A stretch of 64,000 nucleotides of DNA from Flavobacterium sp. CS20 (GTDB lineage: Bacteria > Bacteroidota > Bacteroidia > Flavobacteriales > Flavobacteriaceae): positions 2,694,501-2,758,500 of the forward strand of contig NZ_CP073015.1 of assembly GCF_018080005.1 (NCBI RefSeq). Reading direction: 5' to 3'. A program made the translations under genes and the position numbers. The notes beneath the pieces were generated by a model. The model had not been told where the DNA came from, did not search any database, and saw only the letters and a program-made list of their open reading frames with translations. Below, piece by piece: positions 1 to 64,000 of this stretch (position 1 is its first letter; every line of letters begins with the position of its first letter).

Positions 1-205
1 GCTAAATTCAAAAAATAAACCACTAATTCCGACGAGTAATTTAAGACAATGTCTGTGTTTGCTGATGTTATAATTAAGTTAAAACACTTGTTCTTTTATG
101 TTATTAAACAATGATAATCAGAATATTAGATTTAATCATTTCCTAACATTGATTTTTGTTTTTTTTAAAATATATGTCATAATATTGGGCATTAAATGAA
201 ATAAA

Positions 206-3200
206 ATGAAAGGGTTTAAATATATAAATTTCAGAGTTATAGCTTTTGTGGTTATTTTAGGTTTTTTAACCACGCAAAACAGTTTTGCTCAGATTATCAG
301 TCAATATGTAGAAACCGATAGCGGGACATCCCCAAAAGGTCTCGAAATTTGGAACAACACAAGTGTAGCAATTGATTTTTCAGTTGATAATCTCATCATA
401 GAAAAAGGAACCAATGGTGGAGCTCCAAGTTCAGATTTTACTATTGATAGTGGTGTTTTACAACCTGGAGAAGTTCTTGTTGTTGGCACCATTGACATGC
501 AACCTGTAGCCACTTCAAATGGTGCTTTGTTTTATGAAAAAGCTTTTACTTTTAACGGTGATGATGCTTTAGTTCTGAAACTTGGAACGACAACTACCGA
601 TGTTTTTGGAAGTCCCAATACCGATCCTGGGAGTGCTTGGGAAGGTAATGGCGTTTCAACACAAAACCAAAATATTGCATTATTAAGCAGTATTACTACT
701 GGAGAATTAACGGGTTTCACAGATCCAAGCACAAGATTTGAAACCATCAACACTACGCCTTCAGATATTGCAAATGGTGGTTTAGATGGTTTTGGTGTTG
801 CACCAAGCGGTACGCCACCACCATCAACTTGCTCCATATCCGATATCGGTCTTGGTAGCATCAGTTGTAACGACAACGGCACGCCTAGTGATGGCTCAGA
901 CGATATCATTTCATTTGAGCTTGATCCCACAGGGAGCAATCTCGGCACGACTTATACCGTAGAAATGACCGATAATATTGCTGGAACTGAAATAAGCACA
1001 AATCTTGCAGGTCCGTTTTCATCCTTTACAGCAACAGGAACTTATGGCACAGCAACCACATTTTATTTAGCTCCTGGCAGTGCAGGTTCAGGCGATTTAA
1101 ATATATCCGTAACTGATGGTGTAGATGCAACTTGTTCGGCTACTGGCATAGTTACAGACCCTGGAAGTTGTTTGTTTGTAGTCTCTGCCATTTTTGAAGA
1201 TTTTAATGATGGGGATTTTACGTCAAATCCTGTTTGGACTGGCAATACAGCAGGTTTTTCTGTCATTACTAATGCTACTATTCCTAATGGTATTGCTACA
1301 ACTGATGGTAGTTATTTAGCAAGTAATGCCAATACAGGCAATATTAGTTTAGCTGTGCAGAGTTCAGAAGTTTCAGAATGGCAATTTTCTTTAGCAACGC
1401 CTGATTTTGTCCCATCTGGCTCAAATTATTTTGGAGTTGTTTTAATGGCAAATGATTCCTTTTCTGGAGATATCATCACAGCAAGTAACTTTCAAGGCTA
1501 TTATATTAAAATAGGAATAAATAGTTCTCCTGATCCAATAGAATTATGGCGTAAAACAGGAGCTGGACAAACAATAGTTGGAGACTTCCCGTCAAGCCCA
1601 GATTTTAATACTGGTGCATTAAAAGACGGTTTAAACATTAGAATTACACGAAGTGATGCTGGTGTGTTTGAATTGTTTTATAGCACTGGTTTTGAATATT
1701 CTACTACTCCCACAACTTCTGCTGGTACTGTAACAGATAATAATTATTCAACATCTACTTATTTTGGTGTTTTTCAAAAATTTGGTAGTCCAAGTACAAG
1801 TAGAAGAGTTTATTTAGACAACATAGATTTAGGAAGTGCATTTGTTGACTCCGACTCTAAGATTAACGCTCCAACAACACAAGTCGCATCAGGAACAATA
1901 ATTGCCGATGCAGCAACAAGTGTTTCAAATTCTGTTCCTGTGCTTAAATTTGAAATCGAAGACTTAGCTACTTCTGATACTGTGGTAACAGAAGTTACGA
2001 AACTCCACCTTGTGCCAGGAGCTAATAATACCGCATCGTGGAGTCAAGTGATTCAAGGCATAAGTATCATTAGCTCTGGAGCTGGTGGTGTTTTAGCACA
2101 ATCCAGTCAAAGTGTGAGTATTTCTGATACAGGAATCATTGTTGATGTTTTAGATAACACAGACACAGAAATGACTGTTCCTAATGGTGTTGCTCAAGAA
2201 TATACCATAGATGTTTTTTTAAATACTTCAGGTATTACTGACCAAGAAGTGATTCAGTTTGCCATTCCAAGTAGTTCAATAAATTGGCAAACTGCAGCTG
2301 GAAGCTCTCAATTTGCACCAAGTTTTACCCCTATTGAGGGCAACACTTTCACCATAGATGTTAATGGAAATCAATACAGTTTTATTTCTCAGCCCACTAA
2401 TGCTAATGTAAACTTAGGTATGCCAACCGATGTTAAAATTGCTTATGTAGATAACAATAATAATATAGATTTAACATATGCATCATTCACAAGTGATGTT
2501 TCAATTACTTCAAGTGGAACTTTGCAAGGGACACCTCTAACAGCTACGCCAATTGGCAATGTAGTAACCTTTGATGGTAGCAGTATAATTCATACCGTTG
2601 TAGAAAATAATGTTACATTAACAGCCACATCAACCGCAGCTGGATTTCCTGCAAATCTTGTAAGTAATGCTTTTGACATCATCTCTGCACCCGAATTATT
2701 GATCACAGAAATTGCTGATCCAGGTGATATTCAAACGGCTAAATATGTTGAGATTTTTAATGCAGGCGTTACGGCAATAGATTTCAGTTCATCAGATTTC
2801 TTTTTAACAAGAGAAGCCAATGCTGGTAATACTTATGAAATCAATCAGCTTACAGGTTTTTTGCCTCCTAAGGGATATTACATCATTTCAAATCAATCCC
2901 TAACTGATTTTAGCTCAACTTATAATGGTGCAACAACTGATATAGATGCTTTTGCTTTAGGCGATGGCAATGATACTTACATTTTATCAACATCTGGTGC
3001 TAATCCTACAGAAGCCATCAACACACAATTTGATGTGTATGGCGAGATAGGCATCAATGGGTTTACAGGAACAAATTCAGAGCTTTCAGAAAATACAGAC
3101 GGAACTGCTAACGACGAACCTTGGGAATACGAAGACAGCAGAGCCTACAGACTCAATCCTGATGTTAAATTTGCTAACACTATCTGGACAAGTTCAGAAT

Positions 3201-5065
3201 GGGTGGTTGATCCTGATGGGGCAAATACTACTGATATGACACCTGGTTACGGCGATCAAGATTATGTTTATGTTGATGATACATCGGGTTGGACAAGTAT
3301 TGGTTTAGGCAATCCTGAAGGAAACTCAACTGGTTCACAAAATATATTTGTGCGTTCTGGCGAAGCGACTTTTAGTTCAGATATAACAGTAGGTGATTTG
3401 GTTGTAAGATCTGGAGCCACTTTAATCTTGTCACCAAACGTTAAACTTACCGTTACAGGAGACATCGTCAACGAAGGGAAAATTATTTTTCAAAGCGATA
3501 GCAGTGGCTCTGCTGTGCTTGAACCCGTGGTGGCAAATACACGTATTGAAGGTAGTGGTTTTGAAACTCACCGCTTTATACCTAAGTCTAATCGGGCTTA
3601 TAGATATTTATCACCAAGTGTTTCTACAGATACTTCTACTCAATCTACAATTAGAGACAATTGGCAAGAAGGCGTAAACAATATCTCCCAATCTGATGCT
3701 GACAACCAAAATCCAAATCCAGGTTTTGGTACACACATCACAGGTTCTACAACAGGTGCCAATGGTTTTGATGCTACATCAACAGGAAATGCATCGATGT
3801 ATGAATGGAATATAAACACACAATCTTGGAATGCTATACCAAACACCGACACAAAACCATTCTTTGCAGGTGAAGCCTATGCCATAATGATTCGTGGCGA
3901 CAGAGCGACCACTTTAAATTCTAATACAGCCGTTGGGGATCCAACTACTCTTAGAACAACAGGCAAAATGCACTTTGGAGATTTTGTTGTATCTAATTTA
4001 AGTTCAACTTCAGAAGACTTTAATCTAATCGGAAATCCCTATCAATCGCAAGTTGATTTAAAAGATTTGTTAGATAATCATGCATCGGGAATCAATAATA
4101 GTAGTGCTTATATTTATGATCCTACATTGGGCACAATTGGCGGTTATGCCACAATTGATTTAGAAAATTTAAGCTTTTCATCGGTTCCAGCAGGAACTTC
4201 TGCAAACCAATATCTTCAACCTAATCAAGCATTTTTTGTTAAAACCACAGCTACTTCACCTTCCATAACATTTGAAGAATCTGTAAAGCAAAATTCTACT
4301 GCACAAGTTGGAACGTTTAGTGAGTCTCAAAGCACTTTGCCTTCACATCTCAATATCGACCTTATAAATGAAGACGACCAAGTTATTGATGGTGTCAGAA
4401 TAGTCTATGACAACACTTATAGCTCAACTGTAAATCAAAAAGATGCGGTAAAAGCATGGAATTTTAATGAAAGTCTGACTATCTATTCAGAACAATATTA
4501 CCTATCAATAGAAAAACGGGGTTTGCCCATTGCCTCAGATACCACTCAACTTCAAATATACAGCTATACCAAAAATGACTATAGCCTAAATTTAGATTTT
4601 CAATCAAATGGATCTCTCAATGTTGATGTGTTTTTATTAGACCAATATACACAAAGCATCACACAGGTTATGCCTGATCAAATCACGACCTATAATTTTT
4701 CTGTAGATCAAAATATACCAGAATCAATATCTGCTCAACGTTTTGAAATTATATACAGTGAAACAACTTTAGGTCTAAATAGTTTTGATACAGGGGTTTA
4801 CAAAGTTTATCCTAATCCTATTACATCTAATATTTTTTCGATTTCAGCTGATAACCTAAGCCTTATTGATGAAGTCAATGGCTTGCAATTATTTTCTCTT
4901 CAGGGACAATTAATCGATGAGTTTAGCAAAAATGATTTTATCACAGGAGAAGGTCAAATCAAAATCAGATTGGACAATAAATACAGTGATGGTTTATATG
5001 TTTTTAAGGTATTTACAGAAAATGAAATTTTTACGTTAAAAGCTATAATAAGTCAACAAAATTAG
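206..5065 (+). CDS. Secreted lamin-tail-domain protein with T9SS C-terminal sorting domain
   Basis: The 1619-residue protein opens with a clear signal peptide (basic start, hydrophobic core, cleavage after about residue 29 at SFAQ). Residues about 30-180 read as a lamin-tail (LTD) domain, with an EIWNNT segment followed by a DPGSAWEGNG-type end. A second LTD-like copy starts near residue 829 (LLITEIADPGD, then YVEIFNAG). The middle is Ser/Thr/Gly-rich and resembles adhesin or surface-layer repeats. The last ~85 residues carry the YPNP motif and the GLYVFKV / FTLKAII pattern of a type A T9SS sorting domain, which directs outer-membrane translocation and anchoring. The role is probably a cell-surface protein; no enzymatic motif is visible. 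It is followed 40 bp downstream by a small membrane protein. The family assignment is firm, the specific function unknown. Confidence 0.9.
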   Translation: MKGFKYINFRVIAFVVILGFLTTQNSFAQIISQYVETDSGTSPKGLEIWNNTSVAIDFSVDNLIIEKGTNGGAPSSDFTIDSGVLQPGEVLVVGTIDMQPVATSNGALFYEKAFTFNGDDALVLKLGTTTTDVFGSPNTDPGSAWEGNGVSTQNQNIALLSSITTGELTGFTDPSTRFETINTTPSDIANGGLDGFGVAPSGTPPPSTCSISDIGLGSISCNDNGTPSDGSDDIISFELDPTGSNLGTTYTVEMTDNIAGTEISTNLAGPFSSFTATGTYGTATTFYLAPGSAGSGDLNISVTDGVDATCSATGIVTDPGSCLFVVSAIFEDFNDGDFTSNPVWTGNTAGFSVITNATIPNGIATTDGSYLASNANTGNISLAVQSSEVSEWQFSLATPDFVPSGSNYFGVVLMANDSFSGDIITASNFQGYYIKIGINSSPDPIELWRKTGAGQTIVGDFPSSPDFNTGALKDGLNIRITRSDAGVFELFYSTGFEYSTTPTTSAGTVTDNNYSTSTYFGVFQKFGSPSTSRRVYLDNIDLGSAFVDSDSKINAPTTQVASGTIIADAATSVSNSVPVLKFEIEDLATSDTVVTEVTKLHLVPGANNTASWSQVIQGISIISSGAGGVLAQSSQSVSISDTGIIVDVLDNTDTEMTVPNGVAQEYTIDVFLNTSGITDQEVIQFAIPSSSINWQTAAGSSQFAPSFTPIEGNTFTIDVNGNQYSFISQPTNANVNLGMPTDVKIAYVDNNNNIDLTYASFTSDVSITSSGTLQGTPLTATPIGNVVTFDGSSIIHTVVENNVTLTATSTAAGFPANLVSNAFDIISAPELLITEIADPGDIQTAKYVEIFNAGVTAIDFSSSDFFLTREANAGNTYEINQLTGFLPPKGYYIISNQSLTDFSSTYNGATTDIDAFALGDGNDTYILSTSGANPTEAINTQFDVYGEIGINGFTGTNSELSENTDGTANDEPWEYEDSRAYRLNPDVKFANTIWTSSEWVVDPDGANTTDMTPGYGDQDYVYVDDTSGWTSIGLGNPEGNSTGSQNIFVRSGEATFSSDITVGDLVVRSGATLILSPNVKLTVTGDIVNEGKIIFQSDSSGSAVLEPVVANTRIEGSGFETHRFIPKSNRAYRYLSPSVSTDTSTQSTIRDNWQEGVNNISQSDADNQNPNPGFGTHITGSTTGANGFDATSTGNASMYEWNINTQSWNAIPNTDTKPFFAGEAYAIMIRGDRATTLNSNTAVGDPTTLRTTGKMHFGDFVVSNLSSTSEDFNLIGNPYQSQVDLKDLLDNHASGINNSSAYIYDPTLGTIGGYATIDLENLSFSSVPAGTSANQYLQPNQAFFVKTTATSPSITFEESVKQNSTAQVGTFSESQSTLPSHLNIDLINEDDQVIDGVRIVYDNTYSSTVNQKDAVKAWNFNESLTIYSEQYYLSIEKRGLPIASDTTQLQIYSYTKNDYSLNLDFQSNGSLNVDVFLLDQYTQSITQVMPDQITTYNFSVDQNIPESISAQRFEIIYSETTLGLNSFDTGVYKVYPNPITSNIFSISADNLSLIDEVNGLQLFSLQGQLIDEFSKNDFITGEGQIKIRLDNKYSDGLYVFKVFTENEIFTLKAIISQQN

Positions 5066-5105
5066 AATTCAAAAAACTGAAGATCAAATATTTACTAAAA
5101 GACCT

Positions 5106-5312
5106 ATGAAATTAAATCTTAAATATATCATTTTAATTGCCTTTGTTTTTCTGTCTATCAATGTCGTTTTAGCTCAAGGACCGCCACCGCCAGATGGTGG
5201 TGGTGGACCTGGCACTACAAATGATGTTGGTATCAACTTTTTGATTTACCCATTTTTGATTTTAGGTTCTGTTTTAGGTTATTTCTTTTTTAATAAAAGA
5301 AAAACAGACTAA
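5106..5312 (+). CDS. Small secreted or membrane protein with Pro/Gly-rich linker
   Basis: The 68-residue protein has an N-terminal signal peptide or anchor (residues 1-24, ending VVLAQ), a low-complexity linker of prolines and glycines (PPPPDGGGGPG, about residues 25-36), and a C-terminal transmembrane helix (about 43-62) ending in a basic tail (FFFNKRKTD). Small proteins with this signal peptide, Pro/Gly linker and helix layout often follow T9SS cargo genes in flavobacteria. It starts 40 bp after the large cargo gene on the same strand, so co-transcription is likely. No function can be assigned. Confidence 0.75.
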   Translation: MKLNLKYIILIAFVFLSINVVLAQGPPPPDGGGGPGTTNDVGINFLIYPFLILGSVLGYFFFNKRKTD

Positions 5313-5355
5313 AGGCTTTTTTCTTTCTGAGAGATTGTATGGCAGTAAAACTTAG

Positions 5356-5461
5356 AACTTACAGGGAAGAAATTGAAATCATAGAAAATGCATAAATCCA
5401 TTCACCATCGAATATTTGCAAACCTTAGCTATGGAAAATGCACAATCCTAACCGTTTCAAC
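5356..5461. repeat. Dispersed repeat family A, copy 1
   Basis: About 105 bp that match stretches near 13332-13399 and 62045-62169. The shared core begins ACTTACAGGGAAGAAATTG and contains ATAAATCCATTCAC, AATATTTGCAAA and AATGCACAATCCTA. Copies 2 and 3 have ATGGATAAATCCAT, which folds as a short hairpin with an AA loop; this copy has GCAT in place of GGAT. It lies between a convergent gene pair, as expected for a REP-like intergenic element. Confidence 0.75.
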
Positions 5462-5582
5462 TAATGAAATTTAGGTCACTCAGAGTGATTTTAGATAGAA
5501 TATTCTTCATGCCGAATATTGTTTTTAAATGTCTCCTGTATGAATCCTTAAAAAAAAATAGCCTGCCTTTGGCATGATATCT

Positions 5583-5762
5583 TCATCTTTTTTTGTTTCT
5601 TTTCTTTTTGAAGTAATTTTTATTAAAGTGACGTTTATCTCGATGATATCTCAACTTTTTATTTCTATTGTTATTGATTAAAACCAAAACAAACAGTATT
5701 GCAATAGCCACAATGAGAATAATAAGTTGCGTTAATTCAGAAAGGTTTTTTAAAAACTCCAT
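5583..5762 (-). CDS. 59-residue single-pass membrane protein with basic tail
   Basis: Reading the minus strand from the ATG at 5762 gives an uninterrupted 59-codon frame that begins MEFLKNLSELTQLIILI. Residues about 12-30 form one strongly hydrophobic helix. The remaining ~28 residues are very basic and Asn/Lys/Arg-rich, ending KKKRNKKR. It begins 10 bp after the stop of the methyltransferase gene on the same strand, so it is probably the last gene of that transcript. The helix-plus-basic-tail design and the tight spacing support a real gene. No family is recognised. Confidence 0.6.
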   Translation of the reverse strand: MEFLKNLSELTQLIILIVAIAILFVLVLINNNRNKKLRYHRDKRHFNKNYFKKKRNKKR

Positions 5763-5772
5763 AGTTTCGGGT

Positions 5773-6558
5773 TTAAAACAAACAACGGATTTTAAAATCT
5801 TGTTTGCTCAATTCGGGTTTAAAAAAGACAATACCCCAAAAATACAAATCTAAACTCACTTTGACCTCTTTATCTTTGCAAATCAACTGCCAAGCCTCTT
5901 GCATTTCTTTAGACCAATAAATATCGTCTAAAATGACAATAGAATTATGATGGGTATGTTTTTTTAGTTGACTAAAATAATCAAGTGTAGCTTTTTTTTG
6001 GTGATGACCATCAAGATAAATTAAATCATAAGTTTTATATGCTGACAAATTATTTATATAAGACTGAAAATCAGTGTTGTGAGTTTTGATATTCTTCAGA
6101 CCATAGGTATTGAAACAACTTTTAGCAAAAGCAAAAGTATTTGGACAAGCTTCAACGGTATCTACACAATTTTGAGGTTGGTTGACTGCCATACTCAAAC
6201 TTCCTAAACCCACAGATGTTCCAAGTTCTAAGGTATTTTTAACTTCAAAATAATCTATAATTTTATTCATCAGCTGAGATTGATGAAGTCTCATGCCTGC
6301 GTTTTTGGCTATTGTTTTTACTCGGCGTTTTGATGTTTTAAAGTGCTGAGAGCCTTCGCCAATATCAATCATTTGTATGATATCATCAGATTTTAAGATA
6401 GGTTTTCTCGCATCTTGAAGCTTATCTAATGCCGTTTTTGATATTTTAGAATACAAACACTTGGTGATGAAATGATACACAAACGGTGAATGCACGCCGT
6501 GTTGGTTTTTTGATTTTAATAAAAAATTAAAGAAAGTTTTAATCCTGAACCAATCCAT
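5773..6558 (-). CDS. Class I SAM-dependent methyltransferase (O-methyltransferase-like)
   Basis: The 261-residue protein has a Rossmann methyltransferase core. Motif I is NTLELGTSVGLGSLSMA (about residues 112-128), followed by a DTVEACP segment for the adenosyl ribose acid. A later YDLIYLDGHH motif and a VILDDIYWS strand match the O-methyltransferase/class I pattern seen in COMT-like enzymes. The N-terminal ~90 residues (FLLKSKNQHGVHSPFVY) are the extension common in flavobacterial homologues. The substrate is unknown. It is followed closely by a small membrane protein gene on the same strand. Confidence 0.85.
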   Translation of the reverse strand: MDWFRIKTFFNFLLKSKNQHGVHSPFVYHFITKCLYSKISKTALDKLQDARKPILKSDDIIQMIDIGEGSQHFKTSKRRVKTIAKNAGMRLHQSQLMNKIIDYFEVKNTLELGTSVGLGSLSMAVNQPQNCVDTVEACPNTFAFAKSCFNTYGLKNIKTHNTDFQSYINNLSAYKTYDLIYLDGHHQKKATLDYFSQLKKHTHHNSIVILDDIYWSKEMQEAWQLICKDKEVKVSLDLYFWGIVFFKPELSKQDFKIRCLF

Positions 6559-6631
6559 GAAACCTTATAAGATTAAAAATAAGACGTAAAGGTAAGATTT
6601 GTTGATAAATAAAATACAAACTTTCACCATA

Positions 6632-7537
6632 TCAACTGTTCTCTCGCTTCCTTGCCCGTTTCCTACTAACCATAAAAACACCAACAAACACGAGAATTCC
6701 CGCAATCACCTTTATAAAATTGAGTTGGTCAGCTCCTGAAATAATGGCAAAGGCAATGGCGATTAAAGGTTGTAAATATACAAACACGCCAATTGTTGAT
6801 GCTGAAAGTTCTTTAAGGGCATAAATATTGAGTAAATAGGTTAAAACCGTAGTTCCTAAAACCACAAATCCCATTCGCCAAATGGCTGAAAATGGCAAAG
6901 ACGCCCATTCTACGTCAGTAAATTCACGAATACCAATCGGAAAATTGATGATGACGGCAATCAAAAAAAACCATTTTAATAAAGTAATACTACTGTAGCG
7001 AGCTGTTAGTGGTCGGACAACTATGAGATATAAACCGTATGATAAAGCATTGACAATTATCATGGCATTACCAAGTGGAATATTTGGAGCATCAGCGGTA
7101 GAAACTGTACTAAAAATGACCAACATCAACGCACCGACTAAACCTAAAACGGCTCCTGAGGCTTTAAGCCAAGTGATTTTTTCTCGAATTAAAACCGCTG
7201 ACAATATAAACACTAATATCGGCGAAATTGTAACAATCACTGAAGAATTGATAGGTGTTGATAAACTCAAACCTTTAAAAAACAACAGCATATTGACAAA
7301 CATTCCTAAAACCGTACATAAAATAATTCGCGACCAATCACGACGTTGAATAGGTTCAGATTTTACAAAAAGACTGATCAGCCAAAAAATGACTGCCGCA
7401 CCCAAAACGCGAAGCATCACAAATCCAAAAGCTTCTATTTGATCTGGCATTAAACCTTTAGCAAGAGTATGGTTGACTCCGTAAATAAAACTTGCTCCTG
7501 TAGCGACAAGAATTGCCCAAATGCGCTTATTCACCAA
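6632..7537 (-). CDS. EamA/DMT-family transporter
   Basis: The 301-residue protein has about ten hydrophobic helices arranged as two tandem EamA repeats (about residues 6-138 and 150-290), the typical layout and length of drug/metabolite transporter superfamily permeases. It ends in a basic cytoplasmic tail (RKRARKREN). Its start overlaps the end of the upstream ArsC-like gene by 11 bp, so the two are translationally linked. Substrates of this group (amino acids, nucleosides, metabolites) cannot be inferred from sequence. Confidence 0.9.
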   Translation of the reverse strand: MVNKRIWAILVATGASFIYGVNHTLAKGLMPDQIEAFGFVMLRVLGAAVIFWLISLFVKSEPIQRRDWSRIILCTVLGMFVNMLLFFKGLSLSTPINSSVIVTISPILVFILSAVLIREKITWLKASGAVLGLVGALMLVIFSTVSTADAPNIPLGNAMIIVNALSYGLYLIVVRPLTARYSSITLLKWFFLIAVIINFPIGIREFTDVEWASLPFSAIWRMGFVVLGTTVLTYLLNIYALKELSASTIGVFVYLQPLIAIAFAIISGADQLNFIKVIAGILVFVGVFMVSRKRARKRENS

Positions 7538-7877
7538 GATGAACTTTTAAAGCTTCTACAACTTTTTTAGAATTGCCTATAAAAACTTGATTCCCATCAA
7601 TAAAAATCGGACGTTTGATAAAAGAATAGTGTTCGAGCAACAATGCTTTATAATCTTCTTCTGATAGGTCTTGATTTTTAAGCCCACGTTTTTGCCAAAG
7701 CTGTGCCCGACGATTAATCAGAGCTTCATAACTATCGACGTGTTGTCTTAACAACTCAATATCTTCTTTAGATGCTGGTGTTTTTTTAGTGTCTTGCAAC
7801 TCAAAACCTTCGGTGTTGACTTCAGATAAAATACGTTTACAGGTATTACAAGTCGAAAGGTAAAGGACTTTTTTCAT
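7527..7877 (-). CDS. ArsC/Spx-family thioredoxin-fold protein
   Basis: The 116-residue protein has the ArsC-like length and a CNTCKR motif at residues 10-15 (CxxC in the position of the catalytic Cys). It also has the family's middle LINRR segment and a later IKRPIFIDGNQVFIG strand with the cis-Pro that packs against the active site. Homologues are usually annotated as arsenate reductase family or YffB/Spx-like proteins; true arsenate reduction is not implied, because no ars genes are nearby. It overlaps the downstream transporter gene by 11 bp. Confidence 0.88.
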   Translation of the reverse strand: MKKVLYLSTCNTCKRILSEVNTEGFELQDTKKTPASKEDIELLRQHVDSYEALINRRAQLWQKRGLKNQDLSEEDYKALLLEHYSFIKRPIFIDGNQVFIGNSKKVVEALKVHLGE

Positions 7878-8068
7878 ATTTTAATAGTATTTGGTTTTAA
7901 AATTTCTTTGCAACAAAGGTAAAACTATTGAACTAAGAATCACAAGACGACATAAAGTTGAAATAAGAAGTTTTGTCTGTTTTATGATTTTTGTGAATGC
8001 TTTGTGTTTTGTGAAACAGTTGACATGGCTTTATTTTTTTGCCAGAGAAAAATTATTAGCATTAAAAT

Positions 8069-8305
8069 TTAATTAGGGCTTTTATTTTTCTTTTGCTTCT
8101 GATGCGTTCTATAGATATAATAGCCCAAACCACCCATGAGCAGATAAGGAAAAGCCATTAAATAGACAATGCCATTATTAATGCCTTCGGCGGCAGAATT
8201 ATCGGCGTTGCTTTCTAAAACCGCTCGACACATTGAACATTGGGCAAATGTTGAATCTGCCATTAAAATCAAAATAAATATGAAAAATAGTTTAAAAACT
8301 TTCAT
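8069..8305 (-). CDS. Small signal-peptide/membrane protein with CSMC motif in the oxidase cluster
   Basis: The 78-residue protein has a cleavable signal peptide (to about residue 21, TFAQ), immediately followed by CSMCRAVLESN, a periplasmic CxxC motif. One transmembrane helix follows (about residues 45-65) and a Lys-rich cytoplasmic tail. It lies 16 bp after the DUF420 gene, at the end of the oxidase assembly run. A CxxC directly at the mature N-terminus, next to SCO, suggests a redox or copper role in oxidase assembly; that is inference from motif and neighbourhood. Confidence 0.8.
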   Translation of the reverse strand: MKVFKLFFIFILILMADSTFAQCSMCRAVLESNADNSAAEGINNGIVYLMAFPYLLMGGLGYYIYRTHQKQKKNKSPN

Positions 8306-8321
8306 AGGACTACAAATTTAA

Positions 8322-8858
8322 TCAATAATATGGTTGCATAAAAACATACACCAAAACTCCTGTTATTGCAACATACATCCAAATTGGGAACGTCCATTTG
8401 GCAATTTTTTTATGTTTTTCATATTGTCCTGTTAATCCGCGATACATTGTAAACAAAACCAGTGGTATGATGATTCCTGACAATACAATATGTGTGATTA
8501 AAATAAAAAAGTATAAATATCGCATCCAACCTTCACCACCATAAGGCACAGGTTCGTGGCTGATTTTTGAAATGACATAACTCACTAAAAACACCACCGA
8601 AAGCCCAAAAGCTGAAATCATCACATTGCGGTGTAAAATTATTTTTTGATTTTTAATAAGCAGATAACCTACAAACAACAAAATGGCCGTCAAGCCATTA
8701 ATAACGGCGTGAAAAAAAGGAAAAGTGCCAACATCCAAGCCGAGAATATTGGTTCTGGTATCGAGGTTCATCAATAAGATAACAATCAAAGGCACAGCTA
8801 CTGATAAGGCAATTATCAAATAAACGGTAAAGCGATTAGGTGAAATTTTAGATTTCAT
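8322..8858 (-). CDS. DUF420 membrane protein (CtaM-like oxidase assembly factor)
   Basis: The 178-residue protein has about five predicted transmembrane helices and the DUF420 hallmarks: conserved His residues in helices (FFHAVINGLTA, then HIVLSGIIIPL) and HRNVMISAF in a loop. DUF420 proteins, including CtaM of Staphylococcus, are needed for maturation of heme-copper oxidases. It is spaced 2 bp from the SCO gene upstream and 16 bp from the small CxxC gene downstream, consistent with one assembly operon. Confidence 0.88.
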   Translation of the reverse strand: MKSKISPNRFTVYLIIALSVAVPLIVILLMNLDTRTNILGLDVGTFPFFHAVINGLTAILLFVGYLLIKNQKIILHRNVMISAFGLSVVFLVSYVISKISHEPVPYGGEGWMRYLYFFILITHIVLSGIIIPLVLFTMYRGLTGQYEKHKKIAKWTFPIWMYVAITGVLVYVFMQPYY

Positions 8859-8860
8859 AA

Positions 8861-9541
8861 TTATTCTTTAAGCAATTGGTTGATATCTTCTATCAAAATA
8901 TCGATTTGTTGTTTTTCGCTAAAGCGATTTTGGTCTGCATCATATTCTACTGCACCTTGATAAAATACAATAGGGTTGCCATTGGCATCGCGTCGGCTTC
9001 TCAAATAGCCTTGTTTATCAATCAACGCAAAAAATCCAGAATGCTCAAAACCACCATCAGCTCGGGATTCTTGTTTGGCATACAAATTAAAACCGTTGTT
9101 GACCAACGACATAATTTTATTCATTTCGCCAGTCATCAAATGCCAGTTAGGATGTTTCACACCTATTTTTTTAGCATATCGTTTAAGTTGTGCTACGGTA
9201 TCATTGAAAGGATCAATGCTGATTGATGCGATTCCGAATTGATCTTGGCCGTAAAATTTACGTTGAATTTGCACCATATTTTTATTCATAATCGGACAAA
9301 TGGTTGGGCAAGTTGAAAAGAAAAATTCAACCACATAGACTTTGTTGTTATAATCTTGGTTGGTGATGGTGTCTCCATTTTGGTCTATAAGTTTAAATTG
9401 CGGCACTTGTCGTTTTTGACCATTAAGAGTGATATAAGCCAAGTCTTCTTGTTTAGAACGGCTTTGAGATTCTTTGAAAACCCAAATCCCAAAGATTATC
9501 ACAACCACTGCAAGTCCGCTGTATTTGATATATTTTTTCAT
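8861..9541 (-). CDS. SCO1/SenC-family copper chaperone for cytochrome oxidase
   Basis: The 226-residue protein has an N-terminal membrane anchor (about residues 5-23) and a periplasmic thioredoxin-fold domain. The copper ligands are visible: CPTIC (CxxxC) in FFFSTCPTICPIM, and a distal His in GGFEHSGFFALID. SCO proteins deliver copper to the CuA site of oxidase subunit II or reduce its cysteines. It sits between a Cys-less thioredoxin-fold gene and DUF420, with spacings of 6 and 2 bp. The family call is firm. Confidence 0.95.
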   Translation of the reverse strand: MKKYIKYSGLAVVVIIFGIWVFKESQSRSKQEDLAYITLNGQKRQVPQFKLIDQNGDTITNQDYNNKVYVVEFFFSTCPTICPIMNKNMVQIQRKFYGQDQFGIASISIDPFNDTVAQLKRYAKKIGVKHPNWHLMTGEMNKIMSLVNNGFNLYAKQESRADGGFEHSGFFALIDKQGYLRSRRDANGNPIVFYQGAVEYDADQNRFSEKQQIDILIEDINQLLKE

Positions 9542-9547
9542 CCTACT

Positions 9548-10204
9548 TTACTCTTTTTCATCCTTATTGTATTTTTTTAAAGCCAGACGGTATTCTGCCA
9601 AAATCACTTTAACGTCATCATTCATTTCATCACTGAGTTCAGCGACGGAAGACATATCATAGGCGTAACGTTTAGTGCCGTCTTCATCTTCCAAACGCCC
9701 TCTGAGATTTCTATTTTTATCAATGATAAATGCCTGGTTGGTACTTTGAAATTTATCGAGCTTCAAGTCAGTTTCTAAACTTTCAAAAAGAGCTTGAGTT
9801 TGCTGTTTATCGAGCTCAACAAAAAACCACTTATCAGCATCGGAAGTATAATTTAAAGCTTCTACAAAACTCTCAACCTCAGCTTCTTGGTCAGGAGCAA
9901 TCACACTGATAAATTGTAGATCTTTAAAATCTTTATAACGGTCGTAAATTTTTTCTTTAAGGTTGAAAGCAAATGCTTTTTTGGTATCGACATCAGAACC
10001 CAAAAAACTGAGAATGGTGATTTTGTCATCAAAACTAACTACGCTATCTTTGAATATGCTGTTATAATTATCATCGATTAAAACATTTTCACTTAGCGTG
10101 TCAAGTTTTGCAAAATGATTAACGCCACTGGCAAAAAACATATAGGCAAACAAGGGTAGTATAAATAATATACTAAGAACAATATGTTTTTTTTGAATTA
10201 TCAT
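9548..10204 (-). CDS. Membrane-anchored thioredoxin-fold-like protein of the oxidase cluster
   Basis: The 218-residue protein has one N-terminal transmembrane anchor (about residues 7-27) and a soluble domain that reads like a degenerate SCO/thioredoxin fold: strand (KITILSFLGSD), helix, strand (LQFISVIAPD), then a NQAFIIDKNRNLRGR hairpin. The usual CxxxC copper ligands are absent, the corresponding segment being LGSDVDTK. It lies directly before the SCO gene (6 bp), so a partner or structural role in oxidase assembly is likely. No characterised function is known to me. Confidence 0.75.
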   Translation of the reverse strand: MIIQKKHIVLSILFILPLFAYMFFASGVNHFAKLDTLSENVLIDDNYNSIFKDSVVSFDDKITILSFLGSDVDTKKAFAFNLKEKIYDRYKDFKDLQFISVIAPDQEAEVESFVEALNYTSDADKWFFVELDKQQTQALFESLETDLKLDKFQSTNQAFIIDKNRNLRGRLEDEDGTKRYAYDMSSVAELSDEMNDDVKVILAEYRLALKKYNKDEKE

Positions 10205-10221
10205 AATTTACAAAAATAAAA

Positions 10222-10247
10222 AAGGCAGTCTTCAAATGGACTGCCTT
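10222..10247 (-). terminator. Rho-independent terminator after subunit IV gene
   Basis: AAGGCAGTC pairs perfectly with GACTGCCTT across a short loop. On the minus strand the hairpin is followed by a T-rich run (six T, A, five T). It lies 40 bp past the stop of the subunit IV gene and before the thioredoxin-fold gene, so it may separate the structural and assembly halves of the cluster or act as an attenuator. Confidence 0.7.
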
Positions 10248-10286
10248 ATCGATGATTTAACCAATTTTTATACTATTTAATATCGT

Positions 10287-10652
10287 TTAAAAATCCCATG
10301 TGATATGACCATTAGTATATACATCTTCAATGTAGCCACCTTCAATTAATAATATGGCAACCAAATAAGAAATTAAGAAGACGGCAGTCCAAACTACAGC
10401 TCGTCTTAAGCCTTTGGTTTCATGCTCCATATGCATAAATGCCCAAGTAATGTAATAGGCTTTTATTATGGTTAAAATGATAAATATCCAGTTTAATATT
10501 GGTGTATTAATAAGTTTAGTTTCAACAAAAAAAGTTGGTCTTAAATAACCAAAAAAGACTTCAACAATCGTTAAAACCGAAAGGATGATAAATACCGACC
10601 AAATGCGTTTTTTTGCTGAAGATGAGTCCTGTGTTGTTGTGTCGTGAGTCAT
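10287..10652 (-). CDS. Cytochrome c oxidase subunit IV (caa3-type)
   Basis: The 121-residue protein has three predicted transmembrane helices (about 18-36, 49-66, 80-104) and the family's central KAYYITWAFMHMEHE segment. It matches the small prokaryotic subunit IV (COX4_pro/CtaF type) found with subunit III genes in flavobacteria. It lies 21 bp after the subunit III gene on the same strand and is followed by a hairpin terminator. It stabilises the heme-copper oxidase complex in the inner membrane. Confidence 0.88.
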   Translation of the reverse strand: MTHDTTTQDSSSAKKRIWSVFIILSVLTIVEVFFGYLRPTFFVETKLINTPILNWIFIILTIIKAYYITWAFMHMEHETKGLRRAVVWTAVFLISYLVAILLIEGGYIEDVYTNGHITWDF

Positions 10653-10673
10653 ATCAAATATCGTTTAAAAAAA

Positions 10674-11663
10674 TTATACCAAATAGAAAAATGTAAATAC
10701 AAATACCCAAACCAAATCAACAAAGTGCCAATAAAGACCTACTTTTTCAACCATTTCGTAGCTACCGCGTTTTTCATAAGTACCCAGTAATACATTAAGG
10801 AAAATTATAGTTAAGATAACCACACCAGAAAAAACATGAAAACCGTGAAAACCAGTAATGAAAAAGAAAAAATCTGCAAACAAAGGTGCACCGTATTCAT
10901 TTTTGGTCAAGTTGGCACCTTCAATAATACCTATGCCTCTGTTGTTGAGATAGTCTAATGAAGTTTGTCGATCTAATATAGTTTTATGCCCATTTTCATC
11001 CAGCTTCATCGTGCGGATTTTAAGGTTTTCTTTGGCAGTAAAACCTGTTTTAATTTGCTCTAAAGTAAATTTAGGTATGGGCTTTTCATCTTTTTTATAC
11101 CAAATTCCTACGGCTTCTGTATGCCGTTGTCTATGGCTTTTGTTTTCACCCATAGCCACATTTTCTAAAGCCACGCGTTTGCCGTCGGCATCAACAAATT
11201 GAAGGATTTTTCCGCTTCGTGTTTCAACGGCACCGTATTCTCCTTTGATAAATTTTGACCACTCCCAAGCTTGAGAACCTAAGAAAATTGAGCCACCAAG
11301 AATGGTTAACGCCATATAAATTATCACTTGGTTTTTCTTCATATGATGACCTGCATCAACGGCTAAAACCATCGTCACAGATGAAAATATCAAAATAAAT
11401 GTCATCAAAGCCACATAAAACATCGGTGCATCTACACCATGTAAAAAAGGAAAATGGTTGAACACCTCATCAGCAATTGACCATTCGGAAGAAAATTTGA
11501 ATCTTGAAAATCCGTATCTTGCCAAAAACCCAGAAAAGGTCAATGCATCAGATAATATAAAAAACCACATCATCATTTTGCCATAACTGGCTTTTAGCGG
11601 TTGTTTTCCGATGCCCCAAAGTTTTCCTTCAGTTCCTGTTTTTGCAACAGCAGTCGTATCCAT
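10674..11663 (-). CDS. Cytochrome c oxidase subunit III with a large hydrophilic insertion
   Basis: The 329-residue protein has the helices and conserved patterns of heme-copper oxidase subunit III. The N-terminal part (MMWFFILSDALTFSGFLARY) holds the first helices; the C-terminal part (FITGFHGFHVFSGVVIL, then YWHFVDLVWVFVF) carries the conserved His and Glu/Asp positions. Between them, about residues 150-265 form a soluble, charged insertion that is not part of the core fold. Subunit III lacks redox centres and supports proton uptake and stability. A second, shorter subunit III gene lies just upstream in the operon. Subunits I and II are not in this window. Confidence 0.92.
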   Translation of the reverse strand: MDTTAVAKTGTEGKLWGIGKQPLKASYGKMMMWFFILSDALTFSGFLARYGFSRFKFSSEWSIADEVFNHFPFLHGVDAPMFYVALMTFILIFSSVTMVLAVDAGHHMKKNQVIIYMALTILGGSIFLGSQAWEWSKFIKGEYGAVETRSGKILQFVDADGKRVALENVAMGENKSHRQRHTEAVGIWYKKDEKPIPKFTLEQIKTGFTAKENLKIRTMKLDENGHKTILDRQTSLDYLNNRGIGIIEGANLTKNEYGAPLFADFFFFITGFHGFHVFSGVVILTIIFLNVLLGTYEKRGSYEMVEKVGLYWHFVDLVWVFVFTFFYLV

Positions 11664-11707
11664 AGTTTAGGTTTTATTTAAGAATTAGGCAAAAATAGTT
11701 AAATTTA

Positions 11708-12289
11708 TTATTTATAGAAACTTAAAAATAAAAACAAAAATAACCACAATACATCTACAAAGTGCCAAAACGTTGTACCTATTGTAAATCCAAGCATTTT
11801 GTTAGAATTGTATCGTTTTCTAAAATGATTATAAATTAGCACTAAAAGCACAATAATGCCAGCGGATAAATGTACTAAATGTGCCATCACCAAAACATAA
11901 ATGTATGATGAATTAATGGTACTGGTTTCTCCAGTAAAATAATAACCGTTTTCAATTAAGGTTTCAAAGCCTTGTAATTGTAAGCCGACAAAAGAAGCCC
12001 CTAATAAAAATGTAATAAATAAGAATAACGAAGTGAGTTTTCTGTTATTTGATTTTAAAAATTTTTTTGATAAAAAAAGCGTTAAACTGCTCAATACAAT
12101 CACAACGGTGCTGACGCTAAATATTTCTGGCAACTCAAAGTCAGACACCCAGTCAGGGCGTTTACTGCTTACCACATAGGCACTGGTCAATCCCGCAAAG
12201 GTCATGACCATACTGATGATACCAAACCACAACATCATCTTTTTGGATCGATCTCTTTTTTCTTGTTCTGAACGCTCTTCTATAGCCAT
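11708..12289 (-). CDS. Cytochrome c oxidase subunit III-like protein (short paralogue)
   Basis: The 193-residue protein has five predicted helices and ends with FWHFVDVLWLFLFLFLSFYK, the family's signature last helix. The segment LVMAHLVHLSAG matches the conserved central helix of subunit III. Its length is that of a compact (cyoC-like) subunit III without the insertion seen in its neighbour. It overlaps the downstream end of ctaB by 10 bp, indicating translational coupling. Paired subunit III genes are usual in flavobacterial caa3-type loci. Confidence 0.9.
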   Translation of the reverse strand: MAIEERSEQEKRDRSKKMMLWFGIISMVMTFAGLTSAYVVSSKRPDWVSDFELPEIFSVSTVVIVLSSLTLFLSKKFLKSNNRKLTSLFLFITFLLGASFVGLQLQGFETLIENGYYFTGETSTINSSYIYVLVMAHLVHLSAGIIVLLVLIYNHFRKRYNSNKMLGFTIGTTFWHFVDVLWLFLFLFLSFYK

Positions 12290-13182
12290 ATTCTAAATAT
12301 TTTATCTCCTACGTAAACCAATTGTATTAAAGTTATATATGTTACACTCGCTAACATTAATTGTTTAGCCGATTTAGTGTCTCTTTTTTGGTAAAGCCGA
12401 ATTGCAAAAAACAGCATTATTAAGCCTAAAAGTAAAACAATTACTGCTGAAATTATGGTCAATTTTAATTCGCCAGTAACACCAAACACAGGAATGATGG
12501 AAACTGCAATCGTCCAAACACAATATAAAATAATTTGAATGGCAGTGCCTGTATCTCTTTTGCCTGTTGGCAACATAAAAAAACCACCACTTTTATAATC
12601 GTCGTACAACCACCAACCTAAAGCCCAAAAATGAGGAAATTGCCAAAAAAATTGAATCATAAACAAAGTACCAGGTTCTATCCCAAAATTGCCTGAAGTA
12701 GCTACCCAACCTAACATAAATGGAATTGCTCCTGGAAAGGCTCCAATAAAAACAGATAGTGGTGTTTTGGTTTTTAAAGGCGTGTAAATCGCCACATAAA
12801 TAAAAATAGAAACACCTCCAAAAAAAGCAGTTGTCGGGTTGATGATATACAACAATGTCAAACCGATTAGAGTTAAAACCACTGCGGTAATCCACGCGAT
12901 GCTAATCGGCATTCGTCCACTGGGCAAAGGTCGGTCTTTGGTTCGCTTCATCAATGCGTCTAAATCTTTTTCTATAATTTGATTAAACGCATTTGAAGCC
13001 CCAACCATAGCATAACCGCCAACAAACAACAAAGCAAAGGTCAAGGATTCAAATTGTTGAGCACCTAACACATAACCCGCCAAAGACGAAAACACAACGC
13101 TTAAAGATAAACGGTGTTTAGTGAGGGTTTTAAATTCACTCAACCATGATATTTGAGCAGTATGCGTAATGGCTTCTGACAA
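12280..13182 (-). CDS. ctaB: Protoheme IX farnesyltransferase (heme O synthase)
   Basis: The 300-residue polytopic protein belongs to the UbiA prenyltransferase superfamily. The substrate-binding motif NAFNQIIEKDLDALMKRT (about residues 65-82) contains the spaced Asp residues that bind the Mg-diphosphate of farnesyl diphosphate, and RPLPSGR follows. A second loop carries the YDDYKSGG motif. It converts heme B to heme O for the oxidase, and it is the first gene of the minus-strand oxidase cluster. The length is typical. Confidence 0.96.
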   Translation of the reverse strand: MSEAITHTAQISWLSEFKTLTKHRLSLSVVFSSLAGYVLGAQQFESLTFALLFVGGYAMVGASNAFNQIIEKDLDALMKRTKDRPLPSGRMPISIAWITAVVLTLIGLTLLYIINPTTAFFGGVSIFIYVAIYTPLKTKTPLSVFIGAFPGAIPFMLGWVATSGNFGIEPGTLFMIQFFWQFPHFWALGWWLYDDYKSGGFFMLPTGKRDTGTAIQIILYCVWTIAVSIIPVFGVTGELKLTIISAVIVLLLGLIMLFFAIRLYQKRDTKSAKQLMLASVTYITLIQLVYVGDKIFRIWL

Positions 13183-13331
13183 TTGTAATTTTTTGCAAAG
13201 ATAAAATTTAAAACACGGTTTTTGGCTTGTATAAATCTTAATCTTTTCTAAGTTAAATTTTTAGTACATCAATGGCAAAATTAATACATTATACCTTCAT
13301 CTTTTAATTAGAGTATCCTCATTCTTCTAAA

Positions 13332-13399
13332 AACTTACAGGGAAGAAATTGAAATCATAGAAAATGGATAAATCCATTCACAATCGAATATTTGCAAAC
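13332..13399. repeat. Dispersed repeat family A, copy 2 (short)
   Basis: About 68 bp, matching the first two-thirds of the copies at 5356 and 62045, from AACTTACAGGGAAG to ATATTTGCAAAC. It contains the ATGGATAAATCCAT hairpin. The 3' third (the part with AATGCACAATCCTA) is missing here. Confidence 0.75.
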
Positions 13400-13468
13400 T
13401 TTAAATACAAGATGACATCAATCTTGTTAAGCATTAGGTAAAAATGTCAGTGTTTTATAAATTGGTAG

Positions 13469-13476
13469 TATTTTTG
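13469..13476 (+). promoter_or_regulatory. Candidate -7 element (TATTTTTG) for metallopeptidase/hemE
   Basis: TATTTTTG fits the Bacteroidota TAnnTTTG consensus and lies 44 bp before the start codon. No good TTG -33 element stands at the ideal distance, so this is only a moderate candidate. Confidence 0.4.
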
Positions 13477-13520
13477 CCGTTTAAAAATTAAATTGTTTTA
13501 ATTTAAACAAATAAAATATT

Positions 13521-14213
13521 ATGATGTCCTATTATATTCTTATCGGAGCCATTATGTTGGTCAGCTGGTATGTCAGTAATAAACTGAAATCAAAATTTAA
13601 AAAATACTCTAAAATTCAATTAGAAAATGGCATGAGTGGAGCTGAAATTGCTCGTAAAATGTTAGCAGATCACCATATTACTGATGTAGAAGTTATTTCA
13701 ACACAAGGCAGATTGACTGACCACTATCATCCAACTAAAAAAACAGTTAATCTTAGCGAAAGTGTTTATAACCAACGCAATGCTGCTGCAGCTGCTGTTG
13801 CCGCACACGAAGTGGGTCACGCTGTTCAACATGCCAAAGCTTACAAATGGTTAGAGATGAGAAGCCAATTGGTGCCTGTTGTAAGCGTAGCTTCTCAATT
13901 GAGTCAATGGGTGATTTTTGGCGGTATCATTTTGATGACTATGGTTTCAGTAGGTGTTGGCCAAATGGTATTATTGGCAGGAATTATCATGTTTGGTTTA
14001 GGTACACTTTTCAGCTTCATAACCTTGCCAGTAGAATACGATGCGAGCAACCGTGCTTTAGCATGGCTTAAAAGCAATGGTATCGTCAATACTGACGAAT
14101 ATGCTTATGCAGAAGACAGCCTTAAATGGGTCGCAAGAACTTATGTTGTGGCGACTGTTGGTTCATTGGCAACTTTATTATATTTTATCACGATTTATTT
14201 AGGAAGAGACTAA
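13521..14213 (+). CDS. Zinc metallopeptidase, YugP family
   Basis: The 230-residue membrane protein matches the YugP/DUF... neutral zinc metallopeptidase family in length and motifs. It has an N-terminal helix, then a soluble part with HYHPTKKTVNLSE, then the zinc motif HEVGHAVQHA (about residues 95-104) and two or three further membrane helices. The HExxH-type motif is intact, with Val at the third position. It starts with two Met codons; the first is used here. hemE follows after 3 bp, so the two are co-transcribed. Its substrates are unknown. Confidence 0.9.
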   Translation: MMSYYILIGAIMLVSWYVSNKLKSKFKKYSKIQLENGMSGAEIARKMLADHHITDVEVISTQGRLTDHYHPTKKTVNLSESVYNQRNAAAAAVAAHEVGHAVQHAKAYKWLEMRSQLVPVVSVASQLSQWVIFGGIILMTMVSVGVGQMVLLAGIIMFGLGTLFSFITLPVEYDASNRALAWLKSNGIVNTDEYAYAEDSLKWVARTYVVATVGSLATLLYFITIYLGRD

Positions 14214-14216
14214 TTT

Positions 14217-15239
14217 ATGCTTAAAAACGATTTATTTCTCAGAGCTTTAAAAGGTGAAAGCGTAGAACGTCCACCTGTGTGGATGATGCGTCAAGCTGGT
14301 AGATACTTGCCAGATTTTATGAAACTCAAACACAAATACGATTTTTTTACCCGTTGTCAAACTCCCGAATTAGCAACCGAAATTACCATCATGCCTGTTG
14401 ATCAAATCGGTGTTGATGTTGCGATTTTATTTAGCGATATTTTAGTCGTTCCACAAGCGATGGACATTGAATTTGAAATGAAACCTGGCATAGGACCTTG
14501 GTTGTCAAATCCAGTTAACAGCGAAAAGCACATCAACGAAGTCAACATTCCTGATGTTCACGATCGATTAAGTTATGTATTTGAAGCCATAAAATTGACT
14601 AAAAAAACTTTAGACCATCGCGTGCCATTAATTGGTTTTGCAGGATCGCCGTGGACAATTTTTTGCTATTGTGTGCAAGGTCAAGGTTCTAAAAATTTTG
14701 ATAAAGCCAAAGCATTTTGTTTTTCACGACCAGATTTGGCTCATGATTTATTGCAAAAAATCACAGACACTACTATTGCGTATCTCAAGGCTAAAGTTGA
14801 AGCTGGAGTTGATGCTGTTCAAATTTTTGATTCTTGGGGTGGCATGTTATCACCTAATGACTATCAAGAGTTTTCGTGGCGATATATCCAACAAATTATC
14901 GATGCTTTGAAAAATGATGCTCCAGTTATTGCTTTTGGAAAAGGCTGTTGGTTTGCCCTTGAGCAGATGTCAACGTCTGGAGCGTCAGCCATAGGTGTAG
15001 ATTGGACGTGTTCGCCTAAAACAGCACGAAAGTTGACAAACAATCAAATCACATTACAAGGAAATCTTGATCCATCGCGACTTTTATCTCCTCCAAAAAT
15101 CATCAGAAAAATGGTGCATGAGATGATTGATGAATTTGGAAAAGATAAATATATTGCCAATCTCGGTCATGGTATTCTACCCAACATACCTGTTGATCAC
15201 GCTCAAGCTTTTGTTGATGCCGTAAAGTCTTATGAATGA
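14217..15239 (+). CDS. hemE: Uroporphyrinogen decarboxylase
   Basis: The 340-residue protein begins with the diagnostic [15 protein letters not shown] motif, whose arginines bind the substrate carboxylates. [13 protein letters not shown] and the C-terminal FGKGCW and [14 protein letters not shown] motifs follow. It decarboxylates four acetate side chains of uroporphyrinogen III to give coproporphyrinogen III in heme synthesis, which fits its place near the heme O synthase gene. The length is normal and the start is 3 bp after the metallopeptidase stop. Confidence 0.97.
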
Positions 15240-15260
15240 TTTTATTATTTTAATCAATTT

Positions 15261-15998
15261 TTAAAACCCGCGTTCTTTCTGCAATTGCTCGTAAGCTTCT
15301 TGCACTTTATTAAATTTTTCTTTTGCCCCTTTTTGATAGGCTTCATCCATGTTTTGTAGTTTATCTGGATGATATTTTTTCACCATTTTTCGGTAAGCTT
15401 TTTTAATTTCGGCATCACTTGCTTCTTCGTCAATTTCAAGAATTTTATAGGCTTCATCAGCAGATTTGACAAACATAGCCTTTATGCTTTCAAAATCTCT
15501 GTAACTGATCTGAAAATGACGTGAGATTTCATGTATTTTGTTGATTTCTTTCTCACTAATATGACCATCAGCTTGACCGATATTAAATAAAAAATGAATA
15601 ATTTGAAGCCTGACTTCATATCTTACTCTAGGTCTTAAAAACTGACAAATATTACTGGCTGAAATCTGTCGTTTTTTGATAACCTCATTAAAAGTTTTAA
15701 AAGTTGCATTGGCTCTTTCCTTACCGTAAGCTTGCACAAAATACCCGCGAACATAATCCAATTCCTTTTGGCTTACACTGCCATCGGCTTTAATCACTAA
15801 ACTTGCTAATGACAATAAATTTAATTCAAAATCGCCAGGAGAAACACTTTGCCTGCTTTGAAAAACATCACCAAAAGACTGTTGACTTCTTTTAGGCATA
15901 AACACTAAGTCTAACATGCTTCCTATTAAATAGCCAGCTAAAGCACCGACAAAACCACGAAAAAAAAAGCCAATAATAGCACCAACCCACTTTAACAT
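15261..15998 (-). CDS. TerB-like / J-domain membrane protein (DjlA-like)
   Basis: The chosen start (MLKWVGAIIGFFFRG) gives 245 residues; an upstream start at 16031 would add 11 residues that do not resemble the family. A Gly-rich membrane helix occupies about residues 4-25. A TerB-like helical domain follows (about 55-165), with the paired acidic DGSVSQKE and DGHISEKE motifs. A C-terminal J domain (about 175-240) has YHPDKL, the HPD that stimulates DnaK. This is the DjlA arrangement of a membrane-anchored DnaK co-chaperone. It is convergent with hemE. Confidence 0.9.
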   Translation of the reverse strand: MLKWVGAIIGFFFRGFVGALAGYLIGSMLDLVFMPKRSQQSFGDVFQSRQSVSPGDFELNLLSLASLVIKADGSVSQKELDYVRGYFVQAYGKERANATFKTFNEVIKKRQISASNICQFLRPRVRYEVRLQIIHFLFNIGQADGHISEKEINKIHEISRHFQISYRDFESIKAMFVKSADEAYKILEIDEEASDAEIKKAYRKMVKKYHPDKLQNMDEAYQKGAKEKFNKVQEAYEQLQKERGF

Positions 15999-16151
15999 AA
16001 CAAAACAATATGATTGCAAATATAAAGGCAATATTACATTATGCTAAGGTTTTTATTGAGAATTAAACTTATATCATTTAAGCTCAATTCATAGAATGTT
16101 AGTGTATCATTAAAATTTAAGACTTTAAAATTCATTTCTTTAGATAAGCCT

Positions 16152-16159
16152 TATATTTG
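16152..16159 (+). promoter_or_regulatory. Candidate -7 element (TATATTTG) for the mrp-nifU transcript
   Basis: TATATTTG matches TAnnTTTG exactly and sits 38 bp before the GTG start of mrp, in an otherwise AT-rich leader. A TTG-type -33 box is not obvious at the ideal distance. Confidence 0.45.
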
Positions 16160-16196
16160 CATTTTAATCTAATCTAAATAATAAAAACACAATTCT

Positions 16197-17336
16197 GTGC
16201 AATTAAAAAAAGAAGATATATACAAAGCTTTAGAAACCATCAGCGTAGCTGGTGAAGGTCAAAATATGGTTGAAAGCGGTGCTGTTCAAAACATCATCAC
16301 TTTTGCAGATGAAGTCATTGTGGACTTAAAATTATCAACACCAGCTCTACATATTAAAAAACGTGCAGAAGTTGATGTCATGAAAGCCATTCATGAGCAC
16401 GTTTACGAAAAAGCAAAAGTAAAAGTCAACGTCAAAGTAGATGCACCTAAAGAGAAAAAAGTTAACGAAATAAAAGGAAAACCCATACCTGGTATTCAAA
16501 ACATTATTGCTATCGCCAGCGGAAAAGGTGGTGTAGGAAAATCTACTATTACAGCAAATTTGGCCGTCAGCTTGTCAAAAATGGGGTTTAGAGTTGGTTT
16601 GCTTGACGCAGATATTTACGGACCATCCATCCCAACTATGTTTGATGTTGAAAACGAAAAGCCACTTTCAGTAAAAGTTAATGGCAAATCTAAAATGAAG
16701 CCAATTGAGAGTTATGGGGTTAAAATACTCTCTATAGGATTTTTTACTAAACCCAATCAAGCTGTCATATGGCGAGGACCGATGGCTGGTAAAGCTTTAA
16801 ACCAAATGATTTTTGACGCCAACTGGGGCAAATTAGATTTTTTATTGGTGGATTTACCTCCTGGAACTGGCGATATCCATTTGTCTATCATGCAATCTAT
16901 GCCTATTACAGGTGCAGTTATTGTAAGCACGCCTCAAAATGTAGCTCTTGCTGATGCCAGAAAAGGTGTTGCAATGTTTCAACAAAAAAGTATTAACGTG
17001 CCAGTTTTAGGAATAGTTGAGAATATGGCTTATTTCACACCTGAAGAATTGCCCGACAACAAATATTATATTTTTGGTGAAGCAGGGGCAAAGCGTTTGT
17101 CTGATGACATAAACATTCCATTTTTAGGCGAAATTCCTTTAGTACAAAGCATTAGAGAATCTGGTGATGTAGGAAGACCTGCGACCCTTCAAGAAGCAAC
17201 ACCAATTGTTGATGCCTTTGATGAATTAACCAAAAACGTAGTTCAAGAAGTGGTTGATAGAAACGAAAATTTACCACCAACAGATGCGATTAAAATTACA
17301 ACAATGGCGGGCTGTAGTGCCGTTAAAAACAAATGA
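16197..17336 (+). CDS. Mrp/NBP35 (ApbC) family Fe-S carrier P-loop ATPase
   Basis: The 379-residue protein has an N-terminal MIP18/DUF59-like domain (about residues 1-80; VAGEGQNMVESGAV) and a P-loop ATPase domain. The latter carries the deviant Walker A ASGKGGVGKST and the family motifs LLDADIYGPS, MAGKALNQM and DLPPGTGD. Mrp proteins bind and transfer iron-sulfur clusters. The start is GTG: homologues begin with M(K)L followed by a lysine-rich stretch, and the GTG places that pattern at residue 1. Unlike many Mrp proteins, the C-terminal CxxC is not visible. It overlaps nifU by 4 bp. Confidence 0.94.
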   Translation: MQLKKEDIYKALETISVAGEGQNMVESGAVQNIITFADEVIVDLKLSTPALHIKKRAEVDVMKAIHEHVYEKAKVKVNVKVDAPKEKKVNEIKGKPIPGIQNIIAIASGKGGVGKSTITANLAVSLSKMGFRVGLLDADIYGPSIPTMFDVENEKPLSVKVNGKSKMKPIESYGVKILSIGFFTKPNQAVIWRGPMAGKALNQMIFDANWGKLDFLLVDLPPGTGDIHLSIMQSMPITGAVIVSTPQNVALADARKGVAMFQQKSINVPVLGIVENMAYFTPEELPDNKYYIFGEAGAKRLSDDINIPFLGEIPLVQSIRESGDVGRPATLQEATPIVDAFDELTKNVVQEVVDRNENLPPTDAIKITTMAGCSAVKNK

Positions 17337-17584
17337 TTATGACAGGACAAGAATTAAAACATAATGTAGAAAATGCACTTGAAGAAATCAGACCTTTTTT
17401 GCAAAATGATGGTGGAGACATTGCCTTACTTGACATTGAAAACGATGACACAGTAAAAGTTCAACTCTTAGGCACTTGTGTTGGTTGTAGTGTCAATCAA
17501 ATGACACTTAAATCTGGTGTTGAAATGACCATCAAAAAACACGCTCCACAAATCAGGTCTGTGGTCAATGTAGAAACTGAGTGA
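17333..17584 (+). CDS. NifU-domain Fe-S scaffold protein
   Basis: The 83-residue protein is a single NifU C-terminal (NFU) domain. It has FLQNDGGDIALLDI at the N-terminal side and the cluster-binding GTCVGCSVNQ (CxxC) near residue 44. It assembles or carries 4Fe-4S clusters. It overlaps the mrp stop codon (ATGA), so the pair is translationally coupled; a second Met two codons in is an alternative start. Confidence 0.95.
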   Translation: MIMTGQELKHNVENALEEIRPFLQNDGGDIALLDIENDDTVKVQLLGTCVGCSVNQMTLKSGVEMTIKKHAPQIRSVVNVETE

Positions 17585-17651
17585 TTTATGACTGAAGTCA
17601 GTTTAAAGTAGTTGATAATTTAAAACATTTGTATTTCTAAATTTTAAATTT

Positions 17652-18713
17652 ATGATTGAGACAGATATACTAATAATAGGTGCAGGGCCAACTGGGTTGT
17701 TTACAGTATTTGAAGCAGGTTTGCTAAAACTCAAGTGTCACTTAATAGATGCCTTACCTCAACCAGGTGGTCAGTTGAATGAATTGTATCCCAAAAAACC
17801 TATTTACGATATCCCAGCATTTCCTGAAATTCTCGCAGGCGATTTGGTAAACAATCTTATGGAGCAAATAAAACCCTTTGAACCTGGCTTTACTCTTGGA
17901 GAAAGAGCTGAAGATATAGAAAAATTAGATGATGGCAGTTTTATCGTTACCACAGATCAAGGCACAAAACATCATGCCAAGATTGTTGCTATTGCTGGAG
18001 GTTTAGGAAGTTTTGAGCCACGAAAACCACCTATCCCAAAACTTTCAGATTATGAAAACAAAGGGGTTTCATATATGATTAAAAACCCTGAAGTTTATCA
18101 AGATAAAGACGTAGTCATAGCAGGTGGTGGTGATTCAGCCTTAGACTGGAGTATATTTCTATCTGATGTTGCTTCAAATGTAACTTTAATTCATCGAAGA
18201 AACGAATTTAGAGGAGCTTTAGAATCCGTAGATCGTGTAAAAGAATTGAAAGATATGGGCAAAATAAAACTCATCACCCCAGCAGAAGTCATTGATGTTA
18301 ATGGTAACGGACATTTAGAGAATGTAATAGTTAGAAAAAACAATGATCCCGATGAAAATTTTGAACTGAAAACCGATTATTTTATTCCGCTTTTTGGACT
18401 TTCGCCAAAATTAGGACCTATTGCTAATTGGGGATTAGAAATAGAAAAAAACGCCATAAAAGTGAACAATAGTTTAGATTATCAAACCAATATTCCAGGG
18501 ATTTATGCCATAGGCGATGTCAATATTTATCCTGGTAAACTCAAGCTTATTTTATGTGGTTTTCACGAAGCTACACTCATGTGCCAAAGTGCTTATCAAC
18601 GTATATATCCTGATAAAAAATATGTTATGAAATATACCACAGTTGGTGGTGTTACAGGCTTTGACGGCAAGAGAAAACAAGCACCTAAATCCGTTGTTAG
18701 AAGCATAGATTAG
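17652..18713 (+). CDS. Ferredoxin-NADP+ reductase, thioredoxin-reductase-like type
   Basis: The 353-residue flavoprotein begins with the FAD-binding GAGPTG motif (about residues 9-14), and GGQLNEL follows. A second nucleotide motif, AGGGDSALDW, with HRRNEFRGA, fits NADPH binding. YAIGDVNIYPGK closes the FAD site. The thioredoxin-reductase CxxC is absent, and the C-terminal tail (TTVGGVTGFDG) is typical of bacterial type 2 FNR enzymes. The ferredoxin gene follows 1 bp later; the two probably work as a redox pair, linked to the Fe-S genes upstream. Confidence 0.92.
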   Translation: MIETDILIIGAGPTGLFTVFEAGLLKLKCHLIDALPQPGGQLNELYPKKPIYDIPAFPEILAGDLVNNLMEQIKPFEPGFTLGERAEDIEKLDDGSFIVTTDQGTKHHAKIVAIAGGLGSFEPRKPPIPKLSDYENKGVSYMIKNPEVYQDKDVVIAGGGDSALDWSIFLSDVASNVTLIHRRNEFRGALESVDRVKELKDMGKIKLITPAEVIDVNGNGHLENVIVRKNNDPDENFELKTDYFIPLFGLSPKLGPIANWGLEIEKNAIKVNNSLDYQTNIPGIYAIGDVNIYPGKLKLILCGFHEATLMCQSAYQRIYPDKKYVMKYTTVGGVTGFDGKRKQAPKSVVRSID

Positions 18714-18714
18714 T

Positions 18715-19056
18715 ATGTCAATGAGCAAAGATATCAATATCACAATAACCGATAGAGAAGGAAAAACACATAAAATATTAGCACCAACCGATATGGGAAT
18801 GAATCTGATGGAAGTGATTCGTTCGTATGAACTTGCACCAGAAGGCACTATCGGAATTTGTGGCGGTATGGCTATGTGTGCGTCATGCCAATGCTATATC
18901 AAATCTGATACTGAACTTCCTGAAATGGAAATGGACGAAGAAGCTATGCTGGCAGAAGCATTTTTTGTCAAAGACAATAGCCGATTGGGCTGTCAAATCA
19001 CAATTACTCCAGATTTAGATGGTCTTGAAATTGAACTCGCACCAGAAGAACCTTAG
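18715..19056 (+). CDS. 2Fe-2S ferredoxin (adrenodoxin type)
   Basis: The 113-residue protein carries the four cluster cysteines as CGGMAMCASCQC (C-x5-C-x2-C, about residues 47-56) and a distal LGCQIT. The acidic patch EMEMDEEAML is typical of adrenodoxin-type ferredoxins. The first codons MSMS give two possible starts. It begins directly after the reductase gene, suggesting it is that enzyme's electron partner. Confidence 0.93.
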   Translation: MSMSKDINITITDREGKTHKILAPTDMGMNLMEVIRSYELAPEGTIGICGGMAMCASCQCYIKSDTELPEMEMDEEAMLAEAFFVKDNSRLGCQITITPDLDGLEIELAPEEP

Positions 19057-19132
19057 ATTTTTATAAATTATAAGACTTGATTGACCACTCATATTAAGGA
19101 CTTTGCTTAAATTTGTTGTAAAATTTATCAAA

Positions 19133-20311
19133 ATGTCAAAAGACCAATTTGAATCACCAGATTATTACAACATAGACGATTTACTCACCGAAGAGCATAA
19201 ACTTATTAGACAAGCTACACGAGATTGGGTCAAACGCGATGTAAGTCCGATTATTGAAGAAGTCGCTCAAAACGCCAAATTTCCAAAATCCATCATCAAA
19301 GGTTTATCAGAAATTGGGGCTTTTGGACCTTATATTCCTGAAAAATATGGCGGAGCTGGTCTTGATCAAATTTCTTATGGTTTAATTATGCAAGAAATTG
19401 AACGTGGCGATAGTGGTGTTCGTTCTACAGCTTCAGTCCAATCATCTTTGGTTATGTTTCCCATTTGGGCTTATGGCACTGAAGAACAAAAGCAGAAGTT
19501 TTTACCAAAATTAGCTTCAGGAGAAATGATGGGTGCTTTTGGTCTCACAGAACCCGATCACGGCTCAAACCCTAGTGGAATGGTAACTAATTTTAAAGAT
19601 AAAGGTGATCATTATTTACTCAATGGAGCTAAAATGTGGATTTCTAATGCACCGTTTGCTGATGTTGCTGTAGTTTGGGCTAAAAATGAAGAAGGACGAA
19701 TTCATGGCTTACTTGTTGAACGTGGAATGGAAGGCTTTTCTACACCAGAAACTCACAACAAATGGTCATTAAGAGCTTCAGCAACAAGTGAGTTGATTTT
19801 TAACGATGTCAAAATACCAAAAGATAATATTCTCCCTGGCAAAAGCGGACTTGGTGCACCTTTATCTTGTTTAGATTCTGCACGATATGGCATTGCATGG
19901 GGAGCGATTGGTGCGACCATGGATTGTTATGATACGGCTTTGAGATATGCTAAAGAACGAACGCAGTTTGATAGTACCATTGCAGGTTTTCAACTTCAGC
20001 AAAAAAAATTAGCTGAAATGATAACTGAAATCACCAAAGCTCAACTTCTCGCATTGCGTCTGGGTCAACTAAAAAACGAAGGCAAAGCAAGTTCAGCTCA
20101 AATCTCTATGGCCAAACGCAACAACGTAGAAATGGCTATTGATATAGCACGAGAAGCCAGACAAGTGCTTGGAGGAATGGGAATTACAGGCGAATACAGC
20201 ATTATGCGCCATATGATGAACCTAGAAAGTGTGATAACTTATGAAGGTACACATGATATTCATTTATTGATCACAGGCTTTGACATTACAGGAATTTCTG
20301 CTTTTAAATAA
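19133..20311 (+). CDS. Acyl-CoA dehydrogenase, glutaryl-CoA dehydrogenase-like
   Basis: The start at MSKDQFE gives 392 residues; a longer frame from 19103 adds ten residues that do not fit. The FAD-binding pattern is MMGAFGLTEPDHGSNPSGM and KMWISNAPFADVAVVW. The C-terminal YEGTHDIH motif supplies the catalytic Glu at the position used by the glutaryl-CoA branch. GDSGVRSTASVQSSLVM is also characteristic of that branch. It oxidises an acyl-CoA and passes electrons to ETF, whose genes (etfBA) lie at 34.8-36.5 kb. The exact substrate is inferred from family. Confidence 0.9.
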   Translation: MSKDQFESPDYYNIDDLLTEEHKLIRQATRDWVKRDVSPIIEEVAQNAKFPKSIIKGLSEIGAFGPYIPEKYGGAGLDQISYGLIMQEIERGDSGVRSTASVQSSLVMFPIWAYGTEEQKQKFLPKLASGEMMGAFGLTEPDHGSNPSGMVTNFKDKGDHYLLNGAKMWISNAPFADVAVVWAKNEEGRIHGLLVERGMEGFSTPETHNKWSLRASATSELIFNDVKIPKDNILPGKSGLGAPLSCLDSARYGIAWGAIGATMDCYDTALRYAKERTQFDSTIAGFQLQQKKLAEMITEITKAQLLALRLGQLKNEGKASSAQISMAKRNNVEMAIDIAREARQVLGGMGITGEYSIMRHMMNLESVITYEGTHDIHLLITGFDITGISAFK

Positions 20312-20320
20312 ACTTGGATT

Positions 20321-22123
20321 TTATAATTCTAATTGCTTATAAGTTCTATAAAACAACTTGACATGAGCGTTTAAAATTTTAATTTGATTATCAGTATAAT
20401 TGCACTGCAATCGGTCAAAAATAATCATAAAATTTCCTTTGTTATTTTTAAATCTAAATGTAAACTCATCTTGTTGTGCATCGCCTAAGTCATCATATTT
20501 ATCTGTGATGTTTTTTAGATACATACTCATGTCGGTTTCAAATAACACTTCATCATAATACCTTAAACTAATAATGTTTTTATCATCATAATACATGACT
20601 AAGGCTTTATCTTTCTCTCGATAGTTTTGCAAATTTAATTCAGTATAGTTTGTATAATCTGAGATGTTTTCAGCGTAATTTGGTTTAAAGGAATTTAAAT
20701 GATAGCTGTTTTGAGGATTTGATTTGTGCTTTTTAGCTATGGCATCTTTAAGCGTTTGAGTTTTATCATCAGAGGCTAATATTTTAATGTTTAATTTATC
20801 AACTATTTTTCGAGGTAAATTATAAGATAGCGTATCAGAAAATAAACTATCTGGGTTAAAACCAAAATAAGCTTTTGTTTTTTCCATAGCATTACGCTCA
20901 TTTATATACCAAATAATACTTTTAAATCGATCATATTCTTTATTGGTAAAGCTTCTTTCAGTTTTTTTGTCAACACTTTCCATAAGCTCAGCAAGCTCTT
21001 TGACTTGAGCATTAATTGAAATTTTGAAAGCTGATAATGGGTAAAATGTGCAAAGCAATATCAAAACGAACATCGATTTTGCATACAAACTCAATGCTTT
21101 TTTATGCGACACTAACATATAAATTAGCATCCCACAAATCCAAAACGCCAAAACCAAACCCAAATAGCGTAATTCAGTAAAATTATAATCTGCTATACGC
21201 CTATAAAGTGCAACAAACAAAAGCGGTAAAAGCGGTAGAATAGCATAAAAATAATAAGGGTAAAACTTTTGTATGAGTTTAGAAACATGTGTTTTTCTAA
21301 AAGGTTCAATACTGATGTGTATAACAAAAGCAAGTAAACTTAAACCCGATATCAAATAAGTTACAAAACCTTCGGGCAACTCCCATTCAATCAAAATTTT
21401 TAATGCATATACATACACGATAAGTAAATATAAAAGGCTTAACGGAATCAAAATATATAGCACTAATACTTCTCCAGCTTTAGGTAGTTCGAGTTGACCT
21501 CCTAATTTATCCAACCTTGGAAAGTCGCTTAAATACACAAAAGTATTGACTACACCTAAGCAAAAAATGAAAGTTTGAAAATAAATATTATCATTGAAAT
21601 TAATTTTGAATAAAATTTCGAGCGTAGAAATAGCAATGGCTAAGCCAACATACAAAATCACAGTATAGATACCACTCCTGACCAATGCAATAATGATAGA
21701 TTTGAGATAATCCCAAAATTTATATTTGTTCCAAGATTTGATAAAAGGAGCAAAAACAACAAAAACATGACCAGCAAGCATAAGCAAAGCCCATTGACCA
21801 TAGGCTAACGAAGCATTAGGCAAATTCTCGCTAAGTCCGTAGATGTAATATAAAATCAAACCCGTTAAAACACAAAGTTTTAATACAAACCGATAGAGTA
21901 TAGAATGGCTTAAAGCCTCAGAAACAAACTGAACAGCAATAAACCATGACACTCCTAAAATCAGGATTAATTGGATACCAGTATTTTTAGTCACTGTATC
22001 TAAATCATTCTGATTATAAATCATCATCAAATAAATACTGCCTAAAACTGACCAAGTTAAGGTTGCTGGAAATCGTTTAAATGCTAAAAAAGCTTTGTGA
22101 GATATATCCTTAAAAAAATTCAT
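20321..22123 (-). CDS. DUF4153 multi-pass membrane protein
   Basis: The 600-residue protein has about ten to twelve transmembrane helices in residues 15-370 and a C-terminal soluble domain (about 375-600) without a membrane segment. The helix block and the RIADYNFTELRYLGLVLA segment are typical of DUF4153 proteins of Bacteroidota. The function is unknown. It is convergent with the acyl-CoA dehydrogenase gene (9 bp) and divergent from yebC. Confidence 0.82.
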   Translation of the reverse strand: MNFFKDISHKAFLAFKRFPATLTWSVLGSIYLMMIYNQNDLDTVTKNTGIQLILILGVSWFIAVQFVSEALSHSILYRFVLKLCVLTGLILYYIYGLSENLPNASLAYGQWALLMLAGHVFVVFAPFIKSWNKYKFWDYLKSIIIALVRSGIYTVILYVGLAIAISTLEILFKINFNDNIYFQTFIFCLGVVNTFVYLSDFPRLDKLGGQLELPKAGEVLVLYILIPLSLLYLLIVYVYALKILIEWELPEGFVTYLISGLSLLAFVIHISIEPFRKTHVSKLIQKFYPYYFYAILPLLPLLFVALYRRIADYNFTELRYLGLVLAFWICGMLIYMLVSHKKALSLYAKSMFVLILLCTFYPLSAFKISINAQVKELAELMESVDKKTERSFTNKEYDRFKSIIWYINERNAMEKTKAYFGFNPDSLFSDTLSYNLPRKIVDKLNIKILASDDKTQTLKDAIAKKHKSNPQNSYHLNSFKPNYAENISDYTNYTELNLQNYREKDKALVMYYDDKNIISLRYYDEVLFETDMSMYLKNITDKYDDLGDAQQDEFTFRFKNNKGNFMIIFDRLQCNYTDNQIKILNAHVKLFYRTYKQLEL

Positions 22124-22208
22124 AATGGCTTATTTTGTTTATAACCTTAAAATATTTTATATTTTCGTTTTTAATTGAAGCTACTAACATAACACTATTT
22201 TTTATACT

Positions 22209-22961
22209 ATGGCTGGACACAGTAAATGGGCAAACATCAAACACAGAAAAGGTGCCCAAGACAAAAAACGAGCAAAGCAATTTACCAGAGCTATAAAAGA
22301 AATTACAGTTGCTGTAAAAGAAGGTGGAAGCCCTGATCCTGAAACCAATCCTACACTGCGGAATGCTATTGCAAATGCAAAAGGTATCAACATGCCTAAA
22401 GACACCATTCAAAGAGCCATCAAAAAAGCAAGTGGAACAGATGCAGACCATTATGAAATGGTTACTTTTGAAGGTTATGGCCCTCATGGTATTGCTATTT
22501 TTGTGGAATGCACTACAGACAACACCAATAGAACGGTGGCTAATATACGCTCTATTTTTACCAAAGCTGGAGGCAGCCTAGGCAAAAACGGTTCGATAGA
22601 ATTTTTGTTTGACCGTAAAGGCGTGTTTTTAATTGACAAAAGCTCCTTAGAAATAAACAAGGAAGAACTCGAGTTAGAACTCATAGAAGCCGGAGCTACA
22701 AATATAGAAGACGATGATGATGCACTAGTAGTTTACTCCGATTTTAATGATTTTGGAAAAATGAATGAAGCTCTAGAAAAACTCAATATAGAACCAAAAA
22801 ACGCCGAACTTCAACGTATTCCAATTAACACCATCAAACTAAATATCGATCAAGCTAAAAGCATAATGAGTTTAATCGACAAATTTGAAGATGACGATGA
22901 TGTTCAGAATGTTTATCACAATTTAGAAATTACTGATGAGTTAATAGATGAATTAGAATAA
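22209..22961 (+). CDS. YebC/PmpR-family translation or regulatory factor
   Basis: The 250-residue protein starts with the family signature MAGHSKWANIKHRKGAQDKK. It has EGYGPHGIAIFVEC and a three-domain layout with an acidic C-terminal part (DDDDVQNVYHNLEI). Some members bind DNA, and YebC-type proteins have recently been linked to relief of ribosome stalling at proline stretches. Length and motifs are standard. It is preceded by the divergent DUF4153 gene. Confidence 0.96.
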   Translation: MAGHSKWANIKHRKGAQDKKRAKQFTRAIKEITVAVKEGGSPDPETNPTLRNAIANAKGINMPKDTIQRAIKKASGTDADHYEMVTFEGYGPHGIAIFVECTTDNTNRTVANIRSIFTKAGGSLGKNGSIEFLFDRKGVFLIDKSSLEINKEELELELIEAGATNIEDDDDALVVYSDFNDFGKMNEALEKLNIEPKNAELQRIPINTIKLNIDQAKSIMSLIDKFEDDDDVQNVYHNLEITDELIDELE

Positions 22962-23048
22962 ATTAAAAATTCAACAACACTCAAATTAATAAAAAGTTAA
23001 GCGAGGTATAGATTTGTAAAAATGTGATAAGCAATAAATAAAAAGTAT

Positions 23049-23056
23049 TACTTTTG
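23049..23056 (+). promoter_or_regulatory. Candidate -7 element (TACTTTTG) for the sugar-nucleotide cluster
   Basis: TACTTTTG matches TAnnTTTG and lies 20 bp before the start codon of the UDP-sugar dehydrogenase, the first gene of a tightly spaced plus-strand run. A clear TTG -33 box is not seen. Confidence 0.45.
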
Positions 23057-23075
23057 AAAAAACTAATTTTATCTT

Positions 23076-24365
23076 ATGAAAAACAATAAAATAGCTGTCA
23101 TAGGTCTTGGCTATGTTGGCTTACCTCTTGCTAGACTTTTTGCAACAAAATACAACGTGTTAGGATTTGATATCAATCAAACCAGAGTTGACAACCTTAA
23201 TTCAGGTCATGATGATACACTTGAAGTTGACGATGACATTCTACAACGTGTATTGATCAAAGAAAACAAATTAGACAAAACAGAACACGGTTTGTTTTGT
23301 ACCACCCAACTATCACACATAGAGTCTTGTAATATTTTCATCATAACTGTGCCAACACCTGTTGATAAAAATAACAGACCAATTTTAACCCCATTGATTA
23401 AAGCATCTGAAAGCGTAGCTCAAGTTCTTAAAAAAGATGATATAGTTATATACGAAAGCACTGTTTATCCAGGAGCCACCGAAGAAGAATGTGTTCCTGT
23501 TTTGGAAAACAACTCAGGATTAAAGTTTAATAAAGACTTTTATGTAGGCTATTCACCAGAACGAATCAATCCTGGAGATAAAACACATACGGTAGAAAAA
23601 ATCCTTAAAGTAACCTCTGGCTCAACACCTGAAATCGGCAAAAAAATAGATAACCTATATGCTGAAGTTATAACAGCTGGTACACACCTTGCCCCTTCCA
23701 TAAAAGTAGCAGAAGTCGCTAAAGTGATAGAAAACTCACAACGAGATATCAATATTGCATTTGTTAACGAACTAGCAAAAATCTTCAACTTGATGAAAAT
23801 AGACACCAATGCCGTCTTAGAAGTCGCTGGAACCAAATGGAATTTTTTACCTTTTAAACCAGGCTTAGTCGGTGGTCACTGCATTGGTGTTGATCCTTAT
23901 TATTTGGCTCAAAAAGCACAAGAAATTGGTTATCATCCTGAAATTATTTTAGCAGGAAGACGACTTAATGACTCAATGGGAGAATATGTATCAAGCCAAG
24001 TCGTTAAATTGATGTTGAAACACGATTTAAAAGTCAAAAATGCAAAAATTCTTGTTTTAGGAATAACCTTTAAAGAAAACTGTCCAGATGTCCGTAACAC
24101 CAAAGTTGTGGATGTGGTCAAGCAACTCAGCGAATACGAAACAAATGTAACAATCTACGATCCTTGGGCAAATCCTGAAGAAGTGCTACACGAATACCAT
24201 TTAGACTCATGCAAGGAATTACCAAATCAACAATACGACGCTATTGTGCTTTGTGTTGCTCATGATAAATTTCAAAATATTGATTTTGATAAACTCAAAA
24301 AACCCAATGCCGTTGTTTATGATGTCAAAGGTGTTTTAGGTGAAAAGAGTGATGCAAAACTTTAA
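23076..24365 (+). CDS. UDP-N-acetylhexosamine 6-dehydrogenase (TviB/WbpO-like)
   Basis: The 429-residue protein has the NAD-binding GLGYVGLPLA at its N-terminus, the middle domain segment NIAFVNELAKIF and the catalytic cysteine in GGHCIGVDPYYL (about residue 273). The C-terminal UDP-binding domain starts near GITFKENCPDVRN. This profile is the nucleotide-sugar dehydrogenase family that makes UDP-HexNAc uronic acids for capsule or O-antigen. It is followed 10 bp later by an epimerase gene, the TviB-TviC order of the Vi polysaccharide pathway. Confidence 0.92.
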   Translation: MKNNKIAVIGLGYVGLPLARLFATKYNVLGFDINQTRVDNLNSGHDDTLEVDDDILQRVLIKENKLDKTEHGLFCTTQLSHIESCNIFIITVPTPVDKNNRPILTPLIKASESVAQVLKKDDIVIYESTVYPGATEEECVPVLENNSGLKFNKDFYVGYSPERINPGDKTHTVEKILKVTSGSTPEIGKKIDNLYAEVITAGTHLAPSIKVAEVAKVIENSQRDINIAFVNELAKIFNLMKIDTNAVLEVAGTKWNFLPFKPGLVGGHCIGVDPYYLAQKAQEIGYHPEIILAGRRLNDSMGEYVSSQVVKLMLKHDLKVKNAKILVLGITFKENCPDVRNTKVVDVVKQLSEYETNVTIYDPWANPEEVLHEYHLDSCKELPNQQYDAIVLCVAHDKFQNIDFDKLKKPNAVVYDVKGVLGEKSDAKL

Positions 24366-24375
24366 TTTTTAATAT

Positions 24376-25373
24376 ATGAATATTGAGTCATTAAAAAATA
24401 AAAAAATATTAGTTACTGGTGCGACTGGTTTTATAGGTTCAAATCTTTGTGAGTTTTTGTTAAAAAATGATATACAAGTCAGAGGCTTAGATAATTTTGC
24501 AACAGGTCACCATCAAAATATCAAAGAAATTTTAGACCAAAAGAAATTTGAATTTATAGAAGGTGATATTCGTGATTTTGAAACTTGTAAATCTGCTTGT
24601 CAAGACATTGATTTTGTTCTACATCAAGTCGCTTTAGGTTCTGTGCCACGCTCTATTGAAAACCCAATTCTGACAAACAAAGCCAATATCGATGGGTTTT
24701 TAAATATGCTTGTAGCTTCAAAAGATAACGGGGTTAAACGTTTTGTATATCTTGCTAGTTCTTCCACTTATGGCGATTCTAAATCTTTACCAAAAATTGA
24801 AGACAACATTGGTAAACCTTTATCGCCATACGCCATCACTAAATATGTCAATGAATTATATGCAGAAAACTTTAAATTGATATATGATTTAGATACAATT
24901 GGTTTGCGTTATTTTAATGTTTTTGGCAGAAAACAAGATCCCAACGGTGCATATCTGCCGTAATTCCAAAATTTGTCATTCAACTCATGAAGCACAGAAG
25001 TCCAACAATAAACGGTGACGGCACTTTTTCTCGTGATTTTACTTATATAGACAATGTCATTCAGATGAACATTTTGGCTTTAACAACAACTAACAAAAAA
25101 GCACTTAATGAAGTTTACAATACAGCCGTAGGAGATCGCACAACAATCAAACAAATGTCAAACTTGTTAAAAAAATTCTTATCAAAATACGATTCTAAAA
25201 TTGCTGATATACCTATAAATCATGGTCCAAACCGCCAAGGCGATGTGCCACACTCATTGGCTTCAATCGATAAAGCCACAAATCTTTTAGGGTATAAACC
25301 TTCCCATAAATTTGAAGAGGGTTTACAACAAGCTGTAAAATGGTATTGGAAAAACTATTCTAAACATACTTAA
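24376..25373 (+). pseudogene. UDP-N-acetylglucosamine 4-epimerase-like (TviC/WbpP), frameshifted
   Basis: The first part (195 codons) has the Rossmann GATGFIGSN, the catalytic YAITK and [16 protein letters not shown]. It then stops at 24961-24963. The next frame continues from about residue 196 with [21 protein letters not shown] and runs to a normal C-terminus. One base is missing between 24954 and 24955: TAT followed by CTGCC, where homologous Ala-Ala codons would read TAT GCT GCC. Restoring it gives 332 residues, the family length. It is either a real null allele or a sequence error; see findings. It forms a pair with the dehydrogenase upstream. Confidence 0.9.
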
Positions 25374-26429
25374 ATGTCATATCAAAAAAAAATACTGATT
25401 CTTGGTGGAGCAGGTTTTATAGGAAGTCATGTGGTTCGTAGATTTATAAAAAAATATCCAAACTTTCAAATTTTCAACCTTGACAAATTGACTTATGCAG
25501 GCAATCTTGAAAATTTAAAAGACATAGAAAAAGCTGAAAACTACACATTTTTAAAAGTAGATATTTGCGATAGAAAAACTATAGAACAACTCTTTAAAAA
25601 GCATAGATTTGACACCGTAATTCACTTAGTTGCCGAATCTCATGTAGATCGCTCAATTACTAATCCATTTGCATTTGTAGAAACCAATATTATGGGGACT
25701 TTAAATTTACTTCATGCAGCACAAAATGTGTGGAAAGATAGCAACAGCGAAAAATTATTTTATCATATCAGCACAGATGAAGTTTATGGTACTTTAGAAA
25801 AAACAGGACTTTTTACAGAAGAAACACCCTACGATCCCAATTCACCATATTCCGCATCTAAAGCCAGTTCTGACCACTTTGTAAGAGCATTTGGAGAAAC
25901 TTATGGTTTACCTTATATTATCAGCAATTGTTCTAATAATTATGGACCAAATCAATTTCCTGAAAAACTCATTCCTTTGTTTATAAACAATATCATCAAT
26001 CATAAACCTTTACCTGTTTATGGAGATGGCAATTACACAAGAGACTGGCTTTATGTTATCGATCATGCCATTGCAATTGATGTGATTTTTCAAAAAGGAA
26101 AACTTGGAGAAACCTATAATATTGGTGGTTTTAATGAGTGGAAAAATATCGATCTCGTAAAAATCCTTTGCCAACAAATGGATGATAAACTCAACAGAAC
26201 AGCAGGCGAAAGTGAAAAACTTATCACTTTTGTAAAAGATAGACCAGGACATGATTTGCGCTATGCTATTGATGCCTCAAAAATCTATAAAGAATTAGGT
26301 TGGAAGCCTTCAGTTACCTTTGAAGAAGGCTTAAGCAAAACCATAGATTGGTACCTCCAAAACCATGCTTGGTTAAAAAATGTTACCAGTGGCGACTATC
26401 AAAAATATTATGAAAAGCAATATTTATAA
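25374..26429 (+). CDS. rmlB: dTDP-glucose 4,6-dehydratase
   Basis: The 351-residue SDR enzyme has GGAGFIGSH at its N-terminus (about residues 9-17), STDEVYG, and the catalytic YSASK. ESHVDRSI and CSNNYGPNQFPEKLIPL are signature segments of RmlB. It converts dTDP-glucose to dTDP-4-dehydro-6-deoxyglucose. It starts immediately after the epimerase stop codon (no gap). rmlA follows 22 bp later; rmlC and rmlD are not in the window. Confidence 0.95.
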   Translation: MSYQKKILILGGAGFIGSHVVRRFIKKYPNFQIFNLDKLTYAGNLENLKDIEKAENYTFLKVDICDRKTIEQLFKKHRFDTVIHLVAESHVDRSITNPFAFVETNIMGTLNLLHAAQNVWKDSNSEKLFYHISTDEVYGTLEKTGLFTEETPYDPNSPYSASKASSDHFVRAFGETYGLPYIISNCSNNYGPNQFPEKLIPLFINNIINHKPLPVYGDGNYTRDWLYVIDHAIAIDVIFQKGKLGETYNIGGFNEWKNIDLVKILCQQMDDKLNRTAGESEKLITFVKDRPGHDLRYAIDASKIYKELGWKPSVTFEEGLSKTIDWYLQNHAWLKNVTSGDYQKYYEKQYL

Positions 26430-26451
26430 CTAATCTCAAAAATAACTCAAA

Positions 26452-27321
26452 ATGAAAGGCATAGTACTAGCAGGTGGATCAGGAACCAGATTGCATCCAC
26501 TGACTTTAGCAACGTCTAAACAGCTATTACCCATTTATGATAAACCGATGATATATTACCCTTTATCGGTGTTAATGCTCGCAGGTATAAAGGATATTCT
26601 AATCATTTCAACACCAGAAGATTTGCCAAATTTTAAGAGATTGTTGGGCGACGGTTCAAAATTTGGCATCGCATTGAGTTACAAAGAGCAACCTTCGCCA
26701 GATGGTTTAGCTCAAGCTTTTATTATTGGTGAAGATTTTATCGGTCATGACAACGTTTGTTTAGTTTTGGGCGATAATATTTTTCACGGTGCAGGATTAC
26801 AAAATTTGCTCAATAATGCTGTAAAAAATGTTGAAAATGAGCAAAAAGCGGTTATTTTTGGCAATTATGTTAATGATCCTGAACGCTATGGCGTAGCAGA
26901 ATTTGACCAAAACAAAAATGTAATCAGTATAGAAGAAAAACCTAAAATTCCAAAGTCTAATTATGCTGTAGTTGGGCTCTACTTTTATCCTAATTCGGTG
27001 GTTAGAATAGCCAAAGATGTTAAACCATCAAACCGAGGTGAACTTGAAATCACATCAGTAAACCAACAATATTTAAGTGAAGACAAGCTTAAAATGCAAA
27101 TTCTTAGTCGTGGTTTTGCATGGCTAGATACAGGAACCCACGAAGCCCTTACCGAAGCTACCGAATTTGTAAAAGCTGTAGAAAAACGAACTGGTCTCAA
27201 AATTGCTTGCTTAGAAGAAATCGGTTTAAACAAAAATTGGATTGATAAACAGCATATCGCCAAACAAATAGAAAACACTAAGGGCAATTACTATGAATAT
27301 CTTAAATCTATTCTAAAATAA
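26452..27321 (+). CDS. rmlA: Glucose-1-phosphate thymidylyltransferase
   Basis: The 289-residue protein has the nucleotidyltransferase signature GGSGTRLHP (about residues 7-15), then [27 protein letters not shown] and EEKP. These and the length match RmlA, which makes dTDP-glucose from glucose-1-phosphate and dTTP. The genes rmlB-rmlA are adjacent, in the order reverse to the pathway. They supply an activated 6-deoxysugar for surface polysaccharide. Confidence 0.96.
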
Positions 27322-27326
27322 TAGTC

Positions 27327-27752
27327 ATGAAAAAAACAGCCATCATTGTTTCGGGATATTTTAATCCGATTCACAAAGGGCATTTAGAATATTTTTTAAA
27401 TGCTAAAGATCATGCTGATAAGCTTTTTGTCATCGTTAATAACGATTTGCAAAGAAAACTAAAAGGCAGTAAACCCTTTCAAGATGAAGATGAACGTTTG
27501 TTTATTGTCAGTAACATTAAACCTGTTGATAAAGCATTTCTGTCTATAGATAAAGACCGAACAGTAAAAGCATCTATCAAAAAAATATTTGATGAGTATA
27601 AAGATAATTACGAATTTATTTTTGCTAATGGTGGAGATCAAGACAATCAAAGTATTCCCGAAGCAGAAATTTGTAACAAATTAGGGATTAAGCTTTTAGA
27701 TGGTTTGGGTGATAAAATTCAGTCCAGCAGTTGGTTGTTGGAAGACAATTGA
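27327..27752 (+). CDS. Cytidylyltransferase-like nucleotidyltransferase
   Basis: The 141-residue protein has the HxGH nucleotidyltransferase motif in GYFNPIHKGHLEYF (about residues 10-23), and IQSSSWLL near the end in the place of the family's ISTS-type motif. FANGGDQDNQSIPEAE is the substrate-side strand. The family includes glycerol-3-phosphate cytidylyltransferase and heptose-phosphate adenylyltransferase; the exact substrate is not determinable. It lies 5 bp after rmlA, the last intact gene of the cluster. Confidence 0.82.
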   Translation: MKKTAIIVSGYFNPIHKGHLEYFLNAKDHADKLFVIVNNDLQRKLKGSKPFQDEDERLFIVSNIKPVDKAFLSIDKDRTVKASIKKIFDEYKDNYEFIFANGGDQDNQSIPEAEICNKLGIKLLDGLGDKIQSSSWLLEDN

Positions 27753-28373
27753 TAAACTAAAAATTTGATTAAAATAATTTACCATCAAAACTAATAACAA
27801 CATCAAATTATTTAATTTGTCACAATAAGACAATAAACGTCCTATCGTGAGTAGGTATTTAGAAAGATTACAGGATATTAAAGCTTGGCTTAAGGCTGAG
27901 TCTATTGGCATTGGTGATATTCTGAAACGCTTAGAAGCTCAGGATATGAAGGTTTCTCGACGTCAAATCAATCGAGATTTTAGTGCTATTCAGTCTATGT
28001 TGGAGGATAGTGAAATGCTTAAGCATTTTTATAAAGATGGTCAAAAATATTTTTATATCCATACAGCAACTCCTTTTAAATCTGAAAGGGTTGCGATAGA
28101 AACCACCGAGATTTATCACACCAATTTCTACAATCAAATCCTTACTGATGAAATTCAGTTGTAACTAATCAGTGTCAAAAATAAGACTATAAATTTTGGA
28201 TAATACAAACTGAGCATATATTTTCTTTGTGCTTATTTCAATTTTTTAAAAAAAATTTCAAATAAGCCACTCATTAGAGCTTGATTTTAAAAATCAGACC
28301 TTTATCAACATTTTTAACTTTTTGGATTGATAACTAATTGGTTAATAATTTGTTTGTTACAAACATACCACCC

Positions 28374-28381
28374 TACATTTG
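28374..28381 (+). promoter_or_regulatory. Candidate transposase promoter (TTG-N17-TACATTTG)
   Basis: A TTG at 28354-28356 and TACATTTG at 28374-28381 are 17 bp apart, matching the Bacteroidota -33/-7 consensus. It lies just 12 bp before the TTG start of the transposase, which would leave a very short leader. Confidence 0.4.
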
Positions 28382-28393
28382 TAAGAAAAAAAG

Positions 28394-29758
28394 TTGGAAA
28401 AGGATAAGCTTATAGAATCACTCTTGCAGAAGGTAGAAGAACTTTCTAAAAAGCTAATTGCTTTAGAATTAGAAAATAGTCAACTTAAAGCACGACTTAC
28501 CAAATATGAAACTCCAAAAAACAGTAATAATAGCTCCATACCACCCTCAAAGGATGAAAATAGACCAAAGAGGAAAAGCCTAAGAATAAAGACAGGGCGT
28601 AAGCCAGGTGGGCAAACAGGAAGAAAAGGCAATACTTTGAAGATGGTTGAGATACCTGATGTTACAGAAGAACACATACCAGATTATTGTAACTGTTGTG
28701 GAAACGACCTTTCATCACTTCCACATCAATATGCAGGAAGTCGACAGGTATTTGACATCCCTGAAATAAAAATAAAAGTCACAGAACCACAAGGTTTATA
28801 AAAAAGTTTGTCCTTGCGGTTGTGAAACAAAAAGCGACTATCCATCACAAGCAAATGCACCCGTAAGCTATGGGAATAATATTGAAAGTTTAATAGGATA
28901 TTTTCATACCAGACAATACTTGCCTTTTAAGAGAATGCAAGAAATGTTCAATACGGTTTTTAATATTCCTATAAGTGAAGGAGGAATACACTATTTATTA
29001 AACAAACTTGTCACTAAAGCTGAACCTGCATATAATCTGATAAAACAAGAAATAGCAAACTCAAAATCACCTATCGGTAGCGATGAAACAGAGTAAAAGT
29101 ATCAGGAGACAAAAACTGGGCGTGGACATGGCAAAATGAAAAAGCAACCTTTATTACCATAACTGATAATAGAGGACAAAAAAGTATAGAACAAACCTTT
29201 GAAAATGGTTTTGAAAATGCTGTGTTAGTGCACGATTGTTGGAAGAGTCATTTCAATACCAACGCTCAATCACACCAAATTTGCATGGCACATTTACTTC
29301 GGGATTTAAACTATCTAACTGAAAAATACGATCATAAATGGAGTAGAGCTTGCAAAAACTTATTTTTAAAAGCCATCAACTTTAAGAAAAATATAAAAGA
29401 TATAGCCTTTAACAAGGATTGTCCAATAAAGAAAAGTATAGAAAAAAGAATGGATATCATCTTAAATCATGATCCGCCAAAAGAACATAAAGAATTAATA
29501 ACTTTTAAAAAAAGACTTATAAAATACAGGAACTATATCTTTACATTCCTCTATCATCTGGATGTACCTCCAGATAACAACGCCTCTGAAAGAGCAATAA
29601 GAAATATAAAAGTAAAACAGAAAATCTCTGGACAATTTAGATCAGAACAGGGCTGTGATAACTTTGCCATACTTAGATCTGTAACAGATTCTTGTTTAAA
29701 AAATCAGCAATCAGTTTTATCTACACTAAATATTATTGCTAATTTGCGGACTGATTAG
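28394..29758 (+). pseudogene. IS66-type transposase (TnpC), frameshifted twice
   Basis: The N-terminal coiled-coil region (LLQKVEELSKKLIALELENS) and the NSSIPPSKDE segment are typical of IS66 transposases. A zinc-finger-like C-x2-C pair (CNCCGN) follows, and then a helix-rich catalytic region with SDET (catalytic Asp), HDCWKSH and the C-terminal PPDNNASERAIRN (catalytic Glu). An extra G near 28793 shifts the frame and a missing G near 29091 (before AGTAAAA) shifts it again. With both repaired the protein has 454 residues. The start is TTG. Since the IS ends are intact, these may be sequence errors. Confidence 0.9.
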
Positions 29759-30392
29759 TTACATTCAGTTTAATTTAGAGTTGATACAAACCGCTATCAA
29801 GGAGCAAAAAAGGCTAAAAATAAAATTGATAAAAGACGATGAAACCAGTGATAATTTAGATGTTGATACTGAAAATGTAGTGGTTTGCCCTGTTAAGATG
29901 GTCTATCACAGAAACAGTTACTATTTGGCTTGTTTTAATGCTGAATTAAAAGAAGTCGAAGTTTTTGGTTTAAGGCAACTTAAAAATATTGAGTTAGGCA
30001 AACCTTTTAATAACTTCAAATTACTAGAAAATCAGGTTAAAAAGGAACTCAAAACCCGTTTTGGCGTAACCAAAAATATCAACAATAAAGTCTATGATAT
30101 TGAAATTAAATTTACTCCAGTTTTGGGTCGGTTTATCGAAAATCATCATTGGCATGAATCACAAAAATTTAAAAGTGTTAACGGCGATTATATCTTATAC
30201 TTAAAATGTGGTATCAATAGAGAGTTGATGGGTTGGTTATTTCAGTGGATGTATAATGTCAAAATTGTAAAACCTTTATTGCTCAAGCAACTTTACAAAA
30301 AAACTTTAAAAGAATCTGAATTAATTATAAAAGATCAAAATCCTTTTGTGTATAGAAATATCTTTACAGACAAAGTTGATAGTAGATTGTGA

Positions 30393-31063
30393 GATATTGT
30401 GAATTTTTACTTCTTTAGTCGTCAACTCGAAAACTTTAATTTTAAAGCCACGAATGCACTTTACATTGCCACGAATGCACTAATGGTTTCTCGTTTTATA
30501 ATTCTTTTTTTATATTGCCACGAATGCACTAATGGTTTCTCGTTTTATAATTCTTTTTTTACATTGCCACGAATGCACTAATGGTTTCTCGTTTTATAAT
30601 TCTTTTTATATTGCCACGAATGCACTAATGATTTCTCGTTATAATTCTTTTTTTATATTGCCACGAATGCACTAATGGTTTCTCGTTTTATAATTCTTTT
30701 TTTATATTGCCACGAATGCACTAATGGTTTCTCGTTATAATTCTTTTTTTATATTGCCACGAATGCACTAATGATTTCTCGTTATAATTCTTTTTTTATA
30801 TTGCCACGAATGCACTAATGGTTTCTCGTTATAATTCTTTTTTTATATTGCCACGAATGCACTAATGATTTCTCGTTATAATTCTTTTTATATTGCCACG
30901 AATGCACTGCTTGTTTTATAACGAGCAATCATGACAGAGCTATTCCTTAATTTTGGACAGTGTTTGTTTTAAGTGATTTAAAACAAATTTCTTAAACCCA
31001 AATTATAATCCTCCATAATAGCGACGAATACACAGTTTTGTCTGGGTTTGTGGATAATTCGGG
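30393..31063. other. Gene-free region dominated by a tandem repeat array
   Basis: About 670 bp between the WYL gene and the convergent DUF5686 gene. It holds a tandem array (30447-30912). Beyond it a 10-bp perfect inverted repeat with a 5-nt loop lies at about 30963-30987 (TTTGTTTTAA ... TTAAAACAAA); it has no T run, so I do not call it a terminator. Confidence 0.7.
30447..30912. repeat. Tandem array of 45-49 bp units
   Basis: Nine near-identical full units begin at about 30468, 30517, 30566, 30613, 30660, 30709, 30756, 30803 and 30850, with partial units at 30447 and 30895. Each unit starts GCCACGAATGCACTAATG and ends in an AT-rich tract with a run of T. Units differ by G/A after TAATG, by CGTTATAA or CGTTTTATAA, and by T-run length. 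Periods are 49, 49, 47, 47, 49, 47, 47, 47 and 45 bp. No unique spacers exist, so it is not CRISPR; it is a minisatellite-type array. Confidence 0.93.
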
Positions 31064-33562
31064 TTAAAAATAAAACCCAAAAGCACCAGTAATTCCAAAA
31101 GTTCTCGAATCTTGAATATCAAAATAGTTGCCTCTAAAGTGAAAGTCAATCCTAAAAACTCTGAAAATATTGCCTATTCCAAAACTATAAGAATAGTAAA
31201 CATTTTGGTCTGGAGCCAATAAGACAGGGTTTGATGTTGAAGCGTTGAGCATTATACTTTCGTTAGACAATTTGCCATACATACTTCTGAAAGTGACGAT
31301 TTCTCTTAAATCTAAATCTCTTAACAGAGGAATTCTGGCAAAAAGCCTACCGTTAAAATTATGCTCCATATGAAGGCTGACATATTCATCGGTTACAAAT
31401 TCATAGTAATCCAACAAGGGAAAAGTTCCTTCTATAGAAAATAAGGTTTCATTGCCTGGGACGACATTAAGCAATCCGAGTGGTACGCCACCAAAGGTTT
31501 TTCCTGCTTCAATTGTTGAAGTAAACCGCCCAAATCCGCCCATTAAAATAGGTTGTCTGTAAAGGAGTTGTAATCGGTCGTAATCAAAATCGCTATCAAT
31601 AACGCCTTTTAAACCTTTGGAATATTTGAGCATAAACTCTGGATATTTTCCAGGGTTAACCACGTATTGCTCAACTCCATAACCTGTTGCTTTTCTGTTT
31701 GGAGTATAATTTGCGGTTAAAGAAAGTTCGGTTTGAGTGATTTTTTCTTGACGTTGAGTTCTGGCTTCGTCTGTATAAAAAGCTAAGCTAAACACATTTG
31801 TATCAGCACCAACTAAGGTTCTATAGTTGCCTTCTAAACGCAAATTGAAGTTATAAAAAGGATCAAACTGAAGAGCGAGACTCGATAGATTGATATTGGT
31901 TAAGGTGTTGTTTGCCGAAAGGGTTAAAGGTGTACCAGACAACAAACTCCTTCCTAAAACATCATTTGAGCTGGTTAAGCTTCCCCCGAGTTGTTCTACA
32001 TCACGACGGTTTCCTGCCGAAAGAATGAGTCTAGATTTGCGGTCTAGCATAACTTTACCAGATATGCCGTATTTGAATTTATCATCCTTGAAACCATAGG
32101 CGGTAAAACCTTGCAAACGCCAAGTATCATTTTGACTAAAATAAGTTCTTCCGCCAACTCTTAAACGCAAACCTTCAATATCATTATATCCGAATGTGGA
32201 AAATACTGGACCAAAATCCCAACCGTCAAAGCCATAATAGTTGGTTGCCAAAACGGTGGCAACATCATAAACTTGTTTAAAGGCTTTAACTGTTTTTAAG
32301 GTGTCAACTAAGGTGTATATTTCTTTTTCGTCTTTGTTGAGTGGTTCTAAACGGTTTTTTGCCCAAAAAATACTATCGCGATTAAAGACTTGTTCTTTGT
32401 ATGGATCGGTTTGTCTATCGTAAAATTCTTTGTCTTTTTTTACATCAAATTTATAGTTATCATATAAGGTTGTGCGTTTACCGTAAACACCACGAGAATC
32501 TTCTTTTTTTCTAAAGGTAAAATCAGTCATAAAATAGTCACGTGTCATTAAGAAAATAGAATCGTTAAGCACGTCAAATTCTTGTTCTATATAAACATCC
32601 TTTACCCAGTTGATGTTGGCACTTTTGGTCATTGCCAAATTGATTTTTTTGATAGCCCAAGTGGTATCATTGACCCAAAAATCACCCTTAAAGGTCAATT
32701 CGTTTTTTCGTCTGGGGTAATAAACAATGTGGTAAGTCCATTTGTTGCCAATAAATGTGCTATCAGCCAAAACATAGTTGTAATTATCTATGCCAGTGGT
32801 TGATAATGGACTGACAAAACTTTTATCAAAAATCTTGATGTAATTGTCATAAACATTATATTCTGCATACAAATCTTTGATGAATGCGATAAGATTTTGG
32901 TTGTTGCTAAAACCTGAGTTTTTGTTACCCTGTAAGACTTCTTTTTCTTTATCGATGATGTTATCGCCGTAAACTTTAGAAACCGATTCATTGATAAAAA
33001 TGGGCAAATAAGTTTTGCCTGTAACTTCATTGGTATCGGTTTGGGTAAAAATAAACTCCATGCCTTTAAACAGTCGGCTTTTGATTAAAGCACTATCAAT
33101 GGTATTAAGGTCAAATTGAATTTTTTCATACTTGTCGTATTGGTATTGCTTAAACTTTTTGACACCGTTGTCTCTTCGGTTTTCCCAAATTTTCCTCAAA
33201 ATATCAATAGCGGGATTGTTTTTCTTGGATGTTTTACCTGTATAAATCGTAACTTCAGACAGGGCTTCTGCGTCTGACTCCAATTTGATTTCGATATCAT
33301 AAGTTGCACTTTTGTTTAAGGGTAAAGTGTAAGTTTTATAACCCATAAAAGACACTTCTATGGCTTCATAATCATTATCTGATTGGAGATAAAATTTTCC
33401 GTTTTCGTCAGTGATGGTGCCAACTCTTGAATCTTTAAAAATAACGTTGGCGTATGGAACTGGTTCGTCAGATTCGTCATAAACATAACCGCTGACTTTG
33501 GTTTGGGCTAATGAAAGAAACCCGCAAAATAAAACAAAATATGTAAAATAAAATTTATTCAT
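31064..33562 (-). CDS. DUF5686 outer-membrane protein with carboxypeptidase-like N-terminal domain
   Basis: The 832-residue protein has a signal peptide (cleavage about residue 19, LAQT), an N-terminal carboxypeptidase-regulatory-like (CarboxypepD_reg) domain (about 20-110: VSGYVYDESDEPVPYANV, TDENGKF), and a long DUF5686 region predicted to be a beta-barrel (alternating aromatic and polar strands, ending FGFYF). Such proteins are outer-membrane and usually lack a plug. The function is unknown. Its gene starts just after a terminator for pdhB. Confidence 0.9.
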   Translation of the reverse strand: MNKFYFTYFVLFCGFLSLAQTKVSGYVYDESDEPVPYANVIFKDSRVGTITDENGKFYLQSDNDYEAIEVSFMGYKTYTLPLNKSATYDIEIKLESDAEALSEVTIYTGKTSKKNNPAIDILRKIWENRRDNGVKKFKQYQYDKYEKIQFDLNTIDSALIKSRLFKGMEFIFTQTDTNEVTGKTYLPIFINESVSKVYGDNIIDKEKEVLQGNKNSGFSNNQNLIAFIKDLYAEYNVYDNYIKIFDKSFVSPLSTTGIDNYNYVLADSTFIGNKWTYHIVYYPRRKNELTFKGDFWVNDTTWAIKKINLAMTKSANINWVKDVYIEQEFDVLNDSIFLMTRDYFMTDFTFRKKEDSRGVYGKRTTLYDNYKFDVKKDKEFYDRQTDPYKEQVFNRDSIFWAKNRLEPLNKDEKEIYTLVDTLKTVKAFKQVYDVATVLATNYYGFDGWDFGPVFSTFGYNDIEGLRLRVGGRTYFSQNDTWRLQGFTAYGFKDDKFKYGISGKVMLDRKSRLILSAGNRRDVEQLGGSLTSSNDVLGRSLLSGTPLTLSANNTLTNINLSSLALQFDPFYNFNLRLEGNYRTLVGADTNVFSLAFYTDEARTQRQEKITQTELSLTANYTPNRKATGYGVEQYVVNPGKYPEFMLKYSKGLKGVIDSDFDYDRLQLLYRQPILMGGFGRFTSTIEAGKTFGGVPLGLLNVVPGNETLFSIEGTFPLLDYYEFVTDEYVSLHMEHNFNGRLFARIPLLRDLDLREIVTFRSMYGKLSNESIMLNASTSNPVLLAPDQNVYYSYSFGIGNIFRVFRIDFHFRGNYFDIQDSRTFGITGAFGFYF

Positions 33563-33573
33563 AAAAATAAAAA

Positions 33574-33602
33574 AGCTTCACTTGCATTAAACAAATGAAG
33601 CT
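33574..33602 (-). terminator. Rho-independent terminator after pdhB
   Basis: AGCTTCACTTG and CAAATGAAGCT form an inverted repeat with one mismatched pair around a 7-nt loop. On the minus strand it is followed by a run of six T and further T residues. It lies 20 bp past the pdhB stop and just before the DUF5686 start. Confidence 0.8.
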
Positions 33603-33622
33603 AGGGTTTAAGGTTGTTAATT

Positions 33623-34600
33623 TTAAATATACATTACTTTTTTCACCGCTTTAATCACATCTTCATGATTTGGCAACCATTCTTTAAGTAAAACGGGTGA
33701 ATACGGTGCAGGTGTATCAGCCGTATTGAGTTTAATGATTGGTGCATCGAGATAATCAAATGCATAATGCTGAATATGATATGCAATTTCAGTAGAAACA
33801 TTACCAAAAGGTAAAGCTTCTTCAAGACATACTAAACGATTGGTTTTTTTTACTGAATTTACAATCGCTTCATAATCTAAAGGTCTAACGGTTCTTATAT
33901 CTACAATCTCGCAAGAGACGCCATCTTTTTCTAATTCTTCAGCGGCTTTGTAGGCTTCTTTGATAATTTTTCCGAAAGAAACAATGGTCACATCTTCACC
34001 TTCTCTTTTGATATCGGCTTTACCAATCGGAATGGTATATTCTTCTTCTGGCACTTCACCTTTGTCTCCATACATTTGCTCGCTTTCCATAAAAATGACA
34101 GGGTCATCATCTCTAATAGCTGATTTTAAAAGCCCTTTAGCGTCATAAGGATTTGAAGGCACAACGACTTTAAGACCTGGTGTATTGGCATACCAATTTT
34201 CAAAAGCTTGTGAGTGCGTTGCTCCAAGTTGACCAGCCGAAGCTGTTGGCCCTCTAAAAACAATAGGGATATTGATTTGACCACCTGACATCTGACGTAT
34301 TTTTGCAGCGTTATTGATGATTTGATCAATTCCAACTAATGAAAAGTTAAAAGTCATAAATTCAATAATAGGTCGATTGCCATTCATAGCTGAACCAATA
34401 CCTATACCACTAAAACCGAGTTCAGATATCGGCGTATCAATCACACGCTCTGGACCAAATTCGTCTAACATGCCTTTTGAAGCTTTGTAAGCTCCGTTAT
34501 ATTCCGCGACTTCTTCACCCATTAAATAAACCGATTTGTCAGCTCGCATCTCTTCACTCATGGCTTCACAAACCGCTTCTCTAAATTGTATTGTTCTCAT
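33623..34600 (-). CDS. pdhB: Pyruvate dehydrogenase E1 component, beta subunit
   Basis: The start at MRTIQFREAV gives 325 residues, the family length; the longer frame upstream adds 14 unrelated residues. Transketolase-like motifs are visible: MGEEVAEYNGAYKASKG, RVIDTPISELGF, and EFMTFNFSLVGIDQ. The C-terminal domain includes IVDIRTVRPLDYEAI. It forms the E1 heterotetramer with PdhA (not in the window) and feeds acetyl-CoA production. lpdA (E3) is at 55.2-56.6 kb. Confidence 0.95.
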   Translation of the reverse strand: MRTIQFREAVCEAMSEEMRADKSVYLMGEEVAEYNGAYKASKGMLDEFGPERVIDTPISELGFSGIGIGSAMNGNRPIIEFMTFNFSLVGIDQIINNAAKIRQMSGGQINIPIVFRGPTASAGQLGATHSQAFENWYANTPGLKVVVPSNPYDAKGLLKSAIRDDDPVIFMESEQMYGDKGEVPEEEYTIPIGKADIKREGEDVTIVSFGKIIKEAYKAAEELEKDGVSCEIVDIRTVRPLDYEAIVNSVKKTNRLVCLEEALPFGNVSTEIAYHIQHYAFDYLDAPIIKLNTADTPAPYSPVLLKEWLPNHEDVIKAVKKVMYI

Positions 34601-34711
34601 ATTTTTCAAAATTATAAAAGCACCACAAAAGTAAACAATCAAATGACTTAAAAGGTTATCAATTTAATAAAATTTTATTATGCATGCATAGTAATTTTCA
34701 ACATAAAATAT

Positions 34712-34719
34712 TATCTTCG
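34712..34719 (+). promoter_or_regulatory. Candidate -7 element (TATCTTCG) for etfBA
   Basis: TATCTTCG is one base from TAnnTTTG and sits 33 bp before the etfB start, in the pdhB-etfB divergent region. The -33 box is weak. Confidence 0.35.
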
Positions 34720-34752
34720 CATACGTTATAATAATGCTAAAAATATCAAACA

Positions 34753-35499
34753 ATGAAAATATTAGTATGTATAAGTCATGTTCCTGACACGACGTCTAAA
34801 ATTAATTTTAAGGATAACGACACTGCTTTTGACACAAATGGTGTTCAATTTGTGATTGGTCCCAATGAAGAGTTTGGTTTAACCCGTGCTATGTGGTTTA
34901 AAGAAAAGCAAGGAGCATCTATAGATGTGGTTACTGTTGGCGAAAAAGATGCTGAACCAACTATGAGAAAAGCACTTGCTATTGGTGCAGACAAAGCGAT
35001 ACGAGTTGATGCTAAGCCCGTAGATGCGTTTCAAGTGGCTCAAGAAATTGCCGATGTAGCCAAAAATGGCGACTATGATTTGATCATTGCTGGTCGAGAA
35101 TCTATTGATTACAACGGTGGCATGGTGCCTGGTATGGTGGCTAAAATGATAGGTGCTACTTTTGTCAACACCTGTGTGTCTTTAGAAGTAGAAGACCAAA
35201 AAGCTACAGCTATCAGAGAAATTGACGGTGGTAAAGAAACATTAACTTGCGATTTACCATTAGTTGTTGGAGGTCAAAAAGGTTTGGTAGAAGAAAAAGA
35301 TTTGCGCATCCCAAATATGCGTGGCATCATGATGGCAAGAAAAAAACCTTTGGAAGTTAAAGACCCTGTTGCCGAAAATTCGTTAGTTGAATTTAAAAAA
35401 TTCAGTAAACCTGCACCAAAAGGTGAAATCAAAATGATTGATGCTGAAAATTTAGATGAACTAATTGATTTACTTCACAACGAAGCTAAAGTGATTTAA
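34753..35499 (+). CDS. etfB: Electron transfer flavoprotein, beta subunit
   Basis: The 248-residue protein has the ETF-beta pattern: a N-terminal CISHVPDT strand, PNEEFGLTRAM, GADKAIRVDA, and the conserved GRESIDYNGGMVPGM and AIREIDGG segments. It binds AMP and is the partner of EtfA. The genes etfB-etfA are 20 bp apart. ETF accepts electrons from acyl-CoA dehydrogenases such as the one at 19.1 kb. Confidence 0.96.
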   Translation: MKILVCISHVPDTTSKINFKDNDTAFDTNGVQFVIGPNEEFGLTRAMWFKEKQGASIDVVTVGEKDAEPTMRKALAIGADKAIRVDAKPVDAFQVAQEIADVAKNGDYDLIIAGRESIDYNGGMVPGMVAKMIGATFVNTCVSLEVEDQKATAIREIDGGKETLTCDLPLVVGGQKGLVEEKDLRIPNMRGIMMARKKPLEVKDPVAENSLVEFKKFSKPAPKGEIKMIDAENLDELIDLLHNEAKVI

Positions 35500-35519
35500 T
35501 ACATTAAAAAAACAAAATT

Positions 35520-36482
35520 ATGTCAATACTTATATACGCAGAATCAGAAAACAAAAAGCTAAAAAAAGTGGCTTATGAAGTGGCTTCTTATGCGGCTTCA
35601 ATCGCTGAAAAAACACAAGACGATGTTGTAGCAGTAACCATAAATGCTGAAAACACTGACAGTTTAGGACAATATGGTGTGAACAAAGTTTTAAATGTTC
35701 AAAATGAAAGTTTAGATAAATTTAATGTAGAAAGCTATTCAGAAATTTTGACCAAAGCTGTTAGAGAAACCAATGCTGACATTGTGGTCTTAAGCCAAAG
35801 TGATAATGCCAAATATATAGCACCTTTACTTTCGGTTGTTCTAAAAGCAGGTTATGCTTCAAATGTGGTTGAACTTCCTGAAACTGAAAATGGTTTTCAA
35901 GTCAAACGAAACGTATTTACCAACAAAGCTTTTGGTATGGCTGAAGTCACTACAGATAAAAAAATTATCGGACTTTCTAGCAACGCTTTTGGATTGCATG
36001 AAAAAGAAACAAACGTTGAAACAGTCGATTTTAGTCCAGAACTTTCAGACACAAAAATTGAAGTTAAATCTGTCGATAAAAACAAAGATAAAGTTAGCAT
36101 AGCCGATGCAGAAATAGTAGTTTCTGGCGGGCGTGGTTTAAAAGGACCAGAAAATTGGGGTATGATTGAAGAACTAGCCGAAGTGCTTGGTGCAGCTACG
36201 GCTTGTTCAAAACCAGTGAGTGATATGGGTTGGCGTCCACATAGTGAGCACGTCGGTCAAACAGGAAAACCCGTAGTCGCAAATCTGTACATTGCCATTG
36301 GAATTTCAGGTGCCATTCAGCACTTAGCGGGAATCAACGCTTCAAAAACAAAAGTAGTCATCAACATTGATGAAGAAGCCCCATTCTTTAAGGTCGCCGA
36401 TTATGGTATAGTTGGCGATGCTTTTGAAGTTGTGCCTAGATTGACTGAAAAATTAAAGGAATTTAAGGCTAATAACGCTTAA
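35520..36482 (+). CDS. etfA: Electron transfer flavoprotein, alpha subunit
   Basis: The 320-residue protein has the C-terminal FAD-binding domain with VSGGRGLKGPENWGMIEEL, GWRPHSEHVGQTGKPV and IGISGAIQHLAGI. The N-terminal domain resembles EtfB. It carries the FAD of the heterodimeric ETF. Length and motifs are standard. Confidence 0.97.
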   Translation: MSILIYAESENKKLKKVAYEVASYAASIAEKTQDDVVAVTINAENTDSLGQYGVNKVLNVQNESLDKFNVESYSEILTKAVRETNADIVVLSQSDNAKYIAPLLSVVLKAGYASNVVELPETENGFQVKRNVFTNKAFGMAEVTTDKKIIGLSSNAFGLHEKETNVETVDFSPELSDTKIEVKSVDKNKDKVSIADAEIVVSGGRGLKGPENWGMIEELAEVLGAATACSKPVSDMGWRPHSEHVGQTGKPVVANLYIAIGISGAIQHLAGINASKTKVVINIDEEAPFFKVADYGIVGDAFEVVPRLTEKLKEFKANNA

Positions 36483-36499
36483 TTTTATAAATTGCACCT

Positions 36500-36555
36500 A
36501 AAATAGCGGTCTAAGATAAACGAGCAATTATCGTTGTTTTTTAGATCGTTTTTTA
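36500..36555 (+). terminator. Possible terminator after etfA
   Basis: GCGGTCTAA pairs (with a G-U) with TTAGATCGT, enclosing an inner GATAA ... TTATC pairing, and a run of six T follows. It lies about 25 bp after the etfA stop. The stem is imperfect, so this is only a likely terminator. Confidence 0.45.
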
Positions 36556-36565
36556 TTTGAGTTTT

Positions 36566-37159
36566 ATGGATTTAGTGCAATTAGACATTAAAGGAATTTC
36601 TTATAGTCAGACTCAGACTGGTGCCTATGCTTTATTGCTTAGCGAAATTGGTGGTTCAAGGCAATTGCCTATTGTTATTGGTGCTTTTGAAGCCCAATCT
36701 ATTGCCATTGCTTTAGAAAAAGACATCAAGCCACCAAGACCATTGACCCATGATTTGTTCAAAACCTTTTCAGATAGCTTTGATATCACAATTCAAAAAG
36801 TCATTATTCATAAGCTTGTTGATGGTATTTTTTACGCCAGTTTAATATGTAAAAAGGGTAAAAATGAAAAAACTATCGATGCCAGGACAAGTGATGCTAT
36901 TGCTTTGGCATTACGTTTTAAAGCACCTATTTTTACTTATAAAAACATATTGGATAAAGCAGGTATTCAATTGAAAACCTCAACATCTTCAAGCCAAACT
37001 CAATCCCCAAAATCAAAAGTTGAAACCGAAATTAAATCCAGTTTTGATTTAAAAAGTTTAAGTTTGAAAGATTTAAATAAATTACTTGAAGATGCCGTTC
37101 AAAATGAAGAATACGAAAAGGCGACTCAAATTAGAGATGAAATATCCAAAAGAAGTTAA
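36566..37159 (+). CDS. Bifunctional-nuclease (BFN) domain protein with UVR motif
   Basis: The ATG at 36566 begins MDLVQLDIKGISYSQ, the family start; a TTG start 9 bp upstream is less likely. Residues about 1-135 form the BFN/DUF151 domain (LPIVIGAFEAQSIAIALE, RPLTHDLF, IDARTSDAIALALRF). The C-terminal ~40 residues (LEDAVQNEEYEKATQIRDEI) are a UVR-type coiled motif like that of UvrB/UvrC. It ends 9 bp before the nucleoside transporter start. The role is not established for bacteria. Confidence 0.9.
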   Translation: MDLVQLDIKGISYSQTQTGAYALLLSEIGGSRQLPIVIGAFEAQSIAIALEKDIKPPRPLTHDLFKTFSDSFDITIQKVIIHKLVDGIFYASLICKKGKNEKTIDARTSDAIALALRFKAPIFTYKNILDKAGIQLKTSTSSSQTQSPKSKVETEIKSSFDLKSLSLKDLNKLLEDAVQNEEYEKATQIRDEISKRS

Positions 37160-37168
37160 GTTATACAT

Positions 37169-38656
37169 ATGAAAATATACGCCTTTCTCCTTTTATGTTT
37201 TGTTTTGGTTATAACCACTTCAAAATTAAAAGCCCAAAACAACCAACTTGATTCTTTACAAACACAAAATGACAGCATCCAATCATTTACCTCAACAGAA
37301 AAAACACTAAAGATAGGTGATATTGAAAAAGCACCACAAAAAATTATTCCTATAGAAGGCTTTAGCTTTAAAAGTTTGTGGCGTGGTCTTTTAGGAATGT
37401 TTGTTTTGTTGACTATTGCATTTGCTTTTAGTGCCAATCGAAAAGTCATCAGTTGGCGTACGGTTATTATTGGGTTAATTTTACAGTTGATATTGGCTTT
37501 TGGTATTTTAGAAATAGAATGGGTAAAAGCTATTTTTGATTTTGTCGGCAATATTTTTGTTCAAATCTTAAACTTTACAGCAGCTGGCGACGAATTTTTG
37601 TTGGGTGATTTGATGGATCAAGACACTTATGGTTATATCTTTTTGTTTCAAGTTTTACCAACCATCATTTTTTTCTCGGCTTTAACTTCAATTTTATTTT
37701 ATCTCGGCATCATACAAGTTGTTGTTCGTGGTTTAGCCTGGCTTCTTTCTAAAGCTTTAGGCGTTTCAGGTGCTGAAGCTTTAAGCGTTGCTGGTAATAT
37801 TTTTCTCGGGCAAACCGAATCACCTTTAATGATAAAAGCTTATCTAGAACGCATGACACGTTCAGAAATTTTATTAGTAATGATTGGTGGTATGGCTACA
37901 GTAGCAGGTGGTGTTTTAGTCGCTTATATCGGTTTTTTAGGTGGTAATAATCCAGCTATGCGATTAGAGTTTGCAAGGCATTTATTAGCCGCTTCGGTAA
38001 TGGTCGCACCTGGTGCTATTGTCATTTCAAAAATTCTTTATCCGCAACAAGCTAAAGTTGACAATTCAGCAGAAGTATCTATGGATAAAATTGGCTCTAA
38101 TATTTTAGATGCCATTGCCAATGGCACAACCGAAGGCTTGCGATTGGCCGCTAATGTTGGTGCAATGCTATTGGTATTTGTGGCTTTAATTGCTATGATC
38201 AATTACGGGTTAGACGCTTTTGGCGGTCTTGTAGGTTTAAACGATTTTGTAGCTCAAAACACACCATATGAAAAATTTTCTCTCGAAGCTATATTAGGCA
38301 CTATTTTTTATCCTGTAATGTGGTTAATAGGTGTTGCAAAAGAAGATTCAATGTTGATGGGACAACTTTTAGGTATAAAACTGGTTGCCAGTGAATTTGT
38401 TGGCTATATTCAATTGGCTGAGCTAAAGGATTTGGGTAGTGCTATTCATTTTAAATATGAAAAGTCTATCATTATGGCGACTTATATGCTTTGTGGTTTT
38501 GCCAACTTTGCTTCTATTGGTATTCAGATTGGTGGTATTGGGTCTTTAGCACCAGGGCAACGCAAAACTTTATCACAGTTTGGTATGCGTGCTTTGCTTG
38601 GTGGCACATTAGCATCACTGATGTCTGCAACAATAGCTGGAATGATTTTAGGCTGA
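37169..38656 (+). CDS. NupC/CNT-family nucleoside transporter
   Basis: The 495-residue protein has a short signal-like N-terminal helix and a low-complexity stretch (to about residue 65), then the CNT fold. Conserved segments include GVSGAEALSVAGNIFLGQTESPLMIKAYL (shown in two parts: GVSGAEALSVAGN and GQTESPLMIKAY), MATVAGGVLVAYIGFLGG, and the C-terminal CGFANFASIGIQIGGIG. This is a Na+- or H+-coupled nucleoside permease. The N-terminal extension is common in Bacteroidota homologues. It is convergent with rodA. Confidence 0.93.
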   Translation: MKIYAFLLLCFVLVITTSKLKAQNNQLDSLQTQNDSIQSFTSTEKTLKIGDIEKAPQKIIPIEGFSFKSLWRGLLGMFVLLTIAFAFSANRKVISWRTVIIGLILQLILAFGILEIEWVKAIFDFVGNIFVQILNFTAAGDEFLLGDLMDQDTYGYIFLFQVLPTIIFFSALTSILFYLGIIQVVVRGLAWLLSKALGVSGAEALSVAGNIFLGQTESPLMIKAYLERMTRSEILLVMIGGMATVAGGVLVAYIGFLGGNNPAMRLEFARHLLAASVMVAPGAIVISKILYPQQAKVDNSAEVSMDKIGSNILDAIANGTTEGLRLAANVGAMLLVFVALIAMINYGLDAFGGLVGLNDFVAQNTPYEKFSLEAILGTIFYPVMWLIGVAKEDSMLMGQLLGIKLVASEFVGYIQLAELKDLGSAIHFKYEKSIIMATYMLCGFANFASIGIQIGGIGSLAPGQRKTLSQFGMRALLGGTLASLMSATIAGMILG

Positions 38657-38658
38657 GA

Positions 38659-39915
38659 TTAGCTCCCCAATTTTTGTCTATCGGCATCAAGTTTTAAAAA
38701 GATAAAAATCAAAATTGTAAATCCCCATAAGCCTGAACCACCATAACTAAAAAAAGGCAACGGAATTCCAATGGTGGGAATCAATCCTGTAACCATCCCG
38801 ATGTTTACAAAAAAATGAATAAATATTATACCGAACACGCCATAGCCGTAAACCCGACTAAAAGTTCTTTTTTGACGTTCAGCAAGATATAGTATTCGAC
38901 TTAAAAAAGCTACAAAAAGCAGAACAACAATTGCACTTCCAACAAACCCAAATTCTTCACCGACGGTTGTAAAAATATAATCAGTATGTTGTTCAGGTAC
39001 AAATTTGCCCTGTTTTTGAGTGCCGTTTAAAAAACCTTTGCCTGTCAATCCACCACTTCCGATAGCCACTTCACTTTGATATAAATTATAACCGCTACTT
39101 TTTGTGTCTGCATTAGGGTTTATTAGCACTTCAAAGCGTTCTTTTTGGTGGGGTTTCAATACTGAATTATAAATAAAATTCACACTAAAAATAAAGCCGA
39201 AACATAAAATACCTATTAAAACGGGTTTTAAAATACTGTTTTTCCTTTTTTTTCTAAAATAAATAATGCTTATAAAGATAAGGCCAAATGCAATAGATGT
39301 AAGGGTTGAACCTAATACTAATACGCCTACAAAAATAGTTATAGCAAGTATAACACCCCAAATGTAAAACCCTGGCAAACCTTCTCTATATAAAGCTATA
39401 AGCAAAGAAAAATAAACCAAAGCACTACCTGTATCGGGTTGCAAAAGTATAAGTAAAACGGGAATAGCTATGATTAAAAAAACATTGACTTGATGTCTGA
39501 ATTTGTTGATATTTACATTAAGACCACTTAAATATTTAGCCACGGCGAGAACAACTGTTGCTTTTGCAAATTCGGCAGGTTGCAAACTAAAACTTCCAAA
39601 AGAATACCACGCCGTTTGACCATTTATGGTTTTTCCAAAAAACAATAAACCCAGCAAAAGTATGAGAGAAAAAACATAAATGATAGAGCTGAAACGTTCA
39701 TAAAATTTGCTTTCAATGGTTAAAACAAAAAGAATGATGACAAAACTTAAGATAATCCAAAGTAATTGTTTTCCATAAAAAGTAGATAAATCGAAGTAGT
39801 TCTTAGCTTCGGCGTCGGTCAAAGTTGTAGAATAAATACTCAACCACCCAAGTCCAACTAACAATGTAAAAAGCAAAATGCTTAACCAATCTATCTTAAA
39901 AAAAGTATTATTCAT
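38659..39915 (-). CDS. rodA: Rod-shape SEDS glycosyltransferase RodA
   Basis: The 418-residue polytopic protein has the SEDS-family pattern: a WYSFGSFSLQPAEFAKATVVL segment (WYSFGSFSLQPAEFAK) with the Glu/Lys of the active region, LLQPDTGSALVY, and the late PFFSYGGSGLWG loop. It polymerises lipid II for the elongasome, working with the class B PBP encoded next to it. It overlaps the mrdA end by 8 bp. The length is somewhat above average. Confidence 0.94.
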   Translation of the reverse strand: MNNTFFKIDWLSILLFTLLVGLGWLSIYSTTLTDAEAKNYFDLSTFYGKQLLWIILSFVIILFVLTIESKFYERFSSIIYVFSLILLLGLLFFGKTINGQTAWYSFGSFSLQPAEFAKATVVLAVAKYLSGLNVNINKFRHQVNVFLIIAIPVLLILLQPDTGSALVYFSLLIALYREGLPGFYIWGVILAITIFVGVLVLGSTLTSIAFGLIFISIIYFRKKRKNSILKPVLIGILCFGFIFSVNFIYNSVLKPHQKERFEVLINPNADTKSSGYNLYQSEVAIGSGGLTGKGFLNGTQKQGKFVPEQHTDYIFTTVGEEFGFVGSAIVVLLFVAFLSRILYLAERQKRTFSRVYGYGVFGIIFIHFFVNIGMVTGLIPTIGIPLPFFSYGGSGLWGFTILIFIFLKLDADRQKLGS

Positions 39916-41797
39916 TGAGATTAAGATTCTCTAAAATGCTATCATTTTTGACCATAAAATCTATTTTTTCATAATCTTCTTTAGGGCTATTTTCTAAAAG
40001 CCAAGTTTCCATATCAGTTCTTGTAATTTTACCTTTTATGTATCTTTCAATCATCAAACTGGCTATTCTACCAGCATAACGCGAACCCCAATAGCCGTGT
40101 TCAATAAATACAGCAATAGCTATCTTTGGATTATCTACTGGAGCAAAAGCCACAAAAATGGAATGGTCTTTAAGTTGAACAACTTTACCATCTATTACTT
40201 TTTTGTTTTCTGCCGTTCCTGTTTTTCCTCCTATTTCTATGCCAGGGATTTGTAAATATTTTGCAGTTCCATATTTATAAACTTGATGCATCCCTTCTAC
40301 AATAGGCTCAAAATGTTTTTTGTCAATTGTGGTGTAATGTTTTTTGGTATAAGTTGTATCTTTTATAGCATTGCCTTCAATAGATTTTAAAATATGCGGT
40401 TTGATATACCAACCTCGATTAGCAATAGTCGCTGTCATGTTTGCTAATTGAATAGGTGTAGCTAAAACTTCGCCTTGACCGATGGCATTTGAAATAGTGG
40501 CTGTTGCATACCATTTATAAGTCGGGTAATTATACATTCGGTTGTAATAGGATGAATCGGGAATAAACCCCTTACGACCAATGGGTAAGTCATAACCTAA
40601 ATATTGACCTAAACCAAAACTTTTCAGATGATTGTGCCAAACTTCTATACCTTGTTGTGGAGTTTCAAAATTGTTGATAGTATTGAGATAAATTCGCGAA
40701 AAATAAGAATTACAAGAATGTGCAATTCCCGTTATCATATTGATAGGATTGGGATGATGATGACACCCTAAGACTTTTCCTCTTGCGTATTGAAACCCAC
40801 CGTAGCAAGTGTAGCTGTCCTTAATATCTACAGCACCTTCTTGTAAAGCTATAAGACCCGTCAAGACTTTAAAAGGCGAGCCTGGAGCGTATTGTGCTTG
40901 CAAAGCTCTGTTGTATAGGGGTTTGGTAATGGTGTCGTAATATAATTTCGTATAATTTCTCGATCGTTTTCTGCCAATAAGAAAACTTGGTTCATAAGTT
41001 GGTTCAGTGATTAAAGTCAATATTTCTCCTGACTGAGGCTCGATAGCAACAATTCCACCTCGTTTATTTTTCATCAATTTTTTGCCATAAGCCTGAAGTT
41101 TGGCATCAATAGCTATCGTTAAGTCTTTTCCTTTTTGAGGTAAGGTATCATATTGACCGTTTTTAAAAGAGCCTAAATCATTATTAAATCGGTCTTTTTG
41201 TATGTATTTTACACCTCTTACACCTCTTAATTTTTTTTCGTAATACTGTTCTACACCTTGTCGCCCAATTAAATCTCCAGAGTGATAGTAAGGTTTTTCT
41301 CTAATATCTTTATTGGAGACTTCTTGGATATATCCCAAAAAGTTTGCTCCTAAATCTAATTGATAATCTCTTAAAGAACGTTTTTGAATGTAAAAACCCT
41401 CAAATTTATACATGTTTTCTTGTAGATAAGCATATTCAGATTTTGTGAGTTGTGCGGTTATCAGCGAAGGTGCATAATAAGAATATCGTTTGGCTTTTTC
41501 TATTCTTTTGATTAGCGTTTTTTTATCTAAACTTAAAAGCTTTGCCAATTCTACTGTGTCAAAAGCATCAAGGTCTCTGGGGACAAGCATGACGTCGTAG
41601 GCTGGTTGATTGCCAGCAAGCAAAACCCCATTTCTATCATAAATATAGCCACGTTGTGGATAATCGTATTCCACTTTAATAGCTAAGTTTTCTGATATAT
41701 CTGTATAAGAATCACTAAAAACCTGAAGGTACAACAGTCTTATAAGGAATATTAGAGCTGAAAAAAAAATCAATATATATGGAAAAAATCTTCTCAT
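39908..41797 (-). CDS. mrdA: Penicillin-binding protein 2 (elongation transpeptidase)
   Basis: The 629-residue protein has an N-terminal anchor (about residues 5-22), a pedestal region (DYPQRGYIYDRNGVLLAGN), and the transpeptidase domain. The active-site motifs are SPFK (SxxK, in YAPGSPFKVLTG), SCNS (SxN) and KTGTAE (KTG). It crosslinks peptidoglycan during rod elongation with RodA. It starts at the end of mreD (1 bp overlap). Confidence 0.96.
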   Translation of the reverse strand: MRRFFPYILIFFSALIFLIRLLYLQVFSDSYTDISENLAIKVEYDYPQRGYIYDRNGVLLAGNQPAYDVMLVPRDLDAFDTVELAKLLSLDKKTLIKRIEKAKRYSYYAPSLITAQLTKSEYAYLQENMYKFEGFYIQKRSLRDYQLDLGANFLGYIQEVSNKDIREKPYYHSGDLIGRQGVEQYYEKKLRGVRGVKYIQKDRFNNDLGSFKNGQYDTLPQKGKDLTIAIDAKLQAYGKKLMKNKRGGIVAIEPQSGEILTLITEPTYEPSFLIGRKRSRNYTKLYYDTITKPLYNRALQAQYAPGSPFKVLTGLIALQEGAVDIKDSYTCYGGFQYARGKVLGCHHHPNPINMITGIAHSCNSYFSRIYLNTINNFETPQQGIEVWHNHLKSFGLGQYLGYDLPIGRKGFIPDSSYYNRMYNYPTYKWYATATISNAIGQGEVLATPIQLANMTATIANRGWYIKPHILKSIEGNAIKDTTYTKKHYTTIDKKHFEPIVEGMHQVYKYGTAKYLQIPGIEIGGKTGTAENKKVIDGKVVQLKDHSIFVAFAPVDNPKIAIAVFIEHGYWGSRYAGRIASLMIERYIKGKITRTDMETWLLENSPKEDYEKIDFMVKNDSILENLNLNE

Positions 41798-42297
41798 TAG
41801 GGTTTAAATAATCTCAGAATTATTATAATTAAAATTGAACTAAATATACTTGAATATATAGTATTTTTTAAAATATCCAAGGCATAGTTTATGCTAAAAT
41901 ATTCCAAAGAAAACATTAAAAAATGATGTATTAACACCATCAACACCACGTAAATGATTTGTTTACTAAAATCTGCTTTTTTTAAATTTACACTATTGTA
42001 ATCGTAGCTCAAACCAAATGACAATCTTAAAATAACTGGTCTAAGATAAGCTATTATCAAAGTGGAGCCAGCATGAACGCCACCAGTATCATTAAACAAA
42101 TCTATCGTAATTCCTAAAACAAATGCTATGAGTAAAAGGTATAATCTGTTGATATCAAAGGGCAACATCAATATAAACATCATATAAATATAAGGATTAA
42201 TATAACCTGACAAAAGCACATAGTCTAAAACAAGCACCTGAACGAGTACTAAAAGTATGAATTGTATGATATATTTTATATTAAAACTATTCATCAT
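41797..42297 (-). CDS. mreD: Rod shape-determining protein MreD
   Basis: The 166-residue protein has four to five hydrophobic helices and the operon position of MreD, between mreC and mrdA. The segment LFNDTGGVHAGSTLIIAYLRP is typical of Bacteroidota MreD. Sequence conservation is low in this family, so position weighs heavily. Overlap with both neighbours is 1-11 bp. Confidence 0.9.
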   Translation of the reverse strand: MMNSFNIKYIIQFILLVLVQVLVLDYVLLSGYINPYIYMMFILMLPFDINRLYLLLIAFVLGITIDLFNDTGGVHAGSTLIIAYLRPVILRLSFGLSYDYNSVNLKKADFSKQIIYVVLMVLIHHFLMFSLEYFSINYALDILKNTIYSSIFSSILIIIILRLFKP

Positions 42298-43096
42298 TCG
42301 TGTCTAATAAACGTTTGGCTTCTTTTATTTTTTTAGGAATGATAACATAGGCATGATTGATATTGGTCATGTCCTCAAATAGGTTGACTTCTATATTGTA
42401 GTAACCAATATTTTCATTTAGCTCATAATCTTTAATTAACCCAATTGGAATATTTTCGGGAAATATTAATGAGTTGCTACCCGTTACAATTGTATCGCCA
42501 ACAATAAAACTTGCAGAGCGCGGCAGATCTTGAAGGTAAATGGTATTAGGGCTTAAGCCATCCCACTGAAGTGAACCAAAATGGTTGCTACCTTTTAATT
42601 TTGCATTGATTGATAAATTTGTATTAAGTATTGAAATAACTCTTGAATAGTTTTTAGTGCTTTTTTCAACAATACCAAGAATTCCGTTTGGTAAACTTAC
42701 AGCATAATTTACATCAACGCCATCGCTTAAACCTTTATTGATGAGGACATAATTATCTACTTTAGAATATGAATTGGAAATGACCTGACAAGGTTTAAAA
42801 ATATAAAGTGAATCTAAAAAAACAGTATCGTTTTCAGCAAGTTTGATATTATACAAACGTTGTTTCAAATAAATGTTTTCGAGCTGGAGTTTTTCATTTT
42901 CTATATCGAGCTCAAAATATTTAGTAAAATTATATCTCACATCTAATAAAAAAGCAGAAAATATATTAGTTGAAGATATCCATTTTGACTTGTGATAAGT
43001 GTGAGATTGAATAGTAAGCTGAATAGATATGACAAACAGCACAACAAATAAAATTCCTACTTTGTTTCGGATAAAGAACTTTATAATCTCTTGCAT
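42287..43096 (-). CDS. mreC: Rod shape-determining protein MreC
   Basis: The 269-residue protein has an N-terminal transmembrane helix (about 12-32), a coiled-coil (about 60-95) and a C-terminal beta domain with VLINKGLSDGVDVNYAV and the GSNHFGSLQWDGLSP loop. It bridges the periplasmic peptidoglycan machinery and MreB. It lies 10 bp after mreB. Confidence 0.92.
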   Translation of the reverse strand: MQEIIKFFIRNKVGILFVVLFVISIQLTIQSHTYHKSKWISSTNIFSAFLLDVRYNFTKYFELDIENEKLQLENIYLKQRLYNIKLAENDTVFLDSLYIFKPCQVISNSYSKVDNYVLINKGLSDGVDVNYAVSLPNGILGIVEKSTKNYSRVISILNTNLSINAKLKGSNHFGSLQWDGLSPNTIYLQDLPRSASFIVGDTIVTGSNSLIFPENIPIGLIKDYELNENIGYYNIEVNLFEDMTNINHAYVIIPKKIKEAKRLLDTNDE

Positions 43097-43106
43097 GCAT
43101 ATTCAT

Positions 43107-44137
43107 TTATTTGATTAACACAGGCTTAAAGCGTTCAAGATCTTTTAGAGTAATGCCAGTACCTCTTACAATAGCTCTTAAAGGGTCTTCGGCAATAAAA
43201 ACAGGAAGATCGGTTTTTTGAGAGAGTCTTTTATCTAAGCCTCTTAGCATAGAACCGCCACCTGCCAAGTAAATACCAGTATTGTAGATATCAGTCGCCA
43301 ACTCAGGTGGTGTTTGAGACAAGGTTTCCATTACGGCATCTTCCACTCGTAGAATAGATTTGTCTAAAGCTTTAGCGATTTCACGGCTAGATATTTCTAC
43401 TTGTTTTGGTTTTCCTGTCAACAAGTCTCGTCCTTGCACACTCATATCTTCAGGAGGAGTTTCCAAATCTTCTGTCGCCGCCCCAATTTGTATTTTTATC
43501 TTTTCTGCGGTTCGTTCACCTACAAAAAGATTGTCTCTTGCGTGCGCATATAATAGATAATATCATTGGTAAAAACATCGCCAGCAATTTTAACAGATTT
43601 GTCACAAACAATTCCGCCGAGTGCAATCACAGCAATTTCTGTGGTTCCACCGCCAATGTCCACAATCATATTGCCTTTGGGTTGCATGATATCAACACCA
43701 ATACCAATAGCGGCAACCATAGGTTCGTGAATTAAATAGACTTCTTTGCCATTAACACGTTCTGCACTATCTTTTACCGCTCGCATTTCCACTTCTGTAA
43801 TACCACTTGGGATACATATTACCATGCGTAATGATGGTGAAAACAAGCGTTTTTTTAAGGCTGGTATTTCTTTGATAAACATGCTTATCATTTGCTCACT
43901 GGCATCAAAATCTGCAATCACACCATCTTTTAATGGTCTAATGGTTTTTATATTCTCATGGGTTTTGCCTTGCATCATTGAAGCTTCTTTGCCAGCTGCA
44001 ATAATTTTTCCAGACACACGATCTCTGGCAACTATAGACGGTGCGTCTATAACGACTTTATCGTTGTGAATAATCAGTGTATTGGCTGTTCCTAAATCAA
44101 TCGCTATATCTTCGGTTAAAAAATCAAAAAAACCCAT
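43107..44137 (-). pseudogene. mreB: Rod-shape actin MreB, frameshifted
   Basis: The N-terminal frame (44137-43520) has the actin-like phosphate motifs DIAIDLGTANTLI and DIGGGTTEIAVI. It ends in a wrong-frame tail after YYMRTQ. The correct frame resumes as VGERTAEKIKIQIGAA and continues to SLSQKTDLPVF, with the C-terminal GTGITLKDLERF. The shift lies between about 43532 and 43546 (a net loss of one base, or gain of two). Repair gives about 342-343 residues, the normal size. MreB organises the elongasome, so loss would matter; see findings. Confidence 0.92.
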
Positions 44138-44161
44138 GCTTGTTGTTTAATAATCAATTGG

Positions 44162-44169
44162 CAAAAGTA
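44162..44169 (-). promoter_or_regulatory. Candidate -7 element (TACTTTTG) for mreBCD-mrdA-rodA
   Basis: On the minus strand TACTTTTG matches TAnnTTTG, 25 bp before the mreB start codon, in the 37-bp gap after purH. It could give mreB its own promoter apart from purH. Confidence 0.4.
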
Positions 44170-44174
44170 ATCAA

Positions 44175-45707
44175 TTAATGTTTAAAATGTCGTATTCCTG
44201 TCATCACCATGCTCATATTATTTTCATTACAATAATTGATGCTCAATTCATCTTTGATAGAGCCACCTGGTTGTATCACGGCAGATATTCCTGCTTTATC
44301 AGCAATCTCTACACAATCTGGGAATGGAAAAAACGCATCACTGGCCATGACTGCTCCTTTTAAGTCAAATTTGAAATGCTTTGATTTTTCAATACTTTGC
44401 TTGAGTGCATCTACACGTGAAGTTTGTCCAGTTCCACTTGCAATCAGTTGTTTGTTTTTAGCTAAAACAATGGTATTAGATTTGGTATGCTTACAAATTT
44501 TTGAAGCAAAAACTAAATCATCTATTTCAGTATCAGACGGCGATTTTTGAGTTACTGTTTTAAAATGTTCTTTTTGGTCGGTTTTTAAGTCTCTGTCTTG
44601 AACCAAAACACCATTAAGACAAGTTCTGATCATTTTGTTTTTAAAAGCACTTTGTTTTAAAATAAGAATTCTTCTGTTTTTCTTTCCTTTTAAAATTTCA
44701 AGGGCTTCGTCTTCAAATTTTGGTGCAATGACGACTTCACAAAACAGCTGATGAATTTCTTCAGCTGTTGCTTTGTCTATTTTAGTGTTTGCAACTAAAA
44801 TGCCACCAAAAGCCGAAACAGGATCGCCAGCCAGAGCATCTTTATAAGCTTCTAAAATTGTATCGCGTTGTGCCAAACCGCAAGCATTGTTATGTTTTAA
44901 AACGGCAAATGTTGGTGCTTCTCCTTGAAATTCGTTAATCAAATTTACCGCAAGATCTATGTCTAACAAATTGTTATAAGACAAAGCTTTGCCGTGCAAT
45001 TGCTCAAAAACCTCATCAGAATTACCATAGAAATTTGCATTTTGATGTGGGTTTTCGCCATAACGTAAAGGCATAACCTCTTTTTTAGACAATCTCAACT
45101 CTGCATTGGTTTGGGGTTGATTGAGATATCCAAATATTTTAGTATCATAATGAGATGAAACAGCAAAGGCATTAACGGCAAAAGCTTTTCGCTCTTCAAA
45201 ACTACTTTCAGCCACAGGCTTATTCAAAATATCTAAAACAGCTTGATAATCTGACTGAGAAGCCACACACAACACATCTTTATAGTTTTTGGCTCACGCA
45301 CGAATCAGTGAAATACCACCGATGTCTATTTTTTCAATAATATCTTCATGATTTGATCCCGAAGCTACCGTTTCTTCAAAAGGATAAAGGTCAACAATGA
45401 CCAAGTCTATTTCGGGGATGTCAAATTTGGTTAAAGTTTTTTTGTCACTTTCATTATCTCTTCTGCTTAAAATGCCACCAAAGACTTTTGGGTGAAGCGT
45501 TTTAACACGACCTCCGAGAATGGAAGGATAATTGGTAAGACTCTCTACAGCAGTTACCTTAGCACCACAAGATTCTATAAATTTTTGAGTGCCACCTGTA
45601 GAATATATTTGAATATTGTGTTTTTTTAAAGCTTCGATAATCGGCTCTAATCCATCTTTGTGAAATACAGAAATCAGAGCAGATTTTATAGGTTTTTGAG
45701 GATTCAT
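44175..45707 (-). CDS. purH: Bifunctional AICAR formyltransferase/IMP cyclohydrolase, with in-frame TGA
   Basis: The frame is open over 511 codons except for one TGA at codon 138 (45294-45296). The N-terminal IMP cyclohydrolase domain has KTLHPKVFGGIL and the segment before the stop is KIDIGGISLIRA. After it the same frame continues as AKNYKDVLCVASQSDY and carries the transformylase motifs MPLRYGENPHQNANF and LKHNNACG. The length is normal (510 residues). The codon at 138 is Ala or similar in other PurH proteins, so this is a nonsense change or an error, e.g. an insertion plus deletion of one base each. The enzyme finishes de novo purine synthesis. Confidence 0.9.
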
Positions 45708-45920
45708 AAGACTGTAAAATAGGTTTTTGCAAAGCTAAGTTTTTATAACTAAAAATGGCGTTATTTTAAACTTCAAATTGAACGTTTTCAAACAAAAATT
45801 AAAATTAATCATTCATATGCTTTGGATATTTTAACTTAAACCTTTTTATATACTGATATTCAGTTATTTACAGCACCATTTGAATAATTTAGAAATCTTT
45901 TAAAATAATCATCAAAAAAC

Positions 45921-45950
45921 TTGCATTTTACGTCAAAAAATCTATTTTTG
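45921..45950 (+). promoter_or_regulatory. Promoter TTG-N19-TATTTTTG for the DUF2795 gene
   Basis: TTG at 45921-45923, then 19 bp, then TATTTTTG at 45943-45950. Both match the Bacteroidota -33/-7 consensus with ideal spacing. The start codon follows 23 bp later. Confidence 0.65.
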
Positions 45951-45973
45951 CAGAAATATTAAAATTTAAAGAA

Positions 45974-46195
45974 ATGTACTGGACTTTAGAGTTAGCGTCA
46001 TATTTGAGTGATGCTCCTTGACCGGCAACCAAAGACGAATTGATAGACTATGCCATACGAACTGGTGCACCTCTTGAAGTAGTAGAAAATTTACAGTCTA
46101 TTGAAGATGAGGGTGATACTTACGATTCTATTGAAGAAATTTGGCCAGATTATCCTACTGATGAAGATTATCTCTGGAACGAAGATGAATATTAA
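45974..46195 (+). pseudogene. DUF2795 small protein with in-frame TGA
   Basis: The frame encodes 73 residues: MYWTLELASYLSDAP, then TGA (46019-46021), then PATKDELIDYAIRTG, EIWPDYPTDEDYLWNEDEY. As I recall, flavobacterial DUF2795 homologues have Trp at this position (DAPWPATKDEL), so TGG has become TGA. The family is short, acidic and very conserved in flavobacteria; its role is unknown. It has a strong promoter and terminator. A single-base error or a real stop are both possible. Confidence 0.85.
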
Positions 46196-46221
46196 ATGAT
46201 TTTCAAATAATTTAGTTATCC

Positions 46222-46247
46222 AAAGTCTCTTCAAAGAGACTTTTTTT
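46222..46247 (+). terminator. Rho-independent terminator after DUF2795
   Basis: AAAGTCTCTT and AAGAGACTTT form a perfect stem with a 2-nt core, followed by a T run. It lies 26 bp past the DUF2795 stop. Confidence 0.85.
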
Positions 46248-46608
46248 ATAAAATTTTTACATTTAATAAGATAATTTTGATGTCACAGCTTTTGGCAAAA
46301 CCAAATGTTTCAACATCGAACCTCTCGACAAGATTGAGCAAACTTAGTCGAGATGTAACTTGCTCACCACTCCTATAGAACTTAAACAAAATGATTTCAA
46401 TATCAATATGTTAACTAAAAATTAATTCACATAGGGTAGGTAAAATATTTTGAACACGCATGAGTTCTCTTTCAAACAAATTTCTGGTTTTAACACAACC
46501 TTGACAATTTGGCACAAAAAAAGATTAATCAACTAAATTTTAACGCAACTGACAATCTTAGCATACTTTTTGTTTTAACTTTGAAACTGCAAAAATTTAT
46601 AATCCATT
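46248..46608. other. Intergenic region before secA
   Basis: About 360 bp. A stretch at about 46318-46365 (TCGAACCTCTCGACAAG ... TAGTCGAGATG) resembles degenerate REP-like palindromes of flavobacteria. TAACTTTG at 46576-46583 is a possible -7 element 26 bp before secA. No gene is seen. Confidence 0.5.
46576..46583 (+). promoter_or_regulatory. Candidate -7 element (TAACTTTG) for secA
   Basis: TAACTTTG matches TAnnTTTG and lies 26 bp upstream of the secA start. No clear -33 TTG at the ideal distance. Confidence 0.4.
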
Positions 46609-49600
46609 ATGGGCATTTTAGATACCGTACTTAAAACTTTTGTTGGTGATAAAACCAAGAAAGACCTTAAACAAATATATCCAATTGTTGATCAAATCAA
46701 ATCTTATGAGTCTGAACTCGAGAAACTTGATTTAGAACAGCTTAGACAAAAAACACTTGATTTTAAAGCTAAAATTAAAGCGGCTAACGCAGAAGAGTTA
46801 GACAAGATTGAAGCACTAAAAAAAGATGCCGATACTTGTGAAGATATCGATGAAAAAGAAAATATTTATACCCAAATAGATGACTTAGAAGACGTGGTCT
46901 ATAAAAATTCTGAAAAAGTTTTGGATGACATTATGCCTGAAGCTTTTGCCGTTGTTAAAGAAACCGCCAAACGCTTTTTTCACAACACTGAACTTCGTGT
47001 AAAAGCTACAGAATTTGATCGTGAGCTTTCTGCTGAAAAAGACTACATCAATCTTGATGGTGATTACGCTATCTGGTCTAACTCTTGGGATGCCGCTGGA
47101 AAACCAATCACTTGGGATATGATACATTACGATGTGCAACTTATCGGCGGTATCGTTATGCATCAAGGCAAAATAGCCGAAATGCAAACAGTGGAAGGAA
47201 AAACCTTAGTAGCGACTTTACCGATGTATCTCAACGCATTGACGGGCAACGGTGTTCATCTCGTCACAGTCAACGACTATTTGGCTAAACGTGATAGTGC
47301 TTGGATGGCTCCAATTTTTCAATTTCACGGCTTGAGTGTTGATTGTATAGACTACTACAAACCCAACTCTGCTGAACGTCGCCGAGCTTATAAATGCGAT
47401 ATCATTTACGGAACAAACAACGAGTTTGGCTTTGATTATCTCCGTGATAACATGAGCCATTCAACTGATGATTTGGTGCAACGCAAACACAATTATGCCA
47501 TTGTTGATGAGGTCGATTCGGTTTTAATTGACGAAGCTCGAACACCCTTAATCATTTCTGGTCCAGTTCCTAAAGGAGATGTGCATGAATATGACCAACT
47601 GAAACCTAAAATCAATCAGCTTGTTGAGATTCAAAGAAAATTCTTAGTCAAAGAACTTGCCGAAGCTAAAAAACTCATTGCTAATGGCGATACTAAAGAA
47701 GGTGGTCTGAAACTTTACCGAGTCTTTAGAGGTTTGCCTAAAAACAAAGCTCTCATCAAATATTTGAGTGAAGAAGGCATCAAACAACTCTTGCAAAAAA
47801 CTGAAAACCACTACATGCAAGACAACAATCGCGAAATGCCAACCGTTGACAAAGACTTGTATTTTGTGATTGAAGAAAAAAACAACCAAATTGACTTAAC
47901 CGACAAAGGTGTCGATTTTCTATCAGGAGAAGATGATCCTGACTTTTTTGTGATGCCCGAAATAGGAACAGAAATCGCTAAAATAGAAAATGAAGGGCTT
48001 TCTAAAGAAGAAGAAATTCAAAAGAAAGAAGAACTTTATAGAGATTTTGGCGTAAAAAGTGAACGTATTCACACTATGCGTCAATTGCTAAAGGCTTACA
48101 CGTTATTCGAAAAAGACACCGAATATGTAGTCATGGACAACAAAGTGAAAATTGTTGATGAGCAAACTGGTCGTATCATGGACGGACGCCGATATTCTGA
48201 TGGTTTACATCAAGCTATTGAAGCTAAGGAAAATGTAAAAATTGAAGATGCCACCCAAACTTTTGCAACTATTACTTTGCAAAATTATTTCCGAATGTAT
48301 AGTAAACTGTCAGGGATGACAGGAACAGCGGTAACCGAAGCTGGCGAGTTTTGGGAAATTTACAAACTGGATGTGATTGAAATTCCGACCAACAAACCCA
48401 TAGCACGAGACGACAAGGAAGATATGGTTTACAAAACTAAACGCGAAAAATATAACGCCATTATAGACGATGTTGTCAAATTATCAAAAGCAGGAAGACC
48501 AAGATTGATAGGAACAACTTCTGTTGAAATTTCTGAATTGCTTAGCAAAATGCTCAACATCAGAAAAATTAAACACAACGTTCTTAACGCCAAATTACAC
48601 AAACGCGAAGCCGAGGTCGTTGCCGAAGCTGGAAAAAGCAGTGTGGTAACCATAGCGACCAATATGGCTGGACGTGGTACAGATATAAAACTTACCGATG
48701 AAGTTAAAAAAGCTGGTGGTTTAGCCATCGTCGGAACAGAACGCCACGATTCTAGACGTGTGGACAGACAGTTACGCGGGCGTGCAGGTCGTCAAGGAGA
48801 CCCAGGAAGCTCACAGTTTTATGTCTCTCTTGAAGACAATCTTATGCGTTTATTTGGTAGTGAACGTATTGCCAAACTCATGGATCGTATGGGGCTCAAA
48901 GAAGGCGAAGTGATTCAGCATAAAATGATTTCAAACTCTATTGAACGTGCCCAGAAAAAAGTAGAAGAAAATAATTTTGGTATTCGTAAACGTCTTTTAG
49001 AATACGATGATGTTATGAACGCTCAACGTGAGGTGGTTTACAAACGTCGTTTTCACGCATTATTTGGCGAACGCTTGCGTATAGATATTGCCAATATGAT
49101 TTACGATACAGCAGAAAGCATTGTCAACATCAACAAACAAGCAGAAGATTATGCCAATTTTGATTTTGAACTCATCCGCTTTTTCTCTATGGAATCACCT
49201 GTTGATGAAACGGAATTCAAAAAAACATCTATAGACAAGCTTATTGATAAAGTTTACGAAACAGCTTATAAACAGTATGAAGAAAAAATGGTAAAAAGTG
49301 CTGAGCAAGCTTTTCCAGTCATCAAACAAGTTTATGAAACTCAAGGCGATAAATTTGAACGTATTGCTGTGCCTTTTACCGACGGACAAAAAACACTTCA
49401 AGTTGCTACTAACTTGAAAAAAGCTTACGAAAGCAACGGTAAGCAATTGATAACTGATTTTGAAAAAAACATCACTCTCGCTATTATTGACGAAGCTTGG
49501 AAAAACCATTTACGCAAAATGGACGAACTCAAACAAAGCGTTCAATTAGCCGTACACGAGCAAAAAGATCCTTTGCTGATTTATAAGTTTGAAGCCTTTG

Positions 49601-49974
49601 AGCTCTTCAAAGTTATGCTTGATGAGGTCAATAAAGACGTGGTGTCATTCTTGTTTAAAGGAGAATTACCTGAAAGAGACAACACTCATATTCAAGAAGT
49701 TAGACAAACCCGCCGACCTGAAAAAGTTCAAACCCGAAAAGACGAAATTCAAAATCTAGATGAACGTGCAGCCGCTTCAAGACAGGCTGGTCAAAATGCT
49801 AGCAACCAAGGCAATCAAGTTGTAGAAACTATAGTTAGAGACAAACCTAAAATAGGAAGAAACGATATTGTGACCATTAAAAATATTGAAACTGGGGAAA
49901 ACAAAAGCTTAAAATATAAAAAAGCTCTTCCTATGCTCAATCAAGGCCAATGGGTTTTGGTTGAACAAAATTAA
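46609..49974 (+). CDS. secA: Preprotein translocase ATPase SecA, with altered Walker A
   Basis: The 1121-residue protein has the SecA domains in order: NBD1 ([27 protein letters not shown]), the preprotein-binding region, NBD2 ([24 protein letters not shown]) and the helical scaffold ([11 protein letters not shown]). The length exceeds the E. coli 901 residues because of insertions usual in Bacteroidota, and the C-terminal zinc motif is absent, also usual. The Walker A motif reads [10 protein letters not shown], with Val at residue 195 where SecA proteins have Gly (TGEGKT). SecA powers protein export through SecYEG. The Val codon GTG is one base from GGG. Confidence 0.97.
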
Positions 49975-49987
49975 GCCTAATAAAGTC

Positions 49988-50476
49988 ATGGAAAAATTTA
50001 AAATTGAATTCAAATGGGCATCGATTTTTACTGGTATTAATTTGATTTGGATTTATATTGAAAAATATTTAGGGCTACATGACAAATATATCGATTACCA
50101 GTCTATTGTAAGTCTCGTTATGTTGCTTCCTTTAAGTTTGTGTATTTATATGAGTTTAAAACAAAAACGCGAAGACTACTATAAGGGCGAAATGACTTGG
50201 CAAAAAGCCTTTATTTCTGGTTCATTATTGAGTCTGCTCGTGGCAGGTTTATCGCCAGGACCCGTTTATGTGATGTCTCAATATGTCTCTCCAGACTTTT
50301 TTGAAGTGGCAAGAACGACCAATGTAGCAAGAGGAATGAGTGAAAAATTTGCCGAGCAACTTTTTAATCTAAACACTTATATCAGTCAAGCCATAATGTT
50401 TTACTTAGCCTTTGGCGTTATGATTTCAGCTGTGATTGGATTAGTTGTAAAACGTCAATCAACTCAAAAGTCTTAA
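49988..50476 (+). CDS. DUF4199 membrane protein
   Basis: The start at MEKFKIEFKWASIFTG gives 162 residues; an earlier in-frame Met overlaps secA and adds nine unrelated residues. Four predicted transmembrane helices fit DUF4199 (helices about 8-27, 35-53, 73-95, 132-152). The function is unknown. It lies 13 bp after secA on the same strand. Confidence 0.85.
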   Translation: MEKFKIEFKWASIFTGINLIWIYIEKYLGLHDKYIDYQSIVSLVMLLPLSLCIYMSLKQKREDYYKGEMTWQKAFISGSLLSLLVAGLSPGPVYVMSQYVSPDFFEVARTTNVARGMSEKFAEQLFNLNTYISQAIMFYLAFGVMISAVIGLVVKRQSTQKS

Positions 50477-50524
50477 AAGCTAAAGTTCAACTTAATTTTT
50501 TATATTTAACATTAAAAAAAGAAA

Positions 50525-50824
50525 ATGAATTCAAATTTTAACAGCATTATTAAAAGTAAAACACCTGTTTTAATTGACTTTTATGCCGATTGGTGTGAAA
50601 TATGTAAAATGTTAGCACCCATTTTAAAAGAGGCGAAATCTGAATTAAAAGACAACATCAAAATCATTAAAATTGATGTTGACAAAAATCAAAATTTAGC
50701 AAAACAATATCAAGTTCGCGGTGTTCCTACAATGATTTTGTTTAAAGACGAAAAACCCGTTTGGCAACAAAGTGGCGTTTTACAAAAGCAAGATATTATT
50801 AATATAATTAATCAACACTCATGA
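50525..50824 (+). CDS. Thioredoxin-family protein
   Basis: The 99-residue protein has the thioredoxin fold with the active site in FYADWCEICKMLAPIL (WCxxC, here WCEIC instead of WCGPC), a VRGVPTMILFKDE cis-Pro loop, and the usual length. It reduces disulfides or acts as a thiol exchanger in the cytosol. The stop codon overlaps the GIN gene start by 4 bp. Confidence 0.92.
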   Translation: MNSNFNSIIKSKTPVLIDFYADWCEICKMLAPILKEAKSELKDNIKIIKIDVDKNQNLAKQYQVRGVPTMILFKDEKPVWQQSGVLQKQDIINIINQHS

Positions 50825-51504
50825 AAAATTTAGTTATAATTTTAATAGGTTTTTTACCTGTTTTAGGATTTACACAAACCGAAGAAGTTGTTATCAATAA
50901 AAACATTCAGGCTCTTAGAATTTCAGCAGGCATACAAGTTGAATTAACGACCAACGCTAAAGTCAACAAAATTGAAGCTGACAAACGTGTTTTGGAAGCC
51001 ATAAATTATAAAGTTAGCGACTATGAACTCAAAATAGGTTTATCATTAGAAACTATTTTTGACGGTGATTTTCCTTTAAAACTTAAAGTTTACACTAAAA
51101 ATATTGATCGACTTAATGCCGTTCAAGGTTCTACAGTAGAAATTCAAAACCTGATTAAAACAGACCGATTTTTTGTTCGTGCTACCGAAGGCTCAATTGT
51201 ATCTGGCGAGTTTAAAACGCAATCTCTTGAGCTCAAAGCACTTTCAGGCGGAATCATTGACATTAGCGGAAAAAGTAAAGATCAAGATGTATTAGTCAAT
51301 ACTGGCGGTGAATACAAAGGGAAAAAATTAAAAACCGAAAACACAACTGTTAAAGTTACTTACGGAGGCAATGCGGTTGTTTTTGTTACAGAAAACTGCG
51401 AAGCCAAAATTGTTGTTGGTGGCAATATTGATGTTTATGGCAATCCAAAGTATGTGAATGAAAAAACCACTTTTGGTGGTAAAGTTAATATTTTTAAAGA
51501 CTAA
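50821..51504 (+). CDS. GIN-domain (DUF2807) exported protein
   Basis: The 227-residue protein has a signal peptide (about residues 1-19) and a putative auto-transporter adhesin head GIN domain. Repeated short beta segments (LRISAGIQVELTT, LNAVQGSTVEIQNL, LKALSGGIIDISG, VKVTYGGNAVVF) form a right-handed beta-helix-like pattern. The role is unknown. It is translationally coupled to the thioredoxin gene upstream. Confidence 0.85.
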   Translation: MKNLVIILIGFLPVLGFTQTEEVVINKNIQALRISAGIQVELTTNAKVNKIEADKRVLEAINYKVSDYELKIGLSLETIFDGDFPLKLKVYTKNIDRLNAVQGSTVEIQNLIKTDRFFVRATEGSIVSGEFKTQSLELKALSGGIIDISGKSKDQDVLVNTGGEYKGKKLKTENTTVKVTYGGNAVVFVTENCEAKIVVGGNIDVYGNPKYVNEKTTFGGKVNIFKD

Positions 51505-51558
51505 TAAAAACTGATGGCTTAACTCAGTTTTTTAACATAACTAAAACATTAGTTAAAA

Positions 51559-52047
51559 TAACTTGAGTTCGATTTATAGAAATCTATAAATCAGATGATT
51601 ACATCTTTTTGTTAGCAAATTTTGACATTTCGAGCCTTTGGAAATTTTGAATTTCATTTAATGAAAAGCGACATTTTATGAGTTAGAATCGAAAAAATCG
51701 ACCTACAAAAATTTATCGTAAAATTTGAAGTGAGTCCCGCACGTGCTGGATAGGCATTGAACGATAAATTTAGATAAATATTTGTAAGCCTAGACTTTTT
51801 TGTTGAAGCCTGTCCTGAGCACAGTTGAAGGGTTTTGGGCGATGCAAAAAAGAAAAGAATAAACGTTGTAATTATCTAAATATGTGAATATTATAAAAAA
51901 AACGTCATTGGTACGAAGAATGAGGATAAATCTCATCCTACTGAGATGTCTCGTCGCTTATGCTTCGCTCTGCTGATATGACAAATGATTAAATATCTGT
52001 ATTTTATATGAATATCTTTTATTGGAATTTATATCGAACTCACGTTA
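51559..52047. repeat. Dispersed TIR element (long copy, 489 bp)
   Basis: The ends are inverted repeats of 18 bp with two mismatches (TAACTTGAGTTCGATTTA on the left, complement of TAACGTGAGTTCGATATA on the right). Its first ~75 bp and last ~135 bp match the 210-bp copy at 62208-62417. About 275 bp in between are extra and include REP-like stretches (CCTGTCCTGAGCACAG) and GTCATT at both junctions. No transposase is present, so it is a MITE-like or composite element. Confidence 0.75.
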
Positions 52048-52103
52048 AAATAAATCAAAACAGAAATATCTTAGCACAGAGCTATATCTTAAAGTGAATG
52101 TTT

Positions 52104-52111
52104 TAACTTTG
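52104..52111 (+). promoter_or_regulatory. Candidate -7 element (TAACTTTG) for the flavin reductase
   Basis: TAACTTTG matches TAnnTTTG, 19 bp before the ATG. A -33 box is unclear. Confidence 0.4.
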
Positions 52112-52129
52112 TAAGACAAATTTTAAAAA

Positions 52130-53006
52130 ATGATAAGTTTTAATTCATCCGATTTAGAAACACCAGAAATTTATGGATACTTAGTTGTCGCCGTTGGTCC
52201 AAGACCTATTGCTTTTGCAAGCACTTTGAGCAAAGATGGTACTCCAAATTTATCACCGTTTAGTTTTTTTAATATGTTTAGTTCCAATCCACCAAGTATT
52301 GATTTTTTCACCATTAAGGCGGATGAGAAACAACACAACAAAACACACGCTTGTCAATTGTAAAGAAACCAAAGAAGTTGTTATCAATATTGTTAATTAT
52401 GATATTGTTCAGCAAATGTCTTTGTCAAGCACAGAATATAACGAAGGTGTTAACGAATTTGTAAAAAGCGGTTTAACGATGCTTAAATCTGATATTGTTA
52501 AGCCTTTTCGGGTTGAAGAATCTCCTGTTCAATTTGAATGTAAAGTAAAAGATATTATTGAGTTAGGTCAAGAAGGAGGAGCTGGAAATTTGATTGTTTC
52601 AGAAGTCGTAAAATTGCATATATCAGAATCTGTATTAGACGAAAACGGAAAAATAGATCAGTACAAGTTAGATCAAGTGGCTAGAATGGGAGGGAATTGG
52701 TACACAAGAGCCAACAGAGGTATGTTTGAAGTGCCAAAGCCTTTGTCGCAATTGGGTATAGGCGTAGATCAAATCCCTCAAAACATCAAAAACAGTAAAA
52801 TTTTAACTGGAAATGATCTCGGTAAGCTTGGTAATGTTGAGACTTTACCAGAAAAACATCAAATAGATGAATTTTTGAAAGAAGAACATCTGCTTGAATT
52901 TGTTAAACATTCTGATGATACAGGATTACACCAAAAAGCTCATGAATATTTAAAAGGAGATGATACCTTTGCGACTTGGTGTATTTTATTATCAAAAAAA
53001 TCATAA
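52130..53006 (+). pseudogene. Flavin reductase-family protein, frameshifted
   Basis: The first frame begins FNSSDLETPEIYGYLVVAVGPRPIAF and continues through NLSPFSFFNMFSSNPP. Near 52294 one extra A (CCAAGTATT) shifts it; the other frame resumes as VLIFSPLRRMRNNTTKHTL and runs to the end (FATWCILLSKKS). Removing one A gives 291 residues, matching the flavin reductase split-barrel family with the DNTTKHTL-type segment. These enzymes bind FMN and use NAD(P)H. DUF3127 follows 5 bp later. Confidence 0.85.
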
Positions 53007-53010
53007 TATT

Positions 53011-53385
53011 ATGGAAGTAGAAGGCAAAATAAAAGTAATTGGCGAAACTAAAGAATACGGAAGCAACGGTTTTCGCAAACGCGAAGTCGTCATCACAACA
53101 GAAGAGCAATATCCACAGTTTTTGAACATTGAATTTATTCAAGACAAAACCCAATTAGTTGATAAATTTTCTGTAGGTGAAAACGTGAAAATCGGAATTA
53201 ATCTTAAAGGTCGAGAATGGGTGAGTCCACAAGGCGAGACCAAATACTTTAACTCTATTCAAGGTTGGCGAATAGAGCGTTTAGACCAAAGCCAAAATCA
53301 AGATGCTTCAATTCCGCCAACAGATCAATTTGAACCTGTAGATGATCTTAACGAAGAAGATCCTGAAGATGACTTACCGTTTTGA
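53011..53385 (+). CDS. DUF3127 protein (OB-fold-like)
   Basis: The start at MEVEGKIKVIGETKEYG gives 124 residues; an upstream frame start at 52960 overlaps the flavin reductase. The conserved core is GFRKREVVITTEEQYPQFL and GREWVSPQGETKYFNSIQGW. The C-terminal tail is acidic and ends DDLPF, like the tails of single-stranded-DNA-binding proteins. DUF3127 proteins have an OB-like fold; function unproven. Confidence 0.9.
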   Translation: MEVEGKIKVIGETKEYGSNGFRKREVVITTEEQYPQFLNIEFIQDKTQLVDKFSVGENVKIGINLKGREWVSPQGETKYFNSIQGWRIERLDQSQNQDASIPPTDQFEPVDDLNEEDPEDDLPF

Positions 53386-53408
53386 TTTGTGTAAAATTCT
53401 TTTGAAGT

Positions 53409-55094
53409 CTAATCAACAACTTTAATCAAAGTATCTTTTGAATTTGTAGTAAAGCCAAGCTTAGAATTTATACTTATTGTAAAAGTATAAATGCTGGTGT
53501 TTAATGTTTCAGGTACTTTAAAAGTTGTTTTTAAAGTTTTGATTTCATTTGCCTTTAATGTCTTAAGCTCTGGCAAGACTAAACGCACAGATTCAAATTT
53601 TGTTGGGTCGTCTTTTAAAAAAGCAATGTAAAAACTAAGAGGCATTTGTTTATCATCAAAGCGATAGTCAATATTGGTTGTGTTTGAAATTTCTAAAATG
53701 ATATCATAAGTTTTCCCTTTTTTCAAAGTCTTATCCTTTATATCATATTTAATTTTGATATATCTTGAATCTTGATAGTAATCAACAAACCAACCTTTAA
53801 AAAGATTATCATTAAATTGATATTCAGAGGCGTAATGTGAATTCATATCATATATAAAAACTTTTTGTCCAAAATATTTTTTCTCCCAAGCCCACAATTC
53901 AAATTGGGTATGTCGTTTTCTATAAAAAGGTTTATTAGCCACTTTGGCTTCTGAGTTTGCAAAATAATAGGTCGCAGGTTTTTGAAAAGAACCTTTAAAT
54001 ATGACGGGTTTATCTTCTACAAATTCTTTCATTGTCTGGTAGTAAGATGTTTTATTGTCATCAAAACTCTGAGCTGGAAGTTTGTCTAACGAAATTAAAA
54101 CTCTAGCTACTAAAACTAAACTAACCAAACTAACTACAACATATTTTATGGAATTATAAGATTGCGACAACTGGAGTAAATAGGGATAAACAATATAAAT
54201 TATAGGAATACTTACAATAGTTGTCCAATGAGCCTCAACTCGACCTTTCAAAGTCATCAAGGTGAAAAATAATAGAATGCCAGCACCGACGAATCGCATA
54301 GTTTTTTTAAAATTATCATTTTCCTTTTTATTGAAAATTAAAATCAAAAACAAACTCAAGAAAAAAGGATTAAAAACAGCAAACTGTCCTGGTATAAATT
54401 CTAAAATGTATTTTATTTTAAAACCTTGAGAGCGATCAACTAAGTGGTATTTGAATGAAATAAAATCGTTTTGAAATAGCCAAATAAAATGTGGCAAAAC
54501 AAGTATCAAAACCATTACAAAGAGAAACCAAAATCGCTTTTGCTTGATAAGTCGCCAATGCAAAACCAAAACTAAAAATATAATCAAAAAGGCGTGGTAT
54601 TTGCTATAAATCATACCAGCAACAGTAATGGCTAACAAAAAGATGTCTGATGCTTTTCTTCGGGTTAAAAAATGCTTAAAAGCCCAAGTAAAGCCTGCAA
54701 AAAAGAAAAGTAAGGCTGTATCGGGTGCGGTCAAAAAACCATATACAGAAAACATCGGCAAACTAAAAGCCAATCCATAAAAGTACAAAACTTGTGAAGT
54801 AGTTTTTCTGTATTTATCATCTAAGGTTTGCCAAATTATCCAAACGGTTAATGTATGAACAACAACACTAAAAAAGCGTACTGCCCAAAGATCGTTAAAA
54901 AATAAGTCTCCAAGATAGGTTAACACTGCTACCATTGGCGGATGATCAAAATATCCCCAATCTAAATATTGACCCCAAACATAATAATAGGCTTCGTCGT
55001 GCTTTATACCTGTTGTTGAGATTTGAATTAAATCAATAATAAACCAAAGCCCAAGTAAAATATAAAATAGCGTTTTGCTATTTAAGGGTTTCAT
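53409..55094 (-). CDS. GT39/ArnT-like membrane glycosyltransferase
   Basis: The ATG at 55094 gives 561 residues; a TTG two codons upstream is an alternative. The protein has an N-terminal helix, then KHDEAYYYVWGQYLDWGYFDHPP, with the Asp-Glu pair and HPP typical of the dolichyl-phosphate-mannose-type (GT-C) transferases, and about ten more helices to residue ~330. A soluble C-terminal domain follows. It probably transfers a sugar from a polyprenyl phosphate carrier to lipid or protein at the membrane. Substrate unknown. Confidence 0.87.
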   Translation of the reverse strand: MKPLNSKTLFYILLGLWFIIDLIQISTTGIKHDEAYYYVWGQYLDWGYFDHPPMVAVLTYLGDLFFNDLWAVRFFSVVVHTLTVWIIWQTLDDKYRKTTSQVLYFYGLAFSLPMFSVYGFLTAPDTALLFFFAGFTWAFKHFLTRRKASDIFLLAITVAGMIYSKYHAFLIIFLVLVLHWRLIKQKRFWFLFVMVLILVLPHFIWLFQNDFISFKYHLVDRSQGFKIKYILEFIPGQFAVFNPFFLSLFLILIFNKKENDNFKKTMRFVGAGILLFFTLMTLKGRVEAHWTTIVSIPIIYIVYPYLLQLSQSYNSIKYVVVSLVSLVLVARVLISLDKLPAQSFDDNKTSYYQTMKEFVEDKPVIFKGSFQKPATYYFANSEAKVANKPFYRKRHTQFELWAWEKKYFGQKVFIYDMNSHYASEYQFNDNLFKGWFVDYYQDSRYIKIKYDIKDKTLKKGKTYDIILEISNTTNIDYRFDDKQMPLSFYIAFLKDDPTKFESVRLVLPELKTLKANEIKTLKTTFKVPETLNTSIYTFTISINSKLGFTTNSKDTLIKVVD

Positions 55095-55203
55095 AAACAA
55101 ATAACTGAATTAATTTTTTATTAATTAGACAAAATAAAAAGACGACTTAACAAAAAGATTTAAGCTTAAAAACCTGCAATAAGTTTTTGTAGATACAAAA
55201 AAA

Positions 55204-55228
55204 TCCAAGGGAATTAAAATCCCTTGGA
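55204..55228 (-). terminator. Rho-independent terminator after lpdA
   Basis: TCCAAGGGA and TCCCTTGGA form a perfect 9-bp stem with a 7-nt loop. On the minus strand a run of seven T follows. It lies 10 bp past the lpdA stop. Confidence 0.9.
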
Positions 55229-55237
55229 GAAGTGTTT

Positions 55238-56629
55238 TTATAGGTGAATAACCTCGCCATAAGCATCAGCAACCGCTTCCATAACGGCTTCACTCATGGT
55301 TGGGTGAGGGTGAATAGCTTTTAAGACTTCATGTCCTGTAGTTTCCAATTTACGAGCTACAACAGCTTCGGCAATCATATCGGTCACACCAGCACCAAGC
55401 ATATGGCAACCAAGCCATTCGCCGTATTTAGCATCAAAAATCACTTTCACAAAACCGTCTTTAGTGCCAGCAAAGACGGCTTTACCAGAAGCTGAAAATG
55501 GGAATTTGCCAACTTTAAGTTCGTAACCTGCATCTTTGGCTTGCTTTTCAGTCATACCAACGCTTGCTATTTCTGGATTAGAATAGGTACATCCAGGAAT
55601 ATTGCCATAGTCAATCGGTTCAACTTTTTGTCCAGCAATTTTTTCAACACATAAAATGCCTTCAGCAGAGGCGACGTGAGCTAAAGCTGGACCGTGAGTA
55701 ACATCGCCAATGGCGTAATAGCCTGGGACATTGGTTTGGTAATAATCATTAACTACAATTTTATCTTTATCGGTTTTGATGCCTACATCTTCTAAACCTA
55801 TGTTTTCGATATTGGTTTTAATACCTACTGCAGACAAAACGATATCGGCTTCTAATGTTTCTTCGCCTTTTTTGGTTTTTACTTTAGCTTTGACTTTTTT
55901 GCCTGATGTATCTACGCTTTCTACAGAAGAATTTGTCATGATTTTAATCCCGCGTTTTTTGTAAATGCGTTCAAATTGTTTTGAAACTTCTTCATCTTCA
56001 AGAGGAACAACATTTGGTAGAAATTCCACAATGGTTACATCAGTTCCCATATCGCTGTAAAAACTAGCAAACTCAACACCAATGGCACCCGAACCAACAA
56101 CTATCATAGATTTGGGTTGTTTGTCTAATGTCATGGCTTTTCGGTATTCAATCACTTTTTCGCCATCAATAGGTAAATTAGGTAATTCTCTTGCATGTGC
56201 ACCAGTAGCTATAATGATATGGTCAGCTTCGTAGTCTGTGGTTTTGTCTTTGTTATCTTTTACGCTAACTTTTTTTCCTTTTTTAACTGTGCCATAGCCT
56301 TCAAGGACATCAATTTTATTTTTTTTCATTAAAAACTGAACGCCTTTACTCATCCCGTTGGCGACTTCACGGCTACGCTTGATCACAGCAGAAAAATCTT
56401 TATCGGCTTTTTCAACTTTTAAGCCGTAATCTTCAGCGTGATTCAAATAATTAAAAACTTGAGCGCTTTTTAGTAAAGCTTTTGTTGGAATACAACCCCA
56501 ATTCAAACACACACCACCGAGGCTTTCTTTTTCTACAATTGCTGTTTTTAGACCCAACTGCGAAGCTCTTATGGCTGTAACATATCCGCCAGGACCGCTT
56601 CCTACTACTATGACATCATACTTACTCAT
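55238..56629 (-). CDS. lpdA: Dihydrolipoyl dehydrogenase (E3)
   Basis: The start at MSKYDVIVVGSGPGG gives 463 residues; the longer frame adds 11 unrelated residues. The FAD motif GSGPGG, the redox disulfide in GGVCLNWGCIPTKALL (CxxxxC), the NAD motif GSGAIGVEF, YAIGDV, and the C-terminal HPHPTMSEA catalytic His are all present. It reoxidises lipoamide in the pyruvate and 2-oxoglutarate dehydrogenase complexes, which fits pdhB at 33.6 kb. Confidence 0.97.
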   Translation of the reverse strand: MSKYDVIVVGSGPGGYVTAIRASQLGLKTAIVEKESLGGVCLNWGCIPTKALLKSAQVFNYLNHAEDYGLKVEKADKDFSAVIKRSREVANGMSKGVQFLMKKNKIDVLEGYGTVKKGKKVSVKDNKDKTTDYEADHIIIATGAHARELPNLPIDGEKVIEYRKAMTLDKQPKSMIVVGSGAIGVEFASFYSDMGTDVTIVEFLPNVVPLEDEEVSKQFERIYKKRGIKIMTNSSVESVDTSGKKVKAKVKTKKGEETLEADIVLSAVGIKTNIENIGLEDVGIKTDKDKIVVNDYYQTNVPGYYAIGDVTHGPALAHVASAEGILCVEKIAGQKVEPIDYGNIPGCTYSNPEIASVGMTEKQAKDAGYELKVGKFPFSASGKAVFAGTKDGFVKVIFDAKYGEWLGCHMLGAGVTDMIAEAVVARKLETTGHEVLKAIHPHPTMSEAVMEAVADAYGEVIHL

Positions 56630-56844
56630 GTTAAAATATTTTCTGATTATTATAATTTGCAATTTACTAATATTAGAGATAATGAGTGTTATTTTATATC
56701 TTTTTTAGTGGTTTACAGTGTAAATTTTAAAACGTTAAAATCTCTCTTTAACTTTTAGAAAACCTTATCAATTTAATATTCTTAGTTGTTATAGATTTTT
56801 TATCTTTAGACACTTTCAAAATAAAATTAAAAACTTAAATAATT

Positions 56845-58469
56845 ATGGGAAAAGGATTTTTTCAAGTGCCACCAGCGGTCAATGAACCTATTAAGTCTTA
56901 CGCTCCAGGTACACCAGAGCGAGAAGAAGTATTGCAAACGTATAAAACTATGTATGAGTCTCATATAGAAGCACCTCTGTACATAGGAAGTCAACAAATT
57001 AAGTCAGGCAATACAAAACCGATCAATCCACCTCACGACCATCAGCACGAAGTTGGTGTTTATCACAATGCAGAACAAAAACACGTACAACAAGCTATTG
57101 ACGAAGCATTAAATGCCAAACAAGCTTGGGCGGATTTACCTTGGGAACAACGTGCGACTGTATTTCTTAAAGCTGCAGATTTAATTTCAGGACCTTATCG
57201 TCAAAAACTCAACGCTGCAACTATGATTGGTCAAGGCAAAAATGTTTTTCAAGCCGAAATAGATTCTGCTTGTGAGATTTCTGATTTCTTGAGATTTAAT
57301 GTAGAATATATGAGTCAGATTTTTGAAGAACAACCAGAATCTGATTCTGAAGCGTGGAATCGTGTTGAACACCGACCTCTTGAAGGTTTTGTTTATGCTA
57401 TTACGCCTTTTAATTTTACGGCAATTGCTGGAAACTTGCCTACTAGTCTGCGTTGATGGGCAATGTTACGGTTTGGAAACCTAGCGACAGTCAAATATTT
57501 TCTGCCAATGTTTTAATGGAAGTTTTTCAGCAAGCAGGTATTCCTGACGGTGTTATCAATATGATTATTGGTGATCCTGAAATGATTACAGATACCATTT
57601 TGGCTCACGAGGAATTTTCGGGTATTCACTTTACAGGAAGCACGACTGTTTTTAAAGGAATTTGGTCAAAAATTGGTCAAAATATTCACAACTATAAATA
57701 CTACCCAAGAATTGTGGGTGAAACTGGAGGCAAGGATTTTATTGTTGCTCACAAATCTGCCAATCCAAAAGTGGTTTCAACAGCTTTGGCTAGAGGTGCT
57801 TTTGAATATCAAGGTCAAAAATGTAGTGCGGCTTCAAGGGCTTACATTTCCAAAAGTATTTGGCTAGAAGTAAAAAAAATGTTGATAGAAGATGTCAAAT
57901 CTTTTAAAATGGGTTCACCAGATGATATGAAAAATTTTATCAACGCCGTCATTCATGAAGTCGCTTTTGATAAACTCGCAAAATACATAGATCAAGCCAA
58001 AAAAAGTGATGAAGCTAAAATTATAGTTGGTGGAAGTTATGATAAATCTAAAGGCTGGTTCATAAACCCGACAGTGATTGAAACCACAAATCCGAAATAT
58101 GAAACCATGGAAACCGAACTGTTTGGTCCTGTGCTAACCATTTATGTTTACGATGATGATAAATATGAAGAAACCTTAGATTTAGTCAATGATACAAGCA
58201 TTTATGCACTTACAGGTTCTATCATTTCAACTGATCGCTATGCGGTGGCTTTAGCTACCAAAAAACTTGAAAACTGTGCAGGAAATTTCTACATCAATGA
58301 TAAATGTACAGGTGCTGTAGTCGGCAGACAACCTTTTGGTGGTGCAAGGTCAAGCGGAACTAATGATAAAGCAGGTTCTAAATTAAACCTACTGCGTTGG
58401 ACTTCTCCACGATTGATTAAAGAAACTTTTGTGCCTGCAACAGATTATAGATATCCTTTTATGGGATAA
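56845..58469 (+). pseudogene. pruA: L-glutamate gamma-semialdehyde dehydrogenase, frameshifted
   Basis: The first frame runs to NFTAIAGNLPTS and then stops; the next begins MGNVTVWKPSDSQ. At 57447-57448 the text reads AGT followed by CTGCG, where AGT GCT GCG (Ser-Ala-Ala) is expected. One G is missing. Repair gives 541 residues, the usual length of flavobacterial PruA. The catalytic Cys lies in YQGQKCSAASRA and the Glu in VGETGGKD. The enzyme oxidises glutamate semialdehyde in proline breakdown. No putA is nearby. Confidence 0.93.
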
Positions 58470-58491
58470 CAAGCTGAATTGACCTGATATT

Positions 58492-58529
58492 AAAACCCTA
58501 CTGAGCTGTAAAAGTTTTGTAGGGTTTTT
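58492..58529 (+). terminator. Rho-independent terminator after pruA
   Basis: AAAACCCTAC pairs with GTAGGGTTTT, with a loop of 17 nt and a T run. It lies 22 bp after the pruA stop. Confidence 0.75.
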
Positions 58530-59187
58530 AAAATTTTAATAGATAAATATAATGATATTACGTGATTTGAAAACCTCTAATTCTAATAGTCTAATTTCGA
58601 GATTTAAGTCTCATGATTTTTTAGGGAAGAAAAGATATAGACCTTGGACAGTTATACAAAAAGAATTCTATCCAATCGCTTGACCTTGCATTCTGAGATG
58701 ATAATCATTTAAAACCAATATAATCAAGGTGTTTTTTATGCTCTAAAGCGAGACCACATTTTTGTTGAAGACATCTTTTAGGCTTGTGCTATAGGTAAAA
58801 AATAAATATATTTACAAAACTATGGGATGTCATAAGTTTAATACTGATTTCTGTAATTTTTTAGTGGTTATTCAGGTTAACAAAAGATTCTATATACAAA
58901 AAATTGTGTAATCGTTTTTTATGCTAAGCATCTAGTTATGCTCGATACATACCTTGGTCAAAGCAATCCATTTGGACTGAAGTGCAAAGGTTATCATTTT
59001 GTGAATCAGATACTGCTTTAAGCGTTGCATTATAATATCTAACAAAAATTAAATTGTAACTTTGGGTAACAAAAGACCAATTTATATAAATTCATAAAAG
59101 GATGATTCATTAAACTTCTAAAGTTGAGATAGACTTTAATTCAAGCTATTAAAAGTGAAGTTTTACTTTAGCAAAATATTCAAATAA
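58530..59187. other. Long gene-free region, possibly decayed coding sequence
   Basis: About 650 bp without an open frame of useful length. Short coding-like segments occur in changing frames (e.g. RPWTVIQKEFYP near 58640, LGQSNPFGLKCKG near 58950), separated by stops. I cannot assign a family. TACTTTAG at about 59165 is a weak -7-like element near the next gene. Confidence 0.4.
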
Positions 59188-61923
59188 ATGTTAATAATAA
59201 AAAATCTTAAGTTAGTAGTTCTGATTGTTTTATTTCCTTTTTATAGTTTTTATTCACAGGAATTGCTACCACCTATTACTAATTTTAGTCCAAATGTTTA
59301 TAAAGTCTTTGCTCAAAATTGGGATATCGATATTGATGATAAAGGATTTGTTTACCTAGCAAATAATCAAGGTTTATTAAAATATAATGGATTAAGTTGG
59401 TCTATCTATGAATTACCAAGAAACAATGTCGTTAGATCTGTGCATGCAAAAGATTCTCTCATATATACGGGTGCTTATAATGAGTTTGGTTATTGGGAAA
59501 AAAACTCTACAGGCAAACTGGTCTATAAATCCCTAAAAGATAAAGCTAAAGATTTTTCTGAAATTGATGAAATATGGCAGATTATATCAATTGGAGAACT
59601 CATTTATCTCAGATCTTTTGGAAAAATCTACGTTTATGATGGAGAAGAAATATCAATTGTTGCACAGATGAATCCAGAAACTATGACGTCATTTCACAAT
59701 CAATTGTATATTTCAGATCGGCATAGAGGGCTTTGTGTATTAACGGATGAAGGATTTAAAAAATTGGTAGATCAAGATAGTCTTGGCGGAGAAAAAATTT
59801 TGGATTTTAGCACATTTAGGAACAAATTAATAATAGCTACAAAAAGTACAATTTATGAATATTCTGATTTAAAAATTAAACCCCTTGGAAACATTTCTCT
59901 ATGGGAAAAATTAAAAAAATGGGAAATAAACAAAATAGAAGTCTTAGATTCTCAAACTATTGTGATAGGAACTGTTAAAAACGGAATAATTGCTTATAAC
60001 TTAAATAATAATGACATTCAAGTATTAAATAGAATTAATGGATTGCAAAATAATACAGTCCTTTCTTTAGAGAGTTTTGATAAAATATTATGGATTGGTT
60101 TAGATTATGGAATAGATAAAGTTGAGTTGAGTTCACCTATTAAGCTTTTCACAGAAAGTACAGGTGAATTGGGAACCGTTTATGATGTAGATTTTGTAAA
60201 GAACAAGACCTATATTGGAAGCAATCTTGGGGTTTATACTTTTAAAGACAAAAAACTAGAAATTTTGCCAGGTACCGAAGGTCATACTTGGAATCTTTAT
60301 AACAATGAAGATACATTATATATCAACCACAATGCAGGGACTTTTTTTTATATAAACAACAAGCTTGAAAAGATTGAAACTAAAACAGGTAGCTTTAAGA
60401 TTGAAAAATTACAAAACAAAAAAAAATCCGAATTTTTAATAGGAACTTATACAGGATTGAGACATTATAAAGACTCGATAAAAAACATCCCTAACTTAAA
60501 TTTTCCTATTAAAGATTTTCAGTTATATAATAATTCAGATTTATGGTTATTAGGTCTTTATGAAGGTTTATATAAGGTTGAATTCGATTCTACTTTTAGC
60601 AAAGTTATTGTTGAAAAAGTTGAAATACCCAATGGTAAAATTGATGCAAATACAAGGATAATGAGTATCAAAAATCAGTTTACTGTTTTCAATAACGGCG
60701 AGTGGTTCAAATACAATCCTTTTGAAGGTAAATTGGAAAGTTTTGAAGATTTTAATTTTTTAAAAAATAAAAAACCAATATTTAATGATGCTAAGATATT
60801 CTGGTTTTTAGATATAGAGAGTAAAACTTTTTATATGACAGATTTTGATGATTTTCATATAGACCTTAACTCAAAACAACTAAAAGACAGACTTGTCAAA
60901 AATTTCGAGAATATAATTTTTAAAAAAGATTCCATTTATTTGATAACTTTAAAAGACGGATTCTCTGAAATCGATCTCACTAAACTTGATCATCACATTC
61001 CTAATAAAGTTTATCAAAAACCTGAAGTTGTTGGAATCAGAAATGAAAAAGAAAGATTCAATTTAGACATTCAATATTTACCCTATAAAAAGTCAAGAGA
61101 TATTTATATAGACATCGCTTATCCTTTTTCTATGAACATCGATTTAAAATATAAATTAAACTCTTATGAAACTTTAAAAAAAGGAACAATAAATGATGGT
61201 GTGATCAATTTTCAAAATTTAAATCACGGAGACTATGTGCTTCATTTTTATACTGAAGACACAAAACGAGGTATAGTAAACTTGAGTTCATATAAATTTA
61301 CTATCTCTCCACCTTGGTATGCTTCTGTTTATATGAGGATAGTTTATGTTTTATTATGTTTATTGATAATTTATTTGATTTTTAAAATTAATAAATATAA
61401 ACTAAAAAAACATAGGCAGAAATTAATTGCAGACTATGAAAGACATAAATTAGAAGAATCCAAAAGACAAGAAAAAGAAAAACTTATTGATAAGCTTAAT
61501 TTTAAAAGTAAAGAATTAGCTAATACTACACTGACTTTAGCCAAGAAGAATGAAATCTTATTAGAACTTCAGAAAGAGATAAAAAATAATCAAGACGCTT
61601 TTAAAAATAAATATAAACTCAAAAATATATTGACTAAAATCAATAATGCTTTAAACAATAAAAATGAATGGGATGTTTTTGAAACTAACTTAAATGAAAT
61701 TCATGACGAGTTTTTTAAAAAACTATTGAAATCATATCCAGATCTTACTAATTCAGACTTGAAACTCTGTGCTTATCTTAAAATGAATATGACCTCTAAA
61801 GAAATTGCTCCACTTTTAAGAATTTCACTAAGAGGTGTAGAAGTGCATAGATACAGGTTAAGAAAAAAACTTAACTTAAAAAGTAACCAGCATTTAAATA
61901 ATTTTTTGATAAAAAATTTTTAA
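59188..61923 (+). CDS. Propeller sensor with Y_Y_Y and LuxR-type DNA-binding domain
   Basis: The 911-residue protein has a signal peptide (to about residue 24), a long N-terminal region of two-component-regulator-propeller-like repeats (about 30-600: short YLANNQGLLKYNG, IWQIISIGELIYLRSFG, YIGSNLGVYTFKD segments), a Y_Y_Y (triple-tyrosine) domain (about 650-705), and one transmembrane helix (about 715-735). A cytoplasmic coiled coil follows, and then a C-terminal LuxR-like HTH (LKLCAYLKMNMTSKEIAPLL, RGVEVHRYRLRKKLNL). There is no kinase domain. Such one-component membrane regulators in flavobacteria usually sense polysaccharides or other surface cues. The target is not visible here. Confidence 0.92.
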   Translation: MLIIKNLKLVVLIVLFPFYSFYSQELLPPITNFSPNVYKVFAQNWDIDIDDKGFVYLANNQGLLKYNGLSWSIYELPRNNVVRSVHAKDSLIYTGAYNEFGYWEKNSTGKLVYKSLKDKAKDFSEIDEIWQIISIGELIYLRSFGKIYVYDGEEISIVAQMNPETMTSFHNQLYISDRHRGLCVLTDEGFKKLVDQDSLGGEKILDFSTFRNKLIIATKSTIYEYSDLKIKPLGNISLWEKLKKWEINKIEVLDSQTIVIGTVKNGIIAYNLNNNDIQVLNRINGLQNNTVLSLESFDKILWIGLDYGIDKVELSSPIKLFTESTGELGTVYDVDFVKNKTYIGSNLGVYTFKDKKLEILPGTEGHTWNLYNNEDTLYINHNAGTFFYINNKLEKIETKTGSFKIEKLQNKKKSEFLIGTYTGLRHYKDSIKNIPNLNFPIKDFQLYNNSDLWLLGLYEGLYKVEFDSTFSKVIVEKVEIPNGKIDANTRIMSIKNQFTVFNNGEWFKYNPFEGKLESFEDFNFLKNKKPIFNDAKIFWFLDIESKTFYMTDFDDFHIDLNSKQLKDRLVKNFENIIFKKDSIYLITLKDGFSEIDLTKLDHHIPNKVYQKPEVVGIRNEKERFNLDIQYLPYKKSRDIYIDIAYPFSMNIDLKYKLNSYETLKKGTINDGVINFQNLNHGDYVLHFYTEDTKRGIVNLSSYKFTISPPWYASVYMRIVYVLLCLLIIYLIFKINKYKLKKHRQKLIADYERHKLEESKRQEKEKLIDKLNFKSKELANTTLTLAKKNEILLELQKEIKNNQDAFKNKYKLKNILTKINNALNNKNEWDVFETNLNEIHDEFFKKLLKSYPDLTNSDLKLCAYLKMNMTSKEIAPLLRISLRGVEVHRYRLRKKLNLKSNQHLNNFLIKNF

Positions 61924-62044
61924 AATATCCGAGCAATATTTCTTTATTTTATACTGAATTTCAGTAAAATAAGTCAAAATAATAGATGGATAAAATTAGC
62001 CTATCATTTTCCTTGGGATGAATGTGTTAAAATTTATTCCAATT

Positions 62045-62169
62045 ACTTATGGGGAAAAAATTGAAATCATAGAAAATGGATAAATCCATTCACAATCAAA
62101 TATTTGCAAACCCTAACCAGCGGTTTAAATCGTTGGCTATGGGAAATGCACAATCCTAAGCGTTTCAAC
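62045..62169. repeat. Dispersed repeat family A, copy 3 (long)
   Basis: It starts ACTTATGGGGAAAAAATTG, contains ATGGATAAATCCAT and ATATTTGCAAACC, then an extra ~22-25 bp segment around CAGCGGTTTAAATCG, an imperfect palindrome, and ends AATGCACAATCCTAAGCG. The extra segment is absent in copy 1 at 5356. Confidence 0.75.
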
Positions 62170-62207
62170 GGTTTTAAATAGCATTATTCGTTCAAATTGG
62201 TATAAAT

Positions 62208-62417
62208 TGACGTGAGTTCGATTTGTTGAAAACTGTAAATCAGATGATTGCATTTTTTTGTAAGCAAATTTTGTCATTTCGAACGAAGAATGAGGAGAAA
62301 TCTCATCCAACTGAGATGTATCGTCGCTCATGCTTCGCTCTATCGACATGACAAATGATTAAATATCTGTATTTTATATGAATATATTTTATTGGAATTT
62401 ATATCGAACTCACGTTA
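62208..62417. repeat. Dispersed TIR element (short copy, 210 bp)
   Basis: The left end (TGACGTGAGTTCGATTTG) and right end (complement of TAACGTGAGTTCGATATA) are inverted repeats. The centre has a REP-like palindrome: TTTGTCAT at 62270 and ATGACAAA ending at 62355. It matches the first ~75 and last ~135 bp of 51559-52047. There is no coding capacity, so it is a MITE-like element. Confidence 0.78.
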
Positions 62418-62449
62418 AATTACTTATTTCGTCGGTCACATTTTAAGCA

Positions 62450-62480
62450 AAAAAAGCTCGGCAAATGACCGAGCTTTTTT
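62450..62480 (-). terminator. Rho-independent terminator after gdhA (bidirectional)
   Basis: AAAAAAGCTCGG and CCGAGCTTTTTT form a perfect 12-bp stem with a 7-nt loop. On either strand the hairpin ends in a T run, so it can also stop transcription from the sensor gene. It lies about 20 bp past the gdhA stop. Confidence 0.92.
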
Positions 62481-62501
62481 GATTTTTAGCGAATTGTAAA
62501 T

Positions 62502-63851
62502 TTAAACTGTACCTTGAGCAAGCATTGCATCTGCAACTTTTACAAAGCCTGCAATGTTAGCACCTTTGACATAATCTATACTGCCATCTTCAGTTTTGCC
62601 ATATTTTATGCAAGCATCATGGATGTTTTCCATAATGTCTTTCAGCTTTTGGTCAACTTCTTCAGAAGTCCAACCGTATCGCATAGAGTTTTGCGTCATT
62701 TCAAGACCTGATGTTGCTACACCGCCTGCATTAGAAGCTTTGCACAGTGAAAAAATCACATTTTCCTTTTTAAAATGATTAATAGCATCTAAGGTACATG
62801 GCATATTGGCACCTTCAGCAACAACTTTAACTTGTTTGTTAACTAGTTTATAAGCATCGTCACGGTCAAGTTCATTTTGAGTAGCACAGGGCATTGCAAT
62901 ATCAATTTCTGTACCAATATCCCAAGGTTTTTTTCCTTCAAAATACTCAACATGGTCAAATTCATCTGCCATTTCATAAATTCTCCCTCGGCGAACATTT
63001 TTTAGATTTTGTAAATAGGCAAATTCTTTTGAGTGAAATCCTTCTGATGAATATACAAATCCAGATGAATCTGACAAGGTAACAACTATTGCTCCTAACT
63101 GAATTGCTTTTTTATATGCATATTGGGCAACATTTCCTGAACCAGAAATTGCAATTTTCTTGCCTTTTATTCCTTCATTTACATATTTCAACATATTTTG
63201 AGTATAGTAAACTACACCAAATCCTGTAGCTTCTGGTCTCATAAGTGATCCACCATAAGACAGACCTTTACCAGTCAAAACACCTGTAAATTCATTTTGC
63301 AGGCGTTTGTATTGCCCAAACAAATAGCCAATTTCTCGAGCACCTACGCCAATATCGCCAGCGGGAACATCTGTATCATTCCCAATATGTTTGGCTAATT
63401 CTGTCATAAAACTTTGACAAAAACGCATCACTTCGTTATCTGATTTTCCTTTAGGATCAAAATCTGAACCGCCTTTTCCGCCTCCAAGTGGAAGTGTGGT
63501 TAAGCTGTTTTTAAAAACTTGCTCAAATCCGAGAAATTTAAGAATACTCAAATTTACGGAAGGATGAAATCTTAATCCGCCTTTATATGGACCAATAGCA
63601 GAGTTAAATTGAACGCGATAACCTCGGTTAACTTGTATTTGACCTTCGTCATCTAACCAAGTTACTCTAAAGGTGATGATACGCTCAGGCTCTACCATGC
63701 GCTCTAAAAGCATTTTGTCTTGATATTGTGGGTTTTTCTCTATAAAAGGAATAACTGTTTCTGCAACTTCTTTTACAGCTTGCAAGAATTCTGTTTCTCC
63801 TGGGTTTTTTTGTTCTACTGAGTTTACAAATTCTTCAATTTTTGATTTCAT
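62502..63851 (-). CDS. gdhA: NADP-specific glutamate dehydrogenase
   Basis: The 449-residue protein has the family's PLGGGKGGSDFDPKGKS with the catalytic lysine (about residue 126), VPAGDIGVGAREIGYLFG, and the GSGNVAQYA nucleotide motif. The C-terminal VKGANIAGFVKVADAMLAQG is typical of the hexameric NADP-type (GdhA) of about 447 residues. It assimilates ammonia to glutamate. It is the last gene of the window and is convergent with the sensor gene. Confidence 0.97.
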   Translation of the reverse strand: MKSKIEEFVNSVEQKNPGETEFLQAVKEVAETVIPFIEKNPQYQDKMLLERMVEPERIITFRVTWLDDEGQIQVNRGYRVQFNSAIGPYKGGLRFHPSVNLSILKFLGFEQVFKNSLTTLPLGGGKGGSDFDPKGKSDNEVMRFCQSFMTELAKHIGNDTDVPAGDIGVGAREIGYLFGQYKRLQNEFTGVLTGKGLSYGGSLMRPEATGFGVVYYTQNMLKYVNEGIKGKKIAISGSGNVAQYAYKKAIQLGAIVVTLSDSSGFVYSSEGFHSKEFAYLQNLKNVRRGRIYEMADEFDHVEYFEGKKPWDIGTEIDIAMPCATQNELDRDDAYKLVNKQVKVVAEGANMPCTLDAINHFKKENVIFSLCKASNAGGVATSGLEMTQNSMRYGWTSEEVDQKLKDIMENIHDACIKYGKTEDGSIDYVKGANIAGFVKVADAMLAQGTV

Positions 63852-63894
63852 AATTATGGATATGGTAAAAAATTAGACTTATTTTAATAAAACA

Positions 63895-63902
63895 CAAATA
63901 TA
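63895..63902 (-). promoter_or_regulatory. Candidate -7 element (TATATTTG) for gdhA
   Basis: On the minus strand TATATTTG matches TAnnTTTG exactly, 43 bp upstream of the gdhA start codon. No clear -33 TTG is present. Confidence 0.5.
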
Positions 63903-64000
63903 AAAATATTTTAGGCTTTTAAATTAAAAAAATGATAAAACAAAGACATATTTTGCAATTTAAGTTTAAACCCGTTTTATAATTTTTATAATTACATTTA

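Follow-up and report, generated by a model that had tools for sequence, protein, structure and literature searches.

Modification-mediated nanopore error is a known kind of artefact, and the described case closest to the one reported here comes from Listeria monocytogenes (Chiou et al. 2023, PMC10687267). Four strains that carry mza yielded errors at GCAGC when sequenced by nanopore, GCWGC and GCSGC being both represented; the mza strains appear to mark these words, and the mismatches outlive polishing. In Neisseria sequenced on nanopore R10, 74.76% of erroneous indels were located at or beside methylated sites, and methylation-related mismatches came almost entirely from 5mC (Bogaerts et al. 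2025, PMC12506013). M.BatI is a GCDGC cytosine-5 methyltransferase that marks GCAGC, GCTGC and GCGGC, but not GCCGC (PMC8936443).

The genome considered here resembles the Listeria strains (PMC10687267) in its GCAGC/GCTGC words, in the involvement of GCSGC, and in an mza-type system that includes a methyltransferase. It differs in that the Listeria errors were demonstrated by Illumina sequencing and whole-genome amplification, whereas the evidence here is sequence comparison in a flavobacterium, and in that frameshifts and stops occur here beside mismatches. The Neisseria work concerns another species, and the motifs considered here are not named in its available text (PMC12506013). M.BatI marks the words that are changed here, both strands of GCWGC and one of GCSGC, although it is prophage-encoded in another phylum and the likeness is one of target words (PMC8936443).

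The window analysed is a stretch of 64,000 nucleotides (positions 2694501-2758500) from a single-contig genome of 3,064,238 bases, listed with completeness of 96.33% and contamination of 1.27%, whose PurH has Mesonia as its best named relative among the matches listed (72%). Orthologues were obtained by searching ORFs from 1.2 Mb of a close relative, G010, by tblastn against the window and an outside sample of 20 other stretches of 20 kb (L-numbered below), giving 138 orthologues over 133.9 kb of our sequence. Several break calls within one G010 gene were scored as one gene, and the counts omit a stop upstream of a start codon (L210:17090) and two calls at gene ends (L213:13141, L210:12089).

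Gene identities were checked on the pieces of the epimerase, mreB, purH, IS66 transposase, pruA, flavin reductase and DUF2795 genes. The frameshifts previously reported in four of these are all recovered by tblastn with G010 ORFs, as is the stop in purH. The sugar-nucleotide epimerase gene (24376..25373, forward strand) lies in two frames with its break at about 24952-24954, on a codon pair that is Ala-Ala both in G010 and in a same-species copy, and it carries further Ala-Ala differences at 24424, 24628 and 24751. mreB (43107..44137, reverse strand) is split into two frames at about 43535-43540, where G010 reads GCAGC, and is otherwise whole; a search of 39 relatives matched the full span in 38, and in 37 of these the match is free of stops. 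The flavin reductase-like gene (52130..53006, forward) likewise switches frame once, at about 52292-52296, and inspection of this break by eye yielded no recognised motif. pruA, encoding L-glutamate gamma-semialdehyde dehydrogenase (56845..58469, forward), changes frame at 57447, opposite an Ala-Ala pair of G010, and contains a GCGAC word at 57154. Both in-frame stops reported earlier are present: in purH (44175..45707, reverse) a TGA at 45294-45296 falls inside an Ala-Ala-Ala stretch, and CTTGC at 44954 gives Leu-Ala in place of Ala-Ala; in the DUF2795 gene (45974..46195, forward) a TGA at 46019-46021 is followed by CC, and the remainder of the product fits the family. We take this last codon to be Trp in the family, in which case its context is GGCC. 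Recoding of TGA is rejected as an explanation, since the residue opposite the codon is Ala in purH, in agreement with the same-species copy, but Trp at L207 and L210. Site 47191, listed among the positions to check in the initial annotation, is a real difference, a Gly-to-Val change relative to G010 in the Walker A motif of SecA (46609..49974, forward); the frame of secA is unbroken there, and the change is probably another miscall. A CNT nucleoside transporter gene (37169..38656, forward) likewise has an intact frame with hidden changes inside it, namely GTCGC at 37919 and 38003 and GCGAC at 37589.

The IS66-family element (28161..29762, forward) has, as first described, a transposase that is broken up near 28787 and 29090, and an 8 bp target duplication at 28153-28160 and 29763-29770; the element appears to have truly inserted into a WYL-domain gene. 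Nine near-full copies of the element, 99.4-100% identical, occur in the genome together with fragments. In none of the nine is the transposase frame full length: the longest open frame ranges from 144 to 397 aa across copies, whereas the window transposase spans about 450 codons from first to last piece. The copies vary at nine internal places, both window-copy breaks among them; at 28787-28788 seven of the eight other copies are unlike the window copy, and at 29322-29329 there are eight versions among the nine. Since each of the four possible combinations of the differences at 28620 and 29322 occurs, one or both must have arisen more than once. Independent breaks at the same points in young copies are a prediction of miscalling.

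The proposed 34-kb cluster of broken genes dissolves on comparison with the other sampled stretches of the assembly, for which the density in the window is ordinary: judged against G010 orthologues, the window has 5 broken genes in 43.8 kb, and the 20 other stretches have 7 in 90.1 kb (binomial p = 0.35). With broken-gene density similar in those stretches, we reject explanations confined to the window, for example an island in decay. The reciprocal count gives 12 broken genes in 133.9 kb of our sequence and 7 calls in 4 genes over 126.3 kb of G010 (p = 0.049), a modest excess. ORFs of the same-genus genome G019 showed no break against G010 in 59.0 kb, nor did ORFs of 18 named loci in 22.1 kb; against our sequence the latter showed 4 breaks in 12.1 kb, of which 3 are window genes already counted.

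Sequence context was classified for 14 breaks, comprising the 12 G010-based broken genes, the DUF2795 gene and L207:18088, a break from a G019 query; L205:2001, from the named-loci queries, lies outside this set, and the labels come from visual inspection with the pattern already in view. Five of the 14 fall on Ala-Ala pairs (epimerase, purH, pruA, L211:9809, L199:11459), and with mreB these make up the six in GCNGC contexts. Three are TGA codons in a GGCC or GGNCC context (DUF2795, L207:18088, L210:14345), one adjoins GGTCC (L204:4320), two reflect a run of A that is too short (L208:1721, L199:8447), and two have no recognised cause (flavin reductase, L211:1071).

Word frequencies in 464 kb of our sequence were compared with those of G010 and G019. 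GCGC, CCGG, GGCC, GCAGC, GTAGAC and GTATAC occur at 0.04-0.20 of their expected frequency, with GCGC, CCGG and GGCC cut to 0.15-0.20 and GTAGAC/GTATAC to 0.04-0.06. The nonsynonymous share of the loss separates two groups: it is 0.16-0.30 for GCGC, CCGG and GGCC (0.15-0.45 for control words), as against 0.69 for GCWGC. GCSGC, meant as a control, proved as nonsynonymous as GCWGC (0.68, n=32), and the motif was therefore widened to GCNGC. By this comparison GCGC, CCGG and GGCC are truly avoided, their loss being mostly synonymous, and their shortage beside HhaI-like and HaeIII-type genes is like that known from restriction-site avoidance. Such avoidance is real evolution, mostly synonymous, and leaves genes unbroken, unlike the changes here; given the nonsynonymous loss of GCWGC, we reject it as an explanation of what happens at GCNGC.

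Where a relative has Ala-Ala encoded by GCNGC, our assembly often reads GCGAC or GTCGC, GCAAGA or CTTGC, a shifted frame or a stop codon. When all 5-mers in 44,555 aligned codons were scanned without a preset motif, GCAGC came top of the G010 words at which amino acids change (145 sites, 59%, z 7.1), and GCGAC came top of our own (119 sites, 60%, z 6.7). GCGAC/GTCGC words face GCNGC in G010 in 40/65 cases in the Ala-Ala phase and in 0/54 in the other two phases. Conversely, none of the 31 out-of-phase GCNGC sites of G010 has GCGAC/GTCGC opposite it in our sequence, presumably through synonymous loss of GCNGC there; one out-of-phase case did emerge against a same-species copy, a Gly-Ser read as Gly-Asp at 37589. 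Codon third positions follow the same words: Ala-Thr has G in 16/22 cases facing Ala-Ala and 5/147 elsewhere, and Val-Ala has C in 24/34 and 20/173, respectively.

The conversion runs in one direction. The 154 Ala-Ala pairs of G010 appear in our sequence as 52 kept, 24 GTCGC, 16 GCGAC, 5 GCAAGA, 5 CTTGC, 4 TCTGC and 48 other, whereas the 59 pairs of our sequence appear in G010 as 52 kept, 7 other and none of the error words. The loss to other words (48/154 against 7/59 in reverse) goes beyond the error words, and part of it is either unexplained or genuine. Ala-Ala stands at 0.43 of expectation in our ORFs and at 0.96-1.04 in those of G010, G019 and G026. Approximately 50 in-frame changes of these word types occur in 130.5 kb, so that the hidden damage exceeds the visible breaks.

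Independent sequence came from three protein searches (best 120 matches each), in which same-species origin is inferred from 98-99% identity. Each search returned one such protein (P0002, P0121, P0241), each on 10 contigs, the longest 79,861; P0121 (PurH, 510 aa) and P0241 (epimerase, 332 aa) are full length on these other contigs, so that in purH and the epimerase gene, the two checked, the lesion is not common to the species. The window differs from the three proteins at 12 places when the epimerase frameshift counts once; eight of these lie on Ala-Ala pairs, one lies on a GCGAC word, and the remaining three are at 37412, 45074 and 25050. Thus 9/12 of the changes that the same-species sequence lacks are at Ala-Ala or GCGAC. 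The same-species copies retain 11/12 of the Ala-Ala pairs found in at least 80% of relatives (25 relatives per protein used, of 27, 38 and 49), from which it follows that the Ala-Ala shortage is mostly artefact and that true proteome-wide avoidance of Ala-Ala is mostly excluded. The Val-Ala at 38384 in the CNT transporter (GTTGCC, containing no error word) is present in the same-species P0002 as well, and this Ala-Ala loss looks genuine.

Methyltransferases capable of such marks are encoded, the enzyme for GCNGC itself being a candidate only. The genome contains seven full-length C5 methyltransferase genes and one fragment; neighbouring nucleases are of HaeIII, Eco47II and Sau3AI types, and one methylase is HhaI-like (E 2e-109). 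At L322:5294-14161 a methyltransferase gene is followed in order by homologs of MzaB, MzaC (in two pieces), MzaD and MzaE, all scoring under the curated equivalog cut-offs (441.9/850, 597.9/1500, 128/420 and 351.6/1050 bits, respectively), for which reason we call the operon MZA-like. The best match of its methyltransferase, encoded at L322:12884-14161 (G000:C1:1710884-1712161), is a DrmMII model. The search for MzaB in 39 relatives, 24 of them from the genus, gave weak matches in 13 and nothing comparable to our own (best E 2e-17 versus 1.5e-132). A search for a Bsp6I-type (GCNGC) nuclease had no match, and neither did its controls. We regard the operon methyltransferase as the likeliest writer at GCNGC, a proposal with about an even chance of being right.

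We propose that the assembly was built from long reads, most likely from nanopore alone, of a Psychroflexus-like flavobacterium in which methyltransferases of restriction-modification and defence systems would modify several DNA words, and that a basecaller untrained on these marks would misread them in a few context-dependent ways. GCNGC, chiefly at Ala-Ala codon pairs, would mostly undergo a swap of neighbouring bases to GCGAC or GTCGC (Ala-Thr, Val-Ala), less often become GCAAGA or CTTGC (Ala-Arg, Leu-Ala), and sometimes lose or gain bases or acquire a stop. At GGCC/GGNCC a Trp codon could be read as TGA, and some breaks would be homopolymer-length errors.

The lesions are almost certainly consensus errors, as the initial annotation preferred; that view now has behind it the full-length same-species copies of two genes, the recurrent and incompatible IS differences, and the link to motifs in stretches sampled across the genome. 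That the breaks are nanopore miscalls at modified bases together with some homopolymer errors is very probable, although we infer both the platform and the methylation. The errors recur at particular words, and most of them pass unseen as altered residues in intact frames. Generic long-read noise, in which random and homopolymer indels would be unlinked to DNA modification, could account for the two shortened A runs and perhaps for the two breaks left without assignment, yet the change is word-specific, with GCAGC and GCGAC leading a scan of all 5-mers, and 5 of the 12 breaks hit Ala-Ala, a mere 154 pairs among the aligned codons; we consider noise of this kind unlikely as the main cause.

The two alternatives offered with the initial annotation, pseudogenisation and a mixture of strains, both fit the data poorly. 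Under the former, the pseudogenes and the Ala-to-Thr/Val changes would be real, for example through restriction pressure on GCNGC, and the true avoidance of GCGC, CCGG and GGCC indicates that selection against marked words exists; the Ala-Ala loss at 38384 is moreover shared by the same-species copy. Nevertheless, the lesions are concentrated at fixed DNA words instead of being independent of them, selection would not set a third base to G or C, same-species copies keep nearly all conserved Ala-Ala pairs as well as an unbroken PurH and epimerase, and it is implausible that mreB, purH and greA-like genes should be broken together with all nine IS copies; we judge this account very improbable. 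Strains merged into one consensus would yield alternative versions at single sites, and the listed contamination is above zero (1.27%), but a mixture predicts neither fixed word-to-word conversion across the sampled stretches nor breaks in conserved genes, and we give it almost no credence.

If the breaks are consensus errors, the genome would carry annotations of a broken mreB and purH, and its proteome would contain wrong residues on the order of a thousand, should the sampled rate (50 sites per 130.5 kb) hold when extrapolated to 3.06 Mb; studies of essentiality, auxotrophy, pseudogenes or selection in the species would be misled. The signature in Ala-Ala and codon pairs provides a read-free check on assemblies of this kind. 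The further suggestion that the methyltransferase of a bacteroidete MZA-like operon marks GCNGC (GCDGC), as in the mza strains of Listeria, and that the assembly is thus an unintended map of its methylome, stands in our view evenly balanced between true and false. If true, MZA would be a widespread cause of systematic error in nanopore data, with a signature of Ala-Ala loss and an excess of the codon pairs GCG-AC and GTC-GC that would be readable from assemblies without reads.

At window position 47191, the reading frame of secA is intact and the Walker A motif of the encoded SecA reads MQTVEGKT, versus MQTGEGKT in the close relative G010, a difference that is probably another miscall in the consensus. 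The disruption of the WYL-domain gene by the IS66 element, which splits it into two parts (window 27847-28160 and 29763-30392) and leaves the WYL domain in the downstream one, looks genuine; the insertion is accompanied by a target duplication of 8 bp. Elsewhere in the window, a 911 residue ORF (59188-61923) that contains a LuxR-type helix-turn-helix close to its C-terminus lies in a patch of 25-30% GC.

Five loci of the same genome (L296, L297, L298, L299, L301) contain restriction-modification genes of the HaeIII, Eco47II and Sau3AI types, one methyltransferase that is HhaI-like, and another that is accompanied by a type II nuclease match. Alongside these genes, the words GCGC, CCGG, GGCC and GTMKAC are strongly avoided. 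An MZA-like operon (L322:5294-14161, corresponding to G000:C1:1703294-1712161) encodes a C5 methyltransferase, MzaB, MzaC, MzaD and MzaE. Because the matches to MzaC fall on two separate ORFs, this gene may itself carry an error.

The mreB of another relative, G037 (G037:C1:1211579-1212559), contains one in-frame TGA. This single-contig genome from the same order, with a listed completeness of 96%, is possibly a second assembly affected by this kind of consensus error.
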